In this document: positions 1-64,000 of the stretch, piece after piece
Numbering within the stretch: position 1 is the stretch's first letter
How the letters are laid out: each line of letters opens with the position of its first letter
Source: Sipunculus nudus
Lineage: Eukaryota > Annelida > Sipuncula > Golfingiida > Sipunculidae
Direction: 5' to 3'
Assembly: GCA_026874595.1 (NCBI GenBank)
Contig: CM049315.1
Coordinates: 73,544,401-73,608,400, forward strand
Length of the DNA: 64,000 nucleotides
Made by a program: the position numbers and the translations under genes
The notes under the pieces: generated by a model
Database searches by the model: none
Told to the model about the DNA's origin: nothing
What the model saw: the letters and a program-made list of their open reading frames with translations, nothing else

Positions 1-186
1 CTGACACAGCTCTGTTCCCTTTATACAAGAAGCGTACACATCGGCAGATGGGAAGAATGATTGATGGCGCGTGACATTTATATGAATAAGTATTGTTCTG
101 GGTATTTCATGAGGCATATATAAATCAATATTGGTGCAAATTATTACCGTTTGTTTGGTTTTTTTTCTCTTCTCGTTCCCAGTAGA

Positions 187-243
187 CTAGCACTTTAAAG
201 GTAAAAAGATAAATATAGATGTGAGTGTAACAACTTTACGCAT
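187..243 (-). pseudogene. Signal-peptide exon, broken copy A of the small secreted NTF2-like family
   Basis: Read on the minus strand from the ATG at 243, the exon gives a short hydrophobic leader, MRKVVTLTSIFIFLPLKC, and then TAG at 189-187. Two other copies (9.2 and 11.2 kb) have the same leader with CAG at this codon (MPIRCQS and PKRSQS), so the TAG is probably a Gln-to-stop change. The untranslated bases before the ATG also match those copies (a 'caatcctgtat'-type block on the plus strand near 273). The rest of this copy would lie left of the window. Family assignment rests on its resemblance to the leaders of better preserved copies. Confidence 0.4.
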
Positions 244-498
244 TATTAACAGTCCGATCTCATTAGGATCCAATCCTGTATAAATTTCTAGAAAGTGTTA
301 ACTGATACCCGAGAAAGACTTAAAATAATTTACTTCAGCTTTTTACTTCGGGGTGCAGCCTTTGATAGATTCCTATAAGCATTATTATCATCATAAGAGG
401 AAAAACATAAAGTTTATCTGACATAATTCGTATTTTCACACGAGTAATATATTAAGGACTTATCGTATTAGTCCATGGGCTGGAGTGACAAACGTTAA

Positions 499-516
499 CC
501 CCCCCCCCCCCCCCCC
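499..516. repeat. Poly-C run
   Basis: Eighteen consecutive C residues. Similar C or G runs lie near 36708-36722, 37637-37662, 56607-56625 and 58457-58487. They are error-prone positions in an assembly and have no visible function. Confidence 0.9.
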
Positions 517-639
517 GCCAATTTATATTTTGATGTTATTGCTATATCCCTAAACTTTGATTTAAAGGATGTTAACATTGATTAAACTGGGTCTCAGTAG
601 TGGTTCCAGGCTGTTTATTTTCAACATAAAAACTGATGA

Positions 640-1710
640 TTCTGTCACCCATTTGAGGGGAAACTAAAATGATCATAACTTAATCACGTTTTACCAAGAA
701 TAACACAGTACCCATCAAACTGTTGCATTTACCAAGCCCGTACAGATGATATATAAAATATGCAAATAAGATCAGTATTGAGGTCAGCAGGGGTCAAAGG
801 TCGCGAAATAGCCCCCTTTGTCGAAATCTAGAAAGTGACGACTCATTATTCCTCTGTATGGACGAAATAGGTCAGATGTTCAATTTATGGCCTGATTCGG
901 GTTTTTACCACACACTGGAAAAGTTCTGGGTTACGCATGTTCAATGATTTCTGAAAATAAAAGCACCTGAACAAACGAAATTGGTGTAATATTAAATATT
1001 TTGTGAGAAACCCTATGTTGGAGGTAGGGGGAAATAAAATGACCATAACAACTTTAATGTTTCATTTAGAGCAATAAAGTATCAATCAAATAGTTTTGGT
1101 TTGGTCATACCGGTTTAGATGATATAAAGCTGATATATAACATGTGCAAATTTAGTCTGTATAGAGGTCAGCAGGTGTCAAAAGATCATGACATTTTAGC
1201 TTCGGCGAAAGCATAGAAACTAGCGACTCCTAATCATTCTGTATGGTGGATATAGGTGAAATGATTAAATTATGTCCTCGGATAAGTTTGTGACATACAT
1301 TGAGACTGTTCTGGTTCACGTCTGCCTTAGGATAAAAGAAAGTAATCAATCGATTTTGGTGTGTTGCAGTGGTAAGTTTATTTTAGAACCATCATGTTAG
1401 TTGTATGGCAAATTTAAAATAATCCTAAGTGTATGACATAGAAAAATACTTTTTTATCATGCCAGTTTATCAACCTGATATATATGTCAGTTTTGGCATC
1501 AGCAGGTCTCAAACGGCCACGGAATGATCGCCTTGACCATATCTAGAAAGTAATGATCATCAATATATTAGAGAATAAACTTATCGGGCAGCTACTGCTC
1601 TCCCCTCCTGGACTAAACGAAATTATGTCTTTTCTGTAGCCTTTAGAGTGTTTTAGCAAATTTTAAATATTGAGACAAAAAGTGATCATACTTTGTGAAA
1701 TGCGAATTAG
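640..1710 (+). repeat. Decayed tandem repeat, three units of about 330-390 bp
   Basis: A block beginning with a GGGAAAnTAAAATGANCATAAC-like stretch and continuing to 'gaggtcagcaggggtcaaagg' and a 'ctagaaagtgacgactcat' motif recurs at about 658, 1029 and 1440. The best markers are the 'gtcagcaggngtcaaa' motif near 785, 1170 and 1498. The units are diverged, with many substitutions and indels. No open reading frame runs through them. Inverted copies of the same unit occur near 3.5-4.0 kb. Confidence 0.6.
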
Positions 1711-2539
1711 ACACGAAGTCTAAGGTCCATACATGCCAGGTAATTGCTTATGATAAGGTTGTTATAGCAATCTAAGTGTCGACAGTATAAGGAGGCCTAT
1801 AAATGTTGTTTACATTTCTTTTAAAAAATTAAGTCACAAAATTATAAATATGGCTGCCATTATGATGCTTACCTTGCGGTAAAAGCACATCCTTTCATTA
1901 TATTTAAGTCATCACATATAAACTATTGATATAGATGCTACTATATATAATGGACCAGTGTCTTTTTCAGTGCAAATAAAGTCCTTCTGGAGCATTTACC
2001 GTATAACAGTTGCTGAGAAGGTGCAGGAATAAGAATTGTATCTGAATCATTGATGAACTACTCTATTAATATACTTGTATGACCGAATTGCTTTTTAACA
2101 CATTGCTTTTTAACACATTTTGGATTTTAACAGAAAAGGAAACTGGCCACATTATGTAAAATTCAAAATAATAACCCAGGTGGCGGCAAAGAATTACCTT
2201 AAAGAATTAAATTAAGTCCTGGATTATTATAACTATGCCATCATCGTGTTTCATTTTTTTTTATAATATCCTTTATATAAGTCCCGGTGTCGGTCAGCCT
2301 ATTCAGGAAGAATACGTATTGCATCAAACATAAAGCGACACCTGATACATATTAACAAAAAGCTGCACAGTGTATCAACTTCTGATTAAAAGATCGGTTG
2401 AAAACATGTGAATAATACGTAATGTTTGGCTTTATATCTCGACCTTGTTTTTAGACTTTGTTTCCCACATCAGCATCCCGTTATGTTTGCATTTTATGGG
2501 GAAGCTTATATGTAACATTCCATGTGTCATGTAATTACA
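1711..2539. other. No gene seen
   Basis: AT-rich sequence without an open frame longer than about 60 codons. A short block near 2290-2400 resembles part of the dispersed repeat at 2540-2950. Confidence 0.6.
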
Positions 2540-2950
2540 TTTTGTATGTTTTTGGGAATGGAACAGGTGGGTAAGGAAACATCGCAAATAATTATTGTTG
2601 CTGGTTGAACGAAATTATAACTTAGGATACCGGCTGCATTAATTGCCTTCATATTGCTTATTCTGGTCAATAATACGGATCATGATATGGCCCTGATGAA
2701 CTCCCCCCTAGATTAATATAACTCTGTTATAAATATAACTCTTCATCGCACACTTCAATCTGTGCTTCATTCCTTTTGAATATCCAAGGCTGTTTCGAAA
2801 GGGGTGACTAACCATAGCCTACTGATTATATAAGACTTGATATCGGTCAGACTTTTTAGATAGAATACGCATTGCATTACCCCATAACCGATAAAATATT
2901 AACGTAACGCTTCATTCTTTGCAAGATCTTTGGATAATAATTTTGATAAT
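2540..2950. repeat. Dispersed repeat R2, copy 1
   Basis: This block shares long stretches with 9430-9790 and 11450-11830. Shared marks are 'gaacaggtg' followed by 'aaacatc', then 'ggctgcattaattgcctt', 'attaatataactctgt' and a final 'gtcagactatttagatagaatacgcattgca'. At 9.4 and 11.5 kb it lies directly upstream (minus-strand sense) of a signal-peptide exon. It is therefore best read as the 5' flank or promoter side of the duplicated gene unit rather than as a mobile element. Confidence 0.55.
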
Positions 2951-3539
2951 AATTTGCCGGAAATTAACAAATGGCTGTTAACATGACCACCACAATTGCA
3001 AAAAAGGTGACTATTCATTTAATCATGTATCATTGCATTTCAGTGATTGGTTAAGATGATGCTTTACTCAAGGGCACATAGTTTCTTTTTTTTTGTTCTT
3101 AAAAGTGTACTTTATTACATTTTATAGTATTCATAGATTAGAAAAGTAAAATGGCGAACATAAATCATTCAGATAGCTGCAATATGACTAACACAATAGA
3201 GAAAAGCGAATTCTTTTATTCTATTTAGCATTAACTATGACCATTGGGTATTTGGAGGTAATAGTGCTCATTTCCTGATCGTATTTGTTAAACGATGATT
3301 TGTAATCTATCAAGGGCTATATAAATGGTTTTAATTGTGATTCCTGTTACCCCTTGTTCTGTCTGTATTGTGTTAACATATGGCATATCCTTACTTATAT
3401 GTTTTACTCTTTTAAGGATTAAAATGTGAACTGTACAATATCAATACAATATGGCAATTGACTAAAAATAATGAAAATAATAATTGACGTGCCTTTACCG
3501 CCATTGAAGCGCCAAATTTAATAAAAAAATAAAACATCA

Positions 3540-3990
3540 TCTAAACAGGCTTGTTAAATGCAATAATTAGATGGGCACTTTATTGTTCTTGATGAAAAAC
3601 TGATGTAGTTATGGTCACTTCAATATCCACAATCCCTTATTTAATATTGCATCAACGTTATTTGTTCAGGTACTTTTACTTTGTGTAATCCGTAAACATA
3701 TGTGAGCCTATTCTTTTGGTGTGTGGTAAAAACCTATATCAGGCCATACATTGGTCATTTGATCCATTTCCTCTAGCTATAGGAATAATGAGTCGTCACT
3801 TTCTATTTTTGGCCAAGGCGGTAATTTCATAACCTTTTCAACGGAGCTGACCTCAATACTGACCTTATTTGCTGAGCTTATTATCTGAACGGGGCACGAT
3901 AAGTGACATGGCTTGATGGGTATTTTGTTATTCTTGGTTTAAAATTGATGGAGTTGTTGTCATTTTAATAACCCCTACAACTTCTTCCAA
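3540..3990 (-). repeat. Inverted copies of the 640-1710 repeat unit
   Basis: The reverse complement of 3720-3870 reads 'ggtcagtattgaggtcagc', then 'agaaagtgacgactcattattcct' in two pieces, then 'ggcctgatataggtttttacc'. This matches the plus-strand unit near 775-910. A second partial unit lies at 3870-3980. The array therefore exists in both orientations about 2.5 kb apart. Confidence 0.55.
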
Positions 3991-5249
3991 AAAGTACAGA
4001 AAAAAAAAACTTTAGTACAAAAAAACCCGAAACCACGAATGAGTCATATTATATTCAATGATAACATTGTTTAAAATCAAAGTATAGCCATATAGCAATA
4101 AGAAAAAATAGGTATGGCTAATTAGTGGGGGGAGGGGGCAAGGAGGATCCCTCCGCCCAGTGGACGACTGTATGTGGGTAGAGATTAAATTAACATTGAA
4201 GCAGGTGCTTTGGGAAAAAACAGCATGAATAATTTACGTTCTCGGTTTGATGAATTGCATACTAAGATGTGTAATTACATTTTTGTATGTGTTTGGGAAT
4301 GTGACTTCTTTAAATTCTCCTTGTAAACTAGTATTCAATTTGTCACGAATGCTAGTCATTTGTTAACTATTAATGTGAATATTATGTCAAAGTTTGAATA
4401 TGCAGCACCTTTTTTATTTGATTGTAATCAGAATATAAAACATCACGGAATACTCGAAATGTCGTAAGCAACCTTCAGTACTCCAGATAAACATTTCTTC
4501 GTAAAGATAACAAGAGCTCTGAAAATACACAGAGGAATAAGCATTTAGATTTTACGCAGTTTACAAATTACTTTTGTCGAAATGCATTGAAAACAGGTAT
4601 AGACCTTACCTGCCTGTCTCCTTAATGTTTCCATTTGCTGCTTTTTTCTTGTAATGAGCAACCTGAATGGTTACCTTGGAACAAGAAACGACGACAGAGG
4701 TTCAATCGGCCAGGTTTCTACCCAAGACTGCCTTATTCCGATAAAATAGGCTGTTATCAAATCATATCAATGTAAAATAACCCAGTAACATTCGCATTAG
4801 TTTGAGTGATGAAGACTAATGTATGGCTAAGTCAACACCGTTGGTACATCTAAATCACAGAGACAGCATGTTTAGGTCACAATCACCATCAGCGCATATT
4901 CTGATGTTCTACTTTCTTGTAATGATTTTTTTACTATTCGTAGTTTTGTTGGTAGTAAAAATCAAAATCTCTAATCATGGATAAACTTTGTGGCATATGT
5001 TGTAAGTCATTATTTTGCTTCGTCAAACGTATCATGTTCCACAATATCATATTATGAATATTTATATAATTTATTCATATAAACCTGTTATTACCTATTC
5101 CCCTGATCATAGGTGACATTGGAGCCAGCAGAAATGCGTGAGCCTTGTAAGTGTGTTTAGCAATCAGGCAGTATCACTTTTCTTTAATCTCTCTTCCAAG
5201 TCCTCGACTTGTTGTTTTATCTCAGTACTTGAACTGCGTCATAAAAAAA

Positions 5250-6468
5250 TCAAAACACGTGGATGATCTTACATTTATATAACTTTGAAAGTTTATGATT
5301 TATGAATATGATAGGTAAATATATAGAAATTATAAAATTGTCACCTGATCCTCATTTTCCCAGACTAACATGAATCAGTAGAGAATGAAGTACAAACTGT
5401 AAAGATATAATGATAGGCAGCAACTTATATCCCATTGTGCAGAGATGTACGTGCTTGGCGAAATGCGGGATATTCCAGAATAAGAGGATGTACTGTCATA
5501 AAAACGTCGAGGGTAGAGTCCTTGCTGGCCCAAGGAAACCTTTCGTAAACTGACGTAATCGTGAAATATTTTTTCTCATAAGCTTTTAATTATTTTGACA
5601 ATATACAGTTTCTATCTCCCATTTGAAACGACCTGGTTCATAGCCAATATTAACACAAGTCCAGAAAATATGTCTGATTGAATGCACAATTTTACAATTA
5701 GCTTGTATTTTATCATAATTGTACATATTGTACATGGTTCAATATTTTCAGTTTAGCCATCTTTATTTTGGGAACATTCTGTCAAGGTTATAAAAAAGAT
5801 GATATCAAATTCTGATAAGCCACACGGTCTTTGCTTATTAGCAGACAAATGATAAACACCGCGTCTTCCTTAATATGTCTTAGGAAACCTTCAACCTAGT
5901 ACACGTCTAAAAAAAGTCCATGACAACGTCAGTTGCTACAATCTTGTTTATATAAAACTAAATGAGACACCCTAAGACGATTCCACACAATGTCCGCCCT
6001 CATTTGTCAAACTGCTCCATGTTATGATCTTTTCTACAACCGGAAAACAAATCTTCTGACCATTCTAAAAATAGTGAACCGAAAAGATATTTTGTAAAGA
6101 TTATATGCGAAGATTTTCTTTTTCCTTTAATAAAAGTCTCTTAAAACGTGGCTTACAGGTAGAGATTTCACTCCAATGAGTATATGTTTATTTTATAAAA
6201 ACCCGACAAAAAAGTCAGAGAAAGAACGTAAACTTATCGAGTCTTACAAAATGTTGGAGCTAACACTAGTCATACATATTATTTTGAATACGTTTCACAG
6301 ACTGTAATTTCTTTTTTTTTTAGACTACTATTGATTTGCACAAACTTTACACCACGCTCAGGAGGCTCACCGAATTTTATTATAATTCAGGAGGTTTAAG
6401 AAGGTTTGCCCTTGATATTCAAAATTCTGCGTCATCTAATATATAGTGATTTTTTTTCTTTGAAAAAT
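5250..6468. other. Intron-like sequence of copy B
   Basis: No credible exon was found. Blocks at about 6040-6380 are homologous to 14090-14470, between exon 2 and the expected leader exon of copy D. The two regions are therefore the same intron of two paralogous gene units. Confidence 0.45.
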
Positions 6469-6485
6469 AAAAATAAAATATAAAC
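6469..6485. repeat. LINE target-site duplication, left
   Basis: The 17-bp AAAAATAAAATATAAAC is repeated exactly at 8976-8992. It abuts the poly-T (poly-A tail) side of the minus-strand LINE. It shows ordinary target-primed reverse transcription into an A-rich site. Confidence 0.85.
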
Positions 6486-8975
6486 TTTTTTTTTTTTACA
6501 ATATTTATTCAAAAAAGATGATACACACGTACATATACATACATGGCATAAAAAAATAAGCGATATACATAAATTAGTACAGGTACAGACAAAAGTGCAT
6601 ATTTTAGTCTTTCATATTCTTCTGAATGTAATTTTTGTTAAGAATAAAGGAAAATATTTGTTAAGAACAGTTCATCAACACCCTCCGCTTGTTCACCAAT
6701 ACCTTTCTAAGTGACAAATAGAGTACACATGAAAGTGAGCTCTTTACATGAGACATATGCACTTAGAAAAAAAAATAATAATAAAAAAAATAAAATTAAA
6801 TAAACACTAGAACAAGACACATCGTGGTTAGAATTACGTTGAGATTATGTCCATAATTTGTGACCATTTTTCCATATGTACATTCAGTTTTCCCTTCCTG
6901 AATGTTAAACACCTCTTTTAGCTTGAACTTTATAATTTCTAACAAATATGGGTTATCAGTTTCCCTTTTAAGGAATACTACGTATTTGAAAATGAGAAAA
7001 ATTGTATTATTAAGCCTACTGTTACTACTATCCGGCAACTGACCATACATAATATTTGATTTCGTAAACTCCGGTAAAATATAGCCTGTACTTTCAATCT
7101 ACTTTTTCAACCTGATATAAAGTTTTTTTGTTGTATGACAATAGTAGAACAGATGACTTACTGACTAATTGTAAATAAAACAATAATTACATCTTGGGCT
7201 GTCTATCAATTTCCATCTAAAAAGATTCTTATTTACAGGAAGATAATTGTTAATAATCTTAAATTGAAATTCACGTAGATAAGTATCAAGAGTACATTGA
7301 TAGACATTTTCATAAACATTGTGCCAATTGCTATATCCAATATCACCAAGTATAGTACTATTTGTCGGTACCTGATAAATTGTATTGATAAGTGCCTTGT
7401 ACACCGAACGACTGTTCAGATTTGACAAATCTAAAATATTATCAGGCACCATATCTGAAACAAGTCCATCTTTTATTTTTCTTTTCCATTCCTTCGGTAT
7501 TGCACCAATAAGGCTGTTCCATTGAAGACACAATAAATCCTTTCGAGTAACTGAATAATCCTTAACAATTTGTTCCACTGTTTTAAAGTTACTATCACAA
7601 TCTAACATGTCATTAATATATTGAACATTCATTTTAAATAGAGTATGATTAAACACAGAATACCCATCAATCAATATGTTTCGATTATTCCAAATAAATT
7701 GACATCTAACATCCTTCTCTATTAATGTACATTTCCAATATAAAATCCATTCCTTAAAGCAAGATACATAAAATGGTGCACAATCCTTTGAAAGACAGTT
7801 GATCAAAGTCTTTATGAATGCATTGTAATCCACCTACATTACTACACATTGCATTCAAGAGAATTTTAACATTTCCATTAAACTTGTTTAATAAATTAAC
7901 TACCCAAATTACTCGTTGGGTCTTGTATCTCATCTCTATGTTTGGTAATTTTAATCCTCCATCTTCATACATACCCACTGCTGTAATAAATTTCACCTTA
8001 GCTCGTTTGTTTTTCCAAGTGAATCTGTTAATTATTTCTTGAACCTCTTGCATAAATCCCTCTGGGGGATCGAGCATATTCATAATATACAGTATTTTAG
8101 AAACTGCTAATGATCTTACTACCTCTTATCTGCCATATATATTGTTAATTGTCTTCCTTTCCCCAGATTCAGAACATTCTTCAAATTTGACAAAGCCCTA
8201 TAAAAATTAAGCTCATATGATAATTTATCATTATATGTAAAGTGCACCACTAATATTTTCATAGAACTATCAACTAAATTTATCCAGTTTAAATTAAATG
8301 GATCATTTGCTTTGTTTTTCCATTTGCCAATCCATGACACTTCCGGTTTCCCCACATTCATCTTCAGTGATGAAAATGTAGCATATATATCAAAAATGGT
8401 CATGACTCTTCGCAGTGAATTTAAATCCTTTAAAAACAGAGTAATATCATCCGCATACATACACATTTTTATTTCTATATTCTTTATCTTTATTCCTTTT
8501 ACCTCCATATTACATCGGATTAAGGCTCCTAAAATTTCTACAGACATGATAAATAAGTAGGGGGCCAGGGGGTCTCCCTGCCGTGTTCCTCTGGTCAGTG
8601 TAAAATAAGTTGTACTGAATCCATTGTTAACCACAGTACTCTGGACATTGTTATGTAACAGTTTAACCCACTTAATGAAAGAATGACCAAAGCCATACTT
8701 TTCTAAAACCGCAAACATGAATTCAAGGCTTAAATTATCAAATGCAGACTCAAGATCTGCCCCAAACATAATACCTTCCATATTCTGGGTATCTGAATAA
8801 TATAACACATCAGAAATCAAGCGTAAAGGCTCACCAATGAATCTATTTTTCACAAATGCACTCTGATCAGTATGGATAATGTGCGGTAACAAACCAATTA
8901 TTCTCTGAACTAGAATTTTACTAATTATTTTGACATCAACATTGAGAAGACTAATTGGCCGCCATGATTTTATCA
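6486..8975 (-). mobile_element. 5'-truncated LINE (L1/Tx1-like non-LTR retrotransposon)
   Basis: The minus strand encodes a reverse transcriptase from about 8974 to 8119. It starts at SWRPISLLNVD and shows GADLESAFD (catalytic Asp), GTRQGDPLAPYLF and MYADDITLFL (the YADD box). After a frameshift and a stop near 8120-8140 the thumb region continues (FTWKNKRAKVKF, GGLKLPNIEM; 8083-7754). After a second shift near 7790-7840 comes the C-terminal domain, ending FRWKLIDSPRCNYC. A further piece of C-terminal coding lies at 7050-6796. The element ends in a T-run at 6486-6497, the poly-A tail in minus sense. A perfect 17-bp duplication, AAAAATAAAATATAAAC, flanks it at 6469-6485 and 8976-8992. It is 5' truncated and inactive. 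Confidence 0.88.
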
Positions 8976-8992
8976 AAAAATAAAATATAAAC
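8976..8992. repeat. LINE target-site duplication, right
   Basis: Exact copy of 6469-6485, abutting the truncated 5' end of the LINE, where the reading frame breaks just before the SWRPIS motif. Confidence 0.85.
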
Positions 8993-9429
8993 ACTGATAG
9001 GCGACCCTTGGATTGGCTGTTGGCGCAATCCCATCTATCAATGTGCCAGAACGACCAATGTTGCGTGCCATCTTATGCATTTTCTTGGTCTCAATATATT
9101 TCGATAAAATTGCTTCAGATCGTTATCGCATGCTGTCCCCTTCTTCCCAATGGACTGGCATCTTATGGGCATCAAGATAGCCAAAAGTATGAGAGGAACC
9201 ACTTTACTCATCATGCACAGTCCGGTCTCATCAATACCAAATCCTGTATCAGGTGTTAAAAATGATAACTTATATCAGAGACAACATATTTTTTAAACAA
9301 TTCTCCTTTGCTTTTAAGTAACAGATGTAGCCGTCCGATAGCTCCCTTTAATCACCATCGCGATAGGAAAACCATGACGTTGGACCACAACTCATTAGAT
9401 AGCAAGTTCTTGTTTTCATATGAGGAGAT

Positions 9430-9790
9430 AAGCATTGAAACAGGTGTGTAGGGAAAACATCGCCAAAAATAATGTTGCTGGTTTAACTTAGGATGCCGGC
9501 TGCATTATTGCCTTCATATTGCTTATTCTGTTCAATAATACTGATTATGAGATGCCCCTCATGAATCCCTCCTATATTAATATAACTCTGTAATAAATAT
9601 TACTCTTCATCGTACACTAAACTCTGTGCTTCAATCCTTTTTAATATCCAAGGCTTTACACTACTGGTTATATAGGGCTGCATATCGGTCAGACTATTTA
9701 GATAGAATACGCATTGCATAACCCGTAAACCGATACAATATAAACGAAACGCTTCATTGTGCACCAGTTTTATTATAAGATCTTTGGACA
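9430..9790. repeat. Dispersed repeat R2, copy 2
   Basis: Homologous to 2540-2950 and 11450-11830. It lies about 220 bp upstream, in minus-strand sense, of the leader exon of copy B. It contains a 63-codon minus-strand frame (9791-9600) whose other copies are interrupted by stops, so that frame is probably not coding. Confidence 0.55.
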
Positions 9791-10407
9791 ATAATATAGA
9801 ATATACGTCATAGTTAAGTTAAACATTTAATCTCGTATACCTCATATAATGTATATACTATTTGGTATTAAAATTCTGTTGACAGTCCTTGTCACCATCA
9901 CACCCCAATCCTCTTATGTTTCATGTGGAAGATTTAAGTTCTTTTGTTATTTGGAGGGTGGGTCCAGGTTTATATTTCTCCTCTTTAACTGGTATTTTAT
10001 CTGCTCCCAAGGCCTTGTCCACTAGGTCAGCTGTTGTTGAACCAGAAGTAAGATCAGAAAAAAAAACAGGTTTAAAGCGATATCAAGAAATGACTGAGCT
10101 TACTTTTTGAACAATCAGAGGTAATATAATGGATTATAAATTCAAATTCATACTATGCTGAGATAACAATTTAAAGAAGAAAAAAATAAAATATTATATA
10201 CAATGTGAGCATCGGTTTCAACATTAAGGAGGGTCATAAGTAATATTTCTCTACCATCGTTCCCTTCTCATGGAAGCACACATACGTCTTCATCCAATCC
10301 TCATTTAGTCGATCATAAGACAATGCCTTTCAATCTTATTTAAGCATTAACAGGCCAACATGACACATATAAAAAAGCCCAAGCATACACAAATAGTTCA
10401 GATTATG

Positions 10408-10877
10408 GTTTAGGTGAGGTTGTATCTATATTTGTCGGTAGTCATTGTGATTCCTCGATACGACCATACATTATGCGAAGCATATCGGTAACCATATCGA
10501 CGAGTCACTTCTTTTACAGTCCTAAACGTTCTTTCTTCACCTCGTCCAGTTGATATCTCATAAACCAATGTTGTTCGATTGACATGGACAATCTGCATCC
10601 ACAAACACTTTCACAAATCTAGCCCGTTAGTCTGACTTGCTATCAAACGGTTAAACACATTTCCCTGTTGCTAACACTATCACATATGAATTCATCAGCG
10701 AACAGTAATATCATTCCAGTTTGACTGCATATATAAATCTATGTGTGCAAAATTTTTTGCTCTTTCCAATATCCACGGAAAAAAATCGTGATCCGCCCAT
10801 GCATAAGCTAAATATTTTACCATTGTATTTTCCAGTGAAGGAGTTACATGACTTCCATTTTCTCCTATTTGAAACAT
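10408..10877 (-). other. Two unidentified exon-like open frames, possibly downstream exons of copy C
   Basis: Two minus-strand frames look like exons. One starts after an AAATAG acceptor-like site near 10866 and reads GENGSHVTPSLENTM, then WADHDFFPWILERAKNF, to a TGA near 10695. The other starts after a GATGCAG site near 10590 and reads IVHVNRTTLVYEISTGRGEE, then RTVKEVTRRYGYRYASHNVW, ending SYRGITMTTDKYRYNLT and TAA at about 10410. The Y..(H/D).VWS pattern in the second recalls the DUF4440 C-terminus (EYDLWSS in the copy at 18.1 kb). The resemblance is weak, and I do not claim they are spliced together. Confidence 0.25.
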
Positions 10878-11184
10878 TCAAAATTTCATCATGAGTTCAT
10901 TTTTACACACAAAGTGTATCTTAATTTAAAGAATTTCTACTTTTGATTTGCCCAAAATATGAATTTATAACACATGGGGAAACCCCTTACCATGGCATTC
11001 ACTCTAGGAAATTTTCTTTGTTATATACCCACTGGCTGTTTACATAAACTGTCGCAATCTATTATTGCATGGTACCTTATACGTGAAATCATATAAATCA
11101 ATCATATAAAGATTCAGAGGCCATATAATATCGATATTATTTTTTTCGAATTGTTACCGTTTAATTTTCCCTTATCCTTTACGA

Positions 11185-11245
11185 AAGACTGAGATCTTTT
11201 TGGCACCAAGACAACCACAAATACGACCCAAACAAGTTTACTCAT
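11185..11245 (-). other. Signal-peptide exon, copy C of the secreted family
   Basis: The ATG at 11245 opens MSKLVWVVFVVVLVPKRSQS, a typical short leader, close to the leader of copy B (MSKVVPLILLAILMPIRCQS). The 5' untranslated bases also match copy B (both read GATACAGGATTTGGTATTG upstream of the ATG in minus sense). A GTAAAG donor follows TCTTTC near 11185. The flanking R2 block at 11450-11830 matches that of copy B, so the whole promoter and leader unit was duplicated. Confidence 0.45.
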
Positions 11246-11449
11246 TATGAACAGGCCGATGTCAACAATACCAAATCCTGTATCATTTGCCGGAAATTAA
11301 AATAATTCTAAACATCTTTCAAGTAGCAGGTCAATAGCTCCCTATAATCATCGTGAGATGGAAAGCATGACGTTTGACCACAACCCGTTTGACATAATTC
11401 TTATTTTAAACTCCTGAAATTGAAATATAAATCATCATATATCATCATA

Positions 11450-11830
11450 TGTGTTGAGATGAAATTAGCATTAGAACAGGTGCGTTGGTAAAACATTCCA
11501 AATAATTAATGCTTTCGGTTTAATGAAATTGCAACTACGTATAGGGGCTGCATTAATTTCATTTAAGCCTGCTTACTATGTTCATTTACACTAGTTATGA
11601 CTTGTTCCTTACGAATACCCCGTAGATTGATATAAACAATGTCATTATCGCATATGACGATTTGTGTTTTCTTTATAATATCCATGATAATAAGTAGGTT
11701 ATTGGTAAGACTATTAAGGTAAAATATGTATTACTTACACAAAAAGCGATACCCGATACATCTTAACAAAACGCTTCATTGTGTATCATTTTTTAATTAA
11801 AAGTTCTGTGATTATTATGTGGATAATTAC
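11450..11830. repeat. Dispersed repeat R2, copy 3
   Basis: Homologous to 2540-2950 and 9430-9790, and about 200 bp upstream (minus sense) of the leader exon of copy C. It supports the reading that R2 is the 5' flank of the duplicated gene unit. Confidence 0.55.
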
Positions 11831-13080
11831 AAACATTTATGGTTAAACCCTAGATTCCCTTTATCGTTAATCTCACATACTGTACTATTTGGCAATATTT
11901 TCTCCATTTTATTTTTTAATCCTTGTCACTCACAACCGCATCCCCTTATATTTACTTTTAATCGGGAAGATTATAAGTTCCTTTTTAACTGTCATGTACT
12001 TACAGTTTTCTAATGTTTCTGGGAAGGCAGGTCTCTTCTCTAACTTTCCCGTCCAGAACTAGTATTTGATTCCTCATCAGGGCTAGTTTCACCTGTTGTC
12101 TAATCTGAAGTTCAGAAAATGCAGGCCAACAAAAAGTTGCTGCGCTAGCGTGGGTACAAGGTTTTTCAATGAATTGAGAAAACGGGTGTATATACTATAG
12201 AGAATAGATGCTTAGGTGCACGGTTCTCTGCTCTGATTCAGTATCTAGCCATCTAGTTAATTGATTATTCCATCCGAGAAACGTGACATTGATCTGAAAA
12301 TGAGAAACCTAAGACAACTGAACAGAGCTGCTAAGTGCCTTAAACATTAAACAGTTATATAAATGGAAACAATATCCAGCGTGAACCCCTGACATTCACC
12401 TTAAAGCTATACTAGTTGTTGGCCATTTTCTTGAAATAATCAGACTTGTTTCATTGCATTGAAAATTAAAACCTAACAAACAAATCATACGTAGAAATAC
12501 AACAGTGAATCACATATAACAATCGAAGAAATACATAATTGTGGTAGTAATAGGGATCTGCAGTAAGGTATGCGATTTGTATGGTGTTTACTGGGTTTTT
12601 AAAGAAAGGCAGAAAGGCATTATTGGACCTTGAACTGTAAAATGGGGAAAACATGTGGACTGTATAGAAAGAAAGTTTAATATTATTTATTTCAACCTGT
12701 TTTCATATCAATATATTTTCAACTTCGGTGAACGTAGGTGTCAGTACAAGGAAAGCTTCATTTTAATCTTAGGCGTCAGAGTCTAAAAACACAGTGCAAG
12801 CTGGGTCGTGTTCATTTATTTTAACAATGATCACCTCAAGATCACCTCAAGATCCAATAGTTGCAGATTCTCCTTCATTTCACAATCGCTTATTATGGTT
12901 TTAAAACATGAAAATTATAGCCAACTGTTGCATGGCAACTTAGTCGTGACATAAAATAATATAAGGTCTAGAATTAAGATATCGTAAATGTCATGAACAG
13001 CTCACCTATACACATGTATGAATGCATTTACACTCAAACAGAAGGGGCGCAGGTGTACAAGATTTTCATTTATTTATGAA
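11831..13080. other. No gene seen
   Basis: AT-rich spacer. Short frames at 11819-12013 (+) and 12466-12654 (-) show no recognisable motif, no paired splice sites and no similarity to the surrounding family. I treat them as chance frames. Confidence 0.5.
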
Positions 13081-13103
13081 TAACCGTTAACACCAATTTT
13101 GTT

Positions 13104-13900
13104 TCATATGTCGTAACCAGCTTTCAATGTTCCAGTTGACGAATCAGTGACAAATATAACCCCAAATTTCTGAAATATAACCCATAATAATTCCTTTTTT
13201 TCTATCTGACATATTTGTAAACAATATTTGTGGAAATTCTGCAAGAGTGGCCAAAGATCTTACTTGCCAGTCTCCTAAGTGAATCCGTTGATTATCTTTT
13301 CCTCATAATCAAGTACTTAGATGGTAACTTACCCATACAGATCGACGTGGTCATTATGCAAAAATGTCAGACTTTCTTATTTTTGTTAATAAGCTATTAT
13401 TCGATTTGTATTTAGACATTATTAGGAAAGCAACCTCAATGTGTTTTAGACTGGTGTAAATGCCAAGAGGTTATATTTTTAAATAAAAGGATATTCGTCA
13501 TGTATTTGGTTTGTGTTATCTGAATACTCTAATAAATCTTCGAATATTTTTTTTGTTCGTTACAACATATGCCTCACATACTGTACATACATTGATCTTT
13601 AACAAATAGTTCATTTATAATTATAATTCAGAAATCACACCTTGATATTATTTAGTTAATTGACGATAGATCAACGTCCTCTTACCTTATGCCTTGGTAA
13701 AAGCTGAAATTGGAGGCATTAAAAATGCCACAGGTAAATAATCATTTTCAGCAACCATGGCAATATCATGATTTATAATATAAGATAATTTAATACTTTT
13801 GTAAAGCGCGACAAGAAAGGAAGCGTCCTTAGGAACTCCACATACTTTATTTTCGATGACTGTTAGCATAACTGTCATTTCAGGGGAAACTTTCATCTTT
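13104..13900 (-). pseudogene. Small secreted NTF2-like gene, broken copy D (exons 2-4)
   Basis: Exon 2 ends at 13686 with LPVAFLMPPISAFTKA, then TAA and G, before a GTAAG donor. The distance from the TC(A/T) of the SP-equivalent position to the donor is 22 nt, as in four other copies, but the penultimate codon is a stop here. Exon 3 (ending 13264, donor GTAAG) aligns with copy B exon 3 (VTI, then ING and ETGK) and has in-frame stops. Exon 4 (13169-13104) reads FGVIFVTDSSTGTLKAGYDI and TGA, matching copy B's exon 4. No leader exon was found where copies B and C predict one. It is clearly non-functional. Confidence 0.42.
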
Positions 13901-14880
13901 ATATCAACGATCCTTAAGCCACTTTCTATACTGTTGTCGATTTGTGTAAAATAGCATATATTTCAGAGCGCTTTCTTCCGTATTTGTATCACGATTATGA
14001 AATACTTATATCAAGTATAGTAAATACTTATATCACATAAAATCTCTCATTTGCCAACTCGGCCTTCTTCTTATATTTCTTAGTCAACTTGAAATCTAAT
14101 CTGCTGACCATCAAAAAAATAATGATCCAATAAGCTGTTTTGTAAGAAATTATATTCAAAGATTTTCTTTATAATTTGAACAAAAAATCTATGTAAACTA
14201 GGCAACTAAGTAACCGTTCCATTCCTATGGGTTTTGTGCTTTTGTAACAATGCCGATACAGAGGCAGAACGTATTCTAAACAAGATAAGAACACACATAT
14301 CTTCCAACAAACGGCAGGAGCTGACACCAGAAATACATTTGATTTTGAAAACGTTTCACAAATTCGAATTTATTTATTTATTTATTTTTTTTTTTTTGGT
14401 ATTCTACTATTGATTTGCACAGACTCTTAATTTACAACACAGGGGAAACCCATAAAGATGCATTCGCTCCTCGAGACCACTGTGTTAAATTCTGGATGAT
14501 TTACACGATCAGTCACCACCTATCAAGCACCTTATATGTGAATCAATTACCAAACTGTGGAGGTAGAGGTACACTGATTACTTTATCATTCAGAATTTTT
14601 AGTTTCGCTTGAAACTATTTAAATTACTGAGTCATTTACTAGTGTTTTTGTAAACATTCTTTCGAAATTGATAAAAACGCTGATGGGCGTATATACGATC
14701 GACCAGAACGACAGATTGTGGGTTCAATATTCATGAATATGCATTGTTATGGATATCACATGAGACTATATATATAGGTGTGAACTGCTGAGAACGAGGG
14801 TGTGATGTCCACTTGGTCCTAGGGCCATAACACCTGCCAGAGATGTTATGCAAAGAAAGGATATCATAACCCTGTTCGGC
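13901..14880. other. Intron-like sequence of copy D
   Basis: Blocks at 14090-14470 match 6040-6380 (copy B), and 14410-14550 matches 10930-11100 (copy C). They share 'attgatttgc', 'acacaggggaaaccc' and 'accttatatgtgaatca'. No preserved exon is visible. Confidence 0.4.
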
Positions 14881-14934
14881 CTAATTAGCTAATTAGGCCT
14901 ATAGCCATTGAAGACTTCAAGGAAACATGCGCGC

Positions 14935-14957
14935 AAACACACACATACACACGCACT

Positions 14958-15050
<93 letters not shown>

Positions 15051-15069
15051 CAAGAGAGAGAGAGAGAGA
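14935..15069. repeat. Compound microsatellite (AC)n(AT)n(GA)n
   Basis: An interrupted AC tract at 14935-14988 runs into about thirty AT dinucleotides (14989-15048) and then GA repeats to 15069. The long open frames across it on both strands are products of the repeat. Confidence 0.95.
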
Positions 15070-15259
15070 ACCGGGACCGGGAAAGTCCAGCGGCTCACGC
15101 AATATCGGCTCGGATCGACCATTGATATATTAGTGGAAATAATAAATGGAGATTTATACACGTCACAGTTATATTATTGTATGATCACCTTTCTAATGCC
15201 ACTTTCTCGATCTGGTGGCACACGCGAGGGTTTGTGTCTCATTCAGGTTTACGATTGCT

Positions 15260-16730
15260 TTAACACATTCGCTGCGAATGACGTGAATACCCGTCATTTA
15301 TTATGATTCCCCCAGTGCCAAGCACGTGTATACACGTCATTTATTTATAAGCCATTTTCAGCAGGAATTCTCATAAATTTATCAATTAAATCTTTGCAGA
15401 TGAGTAGTAGTCCATTTATAAAATAGTCTCGCAGTATGAAAATGGATGATTTGCTATTCAACAGTGCGCTGCATCATTCGAAGGCAGGAAAGATATTTAG
15501 TAGGTGACAAAATCCTCAGCTCCGGTCAATTGCCGTGAAATAACTTTACGACGCGCTTCAGTTTGAAGTCGATTCCTTGTAAGAATACTACTTTGAATCA
15601 AACGAAAAGGATGATCGTAAAAATATGTAGCTACTTTTATTTTAGAGCATGTTTTGGCCACTTATTTACGACAGAACCAGTTGGGAGGCCGAGGTGTGAT
15701 AGATCGCAAGTGTGAACTCAAGATAGCGAGGCGTGAGGTCGTTCAGGTTTATTGCCCCGCGAGGACAGGGTATTGCGCAATCAACAACAAAGGGCGCGTG
15801 CCACATGATTGCCACACAGATCGGCAGTGTAATTAGAACGCGGTTGCAAATGATTATTTCGGCTTATTTTTTGTTCCTTATTTACTTATATATAGATATA
15901 TGCATATATTAGGAACTTCACAAACAAGTGCTCGTAAATTGCAAAACTGAAATAATCTCCGTGTTTCGTGTGACTGTTACAATGACGAGGTGAATTGCAT
16001 CAAGGCTCAAGCATGTCGGTTTATATATAAACAGTCTATGACTGTTTGAAAATTACATGTGTAAATAAAAATTATATATTTTTTTATAAGTATATTGATT
16101 GGTATCGCTGTGTTCGTTATGAAAGTGTTAAAAATGTATGTTTTAACACTAAAACTTCATGTTTGTAAAATCAAAAACACAAAAAAATTAAAACACCACA
16201 CGGGCTCGAACTCACGCGGTTAGCCGTATTGCACGTGGGAACCACCTGTTCTAACCACTGTGCCATTCTAACTCTGTTTACACACTGTGTTTATGGTAAT
16301 ATTACAAAAATGGACATATCGCGCGTGCCCGACAAAACAGTACAGGTATAAAATTTATTTTGGTCAAACATAGGCCTATATTTGTCAGTGCCTCTCATTC
16401 ATTTGACTCTTCCCAATTCGGCATTCGCGCCAACATACACATTTTCATTTAGTTAATTATTTACAATTAATATAGATCTTTATTTAAATCAGTTGTTAGC
16501 TTTATGCTGGTGTCAACGTAGACTCTATGAGACCAGTCCACCGGAGCCATGCTTTGACTACGCCTACTATCGGTCATTTGGCCCATTGCCCAACTTCATC
16601 CGAGGTCACACCTTCTTATCAGGTAATTAACACCTAGTCTTGGCACCACTACAGCTCTCGGGGCTGCTGGGGTCCCTGTGTATGGCCCTGGCACTGGAGG
16701 TGAACATGGGCTTGGCAGTGAATGTGTTAA
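15260..16730. mobile_element. piggyBac-like non-autonomous element with TTAA ends
   Basis: The left end reads TTAACACATTCGCTGCGAA (15260-15278). The reverse complement of the right end (16712-16730) reads TTAACACATTCACTGCCAA. TTAA target duplication plus ends of the CNCATTCGCTGC type is characteristic of piggyBac transposons and their deletion derivatives. Directly inside the left end are several ACGTCATTTAT-type repeats, common as subterminal motifs of such elements. There is no transposase frame in the 1.47 kb. A tRNA-like fragment lies inside near 16195-16280. Confidence 0.5.
16190..16285 (-). repeat. tRNA-derived SINE-like fragment
   Basis: On the minus strand a box A-like TGGCACAGTGGTTAGAACAG is followed about 40 nt later by a box B-like GAGTTCGAGCCC, the internal promoter layout of a tRNA. 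The D and T stems do not pair well, so this is not a working tRNA gene. A SINE head or tRNA pseudogene is more likely. Confidence 0.4.
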
Positions 16731-16739
16731 ACGTTTCTG

Positions 16740-18060
16740 TTGCACGTGCTGCTTAATGGCTCCGGGGTTGTATAGTTGGTCTGTATTACGCGTCAAAATA
16801 CCGCTTGAGTTCGAATCTTTTTTATGCTTTTATTTTTCCTTCATTTTATGAAATTGTATTTTAACTGCAAAAAATATATTTTGAATTTCACAACGAACAA
16901 AATGGTTCTACCAATCAATATAATTCTAAAAATTGTATTATCATATTTTATACATAGTCACAGACTTGTCTTTATACCGAGGCGATAGCCTGATGAAATG
17001 TACCTAGTCACTGTCATCGTCAAAGGAAGCCGGGAATTGCGAGAGATCCTAGTGTAACCTAATATGATAAACTCTACATTATATGAAATTATATTGCATA
17101 ATCAATTGACTGAAAGTCATACGTCGGGTCTGCCTGGGATTGCAGGAATAGGGCAAACATGTTTCTGCAAGTGATCGTCCGAGTTTGCTTTCAAATTTTT
17201 ACAATTTACATGCTTTTGTTGGTGAAGGTACTTACACATGTATATTGCTATATATAAATATATAAGAAACGTGAAAAAAGCCACACCAATATTTTGCAGC
17301 CGGGTTCTGTTTACTCTTTCGATCTGTGTGTCATTGTCACTCATGGGGCACGCACTCTTTGTTGTTAGTTGCTCATTAGGCTCTCCTCGCGTGGCAATAA
17401 ACCTGAACGACTTCACACCTAAGGTGCGATCAATCACACCTCGGTCTCACCACCGGGTTTACCAAAAGTAGACATATGTTTTTTTTTACCGTCATCGTTT
17501 TCGTTTGATTCTAAGGAATACTCCTACACGGAATCACACTAAAGCGGGTCATGAACTTATTTCACGGCAAACGACGGCAGCAGTGGATGTTTTCACGCTC
17601 CCCACATCTTTCCTCCTTCCGAATAATCTAGCCCATTGATGAAATACAAATTTTTCCATTACATCCCACGACACTTATTTGTAAATGAACAACTACGCAT
17701 CTGGGAAGAGTTAACTGATAAACTGATAAATTTTAAAGACTTGTTACTTAAAAAATTGCTGTTAAATACATGGCAATTATACCCGTCATAGGCGGGAATC
17801 AGAAAATATGACGAGTGTAGCCATCATAGACAATGAACGTGTTTACATCTGAAAGCAGAGGACTTTATCATTATCGGACAGAAGCTTAATAGCAGTGTCC
17901 TTATATCTTCTTATATGTTATATCTTTATATGAAAAGACTTGTAGGAGAGATTTCAATTATGGACATGTCACAATTTTGGGGGTGCCGCTGGCAAGTTCA
18001 ATGGTAAACATACCTTGTGTTCAGTGAATCCTGTATTTATTAAACACTGCGACAAAAATA
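16740..18060. other. No gene seen
   Basis: Overlapping frames at 17117-17471 on both strands show no recognised motif or splice-site pair. The remainder is AT-rich spacer downstream (minus sense) of the intact family copy. Confidence 0.5.
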
Positions 18061-18144
18061 AGCTTGTTAATATTTTTTTCAACTGTTAAACAACTACATT
18101 TGAAGAAACCTCTTTATTTAGGACGCTTCGTTTTCACCGTTATT

Positions 18145-19421
18145 TTACTGCGAACTCCACAGGTCATATTCAACTTTCCACTGTCCATCTTTCGGGTCTA
18201 TACTCCACACTGTTATATCTCTGAAAAAAAGGAACATCCTTTACTTTCTGCATTAGACGAAATATTGCTCTAACGGTAAGCCCCAGAGCCTGTCAGTACA
18301 GGGGAGTGAGTACAAGGATGTGAGACTGTCTCAGCTTAAGCCAAAGTCACAGCCGTGGGCTGCTTGTTTCACCGTGTATGGGCAAATATAAAGTAAAGAT
18401 TACTTCATACCTTGTGTTCAGTGAATCCTGTATTTATTCAATACTGCGACAAAAAATAAGCTTGTTTATATTTATTCAAATGTTAATAAAGTACATTTGA
18501 AGAAACCTCTTTATTTAAAACGTTTCGTTTATAACGCTAATTTACCGCGAAATCCGCGGTCATATTCTAATTTCCACTGTCCATCTTTCGAGTCTATAAT
18601 CAACACAGTTATATCTCTGAAAAAGAGGGACATTGTTAAACCCTTCACCAGATTGTTAAACCCATTACCTTCCTCTCCCACTGAGGGTTCCTCTTGCTCG
18701 GTAATGGTTGATCTTCACGGCTTTATCATTGTAGAAGTATATGTAACCATCGCTCAGCTGAATCGTATGCATGCCTCTATTTCTAATCTGATTGAGAAAT
18801 CGTGATCGGCTAGCTGTAGAAAATATTATACGTGTGTATCAGATAATATACATAATGTATATGATGTTCATATTTTACGGCTTTCACTTTTAATTGTGGA
18901 GTGAAAAGAATGTGAACACAAAAATAACAGATACTTAGAGATAAAAAAAAACCTCTTACACTTGTCCCCGATCATTGGTGAACCAGCTGGCATTGAAAAG
19001 GCTTCAGGATTGTAGTATTGCTCCACGATCCACTTCGTATTATTTTCAGCATATTTCTTAGACCAAAGGTGCTCCTTTTCTTGAATCTTTAGCCGGATCA
19101 CTGCTATTATATGAGCAATAAATTGTAAGTGGTGTTGAAATAACGACAGAAAGGAGAATTATATTTTAATTTCATATAAAATTGGGTTTTCAACATTACA
19201 CTCATGTACTTGCGAACAAGTACATGTACATGTACACTAAATACTTGAGAACAAGTACATTAAATTAAATAAGAGAAAAACGTCTATTAATTCATGAATG
19301 TAGTATTGGTCTCATTGGTATAACTCTAACCGCTGGTCTGCCGAATAAGTCCTTCGGTATTCTCGCCATATAGAAGTGCCACAATTTGCATCAGTAGTGG
19401 AAGGAAAGCTCTAATTGCCAT
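18145..19421 (-). CDS. Small secreted NTF2-like (SnoaL/DUF4440-type) protein, complete copy
   Basis: Minus-strand join of 19421-19331, 19100-18960, 18813-18669 and 18220-18145. All junctions are GT-AG and in phase (1, 1, 2), giving 150 residues and a stop. Exon 1 is a leader, MAIRAFLPLLMQIVALLYG. Exon 2 gives the family's N-terminal helix and the strand-turn YYNPEAFSMPAGSPMIGD. Exon 3 gives RFLNQIRNRGMHTIQLSDG and later HYRARGTLSGRGR. The last exon ends DPKDGQWKVEYDLWSSQ. This order (helix, then A.xxPxxxPxxG, helix, GxY strand, DGxWKxxxDxWxS) is that of SnoaL/DUF4440 NTF2-like domains, usually about 130-150 residues. An upstream in-frame ATG exists at 19577, but the leader favours 19421. A second candidate last exon at 18616-18529 would give 154 residues. 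Ligand or reaction is unknown. Confidence 0.5.
18529..18616 (-). other. Duplicated alternative last exon of the NTF2-like gene
   Basis: A 398-bp tandem duplication (about 18008-18250 and 18408-18630) copied the last exon. Both copies follow a pyrimidine-rich TTTTTCAG acceptor and begin AGATATAAC. Both keep frame when joined to exon 3 (split AG/A Arg codon). This proximal copy reads DITVLIIDSKDGQWKLEYDR, then GFRGKLAL and TAA. The distal copy reads DITVWSIDPKDGQWKVEYDL, then WSSQ and TAA. Only the distal one keeps the family's terminal Trp-Ser. They could be mutually exclusive exons, or the proximal one could be dead. Confidence 0.45.
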
Positions 19422-21518
19422 GCTTGTAGATTTTTCACAAAATTTGGAAACAATTTTTGTGGTCAAACTATATCTAGTAGTCTTCCGTATACACAGGCTG
19501 CAGTGGCGCACTAACATACAATGGCAACTGACACTCTCAATATTTTTTTTCAACATAACATAACCTGTTAACGCCAAAGTTTATTACCCAGGTTACATTT
19601 GTTCAACCGTGAAGGTGAATTTAATTATCAATTTGTGACAGGGTTTATTATAGCAGCCCAATATTGCAACATATGTACATGTGATCACCGAAAACTGATT
19701 AATACTTTGGTGACGATGACGAAGCCTTGGCCGCTTGGTGCTAAATATATTGAATGTGTTGGAGGGAAACTAATTTCATATGTATTAATCAAGGGTTGTT
19801 CATATCAGTTTTTATCTGAAGAGGAGGCTTTGAAAAGAATAAATATCGTAACCCGCATTTAAGGCTTAGGAACTTGTGAGCTTTTTCATAGTTTTCCCCC
19901 ATATGACTAAATAATCCAATGAAAGGGGAATATTGCTGAATTTTCAACACTTAATGCCTCAGCCTGCTTAATTTCTCAAACCAATGAAATAACTAATCGG
20001 ATTGACCTTTGAGTATTAGGGTTATTTAACATAGGTTATTAGAAATTCAACTCAAGACTTTCCAAAGAAATATTTATACACCCGATTTTTAACGAATATT
20101 ATTCTAGTTGATTTAGGCATTGACATAAAGACATGCATTTCATAGTTCATAAATCCAGGAACTAGCTTCCCAATAATTTGCATCATGAAGCAGCCCACGG
20201 GTACTTGGCCACTCTCTCTCAATATGTGGGATCTTTAAATCGGGCATATATATTTTTCTTGTAATCCTGTATCGCACAATATTAATGAAAATTTAAGATG
20301 AAGATATATGCAAATGATTTTGACATAACATATGATATTGACTAGAGTCGGGTCCAGAGTAAAGTTCAGGAAGATAAAGTTCAGGATTGTTGAGGTATAA
20401 CATTGAGGTATTTGTCGTATGCCAAAGACTAAATACTAAATTTCAAATAATATATATTTTAATTGGCTTATTCCAGACGCCTTATAGGGTGTTTTTTATA
20501 CCGTACAAATTAATATAGAAGCTGTAACGTTTATAGTATAAAAAGTTAAAATTATTTTTACAATAAGGCTAAGCCTGCTAGAAAGAACTAGATTATTACC
20601 TTACCTTGAATTAACCAATTATATTATTAAGTTGGCCAGGTTCTTTCGAGTTCGCTATTTTTATTATGTGTTGACAATAGAGGTTCGTATATTATGAAGA
20701 ATTTCTCTTCCAGGCAGGGATTACAGGATGTAAGTTGCTGAGTATGGTTTTGCTGTGCTTATAATCTTCTACCTATGGAAGGCCCATTTCATATATTGAT
20801 CAATGATGAAAAATTTCATGGTATATTTATAGGTTAAAATCTCCCTAACATTATGAATTTAATGTATGCAATTTTAGTGATACAGTGGGAAGACTTCAAC
20901 AGCAAATCAATAAGTAACTGGAATTTTGTTTACTCTGTATGGTATGAGGGTATATTAGCAAAAGACAAAAGTCATGGTTTTTGACACGGGAGACCATTAG
21001 GAAACACTGAAAAATGGTATTATCAACAGAATCTGGAGAGGATGTGTCAGTACAGTATAAATGATTGCTATAACAAAATTGAAGATGAATTTCATGTTGT
21101 ATTTGAATGACATCGATATAGAGACTTTTGTGACAAATATACTGAAAAAATTTCTGCAAATACTAAATGAACATGACTTTGTATATTCATTTACCAAAGA
21201 AAAAATGTTTTAAATAAACAGATTAGTCGCCTATACATTTTGTGCATTTCTTAACGCAGCGTAACATTTTATATAGTAAACTATTATGCAACATTTAATT
21301 TCTTGTTATCTGTGTATATGTACATGTGGCATGTTACGCTCATGTGGATATGAAAGCACACAAAGCTATGGAAGATTCTGTGCCTCTGAGCGTCCTGGAG
21401 ATTTTTATTCAGGCAATGTCTATGAATACAAAATATTATGTAAAACTATGAGAGTAATACATTTTTAAGACAACATTGATAAAAAATTATGAAAACGTGT
21501 TTAGCAATGAATACCTAC
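19422..21518. other. Spacer and probable introns between family copies
   Basis: A minus-strand frame at about 21130-20900 after a TTTTTTCAG site (YICHKSLYIDVIQIQHEIHL, then LQFCYSNHLYCTDTSSPDSV) lies where exon 2 of copy G is expected and has a weak Y.N..(8)SP pattern. It is too diverged to call. A plus-strand frame at 19599-19862 has no recognisable motif. Nothing else is visible. Confidence 0.3.
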
Positions 21519-21594
21519 TCTTTTCATTGGTATTGTCACACCTTATTGGTATTGGCATAGCCAGAAGAATCAGAAAAATCGCCTTGATCAACAT
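21519..21594 (-). other. Signal-peptide exon, copy G of the secreted family
   Basis: The ATG at 21594 opens MLIKAIFLILLAMPIPIRC, then DNTNEK and one extra base before an AGA/GTAGGT donor. The leader resembles copy B (VVPLILLAILMPIRC). The exon ends in phase 1, like the leader exon of the complete copy at 19.3 kb. No certain second exon follows. Confidence 0.42.
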
Positions 21595-21649
21595 CACTGG
21601 TGGTCCGAGCGTTCCCAATACAACCTGTGCATAGTAAAAGTAGAGGTGT

Positions 21650-23230
21650 TGCAAAACCCATACATAGCTAATTCAATATAACACAATGCAGATGAGCCAA
21701 TTACCCAACAATTTGAACGGTATTTTGTTTCTACTTCAAGTTTTTTATGATTAGTTTTTTTAAAATCCGCTAAACACCCCTAGCGAACCAGTTAATTAAC
21801 ATTGTAATAGTATGACAGAAATAAAATATTTCCGTTTCAAAGAGATTTTCATATTTGAATGTGTGGACCACCAACTACCCTTATATAATACCAAACAAGC
21901 ATCAATATAGAATTTGGCAGTGTGTTCAAATTACGGTGTTACTGGCCCTTGTATCCGTTTGTCACTGATGCCACCTTGATTTGTTAAACCAAGATATAGA
22001 GGATGAAAGGATGGTAAAGAGAATTTATCCATCTGTGCGATAGGAGGACCAGAAAGAACTGATGGGTTGTTTGTGTTACAAACGCTCAAAATTAGAGTTG
22101 ATAAGCCACTAATGATATGTGCTCAGCCTTTGATTTTTTTAAACAATTAAATTAGGGATTTTAGTAATTCATAGTTTATGTTCTAGTTGGATTAGGCCTT
22201 ATATCATCATCAACGGCAATAAAGTCAATAAATACTGCTCAATATACTTTTTTGTTGTAAATTTGGTCAACATATTAAATACTAGTTTTAATTACTACTT
22301 TACATGAGTAGGAATAAGCTTGTGTGTACTCTACCTTGTCGTATCAACGTAATCCAATCCCTGGTTTCACACAACTGATCGCGTGTGTGTCTTCCAAAGG
22401 ACAGATGTAAGACTGACTGCAGACTGAATGCTTTGCGGACATCCTTTTTGCACCTGAATACTATTGAAGCAGGATTACTAGCCACGCGTCAGCTGGAACC
22501 CGGCTTCTAGTGCCTGGCGGCGTGCCAAAATGCCACGCTGCGCTAACACGCTTGGGTCAAAGTGTTTTCCAGTTGTCCTATGTCAAACCTTGCATTTTGA
22601 AATCAGCGCAATAAAATATTGAAAGTAAGGTCATTGTTCATTGTCATATTCTGATTTACACACCGGTTGTCATTCTATGGAAAATTTAAGAAAGGTTCTC
22701 AAGATGTTCTAAGACAGTTTTCAGCTTTTACTAAAAACAGTTTATAGTTGAAATATATTTTAGGTTATGTTTAACGGAAAAGTAGGAAATGATGCCCTAA
22801 CCCCAATTTAACCTGCAAGAAACGGGATATATCTGTGCTGTTGAATATGAGCGTTAAATACTTGTTTTCATGGTAAGCTTGGAATGACTCAATTGTTAAA
22901 AATATATATATCGGTCGTTTGGCAGATCACCAGGGTCCATATAAACTTGTGGCAACTTTTAATTTGATTCAGTGCAATGAAGTTGTGAATTATATTTGTA
23001 GTTTTGAAGTTTAAAGCGTAACTCCAAAATATTTGAATATGAATTTAACCATGTTCTTGCTCCAATGGAGGCTTTATTGTGTTAGAACTCCCATTAATGA
23101 TTTTTTTTTTATTATTTGCATTCCTCCAGCGTCTGCCCGCCCGTTTGATGGGGGTCATATTTTTGCCAAATAGTTCATGGTTGCAGGATCAACACACGGT
23201 GATGTTTAAATCTGGCAAATGGTCTCCAAT
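21650..23230. other. No gene seen
   Basis: A frame at 22485-22300 (-) ends near a GTAGAG donor-like site but has no recognised motif. The rest is AT-rich spacer. Confidence 0.45.
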
Positions 23231-23249
23231 GGTATCCGAATTCTTATTG

Positions 23250-23640
23250 ATGGACGATCATGTCATGAAACGTGAATGATGATTTATTAATATTCCTGCA
23301 AATATATATTTCGAATTTCTTCCCATGGCGTTTCTTTAAGTTCACATTTCTAATACATTGCATCACCTTCCAAATCCTCACAATTGACTGGCAACCGCAG
23401 TTTTCTGCAGCGGTTAGTGTAGCGAATGGTTGAGCAGAGCGTAACCGCTGCATATGGAGCATATTTTGGGTTTTCTATGTTTATGAAGTATGGCAGAGCG
23501 ACCATGCTGGTAACAACGAATGTCATCTCGAGTCCTTTGTGGACGTGACGAAGAAGATACCTTTTTATGCCGGGGCATGCCAGACACAGGAAAGCACAAT
23601 AAGTCGAACAATCTCGCTTTGTGAAAGTCTGATATAGTAA
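23250..23640 (-). pseudogene. Possible cytochrome c oxidase subunit 6C-like pseudogene
   Basis: In one minus-strand frame from about 23640 the sequence reads GIKRYLLRHVHKGLEMTFVV, then TSMVALPYFINIENPKYAPY, and continues to KLRLPVNCEDLEGDAMY before a TAG at about 23350. The pattern G(M/I)(R/K)xLLxRHxxK, a single hydrophobic helix, and then a basic Pro/Lys-Tyr-Ala stretch resembles the small inner-membrane COX6C subunit. An ATG-Pro-Arg start is present in the neighbouring frame (23580), implying a one-base shift. The acidic tail does not match COX6C. This is a weak homology call from pattern alone. Confidence 0.25.
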
Positions 23641-23977
23641 AAGTATAACTATCGTTAGATTGAACAGAACAAGTACCTATGTGCTTTACCAGGAAGGGGG
23701 ATATCTAATCCTGTGAAAGGAAGCAATGCATTATCCAAAGTTATCTAAGTAACATAATGATGAGGGTCTCCAGAAAACAATCTAAATTTGGCATGTCTCC
23801 ACCTAAGGAAAAAAGTTTGCTTTCTTCTAAATTTCATTAGCCATATTTAACTTTTAATTGACCCCATGATTCATATTCTCCTGCTTCTGAAACTTTTATT
23901 TAAAAAAGGACTTAATCCAAAGTTTCAAGTTGTAAGGTTCTGGCTCTATTTACGACGATAAATATGTTTGGCTATAC

Positions 23978-23979
<2 letters not shown>

Positions 23980-24008
<29 letters not shown>

Positions 24009-24055
24009 TGTATATATATGTATATTTGAGTATATTTATATATGTATATATTGTG
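23980..24055. repeat. TA-rich microsatellite
   Basis: Imperfect (TA)n with interspersed TG, roughly 75 bp. Confidence 0.85.
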
Positions 24056-24320
24056 ATCCTTAAGGGTTTCCAAACAAGGATGAAAATATAAATAAAAGGT
24101 GATGTTACCTCTTAATTCCAGTACACAGAGACTATGTCCTAGAAGGCGATGCCCTCAGATATGTTTTATTGACGCACAAATTAATCATGTTCAGAAGGAA
24201 ATTAAAGTTCACTAGATCATATAAATGTTAGCAAACATTGAGAGTCCAGCACCAGGATTATTCAAAGGTCATTTTTTTCAATATTTCAAGACGAACAATT
24301 TGTTTGAAGTAAATATATTT
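24040..24320. repeat. Ancient duplicate of 29510-29789
   Basis: The 24040-24320 and 29510-29789 blocks align over their length. Shared marks are 'gttacctc', 'agagactatgtcctagaagg', 'cgatgccctc' and 'cacaaattaatca'. In minus sense both contain an AG/GTAAC donor-like site in the same position (near 24113 and 29567), so an untranslated exon or other transcribed piece may have been copied. No open frame is conserved. Confidence 0.45.
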
Positions 24321-24322
24321 AT

Positions 24323-24510
24323 CCATCTTCTGTGGTTCAGGGTAGACAAAGGGCTCAAAGCCAAGAGGCTAGTGTTCACATCTCAGCCGAGATGTGTTGA
24401 GAATGTCACGGTCGGCCCAAACCCAAGGTAAACGCTTTGCATACTTAATGGGAAGACTGTATCTCTCACAAACGAAAGCGTCTTTGGGGGTTCCTCGTAA
24501 TTTAAGTCCG
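24323..24510 (+). repeat. SINE, copy 1
   Basis: Shares its body with the copies at 29790 and 52575, namely 'cggtcggcccaaacccaagg', then 'acgctttgcatacttaatgg' and 'gaagactgt'. The tRNA-like head is degraded here. The best preserved copy, at 52.6 kb, shows box A and box B, so the family is a tRNA-derived SINE. Confidence 0.6.
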
Positions 24511-25222
24511 TAATAGGGATGATAACACACCCAGGACGCGCAGGTTCTGTAAGCACCGAGCCTTATTAATACCCTGATATAAAAAAAACTGGTAGTTACT
24601 GGTATCGCCGTGTCACGTTGCCCAAATGCGAAAACAGTACTCTGTGGGTGTACGTGACTAGGTCTAGATTAATATTGAGGAGAACAGCATTGAAAATGGT
24701 GGTAGATATCTCCAGAAAAATATATTAAAACAATTAATAAATAAATAACAATAACATATACATAACTACCGCGGCAGTAGCAGTACGCTATATCTGTAAC
24801 GTTTCAGCTATGAATATGTCACAATATATAATTTTACTTTGACAAATTGAGTGCATGCAATTCTGTATGGCAACATATTGTTTCTCTATTAAATTCTCCT
24901 TGTTAGTATAATTACATTCGTTGAAACTGTATGATTATGTGCAGAGACAAAGTGGTAGCCATGACAATCAAATCAATCAAATCAAATCAAATCAAATTCA
25001 TAATTTTAATTCCTGTGATTGTTGTCATACCAATATGGTGCGGAATGATATACCAACGAAAAGGACCCGGAAATGGTATTAATTTTCGCTTGGAATTAAA
25101 TCTAGTTTCTTCCTGTACTTAATATGGTACAAAATGGATTGCGCATTACCAAAATAAAATAACGTCTCGTCGTTAAAGTAAGGCAAGTGTGACAAGGAGA
25201 GGTTTGTTACAATAAAATCAGG

Positions 25223-25632
25223 CAATGTAGAATTAGAATAGCTATGAAATAAACATAATAAATCTTGATCATAAACAGTAAAATACGACTCACGTTATAA
25301 ATGCCAAGCACATAACTAATTTCATAAATAGACGCAATTCGATGGCCTAATAAATAATCCTGCTATTTAATAGTAATTTTCTTGTCAAGGGATGCATGCA
25401 GTTATCAATGACTTGAAAAGGTAAATTCAATGTAGAATTAGAATAGCTATGAAATAAACATAATAAATCTTGATCATAAACAGTAAAATACGACTCACGT
25501 TATAAATGCCAAGCACATAACTAATTCCATAAATAGACGCAATTCGATGGCCTAATAAATAATCCTGCTATTTAATAGTAATTTTCTTGTCAAGGGATGC
25601 ATGCAGTTATCAATGACTTGAAAAGGTAAATT
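25223..25632. repeat. 205-bp perfect-register tandem duplication
   Basis: 25223-25427 and 25428-25632 are head-to-tail copies of the same 205-bp sequence, beginning CAATGTAGAATTAGAATAGC and ending GGTAAATT. I see one difference between them (CTAATTTCAT against CTAATTCCAT). There is no open frame. The near identity implies a recent duplication. Confidence 0.95.
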
Positions 25633-25699
25633 CAAGAAAAGGAGAAGATTTTTTTTCTGAAGAATACGCTGCAAAAAAATATCGAGTGGATCGTAAAGA

Positions 25700-27140
25700 A
25701 CTGTAACCAGAGGCACACCTACTTCATGCCTGGTACCTTATCACGAATCACAGATGAAGGTAGGTTGCAGGGTTACTTTATAATAAAAATGTCCATCTTA
25801 CTGATTCTGAATGATTTCATTTGATTAGTAGGTAAATGTGTGTAATAAATTTAATACAGTTTCAACATTTTATGAATTTTATAAAAGTCACCTGATTTCT
25901 TACTGCGCAAAGACGGGTATTTCTAATACTGACTTATTTAACTAATAATCTCTTAACAATACTGTAGAAGTTGAGTCTGGACACGTTATTTGAGCCACTT
26001 TCATTTTCCAAAATTCTCTCTTTTTTCCAAAAATGGTTTTTATGTTTGAAGATCCCTTTTTTTGTCTCACTCTTCCCATAAACCATAGTCACAATTTTAT
26101 AACTGTTGATTATAGTTCAAAACGTTTTAGTAAATAAAGCAGCATTTCCCTAAAAGATGATATTTTTTTTAAGTTCAGACCTTTCCCATAAATTAAAACG
26201 GTGATTTCCATGGTAATTAAAACGTATAAAAATCACAGTTCAATCAGTTTTTCAGAAGCACTTTGAAATCAGATGATATTAAAAGTTTTGTATATTTTGC
26301 ATTTGTAACAAGATATTAATCAAGGTATGGCTATTATCAAATAAGACCAAAGACCACATACTTCAACAAGGCCAACTCCTCTAAATCTAAAGAACTGTCC
26401 AGTGTCAACCATAGAAAGCTGTTATTTGAGAGTTTTTGTTTCACAATTCCGTACACGTTCTAAAGATAAATACAAGTGGTAGCCAATATGATGTTAAATA
26501 ATAATTTGTTTTATTTTCTGGGGAAAAAATGAATTTGTCGTAGGCATACAATTTGTAGTCCCTTTCCCACCAGTTTGTATTCCATTTATACATTTGATCT
26601 GAATATAGAGATTCGAACAACCATGGTATGTCATTAAATGGAAACATATATGGCATTAAATTCCTTGAATTTAAATGCAATGGCTGTATGTAATTTTGCG
26701 GACACCTATGAGAAGTTAACAATATGTTTGGGAAGTACTCATAACGTTTCATTTGAACGTGATTAATATGGTTATATATCCATGCAGAATGAAGACAGAC
26801 GTTTTATAAAAGAAATGATTCGTGGAAAATGGCATCGCAGATATTCAAATCATTGAGGGTTTAATCCATGTTTATCGGAATGTAGCTGTGAAAGCGTACC
26901 AATCCGGAAACAGGATATCTTGCCGTCAGGGAGATCGGCAAGCAAGGGAACACTTTTCGAATGTGATTGGTTTCCAATTGCAAACTTATAAGTTCTTCAG
27001 TGACCAAGCTAATATTTAAAAAAAAAATACGTGTATAGATAACAAGATGAAGACGCCTTAGTGTTGACTAACTGTTTATTTCATTCACGAGCCTTCGAAG
27101 ATTATATTTCCTCCTTAAGGTGTCATGTGGAAAGGTATAG
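25700..27140. other. Unidentified region with one exon-like frame
   Basis: A minus-strand frame at 26810-26441 reads INHVQMKRYEYFPNILLTSH, then QPLHLNSRNLMPYMFPFNDI, and ends LPLVFIFRTCTEL and TAA. It is rich in aromatic residues and unusual for AT-rich noise, but I recognise no domain and find no clear splice acceptor. The rest is spacer. Confidence 0.25.
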
Positions 27141-27149
27141 AAAGCTGTT

Positions 27150-27159
27150 GTATATATAT

Positions 27160-27201
<42 letters not shown>
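27150..27201. repeat. (TA)n microsatellite
   Basis: About 50 bp of TA repeats with one short interruption. Confidence 0.95.
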
Positions 27202-27205
<4 letters not shown>

Positions 27206-28352
27206 GATAAACAATTTGTAATTTTTATAATGCATTGTATAGTGTGATGGATCAGTGGCTGGTTTTTCTGAATATGTACCATGATGACCCGGGTTCCGAG
27301 TGTGTCATTATTATTTTACCTATAATGATAGGTTATGAGTGTCCTGGTTATGTTGAGTTCATGTCCTCTGACAGATTAATGGTTTGAAATTTATAATGCT
27401 CTCCGGCTTAATGCTGATCATGACTGACGACTAATGTGGTGGCGATCTGGTTGTGCAATTTACATGATTATGAATAGAGATAATCCATACATAAATTGTA
27501 TATTAATTGATATATGAAATAGTCAGTATGAGAAAGTTTACGTATTAGTTGCTGACGTTTGTGGATTACTTAATATTATTAATATGTAAGCCTGAAAGGT
27601 GATCTCATAACACGACGGTGTAAGTGTCGACAATGTGCACGAATGCACGAGGAATGAGGTCACGTCATTCGGTGCTATTAATATTATGGTAGGCCTCAAT
27701 GTCTGTAGTGCGCCATAAAACCGGCGATGTAATCATTTTTATTTTGTGTGTCAAATTTGTCAATCAATTTTAGATCCCATATTTGTCGCTGTCGTGTGTC
27801 GGTTAGGTGCATTCTGACGAGTGTTTCTGATGAGAAAAAAGTTCTCCGACCGTAAGTTAGTGTCTTGCTCTTTCATGGACTGTCTGTGGCCATTACTTCT
27901 GAGACTTAGCATGAGGCATGTTTCGCCTATATAAATAACTTCTGGGCATATTTTTCATAATATAGCATATACTACACCTTTACTGGTGCAATCCAAGTGT
28001 CCTTGAATGGTGTGTTTGGCAGCATGAATAATTAGCCTTTTGTTGCGGAGGATGAGCGGGCATGTGCGGGCATGCGTAGATAACAGAAAATTCAAAGCTT
28101 CTTCAAGATACTATAAGTTTATGAAACCTGCCAACAAAAAACATGTATATCCTGCAATTTAAATAATTCAAAGCGTAGAATGTCAATGTGTAGAATTCAT
28201 CATGGGTTACTTGCACCATATATCGTGGGAAACCTTCAGTGTGCCAATTTAAGGGTCAATGTTGAAAATTACCAGGTTTCTGAAAAGAAATCTAGAACCA
28301 TTCATATCAAAGTTAGATCTCATTAAATTACAAATCGTGTAAATAGACATTC

Positions 28353-28750
28353 ATCGACAGCGGCTAAATGACTTACTTATCGGTCTCTATAATGCTACCA
28401 TCGATAGCGGCTAAATAACATACATGCCAGCCTTTATAATGTTAACATTGATAGCGGCTCAATGACTAACTTGTCAGTCTCTACAATGCTACCATCGATA
28501 GCGGTTAAATAACATACATGCCAGCCTTCATAATGTTAACATCGATAGCGGCTAAATGACTTGCTTGTCGGTCTGTACAATGCTACCATCGATAGCGGCT
28601 AAATGTTTTACTTGTCGGTTTCCAAAATTCTACCATCTGGGAGGCTAAGTGACTTACTTGTCAGCCTCCATAAATTTACCATCGGAGCGGCTAAATGACT
28701 TACTTGTGGGTCTCCACAATGCAACCATCGGAGAGGCTAAATGACTTGTG
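28353..28750. repeat. 47-bp minisatellite made from an exon/intron boundary
   Basis: About eight and a half units. The mark 'gcggctaaat' or a close variant starts at 28360, 28407, 28454, 28501, 28548, 28595, 28641, 28687 and 28733, a 46-47 bp period. Units near 28400 and 28500 share a variant ('aacatacatgccagcc'). In minus sense each unit reads GATGGTAGCATTGTGGAGAC (variants), then CGACAA/GTAAGTCATTT. This is the coding end of exon 3 (DGSIVE and the K codon) plus a consensus 5' splice site. Two such units exist at 33.2 kb. Confidence 0.75.
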
Positions 28751-29019
28751 CTACATGGTAGTGTGGTACTGTATTTGTTATGATTGAGAACTTAACCTCT
28801 ACTCACACCAAAGCCTACACTCAGAATGATGAATCTTAATTCTATATTATGCTTGTCTTTTTTTAACAAAAAAGTACAAGAAGATTAAAACAACTGTTAA
28901 TTTATCTTATTTTATTTAGAATAATAGGCCGTTGTCCAGTTTATACAAATTTCTGAAATTTAGTGCTTCCCTTAAAATAACAGACCCATATAGTTTATTT
29001 CTCGGTGTTTCGGTGACCC

Positions 29020-29157
29020 TTAATTTTATTAATTAAAAAAACCTTAAAGCTAAAACCTGGTCGTCTTCAAATCATCTTCACCTTTGCTAAAAACTGTGCC
29101 AGACACTCAAGTAATGTGTGCTATTAATTTGCATCATCTTGTGAGAAAATGTCCTTC
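29020..29157. repeat. 138-bp inverted repeat, left arm
   Basis: The reverse complement of 29652-29789 matches this arm over all 138 bases, with one mismatch that I can see (AATTTGC against ATTTTGC). The 494-bp spacer contains exon 2 of copy E. The right arm is the ancestral location, because a diverged homologue of it sits at about 24200-24320. This arm is therefore the new copy. Confidence 0.93.
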
Positions 29158-29651
29158 CCTTGTTACAAAGAGTGGTATTATGTCCTACTGAAGTGAACAT
29201 GTTACAGTCATTCTAACCTTCTCCCCTGGTCATAGGAGAATGTGGAGGAATTAGATATTCGTCGGGTATATAGTCATATTGAAGATTCCCAGCAAAATTG
29301 TCATCCCTGAATCTCTTTATAAAATCCTTGTTCACTTGTCTGACTTCACTGTATTTCACAGCTAAAAACAAGTAGCTCTATTTATTGCATAAAATATGTT
29401 TAATAAAATGTGCCGATGATTATATATGTTTATTACCAAGTCTTCCATGAATGTTCTGCAAGGAAATGTATGATGTGAGACACCAGTTGTTTTAACTTCG
29501 ATCTTCCTCGTGATTCAACAAGAGTTTCAAAGAAGGATTATATCATAGATCAAAGGTGTTGTTACCTCAAAATTCCCATGCAAAGAGATTATTTACTAGA
29601 AGGTCATGCTCTCGGACGTGTTTTAATGGAGGCACACAGTAATCACTTCGA

Positions 29652-29789
29652 GAAGGACATTTTCTCACAAGATGATGCAAAATAATAGCACACATTACTT
29701 GAGTGTCTGGCACAGTTTTTAGCAAAGGTGAAGATGATTTGAAGACGACCAGGTTTTAGCTTTAAGGTTTTTTTAATTAATAAAATTAA
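29652..29789. repeat. 138-bp inverted repeat, right arm
   Basis: Partner of 29020-29157. Its outer end (TTAATAAAATTAA) abuts a SINE starting at 29790. Confidence 0.93.
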
Positions 29790-29930
29790 CCGGCTTCTTT
29801 CGTTTGGGGTAGAGGAAGAACTGACTTAAAGCGGGGTGGCCAAGTGTTTACATCTCAGCCAATAGGTAATGAGACATGTCACCGTCGGCCCAAAGGCTTA
29901 CCCTGTTGGTTTGTAGGCTTGTCCGTTAGC
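29790..29930 (+). repeat. SINE, copy 2
   Basis: Begins CCGGCTTCT like the 52.6-kb copy and shares 'gtgtttacatctcagcc' and 'ccgtcggcccaaagg' with the 24.3-kb copy. The 3' part is lost. Confidence 0.5.
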
Positions 29931-32540
29931 AGCATTAGTCAAACTGTCATTGAAGGATTTTTAAAAAAATCTTCAGGATAAATTATAAGTTCTTAATATT
30001 ATGCTTCACATGAGGCGAGATCCCTAAATGGACATACTACCAGGAATATATGATCTCAGAGCTGGTTTGAAAATAACCGTTATCAGAAGACCGTGCGATC
30101 ATAGGACTGTGGTATGAAAACAAAATAAAGAAAGCAGAGCATTGCTGCTTGATCAATAACTGCTTGTATTGAACTGTTGTCCTAGATCACTGAAATTAAA
30201 GCCTATTTTATACACTTTTATTTGCCAACAAAACGGTAAACTAAGCACAAATGATTATGAAAAATTTGCTTACATATCTTACCCTCATGAATTTCCCTTT
30301 GATCTTAAAACCTCATATCTTAAATAATCATAACTTTTATTATTATTTCGGGAAGACTGATGCCGCCATCTGTTTTCATTCTTAGTTTATTAGATGTGGT
30401 TTCATCTAACGTCCTGAAAGATTATATGTTTATTGATCATGATTAGTTTTATTAGTTCCCGGAGAATAGTGGGGCTATCTGTATTTTTTTATATTTTTCA
30501 TGCATTTTGTACTTATATTTTTTTAGGTTGCCATATGAAAGCAAAGGCGCCAATTTCTCAGCTCTTGTCTCATTTAGTTTCCTGAAATCTGCAGTTTTGA
30601 TTATGCTCCCTCTCCTCCTCCTCGTAGGGGGGGGGGTTGTTTTCAGTCCCATCATTCATCACTGCCATTGGTGTTTCAGTCTTCGTCAAACCTACCAAAT
30701 TGTAAGATTATTATAACCTCTTCAACTTTTTAAGTACTGCATATGTTTTTTTTTTCAAATTTGAAGACAGTTGTTCCCGCCATGTTCTCAGAAGAGTTGG
30801 GAAAACTGTTGACTTGACCTTCATCTACTTTAAGAATTCCGATGAAGGTAATAACACCTTTATTTCCCTCATTTTATCGAAAAAAAATGTTTCAACCAAG
30901 TTCTCAGAAGCGTTTCAAAGCCGATGACTTTGATCTAAATCTTCTCTTGTAAAACATGTATAAACCACTCTTGAGGGTATTCCGTCTGCACATGTAGGAC
31001 CCTTCACAAGGAAGGTTCCTGTCGACAGAGGTGCCAGAAGGTCAAACGTCCAGAACACAGCTAAAATTACCTTCCGTATTACTCTCCGATGATGAAATTC
31101 TTGTTGTGAATGCCATGGATTATTTGATCAGATGATCTAAAGCAAAGTGTCGACATTTTGGGTTGAATCAGAGGATACAGAACTTCCATAAAGACTGCAA
31201 ATATATTTCTTTGCTGAAGGAATAAAAGACCTTTTGTGACTTGAACGGCCTTTTTTCGAAACTGTGCAAGCCAGAATAATTCCGACAGTTTTAAAGACAG
31301 ATCTATTGCATGAAGGATTTTATTGACATTTAATTCGAGGAATAAAGTCATGTCATTCCTTTGGTACTTTATGGTGCCGATAACCTTCCTGTAATACGCG
31401 GTTAGCAAACAAAAACTAAACAATATTTTACAATATTCAACATTTAATCGATTCTTATTCTAATCATATTTATTGGTCGTTTATTGGCATTTCCGGACAA
31501 TTATAGCAAATGTCGTTCAAAATATTTGAAGGATATTGTAGAACAATTCCATGGTATAGCATGAATACGCGCCACTGTTGCCATTTATTTAATATTTAGG
31601 ACCAAATATATTGTGTAATAATTCCACAAGTGGAACTGGCCAAAAGTAGTCTGAGTTCACAGGTCTTATGAGAAAGGTAAGTTTTAACCAAACTGAATGC
31701 ATTCGGCTCACTCGAGGGTGATGTAAACAGACAGCAGGGTTTATTTATTAGACAGATGTTTTTTTAACTAAGCCTTTTGACAGCAATTACTTTGTTGCAG
31801 GCTTATATTTCACAGACTTAGTGTCAGCCAGTAAATATATTAAATGAATAAACACCTGATGACGCCTACAAACAGAATATCACATATGTGAGCATCGTTA
31901 AGGTTTAGTTTTATTAATGCTGCCTTTTCCAAATAATTAAGAGCCCACATGTCCATTTTTCATTATCCTGCTGAAAACGAGGGCTTTAAATGCGGAAAAT
32001 ATTTCAGATGATTTCATGGCGGACAATATATTTATAAGACCACATCGTTTCATTTTGTGAAGATGTCAAACTCTTGACGAAATGGAAGTTCTGCATGTGC
32101 ATCGCACATTGTTATTAATCACAACAAAACTAACATATGAGATTGTCGCTGGTCTAAATGGTAATCTATAATTCCACATATATTTTTATTCAATGGGTAC
32201 ATCGAATTTGTGAAGAAAGTAATATTTCTTCTAAAGTGTATTTCATCGATATAAAAAACGGTATAGGACACGATTAAGGAAGTAAATACGTGTGTGCTTT
32301 AATTATGTTTATTCCTATGGTTCCAGTTCATCCTATAAGCAAATACATCATGTCATCTGAGTTTTTTCTTCCAAATATGGAGGGGTTAAGTTCAAAACAA
32401 GTCATAGGACAAGAACATGACTATTTTTATGAAAATTAAGGAAAGATGACACGGCATGGATTGCTGAAAACGTCTTTATTGTAGGATCTTTTTGATGGCC
32501 CAATATTCACCAATGATTTAATACGTGTAATAGATTAAAA
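29931..32540. other. No gene recognised
   Basis: A 114-codon minus-strand frame at 31423-31079 (NVNKILHAIDLSLKLSELFW, then RNIFAVFMEVLYPLIQ) follows a TATTACAG acceptor-like site and is followed by GTAATT after its stop. No domain is recognised and no family match was found. The G-rich and AT-rich remainder shows nothing. Confidence 0.35.
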
Positions 32541-32899
32541 AGTAATAAAATGCTGTTTTATATATATATATATTTTTTTTTCAGTTGATCCTCTTGCTTT
32601 AAATCATTAATGATTTTTATGAGAGCGCACATAGTACATACAAAAATATTTGCATTTTTTAATATATATGAAAAAAAAGCACAAAACACACAATACCTAA
32701 AACTCTGTTATGCCAAAAAGTTAATGCTTCTTCATGATTGTGTAATTGTTCATAAAACCTTGTTCCCACACCAAAAACATCATTATTCTGCATATCAAAT
32801 CACCAAAAGCGCACAATTTAAATTGTACGAGTATCAGATTAGAGATAACGAAAAATTCATAGTTTTTGTCAAGTTAATATACGTTCATGAAAGCTCCTG

Positions 32900-33755
32900 T
32901 CCCAAAATAAAAGCATGTATACCCTGTATTTTAAATTACTCAAAACGCGCATTTGAGTTTTTTTTAAAGTCATTGAGTAAATGCATATCAGCCAATACTA
33001 CTGCCTTAACGTTCCTTGCGAGTACACCATCATGGATAATTTGCACCATATGTCGTGGGGAATCTTCAGTGTGCCAGGAGAAGCGTCAATGGTTAAAATT
33101 ACCAAGTTGTTGAAAAGAAATATCCAGAATCAATAATATCAAAGTTTGACATTATGAAATTACGAATTGTGTCAATGGACATTCATCGATTGCGATTAAA
33201 TAACTTACTTGCCAGCCCCAATAATATTACCATCGATTGCGGCAAATTACTTACTTATCGGCCTCCACAATGCTACCATCGGCGGCTTTTTCCTCAAAAA
33301 GGAGAACCTAGATTGCCACATCGCTGTGTAGATCGACAAAACTGTTTTGAAACGGCCAAGTTTCCACGCCAGCTTGTTTCGTCTGTATCAAGTAAGCCAG
33401 TATTCCATCTTCCAACAATGCATGACAAAAGAATAGGTTATGTGCAATATTGAAGTAAGGTACTATATCTTTTTTTTAATTTATTTAAATTTCTGAAATT
33501 AAGAGGTTCCCGTAAATGAAAATTTTTCCTCAGTGTTATGTTTCGGTTATATTAAACCCAAGACCCGACCCTTGTTACAAATAGAATGTTCATTATATCC
33601 TACTACCGTGATAATATTACAACCATACTCACCTTTTCCCTTGGTCAAAGGAGAATGTGGAGGAATAAAATATGCATCGGGCATATAATAATGAAGAATC
33701 CCAGCAAAATCGCTATCCCTGAATCTCTTTGAGAAATATTTTTCTTTATGCGCTG
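32900..33755 (-). pseudogene. Small secreted NTF2-like gene, copy F (duplicate of copy E)
   Basis: 32900-33740 is a diverged duplicate of 28130-29340. Exon 2, ending at 33633, reads SKRFRDSDFAGILHYYMPDA, then YFIPPHSPLTKGK and a GTGAGT donor, aligning with copy E (YLIPPHSPMTRGE). Its 5' part is replaced by the 67-bp minisatellite. Exon 3, ending at 33255, reads LFEEKAADGSIVEAD and then AA/GTAAG. This aligns with copy B's KAANGNIKETGR end and keeps phase 2. An in-frame TAG precedes it. It is probably not functional. Confidence 0.42.
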
Positions 33756-34858
33756 TAGACGTGACAGTGTATATAAATATATAACCTACGATGCTAGAAG
33801 ATGAATTTTTTTTATGCGTTGTAAACGTGACAGTGTACATTTATATATAAACTACGATGCTGGAACATGAATTTTTTCTTCATGTGCTGTAGACGTGACA
33901 GTGTACATGCATGTATAACCTACGATGCTGGAATATGACTTTTTCTTTAAGCGCTGTAGAAGTGACAGTGTACATAAATATATACCCTACGATTCTGGAC
34001 GTGAATTTTACTTTATGCGTTTTAAACGTGACAGTGTACATTAATATAAAACCTACGATGCTGGAACATGAAATTTTCTTCATGCGCTGTAGACGTGAGA
34101 GTGTACATTTATATAAAACCTACGATGCTGAAACTTTTTTTATGCGCTGTACACGTCACAGTGTACATGTATGTATAACCTACGATGCTTTAACATGTTT
34201 TTTCTTGAAGCGCAGGTAAACGTGACAGTGTACATCTATTTATAACCTACGATGCTGGAACATAATTTTTTTCTGTATGCGTTGTAAACGTAACATTGTA
34301 CATGAATATAAAACTACAATGCTGGAATATGCTTTTTTTCTTTATGCGATGTAGACCTGACATTCTACATGTATGAATAACCTACGATCCTGTAACATGA
34401 AATTTTCTTGGTGCGATGTAGACGTTACAGTGTACATGTATATATATCCTACACTGCTGAAGCATGAATTTTTGTTTATGCGCTGTAGACGTGACAGTGT
34501 ATATTTATATAAAACCTACGATGCTGGAACATGCTTTTTTTTATGGGCTGTAGGCGTGACAGTGTACATGTATGTATAACCTTCGGTGCTGGAACATGAA
34601 TTGTTTTCTTTATGCACTGTAGACGTGACAGTGTACATGTATGTATAACCTTCGGTGCTGGAACATGAAATTTTTCTTTATGCGCTGTCGACGTGACAGT
34701 GTACATTTATATAAAACCTATGATACTGGAACATTGCTTTTTCTTAATGCGCTGTAAACATGACAGTGTACAAATATATAAAACCTACGATGCACGAACA
34801 TGAAATTTTCTTTATGCGCTGTAGACGTGACAGTGTACATGTATGTATAACCTTCCAG
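33750..34858. repeat. 67-bp minisatellite, about 17 units
   Basis: The consensus unit contains 'tttatgcgctgtagacgtg', 'acagtgtacatgtatgtata' and 'acctacgatgctggaacatg'. The GTGTACAT mark recurs at 33833, 33901, 33968, 34034, 34101 and onward to about 34830, a period of 66-68 bp. Units are about 80-95 percent alike by eye. The three or four open frames across it on both strands follow from the repeat. It begins inside exon 2 of copy F. Confidence 0.93.
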
Positions 34859-34859
34859 A

Positions 34860-37800
34860 TTCCACAATAGCAGAATATCAAAATTTTTCCAGACAAGGAA
34901 ATGCGGTAAGGCCGGTTGAATCTACATTTTATATATAATCAATATAAATATTAACAACACCTAAGTATATCAAACATCTGTTGCAGTTAATAAGACAAAA
35001 AAAACAGGTTAAAGGTTAAATGTAGCCAAATAAGGTAAAAAGGTCACGTCACCCGTTCATTCTTTAATTGGCCCCGTGTATTACAGTTAAAATATTGGAG
35101 CTCAGCCTTTCAGATATGTATATCAATACTGCATAGATGTTTGGGTGATAAAGATCATACAATATAGGTGCGATCTGGGCAGCTCAGTGTAAGATTGGAG
35201 TTTACATTGGAAGTCTACTTGGACTGGACCATTATTTTTACTCGACAGCACCTGTATAGAAAGTAATTTTGTCGGCCGCACATTATGATTAAGAATTTAA
35301 TGTGTATCATACCATACACTCGTCGTCTATCCCAGCAAGACCATATGTTTTAATGTGTCTGAATATGTAGTTACAAAGAAGACAGGTTATTGAAACAATG
35401 TGTTGAGCAATCTTAATATTTGATCCTTGAGGAGATGTGCATTTATGCATCTCAGTCACGATAAATGATATACAGACAAGTGAGACAATTCTCAGATTTG
35501 TTATAAAAGCAGCATTTTTTTACGCCTTTTCTATAGAATATTTCACTGAAATGACAAATTAGGCATGTGGGTTGTTCAGATCTTTGCCCTGGGAGACTGT
35601 GGATACCTTTAGAGTAAAAAAATAAGTTAATGTGGACTTATGAAGATCAGGTGGGTGTTTAATACGTTTAAAATAAATTAGTCTCCATAAAAACAAATGT
35701 CAGTATTATTATCGATTTGCGTTATTTAGACCAAGTTTTACATTCTAAATTGTTTAGAAATAGGTTGTAATGTCAGACTGAGTCAACTTTTATTGTTTAT
35801 GATTATAAAGTTATGTAAGTGAACATTAATATGCTAAAGTTGTAGTATAATGTTGGGACCGCAATTTTAGTGCAAGTTTAAAGTTCTGTAGAAGCAAACA
35901 CGATATATCTATCAGGAAAAAAGGGGTTTTGCCTTAAGTTAACCTACATATTTTGTTGTTCAGAGGTGTTTGTCAATGTTGGATTCCTTAGCTTAAGAAC
36001 CTTTTAGAGTGAATTTCAGGGAGTAAAATTTGGAATAAAATTGGTCGATTTGTTATTCAGCTATAATACTTTCAAGCTTTCATTTTTTATAGACATCTTG
36101 TTTGATAGATAAAATAAAATCATTTCATAAAGATATTTGTTTCCTAATACGGGAAATAAAATGGCCTATAAACTGATTAAACCGCAGGTTTCCATATAAT
36201 ATATAAAAATGAATCATGTATCTATGGTATTTATTTTACTATAACCAAAATGAAATAGAAAAAAATCGTCTTATGTTAAATATAAGAATATAATAAGGAA
36301 TAAGAAATGTAGATTAATATTCTACAGGACATGGACTCTAGATGAAATAATGAATAACTAAGTAACACCATATTTATTTAGCTATTGTAGAAAGCCATTA
36401 AATAAACAAGACAGTTTGGTACATAACAAAAATGCAAGACAGATTTATTGTAAAAAGTACTACAATATACCAAGAAGACTAAAAGACAGGATATATTGAT
36501 TCATCTAAAATAAAATTTTGGAAATCAAGAACGCATATTTTTTGGCTCATAAAGAACATAACAGGATAATTGTAGACTGATATGTATTATGTATTTACAT
36601 TTTCAACCTACAGGCCATCCATGTCTGGTCCCTACAGCCTTGCCTGGGTGAACTTATTAGTGATGCAACACTGCTGTCACAAATGTAGGATCACGTGGCA
36701 AGCCTGACCCCCCCCCCCCCCCAGCCCAACCAGATATATTGCATTTCTTTAATTGCATTGCTGTTTCCGATCCAATGTATTCAACTTTTCCTGAATCAAG
36801 TGTTATATCCGATATTATTATATATTATATTATTATTTAAAAAAATATTTCAAGAAAAAAATAAATACATCTTTGTATATAATGTGACGTTGCCTGAGCA
36901 GATTAACCATAAATGTTGATGCAATTTAGAATCGTTAATCAACTTAAATTTACAAATATAATTGATATATACTGTAAATGTATAGCAAAAAAATTATAAA
37001 TCTTGTCCAAAATTTCCCTTAACAAAAAATTGATGTATTAAAAAATGAGGATCTAATGCAAACATTCGTTCCGTATTTTTCTGCCTCAGTAGAATGGAAT
37101 TAAAGTGATTTGCTTTGAATTTCTATCTCTCTGTTTGTTTTGAAATATTCAATAATTATGAATAAAACTGTTTTACCTGTAAGCACTTTTGGATTAAATT
37201 TTGTATCCTGTATGTTTATGCAAACGTGTTGTAACTTTCCTCACTCCCTGCCACTTAGTATTTGTTTGGGACAATATTCTTCTGGCAACTGCCTAAAATT
37301 TATAACTGGTAAATATAGAAAAAAATATACAGAGGTACAAAGGTGTTTTTAAACTCTCATCCTCCCCCTCCCCCCCCCCCCATCCCCACCCCCAATCAGG
37401 TCCTTCCACCTGTGGGATGGGAACATTATGTTTGCATATATTAAAAAACAATGGATTTAATTGGATAGTGTAAACTGCTGAACGGTCAACAGCTTATCAA
37501 AAAGCCAACTAATGATCATTGTAATAGTATACATCTCATATTCACAAACTGCTATAGCCTGATATGTTTTAGTTGGTCACAAAAGCTTATTTAAGAATAT
37601 TCAAAAGTTGGTGCATTGGAATGATAATTAATCACCTCCCTCCCTCCCCCCCCCCCCCCCCCCACCGTTTATGTGCTTAAATAATATATTTCTAAATACT
37701 AATATAATATCAGTTACATTATAACATTCATGTTGCAGATGGGCCAAAGAGGGAAATGTTCAGGTGTATTATTAAATAGTTTAAAACTAAATATTCGTGT

Positions 37801-38600
37801 ATTACACATTACAATATATCCTTATCAGATATAGTGTATGCTCATTTAAAAATGGATTTGTTCCCAGCTTTTTATTTGAATCAATAAATGGAAGAAACCA
37901 TAGTCGCTTGCCAAGTGTCAGAATATGCTGCTGAAGATGGGGGCCTATTCTTGAAGGGGGAGGGAGGGGGGGATTAATTGTCTGGTTTTGCTGTGGCACC
38001 TGCGGTGCCAAGAATAACTAGTTGAAGTAACAAGACAATAGAAATAACTATGTCTGGGGTACATATAAATTGAATAAATAAAAATAAAGTGTTTCATCTG
38101 AAAAGATAGATATCTGTAATCATAACTGGCCCACCGGTAACAGTGGAATAACACTGTGAAATTAGGGAGAAGATAAAAATTTAATTTTTTTGTAGAAAAG
38201 CACTAACCTGATCTGTTTTTACCTAATTTGTATGCCTGCCAGTTGCATTTATTATACAGCAGATAACAAAATACATCTTTTTTCCCCACCCGTAACATGT
38301 CCCACCTGTAACAAGGTAAAGAATATTGCTTGCTTCATAAAAATTATATTTAACAACTCATATAAATTTTATATTATTTTTTTAACTCCCTTTATAGGTG
38401 AAAACTGTACTATGAATTTCTGTTGTACTGTACTTTTTAGGCCTTCTGACTTTAATATTTTGATATTTACAGGAAGGTAGTTTATCATGTTATTTTTTAT
38501 TCATATATCGTGTCTGAAATATACTTCTGCTTACAAAATCTGGATTTAAATCCCTTTTTTTTTTGTTTTGAACATCATACAATATACAAATTTTATTTTG
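34860..38600. other. Non-coding spacer with C-runs
   Basis: No exon with supporting motifs was found. C homopolymers or C-rich runs lie at 36708-36722, 37360-37382 and 37637-37662. Short frames are chance products of AT-rich or C-rich sequence. Confidence 0.5.
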
Positions 38601-38673
38601 AAAATAAGCAAATGACAAATAGAAACTGGTAACAGATGATAACACGTTTCAGTAACATCGCTGATAGGGACAT

Positions 38674-38955
38674 ATGACAGTTAAAGGTGAAACTAAAGGC
38701 AGACATGGTAAAAATTCGGAAAATAATTGTGTGGGTGTAAAAAAGAAAATGGAAAAATGGAAAAGTTGGGAAACATCAGTACACTTAATAATGTACAAGC
38801 CAAACAATTATCCTTCAAATGATGCTAGAAATCAAGCCAGTTGGTCATCACAGAAAAAAAAACATAAAAAAATGCTAAAAAAAGCCAAGGATCAAGGTTT
38901 ATCAGATAAATATAATTGCCTGAGGATCTCCATTTTAAATCTCCATTTCAAATAA
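38674..38955 (+). other. Unidentified lysine-rich open frame, 93 codons
   Basis: The frame reads MTVKGETKGRHGKNSENNCV, then KKKMEKWKSWETSV, then WSSQKKKHKKMLKKAKDQGL and ends ILNLHFK. It is strongly basic with many Trp-Ser or Trp-Lys pairs. It lies about 1.3 kb upstream of the Helentron helicase fragment in the same orientation and might be a relic of the same element. I recognise no domain. Confidence 0.25.
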
Positions 38956-39399
38956 ATAAAGGGACTTGTTGGGGTATACATCCACTACTTTTTCACTGAT
39001 AAACCTCATATAGTATGTTTTAAACTTCTAAGTATAAACTTAATTTTAACAAGATACTTTCTATTATTCTGGTATTAAGCTCTTTTTAAATATGTGCATC
39101 TTGTATGTATATACTATCATTTCCTTGCTGGGTATACAGCTAGAAAATAGTAAATACACATCCTGTGTGATGTGAGAATCCACAGGTGTTCTGCTGGCAG
39201 GTGCATGAAATCAGGATCAGGAGCACTGGCTCAGTAGTCAGTATGGGGTGCTCAGCATGTGGCCTGCCAGACACCACCATATCATCACTGGCAGGTGTCA
39301 ATTGTGAAGTGATCACTAAAAGCAATTTAATGTATATTGAATAAAAAGAATGATCTGTTGCAGACTATATGTTTGTTCTTGTGTACATAAATTGGTACA

Positions 39400-40205
39400 T
39401 GTGTTTGTTATTGTTAACTTTATTTGTATATATGTAAAGCAGCGTTGATCCAATGCACACAATATTTTTCGGAAAATGTAGTTCAAGGAGTAATCCAGAA
39501 GAGACCATGTTGTGGTGATGTAGCATAATATATAACTTATTTTTTTTTATTTAAATGAATTAAGATATAATTAAACAAATCTATGGGTCTAATTTGATAA
39601 TATATGAACCAAATTATGGATAACTTAAGGAGCAATTGGAATTGTGAATGTTCAATGTAGAAATGTTTTCATGTGAATTTCCCTCTTCTCCTCTCCCCCC
39701 CCCCACACACACACTCTCACAAAGTATATATAATATATGTTTTGTATTGTTAACTGTATTTTTTTTAATGTAAAACTGTGTTGATCCAATGTACACAATA
39801 TATATTGAAAAAGTAGTTCAAGGGGTAATCCAGAAGATATTGTGTTGTGCTGATGTAGCATATTAGAAAAAAATAAGGTCTCATTATACATTAAACCCCT
39901 ATATTCACATTTAAAGTTTCTTAATTCATATTAAACCCCATACAGTGTACATTATTTCAAAACTCTTGTAAAGAGTAATCCCTCTGATGGTATACCCATT
40001 CATTTATTTATAATTCATTTTCATATGATTTTGGAATATGTATAAATATTTTAAAATTTTATTTTAAAAAGTTCATTATTTTAGGGCCCAGTTTTAATAA
40101 TGCACTAGTATAATCTATATGACAATATATGTCACATTCCTTCTCTGCCCTGCCCCCCCGCACACACACACTTTCACTATACGTATATTGTAATATATTG
40201 TATAT
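39400..40205. repeat. Decayed direct repeats of about 330-410 bp
   Basis: The block 'ttgatccaatgcacacaata' plus 'gtagttcaaggagtaatcca' plus 'gatgtagcatantata' occurs at about 39447-39530 and 39780-39865. The block of CCCCCC followed by CACACACAC and 'actataatatattgt'-like bases occurs at 39700-39740 and 40150-40200. Two to three worn units precede the helicase fragment. Confidence 0.55.
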
Positions 40206-40209
40206 GAAC

Positions 40210-41040
40210 TAACTCAGATAATGCGTCAGAAAGACGATGCATATTTTGCAGAAATACTAAACCGCTGGAGAGAAGGGAATCAGACACAAGAAGACATTCA
40301 GACTCTGAAATCTAGGATAATCAGCACTGACAGTTCAAATCCCACCGATGCACCACATCACTTCACAAACAATGCTTATGTAGACCAACACAATGTTCAA
40401 GTGTATCTTCAGTCAAACACTCACAAAGTCATAATTACTGCAGTGGACACAGTTCTTGCAGATCTGAATGACAACATCAAGCAAGAAGTCATATCTAGAA
40501 TCCCTGATAATCCATCAAAAACCGCTGGTCTGTTACACAAGTTACACGCAGCTACAGGACTCCCTTTCGATATTGCCTGTAATGTTTCTGTTCAAGATGG
40601 AATAACCAGTGGGTGTTCATGTGTCCTAAAAAAATTCAGTATCTACAAAATAACCCTACACCAGCAATTCTATTGGTTCAGTTTCCAGACTGCAACATTG
40701 GTACTGAAACAAGAGGAAAATATCATTCCTTCTATACACCTGATATTGATATAAAAGGAACCCCAGTATTTGCTATTAAACGGTCTATATAACAGGAAGG
40801 AACCATATGTGTTACTCGTTACTCTAAAAATAGGAGCTGCAAAAACAATCTGGAAAGCACAAGGATCCACATTTGATCAGGTGGTAACAGATATAACAAG
40901 CAGAAGGGAAATTATGCATGGTCACTATGTAGCACTTAGCAGAGCAAGACAGATGAATCGCCTATACGTACTGAATTTACTTGATCATAAATTGCTACTG
41001 ATCCTCAGGTCAAAAATGAAATGAACCGATTATGCAATGA
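40210..41040 (+). pseudogene. PIF1-type helicase C-terminal part of a Helitron (Helentron-like)
   Basis: Two frames carry it. The first (40221 on) reads MRQKDDAYFAEILNRWREGN, then EDIQTLKSRI, then PTDAPHHFTNNAYVDQHN. The second (to 41024) reads IWKAQGSTFDQVVTDI and HGHYVALSRARQMNRLYVLN. These are the region before helicase motif V, and motifs V and VI (KAQGST and YVALSRAR), of PIF1 helicases as found in Helitrons. There is a frameshift near 40610-40800, and the N-terminal ATPase motifs and the Rep domain are missing. It is inactive. Confidence 0.65.
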
Positions 41041-41356
41041 CATGCCTCTGAAAATGAATTTCAAACAACCATCTGTTGAATCAATGAATTATTACAGGTT
41101 ATCTACCATAACACGCGGCCCCTACATTTGCATCATCAGGATGTTAAATCTGATTGCCATATACTGAACGCCCATATCATTGATTTTGCAGAGTCACGCC
41201 TTTGCTCTAGAGACCAAATGAAATGTATGAAATACCTCATTACAAACTTATCAGAAATGATCAAATAGCTGTCAGAGGAACAACAACAAAAAAAGACCAC
41301 CTCATGGTTAAGCCATTTATATACATGAACAGCTGAGTCCCCATGTAACCCTTCAC

Positions 41357-41364
41357 CACCACAC
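41357..41364. repeat. hAT target-site duplication, left
   Basis: CACCACAC, exactly repeated at 44753-44760 on the other side of the element. Confidence 0.85.
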
Positions 41365-41377
41365 CAGAATTGGGTCC

Positions 41378-41530
41378 AAAAGTACTCCTACTCATAGTAC
41401 TCGTACTCATGAGTACTTTTTTAAATAAACAGTACTCGTACTCGAGTACTTTTTTTTAAATCACAAAAGTACTCGTACTTCTACTCGAGTACTTTGAAAG
41501 TATTCGGTACTCATATGAGTACTTCATGAG
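41378..41530. repeat. Left subterminal GTACT array of the hAT element
   Basis: Dense AGTACTCGTACT and GAGTACTTTT motifs on both strands, mirrored at 44597-44742. In hAT elements such subterminal arrays are transposase-binding regions; here that is inference. Confidence 0.75.
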
Positions 41531-41623
41531 TACTTTTGGGTATTTCATATTTTTCTAAATAAACTTTTATCTCATTTTATTATATTAGTAATAGTTTATT
41601 ATAGAATATTACAGAAAGATATA

Positions 41624-42026
41624 TATAATATATAACATATATAATATCATATATAATAGTACTAAAAGAAATCCGTCTGTTACTATAACTGAAACTATTA
41701 CAGCATTGATAACTACTATTATTACTTTGCTTCTTTTACTAATACTAACACTTTTATTTAAGATAAAATATAAATGAATTTAACTATTTTATTATTAATA
41801 CATTCATGCAATTTATGTGTACAAGTGTACAGCAATATATTTCCAGCAATATAAGTACCACAAAATGTTCAATAAAGCATTAAATCAGCAAATTCATACT
41901 GAGTTAGATTTTTTGCTCTTAAAATATAACTCAGTATGAATTTGCTGATTTAATGTTTTATATAATATATAACATATATAATATCATATATAATAGTACT
42001 AAAAGAAATCCGTCTGTTACTATAAC
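41624..42026. repeat. 66-bp direct repeat pair inside the hAT element
   Basis: 41624-41689 and 41961-42026 are identical. They begin TATAATATATAACATATA and end GTCTGTTACTATAAC. The second copy lies exactly between two palindromes. Confidence 0.9.
41878..41955. repeat. Perfect palindrome 1 (29-bp arms, 20-nt loop)
   Basis: The arms are 41878-41906 and 41927-41955, perfectly complementary. The loop GATTTTTTGCTCTTAAAATA (41907-41926) is essentially the same as the loop of palindrome 2. Confidence 0.93.
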
Positions 42027-42028
42027 AT

Positions 42029-42165
42029 AAATTGAATTGTGGCAAATCTTAACTTTTTTTTATTTTTGGATCTTTCAAAAATTAGATTTTTTTTTGCTCT
42101 TAAAATATAATTTTTGAAAGATCCCAAAATAAAAAAAAAGTTAAGATTTGCCACAATTCAAATTA
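42029..42165. repeat. Near-perfect palindrome 2 (about 55-bp arms, same loop)
   Basis: The left arm starts with AATTGAATTGTGGCAAATC and the right arm ends with its complement, with a few one-base length differences. The loop is again GAT(T)nGCTCTTAAAATA, flanked by TTA and TAA as in palindrome 1. Confidence 0.9.
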
Positions 42166-42807
42166 ATATACAAATTAAAATACAAATAAATATACTCAGA
42201 ACCTGTTGATCATAACATAAATTCAGCAGTGCTCTGAGGCCTGGGCTAATCAAGCTTGAATTAATTTAAATATGAAACTAACCGTGATTGTAGGTTTAGC
42301 ACATTTTCAGTGGGAATTGCAGTCTTTGATGAGCTCTGTACACCGACTGTGGCACAACTAAGACTCAACTGTTGACTGTCAACTGACTGACCCATGAAAA
42401 GCTGTGACTATCAGACCATACACCGCGTAGCTGGTACAACATAGGCTTCGGCATCACATTCTCCTATCAGCGGACAATAACTTGCCCAACATACAGTATG
42501 CTCATAAAGGACTTCTCCAATGTTTAATGACCAAGCCTACTTAATGAATCAACAATGAGAACCAGGGGTTAACCTCAAGCCAAAGCCTTCTGTCCAATGC
42601 CCACTGGACCATGAAACCACCCACCATTAACTAATCACACTACACTGGGCCCTACATTATGCTCTTTCAACCTAATCAAACAAACATGCACTCAATTTAT
42701 CAGATGTGTTAGCCTAGGGTTGTAATAGCAAAGTGATAGCTATTATTCTATTACTAGGGATACTTTAACCACTATTAATTCAAATTTCTTTTCTATCAAT
42801 TGTAATA

Positions 42808-43832
42808 TTGTATATTATTAGATATACAAAATCCCCGTCATGTGATAAGATTCAAAACAGAGCCCTGCGTTACTTTTTAGGCGTTCATGAGTTTTGTCCA
42901 ATTGCAGCTTTAAATGGTGACATTGGATGGTTAACATGTGGACATCGTCGTTTCATCAATATAACACGTTTTTGGAATCACTTGTTGGATGTATGGATTA
43001 TAGTAGACTGACCAAGAAAGTATTCATATGGGATTATAGCCAAGTCACAGATAACTGGTGCTCAGATCTTGAGAATATACTCAATTCCATTGATTTATTA
43101 CACATATATAATGAAATGGCGCCATGCTGCATGCTTACGTAATCTGGAACAAAAGTTGCGTTCCGATTATCAAAATAAATGGATCGAACAATGTCGATCA
43201 ACACCTAAATTAGGAACTTATACCAGTTTTAAAACCACATATAGTACAGAAGTATATGCTAAAAAGGTTATGACCCGACAGCAAAGATCACTACTTGCTC
43301 AGATAGATGTGGTATACTCCCACTGAATATAGAAACTGGCAGATTTCAAAATATTAAAGATGACGTTACAAAACAATATAGAAAAACTAAAAATTGAAGA
43401 AAGGGTTTGTCCCATATGTAATGATGGTGAAGTCGAAGATGAAAAACACTTCATTTTTTAATGTTCTGCTTACAATACACTCTGAACAAATCTATTTGAT
43501 AAAGCGTCCTGCAATTATGTACAATTTCCTCTTCTTGATAAAACAGATCAATTGGTTTATTTAAAGAATGGTGGTTGTAAGATTTTGGCTGAATACTTGG
43601 TCCGCTCTTGGAACAAGAGGAAAGATTTACTTTTCTCTTAATCTGTTAGAACATGCGCAACCCGATGATGTTCATTATTGTTAAAAGTCTACCACTATGT
43701 CTTTATTGTCTTATACTTGAGGTGACATATAAGACCAAGGAGGGCTGGGTAACTGACTGATGTGCCTATGACTAAGTTTAGATCATGTTACATGTAACTA
43801 TAATAATAAACTGTCTGTCTGTCCGTCTGTTA
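42808..43832 (+). mobile_element. LINE 3' fragment (C-terminal domain and tail)
   Basis: Frames on the plus strand read CDKIQNRALRYFLGVHEFCP, then IAALNGDIGWLTCGHRRFIN, then RLTKKVFIWDY, then CRSTPKLGTYTSFKTTYSTE, and near 43405 CPICNDGEVEDEKHF followed by a stop. This is the region after the reverse transcriptase of a family of invertebrate non-LTR elements, ending in a CxxC zinc knuckle. There are several frameshifts. The tail ends in a CTGTCTGTCTGTCCGTCTG microsatellite at 43810-43832. It is nested inside the hAT element. Confidence 0.7.
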
Positions 43833-44596
43833 ATATTACTCTTACTTACTTTGAAAACCTGTAATATTCTATTTATATTACGCATTACTATTGCCTCATT
43901 CCTTGTTGTAATAATCACTGACGTAACTGATGTTAATACTCATAAATTATTGCACATGATGAATGACATGGTCAGTCTGTCAGATATGTTGTTTTATTCT
44001 ATTTTCACATATACCGGTTGTTATTAAATATCTACATTAGGCTATACAGCCACATATTATTCATAAGTTGATATTATATAAGTAATAACATATGGTTGTT
44101 ATTATCATTATAATTGTTATCATTGTTATTATTATATGATTACATATGGTTAACATATGGTTATATGCTTTATACAATGTCAGTGAGATTTCATTTAACA
44201 ATATAATTTTATTTATTAACATTTATGCAACTTTCTTATGTTGTAGTTTCTGAACATTTCCACCACTTTTTTTTTTAAATTGCATAATACAACATTAAGT
44301 AAATTGTTTATCTTGTCCTGGCTAAGAAATATATTTTTGAGAACCTACGAGAGCAGATGTTTCTTCAATGCAAACTGTCTACTTTAATAAGTCAATGCTT
44401 TGATATATTTCAACTGTATATGGCCTGTTTATATGCCTTAGAGTTTGCATTTCGCCCCGGTATTTTGATTACGCATAACACAACATTGTATATATTGTTT
44501 TTTTGTACTGGGTTTTCATTGATAAAGATATTTTTAACTTTCTGAGAATATATTTAATTCAATAACATCATTAAACAAACTTGGTTACAAAAAGTA

Positions 44597-44742
44597 CTCA
44601 TTTAGGTACTCATGAGTACATTTTGAGTACTCGGTACTCGTACTCAAGTACTTTTGAAAAAAGTACAAAAGTACTCATCCCTGTACTAGAGTACTTTTAA
44701 AGAACTCAGTACTCATACTCGAGTACTTTAAAAGTACTCGGA
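44597..44742. repeat. Right subterminal GTACT array of the hAT element
   Basis: Mirror of 41378-41530. Repeated GTACTCATGAGTAC and GAGTACTTTTAAAG motifs run up to the terminal GGACCCAACTCTG. Confidence 0.75.
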
Positions 44743-44752
44743 CCCAACTCTG

Positions 44753-44760
44753 CACCACAC
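44753..44760. repeat. hAT target-site duplication, right
   Basis: CACCACAC, identical to 41357-41364. The flanking host sequence resumes directly (AACACCACA). Confidence 0.85.
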
Positions 44761-44799
44761 AACACCACATTTTAAGTCATCTCTTCTCTTTATTCACAC

Positions 44800-45175
44800 T
44801 CAGACTCAGTCACTTCAGATTGTTTTCCTCTATAGGTTACCCGCATGTCCCATCAGTAACTTCTTCTCTGAACTCCAAGTTTTAGTCTCTCAAGTTGACC
44901 TCAATCTGCCTATAGTGTTCATGGGCGATTTCAATATTGACATTTCTTATATAATATATAACACCAAACTGACACAATTATGTGAACTCTTTGAATGTCA
45001 ACAACTAGTCAGAGAACCAACCAATGACCATGGAAATACCATAGATCTTATCTTTACTAACTGTTTAAATGCTTCAGTTTCAACATTAGAAAACACATGG
45101 TCAGATCACAAGATATTATTAGCAACAATCCCCCATTCTTCAATTCAGATCAAACATGGCAACTTCTCATAGCTT
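44800..45175 (+). pseudogene. AP-type endonuclease fragment of the Helentron remnant
   Basis: The frame at 44915-45172 reads MGDFNIDISYIIYNT, then LCELFECQQLVREPTNDHGN, then TIDLIFTNCLNASV and ENTWSDHKILLATIP. GDFN and SDH are catalytic motifs of exonuclease-endonuclease-phosphatase enzymes. The helicase fragment on the same strand just left of the hAT insertion suggests both were one element of the Helentron type, which carries such an endonuclease. A free LINE endonuclease is the alternative. The N-terminal half is not preserved. Confidence 0.6.
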
Positions 45176-46440
45176 AATCTACCATTTCTTCTCTATATAT
45201 ACCTTAAAGACATTCTGTCTCCTCTCCCATTAAGCAACAACTGCTTCCCAAAACATATGAGTTTTCTACTTTTCCATAATTATGTTGATGTATTAAATGT
45301 GTATTTTTATACTTGCAAATCTCCACTTCCTTCCTCTGCAATTTACAACATCTTGTCATTCCCAATGCAATATTTTAGACACATATTCTTGTACATATTT
45401 GATATACTGATACTTCCATATTACTAATCTGCTCAACTACATAATTAATACAAAAATTACATCTGTCAAAATGAAATCTTACATACCTATAAATGGTGAT
45501 ACAATTATATCTGTCACATTCAGCTGAGCTCCGTGACATATGGGTCCCTTGTTTCGTTTATACACTTAATATCTTGGTTTATTGTTTGCATGTAGCTTTC
45601 CTAGTCCCGAATTAAAAAAAAGTATGGTCACGTGACAATTCTACATATTTTCAGGCTACAGGTGTATAATATTACAATGTAAATGGTAATGATAGAAAGT
45701 ACTCTTCCTTAGCTTTCTCACGGTATATATTTTACTATATTTCATTAAACCGTGGTGGGTCTAAGAATATTTTGTCTTCCCTACCCCTCTTCATTTTCAT
45801 GCGAAAAGAGGGTACTGTGATACGCAAGGCGAAGATGGTTTTCAGGCTCTGAAACTTATGTCGTAGGTACTCTATAAGGGCACCCCCTCTGAAATCATCC
45901 GTTTTGGTGTACTATACCCCTATACAAACTTTGGTGCTTTCATCCGGTCTGTAACTATAAGGCCAAAATCTGACCCTAAGCCACCTGACTATATGAAGAA
46001 TGTCCATTCAGTCTTCCAATGGAAAAATTGGAATTTATGAACACATCTGAGTCTTTAAGGAAGGACATTGAATTGTCAGAGCTAAGGACTCTTCAAACGA
46101 TCATTGAAAGTTTTATAGGTGTAAAAAATCATTTAATCTCTTTTAATTTATTAAAAAAGAAAAGGTTTAATCTTCTGAGTAAATTTTATTGTATCAATTC
46201 AAAGCATTTCAATTTTATGTTTGTGACAAGAACATTTGCAAAAGTGCTGTTTTTAAAACAAAGGCTGTCATCTTAAATCAGAACCCATACGAACTGACGC
46301 CATCATACGCGAAACCGTAATTCTAGCCCACGTTAACTCCAATAACTGACGTTTTGCGATTCCAGTATGAACCGTAATGTGTACATATAAGCATGCTTGT
46401 AAAACAACGTTTTTCTCTTATTTAAAGGCAAAAGTATAAG
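45176..46440. other. No gene seen
   Basis: AT-rich spacer. The frame at 46019-46276 (+) has a leucine-rich, Lys/Phe-rich composition and no recognised domain. Confidence 0.5.
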
Positions 46441-46452
46441 GGAGATTGTGAC

Positions 46453-46647
46453 ATGGCGGAATTTATCATTCCCAAACTGTGGGAAAATGTTCACTATCAT
46501 GTTTTCATCGCGCACGGTAAGGAAGTCAAGAAAAAAGTCCAACCGAAATTCAAAGCCTATCTTCGAGGAGAAGGATACAGATTTTACGAGAAAAAGGCTT
46601 CGTTGCTGCGTTGTGAAAAAGGCACAGTCGAAATAGGTGACCGATAA
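46453..46647 (+). pseudogene. TIR-domain-like N-terminal fragment
   Basis: The frame reads MAEFIIPKLWENVHYHVFIA, then HGKEVKKKVQPKFKAYLRGE, then GYRFYEKKASLL and GTVEIGDR before TAA. The order of a strand with (H/D)VFI(A/S)H, a helix ending in a Leu-Gly turn, GY(R/K)(F/C), then an acidic or basic loop and a helix start is that of the first half of a Toll/interleukin-1 receptor (TIR) domain. The second half is missing, so this is a relic or a single exon of a larger gene. No partner exon was found. Confidence 0.35.
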
Positions 46648-46984
46648 GCCACAGTCGCAGCTCTATACTCGTCATCACCAAAGACTACATGTAGACTGAA
46701 GAGTTTTAGAGTGTGATCAACGAGGCTATTAACTGGTCTTATTTGATTGAAAAATGGGTTTTGCTTTCCAATTTTTTTCCACAGTTTATTGCTCAAAGCT
46801 GCCTGTAACAAATTAGATCCGATCTGGTTCCGACAGCTAGAACCTAGGACCGTAGGATACTACATATGTTACAATGCACAATAACAGTTTAAATTCTATT
46901 TTTCATTTCTACTTCGAAGACAATTTTCAGGTTGCCTGTATTGCCATATTAAAATTTACTGATACACATTTTTGCTATGAGAAT

Positions 46985-47575
46985 AATGTGATTGACTTTT
47001 TTTGTGACCCCACTATTCACATTTGTATCCGAGTATTACTTTAGCTTCCGATAATTCGACATTTTTGCCAGCTTTTACCAAAATTTTGCTTTCTACTTCC
47101 AACCAAAAGTGTTTCAGTTTTCCACATGAATAGAAAAAGTGTTCAATGTAGTCTGTTTCTTCACAACAAATACATTTAATAGAGCCCTTTTTACCCATTT
47201 TATGAAGCAACACTTTGGTGGGAAATATATTATGAAGTATTTTCCAGTTAAGTAGTTGTAACCTAACTATTTACAACATTTATTTGCTGGATATTAATTT
47301 CACGATGTTATCCTGCTTTATTAAATTACGAATAGATTTCTCATTAAGCGCTGTAATTTGCACGCCTCGGAACTAAATATCTTGTGGCTCGAAAACTGGG
47401 GAACCATTCTTGCGTATGAAATATTTAACTGCCGTCTGTACTACATTATACTCCAGCATCCTTGATGGACTATTTCCTAGTTTTCTGACCACGTCTTCAA
47501 AACTCATGATAAGACCTCCTATATTACCAAACAGATAGTTAACAAGAGAAAAAGGAAAAGGTAATGGCAAAATTT
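46985..47575 (-). mobile_element. LINE C-terminal fragment, minus strand
   Basis: Minus-strand frames read RKLGNSPSRMLEYNVVQTAV, then LNWKILHNIFPTKVLLHKMG, then KCICCEETDYIEHFFYSC and FWLEVESKIL. The CxxC..H....C knuckle after an NWK-(I/L)-LH-NI-(F/L)-PT motif is the C-terminal domain of L1/Tx1-like elements. It resembles, but is not identical to, the LINE at 6.5-9.0 kb (INNYLPVNKNLF). It is broken by a stop near 47370. Confidence 0.65.
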
Positions 47576-49480
47576 TTGCAGCACTTTTTCAGTTGCTTAG
47601 TTTGTAGCTTAACACAATTATTATAAACAAATTATTATGGCAGGAAGGGTGCAACATGCACACGTATGATTGATAAGGATACAAGGTTAAAGTGTTTTTA
47701 AGAGGGCGTGTTTATCAGAGCAAACTTTCTTATTGAACTATTGATCTTTCCACAAAATAGGTTTTCTCAATTTTCACTGAACATGCAATTCCTGCGTATG
47801 TGATGTGTGCAGAAAATTGCACTAATTTAAACTGCATTGGCTGACTAATATAACATTCATCTTTGGTACAAATATTTTGGATTGAGCACGAGCATAGTTC
47901 ATTAGTCGCGTTTTCCCTGTATGTTTCATATAGGTAAACATGATCAAGTAATTGAGAATGAAAATTATGTGTCCTATAAAACATGGTTATGTCCTCCATG
48001 AACATAGTTAAGGTGAATGTAGATGCCAATCCCCGAAAATGAGTCAGTTATGTGAAGGGTACACATGGAGTGTATAGAAGAAGAATATGGGGTAGTATGG
48101 ATGGTAGAATGTTATGATAAAACAGGTGTAGATTTTATTTTATTTCACAGTCATGCCAAGATCAATCAAAACGTTTTGTATCTTCAATATAATTTTGTAG
48201 GCTCTGGAATATTTCTCATTGAATAAGTAATCTTTACTAGGGACCTCATACAAAATTAATTAGGTTGCATCCTTTTCTAGAATCAATCCTATTCTTTAAC
48301 ATTTGTCCTACTCTCCTATTTTTCCGGTACTGGCAACTGAAATGTTTCTAAAGGTTACATTCAATACCAATGGTATTTTTTATATGCAAATCATTGTGCT
48401 TCGTGTATGCTATCTGCGATTGTACGCAAGGTAGTAGCGCTTTATCTTTTAACAGACAAACGTGGATGATGTAGGATAACTAAGTTGTAGGTCTGGGAAC
48501 AACTTGGATATACACTGGTAACATCCTCTCTGGCCAATCATCAATTATCCTCGTGCACAATTGAACAAAACAAAAATTAACATATCAAACGTAATATGGG
48601 TATAGCTTTAACATAAAAAAGTATGTGACATGTTTGTTTTAACTATTTCCTTGGCATTGCAGTCAAGGCAGCACCTATAAAGTACGGTTCGCAAACCGTA
48701 CCGCCTGTTCAGCCATAATTAATATGCAATGCATAAATTATATCTTATAGCTCATTTATAACAACTTCGCTGCACCAAACTGCAGCAAACAAACTGATGC
48801 TTTCTTGTAGAATATGACATAGCGTGGTTTTTCATTTGTTTGTCTGAGCCGATGCACTTCTGTAAGCCCTTCGCCTGCCGAGAGCGCCTAGTGCAGGTGT
48901 AAGACATCAGAGCTACCTACCATCCCTCTTAACTGTAATTGGACTGACCCATTTGTGGGTTACCCGTACGGTAAAGAAGCTGCCCTGGGACCGGGTTGAA
49001 AAACCTTACTTATTGTCAAGCTTCTGAATGATACAAACGTGGGTCGTCTAGGGCGATTTTTATAGCTCTTGGTCATATTAGAGTAACTAATAGACTGGCA
49101 ATAGACTGTCTTTGGCCTGGTAATAACATCTATTAAAAATTTAAGAAGAGCTTTCGGCCAATTGATGTTTTTCTATTTTTTCTGTGGGACAAATTATACA
49201 TAGGATCGAGCCTAATGCAACAGGCGTGACAACAGGTATGAATATACGATACATAGAACGTTGGCCCCCCGCATCTATTTATCTGCGGAAAGTTTTGTTG
49301 ATTGTTAACACACCTGTCTGCACCTCCCTGGCGCACCCCTGCCGTGTTGGCCCCGGCTACACACAGTAAACCAACAGCTAATCAATATTATATCAGCTAT
49401 CAGTATCAAGGCATTAATACAATGACTTTTCATCATCATTTGGACACAGACCTGCCTATTGTCCATTCCTGTGCTGCGTT
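47576..49480. other. No gene recognised
   Basis: A 99-codon frame at 48029-47730 (-) has four Cys within CSCSIQNICTKDEC but no recognised domain or splice context. The rest is spacer upstream of the transporter locus. Confidence 0.4.
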
Positions 49481-49544
49481 TACCGCATGCATGAGTCATA
49501 TGATTTGCTAATGATATACACTACTCCTGTCGAATGTGCAAGCA

Positions 49545-49649
49545 CTAGAACACAGGTGAAGGGAAGGGAATTTCAGCCCGAGTATGATCGAGAAACCTGG
49601 CTCCAATTACGATCCGTGAAGGCCCTGCCCATAATTTCGATCTCTTCAG
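49545..49649 (+). promoter_or_regulatory. Putative 5' non-coding exon of transporter gene 1
   Basis: The bases before a CTTCAG/GTACGT donor at 49649 ('ggccctgcccataatttcga', 'tctcttcag') align with those before CTCAAG/GTATGG at 58871 ('aatccctgttcatatctacg', 'atctctcaag'). Both lie 1.4-2 kb upstream of the respective first coding exon. A weaker match (TAATCAAnATnTTATCAGC at about 49378 and 58651) may be promoter. The exon 5' end is unknown. Confidence 0.4.
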
Positions 49650-50987
49650 GTACGTTTTTATTTTCACTCTCAAACAAAGCTTGCTACCTTGACAAAGCAT
49701 GCAATACACAGACGTTACACAGCGTAATAACTTACAAAAGTCAAATATGCACATGCAATTACCATGCTGAATATCAATACTAAGTCCAGTTGATAAACCT
49801 GAAGGCAGGTTTAAATTCAACTATGCACATTTACTGTGTTGCATATCGATACCGCCTTCACAGGTTAGCAGCTAATGCCCATATAACTGCAAGTGTACAC
49901 GTTATTCCTGGTCTTTGAATCCCAAGTAGACCTGTGATACTTTATCACCCATTATCAACGGAAATTTTTTCCGAGATCATTTTATATCCAGTGCCAACTG
50001 ATAGGTCAGAGAATGATCAAGATGGACTGATAACTCAGATCATTAATTGTGGAATGTATTGTTTTCAGTCTCATATCACTGTCATAACAGTATGTCCACG
50101 CATGATCTAAGGGTCACGTGTACGTATGGGTCAGGTAGCAACACAATAGTCGCCGATTAGAAGTCCAAAAAGCGAGAACTATAGTCTGTTTTTGTGTTGT
50201 TTGCAGATCTCGCCCATAACTCCGCCCCTCATTGCATTCATACACAAGATAAAATAATACAAAGTGTTTATGTTCAACCGTGCTGTGTCGTGCATATTTA
50301 CTGCACGATATCAGTATGCATGGTATCTGGGTAGCTCCCTTAGCTTGTGTCCGCAAGTAGGTCCTGGTAGATGAAAGGGAATTCGAAAATATGTAACTTG
50401 GGGGGGGGGGATTATTTTACTCAGATCAAGGGAACCATGTTTAGTGTGTTGTATGTTTAATCAAGGCTGCCATCAACACATTTTATGGTGCATGTTAATT
50501 CTATTGACACCCACCGCGTACAAATCATGTGCCAAGTGATTGTGGCTTGTACCTCTCTTACGTTACAAAAATGTAACAGCAAGTCCATATATTTATATAT
50601 ATATATTAATTTGATTATTTTAAAAAAATACTAGCAATAAATGGCTGAGGATGCGACTTTGATATAATAACAAGAAGGCAATACTACCTGTTGGTATAAG
50701 ATTTTCCACTTCCTCAAACATTCCTGTCGTTGACCCAACATTAGGTGTAGAGTTTTGTAATGCAGCGTCATAAATGTCACAGGGATCACCTTTATTTGAT
50801 CTGCTTGGTTACAAATTGACCAAATCATATATCAATTTTGCATATATCAAGTGTTTATTCCAATAAAAAGAATAACAATTCATTGTGATATTAAAATATT
50901 TGTTTTATTAAGACTACTGTCAGTTGAGAGTATATCAGTGATAAACAATATTATTGTGAGAAAACCTTGTTCTATTTACTTGAACAG

Positions 50988-53900
50988 ATCTTCCCATGTA
51001 CCAGGAGGACCTGGCTATACCACAGACAGAAAATATCATCCAAGTTAACTGCACGAATGGTCGTTCTGCGTTGCTATGGCACCGGAAGGAGGATGGGGCT
51101 GGATGGTGGTACTCGGATCAGCAGTCGTGCACGTCGTTTGTACAGGTTACAAAAATGCTCAAGTTTTCTATTTGTTTTTCTCCTTTCATATTTGTACAGA
51201 ATGTCCATTTTAAAGTCACTTGCAATGATTAGAACTTAAACTGAATTAATCAATTATTGCACAAATTTCGGTACTAAAATTTGGTAGAACACATATACGA
51301 TATGTAAAAATGACGGACACGTTGGAGTTTGTATGGGAATGCGGACGCTGTCAGTCTTCGACACAAACCAGTTGATCAATCGAACGAATAAGAATAAGGG
51401 ATTAGTAGTGTGACGCCTTCTTTCAGACCAAAGCGAAATGTTTATTTTAATGGGATATCAGCAAATCATCGATTATATGGACCGAAGGACATGTTTCTAC
51501 CCAATTATGATAGAGGGCGCTGATGGATAAACTGGCGTAGTTTCTGATAGATGCTTCAGTGATAGAGCCATCGCGATATTTTTCATATAAAAAATACCCT
51601 GGACTTCTGTGAAAATATTGGGAATGCTTTCATTGTGCTCGACACTTGCAGACCAACAACAACACGTATTTCCGAGGCGACTTGCCAACAGAAGTCACGA
51701 TTAAGAGTACCTGACATGTAAATTAAATTATATATAGTAATTAATCAGATTTTAGATTCTGGATCACAATAAGCCAAACATAAAGGCCAAAATACAAGTA
51801 TGTTCCAAATACTTTAATTAATGTATTATAAACTTTATATAATTACTGATTTTAAAGGCCATGTTAAAAAGTCCGAAAATATTGCTTAAACATGTATTTT
51901 TCCATAAAAGTACATTATCATTTGCAGTCATTTTTGTACAAACTCATACTATTAGTTCATTTCGGCCACATTCAAACTTTCCCAGTAATACTATCCCTGC
52001 ACACAGATTTTCTCTCTAAAATTCACCTGTTTTATATTTTGATATGGTTCTGTGTGTGAGTAAACAAAGTCCACATTACCTGTTCACCACAACAACACTG
52101 CTCAACCAGAGATGCGAGCTTGCTCATACGCAGCAATTCTCAAACAAAGAGAAGGCACATTAAAGAAGAAACACTGGTTTGAAGCTATAAAGTCTTGATT
52201 TGTCAGGTGGTATGTTTATGTCTTGAGTCACCGATCGCGCCCGATTTAAGTTTATTTAAACTCGTGTACACGAGTAAACAAACGGTTTTAGAAACTGTGG
52301 CAGATATAATATTCTGCAGAGGAAAGAATTTATTTCAAGGATATACAACATGCGTGGTATGTGAATAGGTCACTTTAAAACGGAGCCATACCAACAACTG
52401 GGAACCAGTCTCAGCGGTGTCTGTTGCATGACGACATATTGGAAGTAGGCCTTGTTTATTGGCATATTGGTGATGAAAAATTACGCATAACTGGAATAAA
52501 AAAATAATTTATCTGCAGTTTTATCAAATACTTTTTAACTCGATGTAAACCTTAAAGCGAAGAAGTGGGATTGTCGACCGGCTTCTATGGCTCAAGAGTA
52601 GAGCATAGGACTCAAAGCCATATGATCATTAGGTCGAATCTCACCCAAGGGGGTGAGATTTTTCACGGTGGCCTCAACCCAAGGTGAGCGCTCTGCAGGC
52701 TTAATGGGAAGGCCGTGCCCAAGTAAGCATTAACAATGGAAGCGGTTACCTCAAACAAAATTAAATTAAATAAAAATAATAATGATAAAAAAAGAAAAGA
52801 ACTGGGATTGCCAGCAAAATGTTCGGATTATTTAAACCGTACCTTTTTTAATCGGAAACTAACATTCTTTTCTTTTCAGGCTTACAGTCCTCGTTTGGAG
52901 TGATATATCTTGACCTAGTGGACAGATTTTCTGCTGGCGCTACCGAAACAAGCCTGGTTTTGGTTCTGTTTAACTTCACACACTATTGTTTTGGTACGTA
53001 CTTTGTAGTCAGCGGAAACATTTAATGTTTTAATTTCCGTAAAATCTCTCGTAAGCGACCGACTCCAAATAACCACCACCTTTTCAAAATTCTTTTTTGC
53101 TCTTTTAAGACCTCGCTTTCACGACTACTTTGAAAATGATGCCACTTTATCGAAGTCTCGTTGGTGGTCGTAATTTGAGGTTTCATTATACAATTAAGTA
53201 TAGAAGAAGAGTGAAAGAGACAAACTGAAGAACATTTTATTCATTGCGTTGTCTTTCATGGTAAATCAAACATTCTGTCGTTGACGATGAAACATTAGCA
53301 CACAGATCTGGTGTTATGTTTAAAGTTTTATGTGTAATATGAATGAAGGGTAACAGCTGCATGGATACATATTACTTCTTGCTGAATTACGACAGTAATA
53401 CGCGCTTTTGTTACTTTTCAGTTTCATAATTTACCTTTCCAGGGCCATTTGCCAGTTCGTTGGCAAAGAAATACGGATGTCGGGGTGTCGTGATAACAGG
53501 CAGCTTAATCATGACGGCAGGGTGTATTGCCTCGGCGTATGTGTCAAGCCTTTACGCCCTCTATGTAACATTTGGGGTACTTATTGGTCAGTGAACAATT
53601 GTTAATGATCAATTGTGTATTGTTCATATATGTTGATTCAAATAAATCCTGGTGATAATGTTCTACCATACAGGGGCGATCATAATCGATGTATTTAAAT
53701 GTTAACTTTTATTATAAAATGACTTCTAAATTTTTCGATCGTTAAATTTCTTTGAATTTCTTCAGTTGATTATTATAGAATCAGTAGAGACCCATCGCTT
53801 TATTATTCACCTGATTGCATGCATTTCATAATTTACCTTCTTAGTGCATCATTTTATTTTCAGAATATTGTTTTATCCATTTACAGGGTTTGGATCTAGT

Positions 53901-55588
53901 CTGACATTTGCGCCCTCTATGATCATAGTGAGTAATTACTTTGTCAAGAGACGATCTAAGGCCATGGCGCTGAGCACGTTCGGTAACAGCATCAGTTATA
54001 TCGCTATGCCTCCATTTCTGGTGTGGATTCTCGATATATACTCACTTCCGGGGACTTTCCTGATCTCTGCCGGCCTCTCTTTCAATTTGTGTTTGGCTGG
54101 CGCCCTCTACCGTCCATTGCAAAAAGTTTATCTTACAGGAAACGCTGAGTCATTTGAAATGATCGAGCAAATGAGAAAATGCGATGAAACAGCCATAAAG
54201 GAACAAAGAGAGACCGAGAGTCAAATACATCCGTCCATTTCAACTTCCGATAAAGGAGAGGACTTAAAAAAGCTGGAAATGACTCATTTAGCAAAACGGG
54301 TTGAAAAAGATAACACTAAGTCGGAGAATATTGCTTCAGAGTCTACAAGTCAAAAACAGAAACGAGATTCGCGGAAACTTTCTTCTCTGATAAGGAAATT
54401 CTCACTTCCAAAGGGGCAAATGGCTGTTTTAAGAATTCCATCGTTTATTATTTATGCTTTGACGATTTTCTCAATGCCAGTAAACAACATGAGTTTTTAC
54501 ACCTTTCTGCCGTCACTTCTGAAGAGCGCAGGCGCAACGGAAGGGGATGTGGCAATCGTCTACGCAACTTCCGGTGCGTGTGACATCATAGGTCGGTTTT
54601 CATTTGGTTTCCTCTTTGACTTGAAGCTCGTGAAGAGTTATCGGGTGTTGTTACAAGGTACAGTGGGCGTTATGACAGGTCTCATGACGCTTGTTATACC
54701 TCACGCGACCAGTCACGTGTTGATTACGATCATGTGCTGCTTGCGGACCCTCGTGATGAGCGGGTTTAATGCTCAACGCGTCACTGTGATGGCTGATCTA
54801 ATTCCTGTCCACCAGGTGGCGTCCGGTGTCGGGATCCTTCTGTTTTTCCAGGGTATGGGAAGCAGCATGGGTTTTGTAGTGTCAGGTAAGTTTTTAAACC
54901 AACCTACATGAACCTTCCTTAATTTTTTTATCATTAAATAGGTATTCTAAATATGTAATTAAAAATAAAGGTCCCTCCCATTTTCGGGTTTGTACAATAT
55001 GTTTGAATATTCAAAAATTAAAAGAGTTCAGAACATTGTTGTATTAGATTAATTCATTATTTTATCTATTTATTATATTGAGGTATTTATTGTTTACCTC
55101 AGTTGTCTATGACTCCACCTTGTGGTCATTCAATGAAACATGTGAATCAGAAAATCACTTAGAAATTTTAATAAATGATACAGTTGATTTAAATAATGGT
55201 TTTATTTATGCATAACAATCAATAAATTAGGCTTAAATGTTACGTGAGAAAGAAGTCGTAAAAAATTATCGTTTCCAGTAGGAGCGACAGATGGCGCTGA
55301 TTAACATCTTAGATTTACCTTAGATTTTACTTAATTTCAGGTGTGTTGAAGGACGCTCTACATTCGCTGAGCATGCCTTTTTATTATGGAGGTCTCACCA
55401 TGGCTGGATTCTGTCTGATATACATATGTCACCAGGGGGTCAAGATCGCAGACCTCCGCCTTAATCTCGGTTTTAAACGAGTGTGGATGATATATCTGAG
55501 CTGGTTTGACCGTCGGGTGCGAAACGTAAGCACAGGAAATATATTAATCAAGAAAAGGCTGTCTAAAGAAGTTTCAACAACGCCATAG
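50988..55588 (+). CDS. Monocarboxylate transporter-like protein (SLC16/MCT family), gene 1, complete
   Basis: Exons are 50988-51145 (ATG at 51076), 52880-52993, 53443-53586, 53887-54885 and 55341-55588. All have GT-AG borders and all introns are in phase 1, giving 524 residues, normal for the family. The product is a plasma-membrane, proton-linked or facilitative carrier with 12 expected helices. GGWGWMVV at residues 5-12 is the family signature in helix 1. YFVKRRSKAMALSTFG (127-142) is the second signature, between helices 4 and 5. A charged loop spans about 180-285. DIIGR in helix 8 places D342 and R346 with the spacing of the proton/substrate-coupling pair of MCT1. The last exon gives helices 11-12 and a basic tail. 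The substrate cannot be told; many invertebrate members are orphan MCTs. Confidence 0.9.
51240..52560. other. Intron 1 of transporter gene 1
   Basis: No other exon is visible. It contains a SINE near its 3' end (52575-52795). Confidence 0.6.
52575..52795 (+). repeat. tRNA-derived SINE, copy 3 (best preserved)
   Basis: Box A-like TATGGCTCAAGAGTAGAGC (52586-52604) and box B-like AGGTCGAATCTC (52631-52642) form a tRNA-type Pol III promoter. The body 'cctcaacccaaggtgagcgc' and 'aggcttaatgggaagg' is shared with 24.4 kb. It ends in an A-rich (AAT)n tail. It lies in intron 1 of transporter gene 1. Confidence 0.7.
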
Positions 55589-55958
55589 TTGCATCATTGG
55601 TCAGCTCAATGTATAAGCGCCATATTGACCACCATCTTGGATTTACATAAAGCCGACTTTTTTATTCTGATCATCCAAAACATGTTATAGGGCACTTTTA
55701 GGAACAAAAAAAACAAATTTGATTAAGTCATGCGGGAGGCCATGGCTTGCCCATGAGATCTCTATCTCATCGACAAAATTCCCTGCAGTTATGCAGAGCA
55801 GATAATTCTGTAGTCCGCCCATGGATCAGTTACATTATTTATCTCCTGAAGATATAGTTGTGACAGTAAATGACCATAATGATCCTATTCATACTAAAAC
55901 ACGATCAGTGCTACGGGTACCCTTAACTTTGCGAGGAATGTAACTTTATTTTATTAAT

Positions 55959-55959
<1 letters not shown>

Positions 55960-56011
<52 letters not shown>
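55960..56011. repeat. (TA)n microsatellite
   Basis: About 50 bp of pure TA repeat between the two transporter genes. Confidence 0.95.
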
Positions 56012-56014
<3 letters not shown>

Positions 56015-58600
56015 TGACATTTCCCACCGGGAATCCGTTTACCTCATTAATTACTAATAACAAGTTATACATTGTTTTAATTTTGTTTTATTAGAATAAG
56101 CCAAAAAATGTGCACTGTGTGTATGATACCGTATACACTCGGACAATACTAATTAACTACAACAAAAGATTAAAGGATTAATATCACCTAAAATAGGATA
56201 AAAATTCCCAACCGTAAAACATGTGGATGTAATACATCGCCTTAACACAGACACATAGACGGACAGAAAAAAAGACATACATTTGTGACATCATAACATC
56301 TTTCAAGCCACGTGAGCATGTGTCTTTTACTGTTAATATTTATTTTATATATTATAATTTTTATTGAACATCGTTTCAAGGTGCTTGAATCCCAATCGTG
56401 GATTTTGGCAATAGATATAAGGTACATACCAGAGTCTCCAACTTCGCCTTTAAAGATAAGATATGCTTTAATCATTTGAAAGCAAAATTTGAGAGCGTGT
56501 AAAAAAAAGTAAAAAAAATATGATGCATGTCTTATGACCAAAATGCAAAATTTTATTGTTAAATGAAGCTTGCTTATATTCATCAGTCGGCACGGATCCG
56601 TGCAGCCCCCCCCCCCCCCCCCCCCATACAAACACAGAGCCGTACACATATAGTTATATACACATTTATATATATATGAATCTGTTACCGTCATTCGTTA
56701 TATAATGCAAACAAAGGAGTAAGGAAAAGTAAATCGTATATGTGAGCTTGGATGATTTGAAAACTCCATGCTTCAATCCAACTATATGAAATTATTTACT
56801 CTTGATTGCCAGTTACATAAGCTCAGAAGCTAACAGTATGATTAGATAAATTGTACATTTGATAATGATAAACATTTGACTAAAGCATTGGCACTCACCG
56901 TGGTGGTCCAGGTAGAATTCTGGATCTGCCATTTCCGTGAGGCTGGGATTCAGTTTTTAAGTTTGAATAAAAATCAGATTATGGTAAAAATTATCTTTTT
57001 AAAAAAATCATTGTTGAGAATGAAATGGTTCGTCGAGGACCCTTGGCCGAAATAATCACTGTACTGAGGAAGTAGCTTTTTTATTACAATTTACACGTCT
57101 GATACAAGATCTCCAAATGATCTGGAAAGGCTATATTCCATTTAAAGGTGTCTATTTACCTACCTTTTATTAATAATAAATAATTATTAATAATAAATTA
57201 CGGAATTTCTTGCTGACACTGTGTATATGTCAATGATCTCAGGGTATATCCTGTTAAGTTCCTGTAACGCCTCTGTGGTTACGCTCTTTACACAGCGCTT
57301 TACCCATAGGACAACTATACCTATATCGTAAGCGCCGTTTGTTATGACCTTGTATGAATCTCTACACCAGAGGGGAGCACAGTATTTTGGTCCAATCAGA
57401 TGAGACCCTGTGCTGAAGACAAAACGGTTTACCAGCCAAGCGAGGAATACACGAAACCAATGTTGTTCATTTCGTTTTGAGTGACAGCTCATCGCCCAGG
57501 CGACCGTTTGAACAGGCCACAGGCTCAGAGAGAATTGCCCCGCACATGTTTTATAGGCGGAGCCTGGTGCCTGTCGAGAGTTTGTTGACTTGCATTTGGT
57601 TGGCTGCTCGTCACATCAGCAGGTTTTTTTCAGCAGACAGCTAGGCCCATGTGCACCACCTGGTGTTTAAATGCATCATAAAAGGTCAAAGCAGTCAGGG
57701 AGAAAATCAGTAGCTTCTTTAGAAGCGCAAGATTTCCGCTGCCTCGGGAGCGTACTCTGTGGTCGATGTATGAGCCTGTTTAAAAACAAGTTGTTAGTAA
57801 ACAAAGCAATGAACTTTGGTTCATTTGACTTGCCACCAGATGTCCTTATTGAATGTGTTTATATTATTTTGACGGGCCCCCAATTACTGTAAACAAGTGA
57901 ATATATACAAAACGAACAGCCTGTGTATGGTTTGATCGGTGTTATCTTACCAAATTTTATGAAAGGTTCGAGGGATAACCTTTCGTTGACAGACGTCAAA
58001 TATCAGGTTAGGCCCCTTTAAATTGCAAGTGTAAAGTGTCCTATATTTGTTCAATACGGGTCCGTCATTCAAAAAAATATTGAAGGAGGACTCGCGTTTC
58101 CACCATTTTCCCAGTTTTGACACCTCCGCTTGTAGGTTAGATTGACCTATTTCAGGGCCAGGACATGTCCGTAAATTTTGAGACCTCAAAACTGAAATTT
58201 CAAGGCACTATAAATATCTGAGGGTACATAAATTATTTGTAGCAGCTGGGTAAAAAGGGGAATTAAATAAATAGAACAATGGCATTGTTGGCCTTTTTGT
58301 CTAATGTCTGATGTCGTTAATGTAAAAATGATTGACTGGTGGCGACATCTGTGGCAAGTATTAAAAGCTGCGCGAAAACGAGACACCTAGCCCCGTGTTT
58401 CAAGGAAAAAGTGCAGGAGTTGAGCTTGAGTTTGCTGTACCGTGAAGCCAAAAATGGCGGTGGGGGGGGGGGGGGAGGGGGGGGGGCTCGAATATGTGCA
58501 TCCCTATATGATAATATATGGTCCTGGAAAAGCATATTAGACATAACATGCGACACTACACGCGAGCCATTATGATATCACGATGGGAACGATCCCCGCT
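56012..58600. other. Intergenic region between the two transporter genes
   Basis: A 101-codon frame at 57492-57187 (-) reads VLWVKRCVKSVTTEALQELN and then RIYPEIIDIYTVSARN. It is less AT-biased than its surroundings, but I recognise no domain. C-run at 56607-56625 and G-run at 58457-58487. Confidence 0.35.
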
Positions 58601-58779
58601 GTCGTCACTCATTGTTGGCTCGAACAGATTCTGCACAAAGAGCTAACACAGTAATCAACATGTTATCAGCGATCAAACAACTTCTATATAATAGCTCATA
58701 CCTGGTCGCACGTTTGATTTGAAGATCATTTTGGCATTGATGATTATACACAGCTACTTAATGTGCACAAAGTAAGAGC

Positions 58780-58871
58780 CCGGACACGGAAACCTCATCA
58801 ACGATAACAGTTAATACATTTAAACCAAGTAGGACCCGTAAAATCCCTGTTCATATCTACGATCTCTCAAG
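58780..58871 (+). promoter_or_regulatory. Putative 5' non-coding exon of transporter gene 2
   Basis: Counterpart of 49545-49649, ending CTCAAG before GTATGG at 58872. It supports the view that the duplication unit included the promoter and untranslated exon. Confidence 0.38.
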
Positions 58872-59271
58872 GTATGGTCTGTTTTAAAGTTTGATATAAA
58901 CGCACTGATATTCAAGATGATTCAATTTCTATTGACGGACACCTGTTGTATCATACCTATTTCAATTTAAAGAAAGGCAGAATTAAAATGGAAGTATGTT
59001 ACAGTTGCCGTGAAATTTCAGAATAATTCAGCCTTTCTAAAATGCGTGGTGGATTACAAAAGATTTTAATCCATTGTCCCACCTGTAGGTAAGGTAGATA
59101 ATAAAGCGTGTGTGGTTATGTCTGTTATAAAAAAAACACCATATAAAACATACTGTAATCTCTTCGCAGGGTATCATTTAAGCAACTCCCAAATTTTTAT
59201 TCGTTCTTGAGGATTGTGTTTTCACAATCTCATCGTTCAGAAACCTATATATAATTGAATTAGTGAATTAC

Positions 59272-60156
59272 AGTAGAACGCCTGTATTACGGTCACCATC
59301 GGGACTAGATGAAAGTAGCCTTAATACAGTAGTGGCCGTTATACAGGACTTGACCAGTATAGGGGGGTTAAAATGTAACATGAAACCAAGTTCAAATCTT
59401 TATTACAATAAAAAGAAATAAACGTATATACAGAGTATTAGTATAATATCTGTTATCAATTAAAAAATAAAATATTTACAATCACGTCAAAGTGATTGGG
59501 ACAGAGTATGCGCAAAATTTTATACAAGTAACAATATTTATTTTGCATTCATTATTAATGTATGAGTAAATTTGCGATGTTTGCCGCACTGTTTTCGTTT
59601 GATGTACGTGTTCACAAGGACATTAGAGAAAGTTAAAGATCCACAGTTTGCCAAACGTTTTCCTGATGACATAATCATCGGGACCCGCGTTGGTCATTCG
59701 TTAATTAAATGACAAACACCCTGATTAAAATCCGGCTCGCATGACTGATTCCGAAAACATACACGCAGGTGGGAACACATGATTTACTTTTGTGTATTCT
59801 AATGAGGCTGAGTGAGGGAGTGCGACGCTGGCTACGTGTCAAACAACTCAGTCACGGTCGAGTGGTTACCTTTATTCAGGCACTCATTAACAGAGGAATA
59901 TGTGAGCGCGGACACTTGTGTAATGATATTGAGGTCAGAATTGGCCGATCGATTTGTTGAGCCCATGTCACGGAGTCACTGCCCCTGACCGTAATTGAGG
60001 CGTTTCCCGGCCTGCGGGACCGAAAGACCTGGCCGTAATACGGAATAGAGGAGTGACCGTGATTGACAACAAAATGATTATGAAATATAACTGTCGAAAA
60101 CTGGGAAATCTGACCGCAATAGACGTATTGACCGTTATTGACTAACGGCCACGCCT

Positions 60157-60158
<2 letters not shown>
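59272..60158. mobile_element. Possible pogo/Tigger-like DNA transposon remnant
   Basis: It starts CAGTAGAACGCCTGTATTAC after a TTA (TA target). This resembles the CAGTnGAACCTC ends of pogo-like elements. Short 'ggccgt(a/t)ata' and 'gaccgtaat' motifs recur at both ends in opposite orientation, and the right end runs into an (AT)n tract. No transposase frame is present. The right terminus is not identifiable, so this is tentative. Confidence 0.3.

Positions 60159-60204
<46 letters not shown>
60159..60204. repeat. (AT)n microsatellite
   Basis: Twenty-three AT units. Confidence 0.95.
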
Positions 60205-60207
<3 letters not shown>

Positions 60208-60903
60208 ATAGTTGATTATGTCAATCTTTTGACTTTTGACTATTGATAACTTATGCATGGATACCCTGTAAGAGTTGCCCAGAGTCCACTCTATTAACAT
60301 ATTATTCAATTGCCTTTGCTTGAGGTCTTATTAACAACTCTTTCAATTCAACTTTACAATGATTATAAAATTGGACAACTTATGTAAAAATAAATGGTTT
60401 AATATCTTCGTTATAAACATTTAGTGGACAACACCAGAGTCCAGTTTCTATACATATATTGTTGTCAGTGGAATCTCTAGGGTTCCTATCTTGTCTGACA
60501 CCTCCCTGCTAAGTGACGTTATAGCAGATAAGAGTGACACAGGGCGTCTCTGTCCTCGCCCCGCTGTCTGAATGTCAATGTCCGCCTTGGTATATGACGC
60601 TTTGCTCACCGAGCGGTATACTTGGTTGTATCAGAGGTACTTAACTTTTTTAAAAGAATACAGATTTTCAACAAATGTTCAGAAATCAGATAATATAAAA
60701 AAACATATTTGAATGATTATGTCTATCGTGCTTTTATGCAGGAAAAAAGAAAAGAGGTAACTTTATGTATGTATGGAATAACCGTGAGAAATAATGTGCA
60801 TTTTGAACGATGAGCTGTTGCATATTGATAAAGCTAGACCAATCGTTCTGTATAGCTTCACAAACTTGCACAAATTTACTTATGTTTGTTCCTATGTTAA
60901 CAG

Positions 60904-63697
60904 GATCTAAAAGTACGGAAAGGAAACGCCTGTGAAGGAAAGAACCTGGTAAACATTCTAGGTTGCCATGGCAGCGGATGGGGGATGGGGATGGATGGTT
61001 GTGTTGGGCTGTGTTATGGTTCACATCGTACTTACAGGTAAATAAAAAAAGTTTTACTGCTTATTTTGAAATTTTAATAATCTAGCAGTATATGTCATCT
61101 ACATTTTGTAAACACATCTTGAGACTTAAGTAACCATGGCAATGGTTTGCTTTCCAAGACCGTTATCAAGCATTTTGGGATATTGAAAATTTTCTAGACC
61201 CACGATTGAACCAACAATCGGTTAACTGAAACCCAGCCCAGCCCTTGTCTATAGCTGAGACATCTGCTCTCTTGTCGAATTGTGGATAACAGGTACATGT
61301 TTGACTTGACGCCTTACGCATCTACGTGATCTTCCTTCCCTGGATTATAATTTTTGTATATATAATTATTTTTTCAGGCATTACGTGTTCGTTTGGGGTG
61401 ATATACCTAGAACTGGTGGACAGATTTTACGCAGGTGCTACCGAGGCAAGCCTGGTCCTAGCTACGTTAAACTTCGCACAGAATTGCTTTGGTAAGTGAC
61501 ACTTTTCCAAACGACAGCATTACGTTTTCGATTACATCTAAATGTCAAGTCCACGTTCCCAATTCGTACATTAGACAAATGATGACTCATACTTTATCAT
61601 GACATCTTTTGTCGGATGGCTCTTACAAGAACAAAAAATGGAAATCAACTCATTGGTTCGAGAGTAGACACCAGACGGCGCTGACTACTGGTCGAGGCAC
61701 CTTTTATCACAATACATATGGCACTCCGGTCAATAATGCAATAAAGCGTATCTCATCAATATAATGACATTTCACTTGTGAATTGTTCATATTAAATTAA
61801 ATAAAATGACATATAAGTTCATAAGTTCTTTTAGTCTGTGTTTTATACGAATTTGCTGTTCATGTCCTTATAAATAATTTTTAAAAATTTTATTGATTTT
61901 GTTTTAATTTTGTGTTTATCTTTAGGGCCTCTTGCCAGTTGGTTGGCGAAGAAATACGGATGTCGGGTGTCGTGATAACAGGCAGTTTGATCATGACGGC
62001 AGGGTGTATTGCCTCGGCGTGTGTGTCTAGCCTTTATGCCCTCTATGTTACATTTGGAAAAGTAGTGGGTAAGTAAATCTTATGTTTCAACGACGGGCAA
62101 TAGTTTACATTAATATCTTTCTTTTTGGTAATTGCTGGCGATTTTTTATCTATTTATATTTGTGCATTAACCACTTTACTTAATTCATCTTAAAAATATG
62201 TTTATGCCAAGCATGCTAAATCAAGATTTGTTGCATAGAGAAATAGGGTTTTTGCCTTTTGCGAACTCATATCAAAACAAACACTTCTCAGTATCCGAGA
62301 AACGGAGGTAAAGTCGTTAGACAAGCATTAAGTTGCCTGACATTTTGTGAAACCGAATTTTTGTAAGAATCCCTATCGCAAGCTTAAGACCAATACCGAG
62401 AGGAAATAAGAACCTCCAAATCAAAACACTGGCCAGCATGAACTGGTCTCACGACTGGTATTAAATACCATTGCAAAATATTGTAGCTGACATACACACA
62501 ACATTCAATTTCGACAATGGTTAGGGATATCCCGAACGATATCCCATGAAGTCCTATGAAATAGGATACATGCTAAAATATACGCACAGCATGCGTTATA
62601 TATACATGATCAGGGTCTGGGCGAGAAAACCACACACACTTGATTTTGTCAATGTCAATTTTATTTATTTTTTTTAATGATGTGATTACCTCATCATGGT
62701 CCAGTGTCGAATATTAACCCACATTCGTACTATTTTATTCAGGTTTTGGATCTTGTCTGACATATGCGCCCTCTATGATCATAGTGAGTCATTACTTTGT
62801 CAGGAGACGATCTTTAGCAATGGCGCTCAGCACGTTCGGTAACGGCATCAGTTATATTGCTATGCCTCCATTCCTTGTATGGATTCTGGATGACTACTCA
62901 CTCCCCAGAGCATTTTTGATCTGTGCCGGTCTATCCTTTAATCTGTGTGTCGTTGGCACCCTTTATCGTCCATTACGAGAACGCCGACTGGACAGCGCAG
63001 AATCACTGGTGAAGGACACTGAGAGGCAAGCAAGTGATGGGACAAATACAAAGGGAGATAATCAAACAGAGAATAAAATACATTACTTGAATTCACCTGT
63101 TAATCAGAAAGATGAATCAGACCCGCGACTGGAGACTACAGAAGATAAGATGTCACAAACAAGAGATCAAAGTTCAAAAAGTTCCTCGAGGAATATGCCC
63201 TCAGATTTAAGGAAATTCAAAATTCCAAAGGGTGGCCGTTTTGAAAAACCTATCATTTATTGTTTATGCGTTGACTATCTTCTCAATGCCAATAAACAGC
63301 ATGAGTTTTTACACATTCCTCCCAGCACTTTTAAAGAGCGCAGGCGCATCTGAAGCGGAAGTGGCAATCGTCTACGCAACTTCCGGTGCTTGTGACATCA
63401 TAGGACGGTTTTCATTTGGTTTCCTCTTTGACTTAAAGCCCGTCAAGAGGTATCGGGTGTTGTTACAAGGTACAGCGGGCGTTATGACAGGTCTCGTGAC
63501 GCTTGTTATACCTCACGTGACCAGTCACGTATGGATTACGATCATGTGCTGCTTGCTAACCATCGTGATGAGCGGGTTTAATGCTCAACGCGTCACTGTG
63601 ATGGCTGATCTCATACCCGTCCACCAGGTGGCGCCCGGTGTCGGAATCCTTCTGTTTTTCCAAGGTATGGGAAGCAGCATGGGTTTTGTAGTATCAG
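60904..63697 (+). pseudogene. Monocarboxylate transporter-like (SLC16/MCT), gene 2, frameshifted; continues past the window's known exons
   Basis: The exons match gene 1: 60904-61037 (ATG at 60968), 61378-61491 (114 nt), 61926-62068 (143 nt against 144) and 62743-63697. The last exon lies beyond the window. Borders and phase 1 are conserved. GGWGWMVV, YFVRRRSLAMALSTFG and DIIGRFSFGF are all present. Two lesions break the frame. In exon 3, CGGGGTGTC of gene 1 is CGGGTGTC here (G-run at 61965-61967), giving TGA at 61973-61975. In exon 4, five bases are missing at about 63231 (GGGGCAAATGG against GGGTGG). Coding outside these sites is well preserved, with mostly conservative changes, so the loss is recent or is sequence error. 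The central loop is shorter than in gene 1. Confidence 0.85.
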
Positions 63698-64000
63698 GTA
63701 AGATTATGTACCAACCTACATGGATTTTCTATTTTCATCATCAAATAGGTTTTATTTATCTGTAATTCATAATAACGGTCCGTCCCTTTTTTTTTTCGGA
63801 TCTGTCTTACATGTTTGTCGTGTTTTTATTTTAACTATTCATAATCTAAATGTGTACTGATCACATTTGTATTATATCGCTATATTAAAATTTTTATTTA
63901 TTAGTTGTTGTTAGGTATTAATTGTTTACAGTTGTCTATGAGTGCCACCTGGTGTTCATTCAGTGAAGCATGTTTACTCCATTAAAACTGAAGTTCCGCT
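63698..64000 (+). other. Intron 4 of transporter gene 2, conserved with gene 1
   Basis: After the GTAAGA donor the intron aligns with intron 4 of gene 1. Shared stretches are 'accaacctacatg', 'aataggt' and 'ggtccgtcc', then 'attgtttac' with 'agttgtctatga' and 'ccacct'. The final exon, expected 80 residues long, is outside the window. Confidence 0.7.

Follow-up and report, generated by a model that had tools for sequence, protein, structure and literature searches.

Introduction

The closest described relatives of the genes reported here are the DUF4440 domain (Pfam PF14534) and the bacterial protein of PDB entry 3hx8, named 'putative ketosteroid isomerase', together with its bacterial homologues. 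To our knowledge, hardly any function has been assigned to animal DUF4440-type NTF2 proteins. No paper on an animal DUF4440, NTF2-like or SnoaL family such as the present one was found in the literature. DUF4440 proteins are listed in nematode proteomes, namely those of Anisakis larvae and of Parascaris extracellular vesicles (PMC7407331, PMC11468347); going by their description, they are likewise small animal proteins, some of them located in extracellular vesicles.

We analysed a window of 64,000 nucleotides of the Sipunculus nudus genome, for which an earlier note had proposed a mostly dead tandem family of four-exon genes on the minus strand, encoding short secreted NTF2-like proteins. With DUF4440 this family shares a full-length match in three of seven members, the ending G.WK...D.W and the two introns of a DUF4440 gene on C16, and it differs by its scores below the cut-off, its leader peptide and its tandem arrays of several diverged types. 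It can also be aligned over the whole domain with 3hx8 and its homologues, which differ in being bacterial and encoded in one reading frame, with 19% identity in the aligned columns. We propose that the window probably holds a decaying, outlying part of a family spread over several clusters, whose proteins, of about 150 residues, combine a leader peptide with a single DUF4440-like NTF2 domain.

Gene copies in the window

Six copies, A to F, are present in the window (Table 1), and one of them, copy C, is open, while the other five are broken. The terms 'tandem' and 'four exons' hold, and 'mostly dead' is true of the window, less so of the array on C12 described below. Copies A, B, C, E and F lie on the minus strand as proposed, and copy D lies on the plus strand (25.6-26.95 kb), so that both strands carry members of the family.

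The leader exons placed at 0.2, 9.2, 11.2, 19.4 and 21.5 kb were recovered at all five positions, by DNA profile, by repeat comparison or in the model of copy C, and exon 2 was likewise found at 5.1, 13.7, 19.0, 29.3 and 33.7 kb (C and F with the C12 profiles; A, B, E and F by comparison with type III). Exon 3 is present at four of its five places (4.7, 13.3, 18.7 and 33.3 kb), the fifth, at 28.4-28.7 kb, being a minisatellite and not an exon. Exon 4 was confirmed at 4.45, 13.1, 18.2 and 18.6 kb, marginally at the first two, and the exon 4s of 28.2 kb and 33.1 kb are additional to the earlier list. The length of 76 nt claimed for exon 4 in two copies applies to C and A, and in the C12 genes it is 76 or 79 nt. 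The regular spacing of the exon 2 donor was given as 22 nt after the Ser codon, a value that is right if the Ser codon is counted; the donor lies 19 nt after it. No exon 1 or exon 4 was found for copy D, nor exon 3 proper for copy E.

Table 1 Family exons and related features in the window (scores in bits or as E values)
Feature	Position	Strand	Evidence and state
Leader exon, repeat of 9153-9268	185..300	-	Internal repeat comparison
Copy A exon 4	4443..4518	-	76 nt; 5.0 bits, marginally above chance
Copy A exon 3	4610..4758	-	Halves match in different frames, E 0.014 each; relative in L080
Copy A exon 2	5095..5233	-	No frame open throughout, donor kept; E 0.001 vs type III
Leader exon, DNA-level relative of type I leader	9153..9268	-	C12 leader DNA profile, E 6e-7 (9258-9144)
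Leader exon, repeat of 9153-9268	11187..11302	-	Internal repeat comparison
Copy B exon 4 remnant	13104..13169	-	66 nt; 5.3 bits, marginally above chance
Copy B exon 3 remnant	13264..13360	-	Stops; E 0.039 vs type III; 8.1 bits
Copy B exon 2 remnant	13686..13770	-	In-frame stop; E 0.001 vs type III
Copy C exon 4b, constrained terminal exon	18145..18220	-	76 nt including stop; 30.2 bits
Copy C exon 4a, terminal-exon duplicate without conserved DLWS end	18529..18616	-	14.2 bits
Copy C exon 3	18669..18813	-	145 nt, AG..GT, phase 2 end; 13.3 bits
Copy C exon 2	18960..19103	-	144 nt, AG..GT, phase 1 to 1; 42.3 bits
Copy C exon 1, leader	19331..19421	-	ATG start at 19421, GT donor, phase 1; kept in sister copies
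Orphan type I leader	21514..21594	-	2.1 kb upstream of copy C; 35.0 bits by protein profile
Copy D exon 2	25615..25759	+	18.7 bits
Copy D exon 3 remnant	26787..26953	+	8.9 bits; frame differs between the halves, no GT at the donor
Copy E (type III) exon 4	28207..28279	-	In-frame stop
Copy E 46/47-bp minisatellite grown from exon 3 end	28352..28748	-	
Copy E (type III) exon 2	29218..29361	-	Open, AG..GT; E 1e-26 vs type III
Copy F (type III) exon 4	33043..33109	-	Acceptor AG lost
Copy F (type III) exon 3	33255..33408	-	In-frame TAG; E 6e-25 vs type III; 11.7 bits
Copy F (type III) exon 2	33633..33741	-	E 1e-16 vs type III; 11.6 bits

The orphan leader at 21.5 kb is matched by a DNA profile trained on seven type I leaders from C12 (21653-21491, E 5e-43), and it is also found upstream of two sister copies of C and, weakly, of a third. 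Its use as another first exon for copy C is unlikely because, as judged by eye, the usual donor has been lost and the closest remaining one is in the wrong phase. The leader at 9.2 kb scores at chance level with the protein profile (10.2 bits, against up to 11.5 bits in simulated windows). Downstream of the leader at 0.2 kb, outside the window (L080), broken exons are observed.

Copy C and its sister copies

Copy C has four exons with GT-AG borders, intron phases 1-1-2 and 151 open residues by the gene model (18145-19421, minus strand), rather than the 150 residues given previously for the joined protein. Its exon 1 had no match with protein profiles trained on C12 genes alone. The terminal exon is duplicated, and comparison with three sister copies gives 0, 0 and 2 changes for exon 4b and 6, 8 and 12 for exon 4a. 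By this comparison exon 4b is under constraint and exon 4a is not. Exon 4a was rejected as a live alternative terminal exon, since its conserved end is gone and its changes outnumber those of exon 4b in all three sister copies.

Compared with the intact sister copy, C shows 10 changes in 456 coding positions (2.2%; 4 synonymous and 6 nonsynonymous) and 29 in 1116 non-coding positions (2.6%). Exon 1 (5 changes in 91 nt) and exon 3 (5 in 145 nt) both exceed the non-coding rate, and exons 2 and 4b together have no change in 220 nt. Since the coding and non-coding divergences are about the same, the comparison gives no sign of selection on C itself, except perhaps in exons 2 and 4b. This similarity would also fit a copy C that is itself decaying, as an unexpressed recent duplicate in a stretch that is wholly a relic, the working members lying elsewhere; two of the three sister copies are indeed broken (one has a shift in exon 1, the other an exon 1 stop together with a split in exon 3), and C is the single open copy in the window. 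We regard this as possible, if rather doubtful, as 151 residues have stayed open, all splice sites are kept and exons 2 and 4b are unchanged relative to the intact sister.

Relationship to NTF2-like domains

Our preferred reading, that the window is an outlying part of a family of DUF4440-like proteins, agrees with the NTF2-like domain call of the earlier note, which is upheld by the matches of the family as a whole and by the introns of the C16 gene. The window gene alone gave no significant match in Pfam, NCBIfam or PDB, whereas the family matches both DUF4440 and 3hx8. DUF4440 is matched over its full length in the three members at E 3e-4 to 2e-3, and the best of these scores, 21.5 bits (E 3.3e-4, profile positions 1-107), is lower than the gathering score of 25.2 bits, which no scanned family member reached; the window gene is without a DUF4440 match. 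PDB 3hx8 is matched over the whole domain (E 1.1e-4) and is the sole PDB relative at E < 0.01. In hhalign, the family aligned with the bacterial relatives of 3hx8 (25 loci found, 16 aligned, 8 in the tree) with a probability of 97.8 and a score of 76.3 over 115 columns, while the controls gave at best 22.8 in 100 column shuffles and 14.7 for the reversed alignment. The window gene alone reached a probability of 95.3 and a score of 50.8. On these sequence matches, the family is homologous to NTF2-like domains over the whole domain, and the match to 3hx8 suggests that its proteins adopt the NTF2 cone fold.

Several weaker matches were dropped: COQ9, the best Pfam match of the window gene (E 0.035), was below the cut-off; the DUF6798 matches of type II (E 0.04 and 0.076), a SnoaL_3 match (E 0.085) and two NCBIfam matches (E 0.13-0.15) were below the cut-off or at chance level; and twelve further PDB rows (E 0.22-1.4) were mostly WW-domain proteins or their ligands.

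Hydropathy, calculated for a single protein from each of types C, I and II, peaks at 2.3-2.8 over 11 residues near the N-terminus and does not exceed 1.55 after residue 40. From this peak, the family proteins are probably secreted. They could then be secreted enzymes of the ketosteroid-isomerase, SnoaL or epoxide-hydrolase type, acting on a small extracellular substrate. Such a role would suit the name of the 3hx8 entry and the polar residues that are invariant in seven members (Y60, R81, D128, D135, D138, Y145 and D146), as well as the D.W of the last strand, which is common to the family, the bacterial relatives and the C16 gene. However, the PDB name is an annotation and not an assay, and the shared D.W is part of the motif general to DUF4440 and may have no catalytic role, so we consider enzymes unlikely. 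Judging from fold and leader, the likeliest role would be extracellular small-molecule binding.

The gene on C16 (L079), when joined at the homologous borders, which were placed by eye, encodes an open protein that scores 50.1 bits with DUF4440 (E 4.2e-13; cut-off 25.2) and 22.9 bits with Pfam NTF2 (cut-off 21). Its first border is in phase 1 and its second in phase 2, in the same alignment columns as in types C, I and II. The protein is 22-23% identical to the family, and the gene is not a member of the subfamily of the window and C12. It bears on the idea that the lineage acquired a bacterial NTF2-like gene horizontally and then expanded it: the relatives found outside this genome, in the prokaryote, phage and plasmid collections searched, are bacterial, but the C16 gene carries its two introns in identical positions and phases, which argues for the duplication of a eukaryotic gene that already had introns and makes a horizontal origin very improbable.

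The family in the rest of the genome

In the 1.43-Gb genome, the family forms an array of about 640 kb on C12. We sampled 20 stretches of it, chosen from sequence-search matches, and for 17 of their 21 genes a complete, open model was obtained, in every case with four exons, GT-AG borders and phases 1-1-2. One of these models (L043) has TTG where the others have ATG. The unmodelled genes are L037 (no exon 1 or exon 3 match, and a stop in exon 2), L041 (short exon 2, no exon 3 match), L042 (short exon 2 match containing a stop) and the second of the L050 genes, of which exons 2 and 3 are seen before the sampled stretch runs out; an isolated exon 4 fragment, also in L050, stands outside the gene count. 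Other places in the array carry stops. Comparisons between types gave dN/dS values of 0.23-0.49 wherever dS was computable, with dS of 1.2-2.6. Three related blocks occur on C10, and each of the copies C, E and F has one counterpart around C10:72.845-72.862 Mb and another around C10:73.919-73.935 Mb. With many better-kept copies elsewhere in the genome, what the window represents is not a novel type of system but an expanding family of an already known type.

In the mechanism that we propose, the leader peptide would direct secretion, and the domain would fold into an NTF2 cone whose pocket may hold a small ligand outside the cell, without catalysis. The family would gain and lose copies by tandem and segmental duplication, and such birth and death would leave fresh copies and wrecks side by side in the clusters. 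More tentatively, the family may constitute a large, recently expanded secreted NTF2-like arsenal, made up of several diverged types whose tandem blocks alternate along some 640 kb, together with outlying clusters; it could serve as a fast-changing extracellular ligand-binding repertoire in defence, chemical signalling or reproduction. The dense array of diverged types and wrecks offers material on the ligand, on the site of production and on the reason for the multiplication. Because the exons encode about 25-50 residues and the scores fall just under the Pfam cut-off, automatic annotation may miss genes of this family.

Detection and repeats in the broken copies

The protein profiles were built from C12 types I and II only and included no near copy of C, and 30 simulated windows, which served as control, gave maxima of 5.3 bits for exon 2, 5.4 bits for exon 3 and 4.3 bits for exon 4. 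With these profiles, exon 2 of A, B and E was below the listing floor of 3 bits; for A, B, E and F, the exon of one open type III gene was used as reference. Copies C, D, E and F and the leaders at 9.2 and 21.5 kb stand clearly above chance, and the signal is modest for A and B alone. The earlier statement that the regularity does not come from chance frames is borne out by C, D, E and F. Chance open frames without common descent, which would explain why some exons of A and B, taken alone, score no higher or hardly higher than chance, are refuted for C, D, E and F and further opposed by the leaders at 9.2 and 21.5 kb and the C12 gene models, leaving this reading a negligible probability.

Repeats touch several of the broken copies. 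The end of a 205-bp tandem duplication (25223-25632) runs into the 5' edge of copy D exon 2, and in copy F a 67-bp minisatellite (33738-34855) takes the place of the 5' part of exon 2. The 46/47-bp minisatellite of copy E has donor- and acceptor-like unit ends and was considered as a source of mini-exons, a proposal that was rejected because, across 20 units of L084, several other positions are kept at least as well. One TAG in exon 3 is seen in two other C10 copies, as in copy F.

Copy C and its domain

The gene that the earlier note had joined at 18145-19421, copy C, looks intact and is open, with its borders and phases in order (Table), and its joined exons encode 151 residues. Profiles built only from types I and II, the two diverged sequence types that form the main array of the family on contig C12, match exon 2, exon 3 and the terminal exon 4b at 42.3, 13.3 and 30.2 bits, against at most 5.4 in 30 simulated windows; exon 1 was not picked up by these profiles. 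When the training set includes a near copy of C, the four exons reach 32.8, 85.6, 65.7 and 48.7 bits. Relative to the three sister copies, the second terminal exon, 4a, carries 6, 8 and 12 changes, and 4b carries 0, 0 and 2. Selection on copy C was not detected in the divergence, which amounts, summed, to 2.2% in coding and 2.6% in non-coding sequence, and these figures raise the chance that this copy, open as it is, is a relic too, a reading we consider rather unlikely.

All five places named as leader exons hold, either in the DNA comparisons or as the first exon of copy C. The leader at 21.5 kb belongs to type I and comes with its upstream flank, matching the gene in stretch L050 with 80% identity across 570 bp; it lies 2.1 kb above copy C. 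A type I leader is also found above the sister copies at C10:72.845 and 73.934 Mb and, weakly, at C12:70.652 Mb.

The family that the earlier note described is real, and its assignment to the NTF2-like (DUF4440-type) domain, made from sequence alone, was right, although a profile check of the joined protein succeeds only in company: copy C by itself has no significant match in Pfam, NCBIfam or PDB. With six C12 relatives, DUF4440 positions 1-107 of 107 are matched in three of the seven members (E 3.3e-4 to 1.9e-3, under the gathering score), and PDB 3hx8 is matched at E 1.1e-4 with the entire domain aligned. We then compared the family by hhalign with a bacterial alignment (16 of the 25 relatives retrieved with 3hx8), which gave 97.8%, E 7e-13 and a score of 76.3, against at most 22.8 over 100 column shuffles and 14.7 for the reversed alignment; the scores by type are 50.8 for copy C alone, 66.7 for type I and 41.5 for type II. 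In a tree, types I, II and C each fall on one side of a branch (type I at 85/95 only), and the deeper branches are long and unreliable.

Features of the family and of other genes (the window is C10:73544401-73608400; positions without a prefix are within the window)
Feature	Position	Strand	Description
Copy C	19421-18145	minus	four exons of 91, 144, 145 and 76 nt; AG/GT borders; phases 1, 1, 2
Exon 4a of copy C	18616-18529	minus	second terminal exon; arose by local duplication (exon plus 3' end, 87% over 230 bp)
Sister copy of C	C10:73.934 Mb		open
Sister copy of C	C10:72.845 Mb		shift in exon 1
Sister copy of C	C12:70.652 Mb		stop in exon 1; exon 3 split
Copy A	5.2-4.4 kb	minus	exon 2 without open frame; exon 3 divided between frames
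Copy B	13.8-13.1 kb	minus	stops in exons 2 and 3
Copy D	25.6-26.95 kb	plus	exon 3 divided between frames; newly found, absent from the earlier note
Copy E	29.4-28.2 kb	minus	without exon 3; stop in exon 4
Copy F	33.7-33.0 kb	minus	exon 2 front lost to 67-bp minisatellite; TAG in exon 3; without exon 4 acceptor
Reverse transcriptase fragment	8122-8994	minus	Pfam RVT_1, E 4e-28
Major Facilitator transporter gene	52873-55143		Pfam MFS_1, E 1e-27
Major Facilitator transporter gene	61371-63973		Pfam MFS_1, E 4e-10

Broken copies and a three-fold block

The broken copies were compared with an open gene of a third type, type III, whose exons 2 and 3 are seen in the C12 stretch L084. Exon 2 matches it at E 1e-26 in copy E, 1e-16 in F and 0.001 in both A and B, and exon 3 at 6e-25 in F, 0.014 in A and 0.039 in B. 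The cluster goes on to the left of the window, where there are further broken exons.

Each of copies C, E and F has one partner at C10:72.845, 72.858 and 72.862 Mb, respectively, and an inverted one at C10:73.934, 73.924 and 73.919 Mb; this is a single block with three occurrences. Among the best 12 of at least 17 genome matches to type III exon 3 (E up to 7.6e-11), three carry one TAG each, and these are copy F and its two C10 partners. Should all three go back to a single TAG, copy F was already broken before the block was copied.

Several repeats lie beside the copies. A 46/47-bp minisatellite (28352-28748, and 2349-3275 of L084) derives from the end of type III exon 3 plus its donor, with 20 units in L084, 7 in copy E and 2 in F, each unit having about 33 nt flanked by donor-like and acceptor-like ends. 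The 67-bp minisatellite that took the place of the exon 2 front in copy F spans 1118 bp (33738-34855; about 16-17 units), and a 205-bp tandem duplication of 99.5% identity (25223-25635) ends within exon 2 of copy D.

The family across the genome

Introns, transporter genes and a retroelement point to the genome of a eukaryote, most likely an animal. Searches of the 1.43-Gb assembly (153 contigs), with an E limit of 10 for the copy C query and 1 for the other four, returned at least 79 matches for copy C, 106 for type I, 93 for type II, 18 for type III exon 2 and 17 for type III exon 3, all lower bounds that count exon matches in overlapping sets, not genes. The majority of the matches listed fall on C12 at 70.55-71.20 Mb, where genes of types I and II often succeed one another at a spacing of about 7 kb. 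In 20 sampled C12 stretches, a model with all four exons, their borders and phases could be built for 17 of the 21 gene places (11 of type I, 6 of type II); stops are present at other places of the array. The best 12 of the type III exon 2 matches contain no stop (E up to 1.2e-13). The family is new as a subfamily and amounts to a sizeable expansion inside a known superfamily; the expansion merits study, and every step of it is within ordinary gene-family behaviour.

At C12:70966014-70966317 and similar places, exon 2 and exon 3 matches adjoin without an intron and with a TGA; these are perhaps retrocopies or fused exons.

Introns shared with a DUF4440 gene on C16

A gene on contig C16 (stretch L079) gives only a weak match when its exons are taken singly (E 0.97). 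Joined, exons 2, 3 and 4 are open and match DUF4440 at E 4.2e-13 (50.1 bits; cut-off 25.2), and they also exceed the cut-offs of the NTF2, SnoaL_2 and SnoaL_3 models. Its first predicted border is in phase 1, 19 nt past the codon preceding the xP motif, and its second, at the end of exon 3, is in phase 2, and both occupy the alignment columns of the corresponding borders in types C, I and II; the exon 3 frame stays open some residues beyond the predicted donor. These common introns link the family with a DUF4440 lineage that bears introns and belongs to the same genome, and they argue against a recent bacterial origin, and with the C16 gene confirmed as a DUF4440 gene, horizontal transfer from bacteria is highly improbable.

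Exons of other DUF4440-like genes occur in L077, C16:36.60 Mb and C12:29.2 Mb; like the L079 gene before its exons were joined, these are single-exon matches under the cut-off. Two small contigs hold intronless DUF4440-like frames, one in L076 (C131; E 3e-6, above the cut-off, G+C 0.47) and one in L078 (C128; E 0.69, under it, G+C 0.51); with their higher G+C, both are perhaps bacterial contamination of the assembly.

Selection and likely role

Where it could be computed, dN/dS between types lies at 0.23-0.49, and within types pN/pS is 0.53 for type I and 0.82 for type II, the latter from few changes; both ratios agree with a domain under long-run selection and frequent copying. In each of types C, I and II, the one protein examined has a hydrophobic leader peptide. 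Extracellular members of the superfamily tend toward non-enzymatic small-molecule binding, according to a review of the superfamily (PMC3924330). The family proteins would, with such a leader, probably be secreted and bind small molecules outside the cell without catalysis; binding, ligand and tissue are all presumptive.

Beyond the family, the window holds a reverse transcriptase fragment and two tandem Major Facilitator transporter genes (Table), which are 79-90% alike over their aligned pieces.
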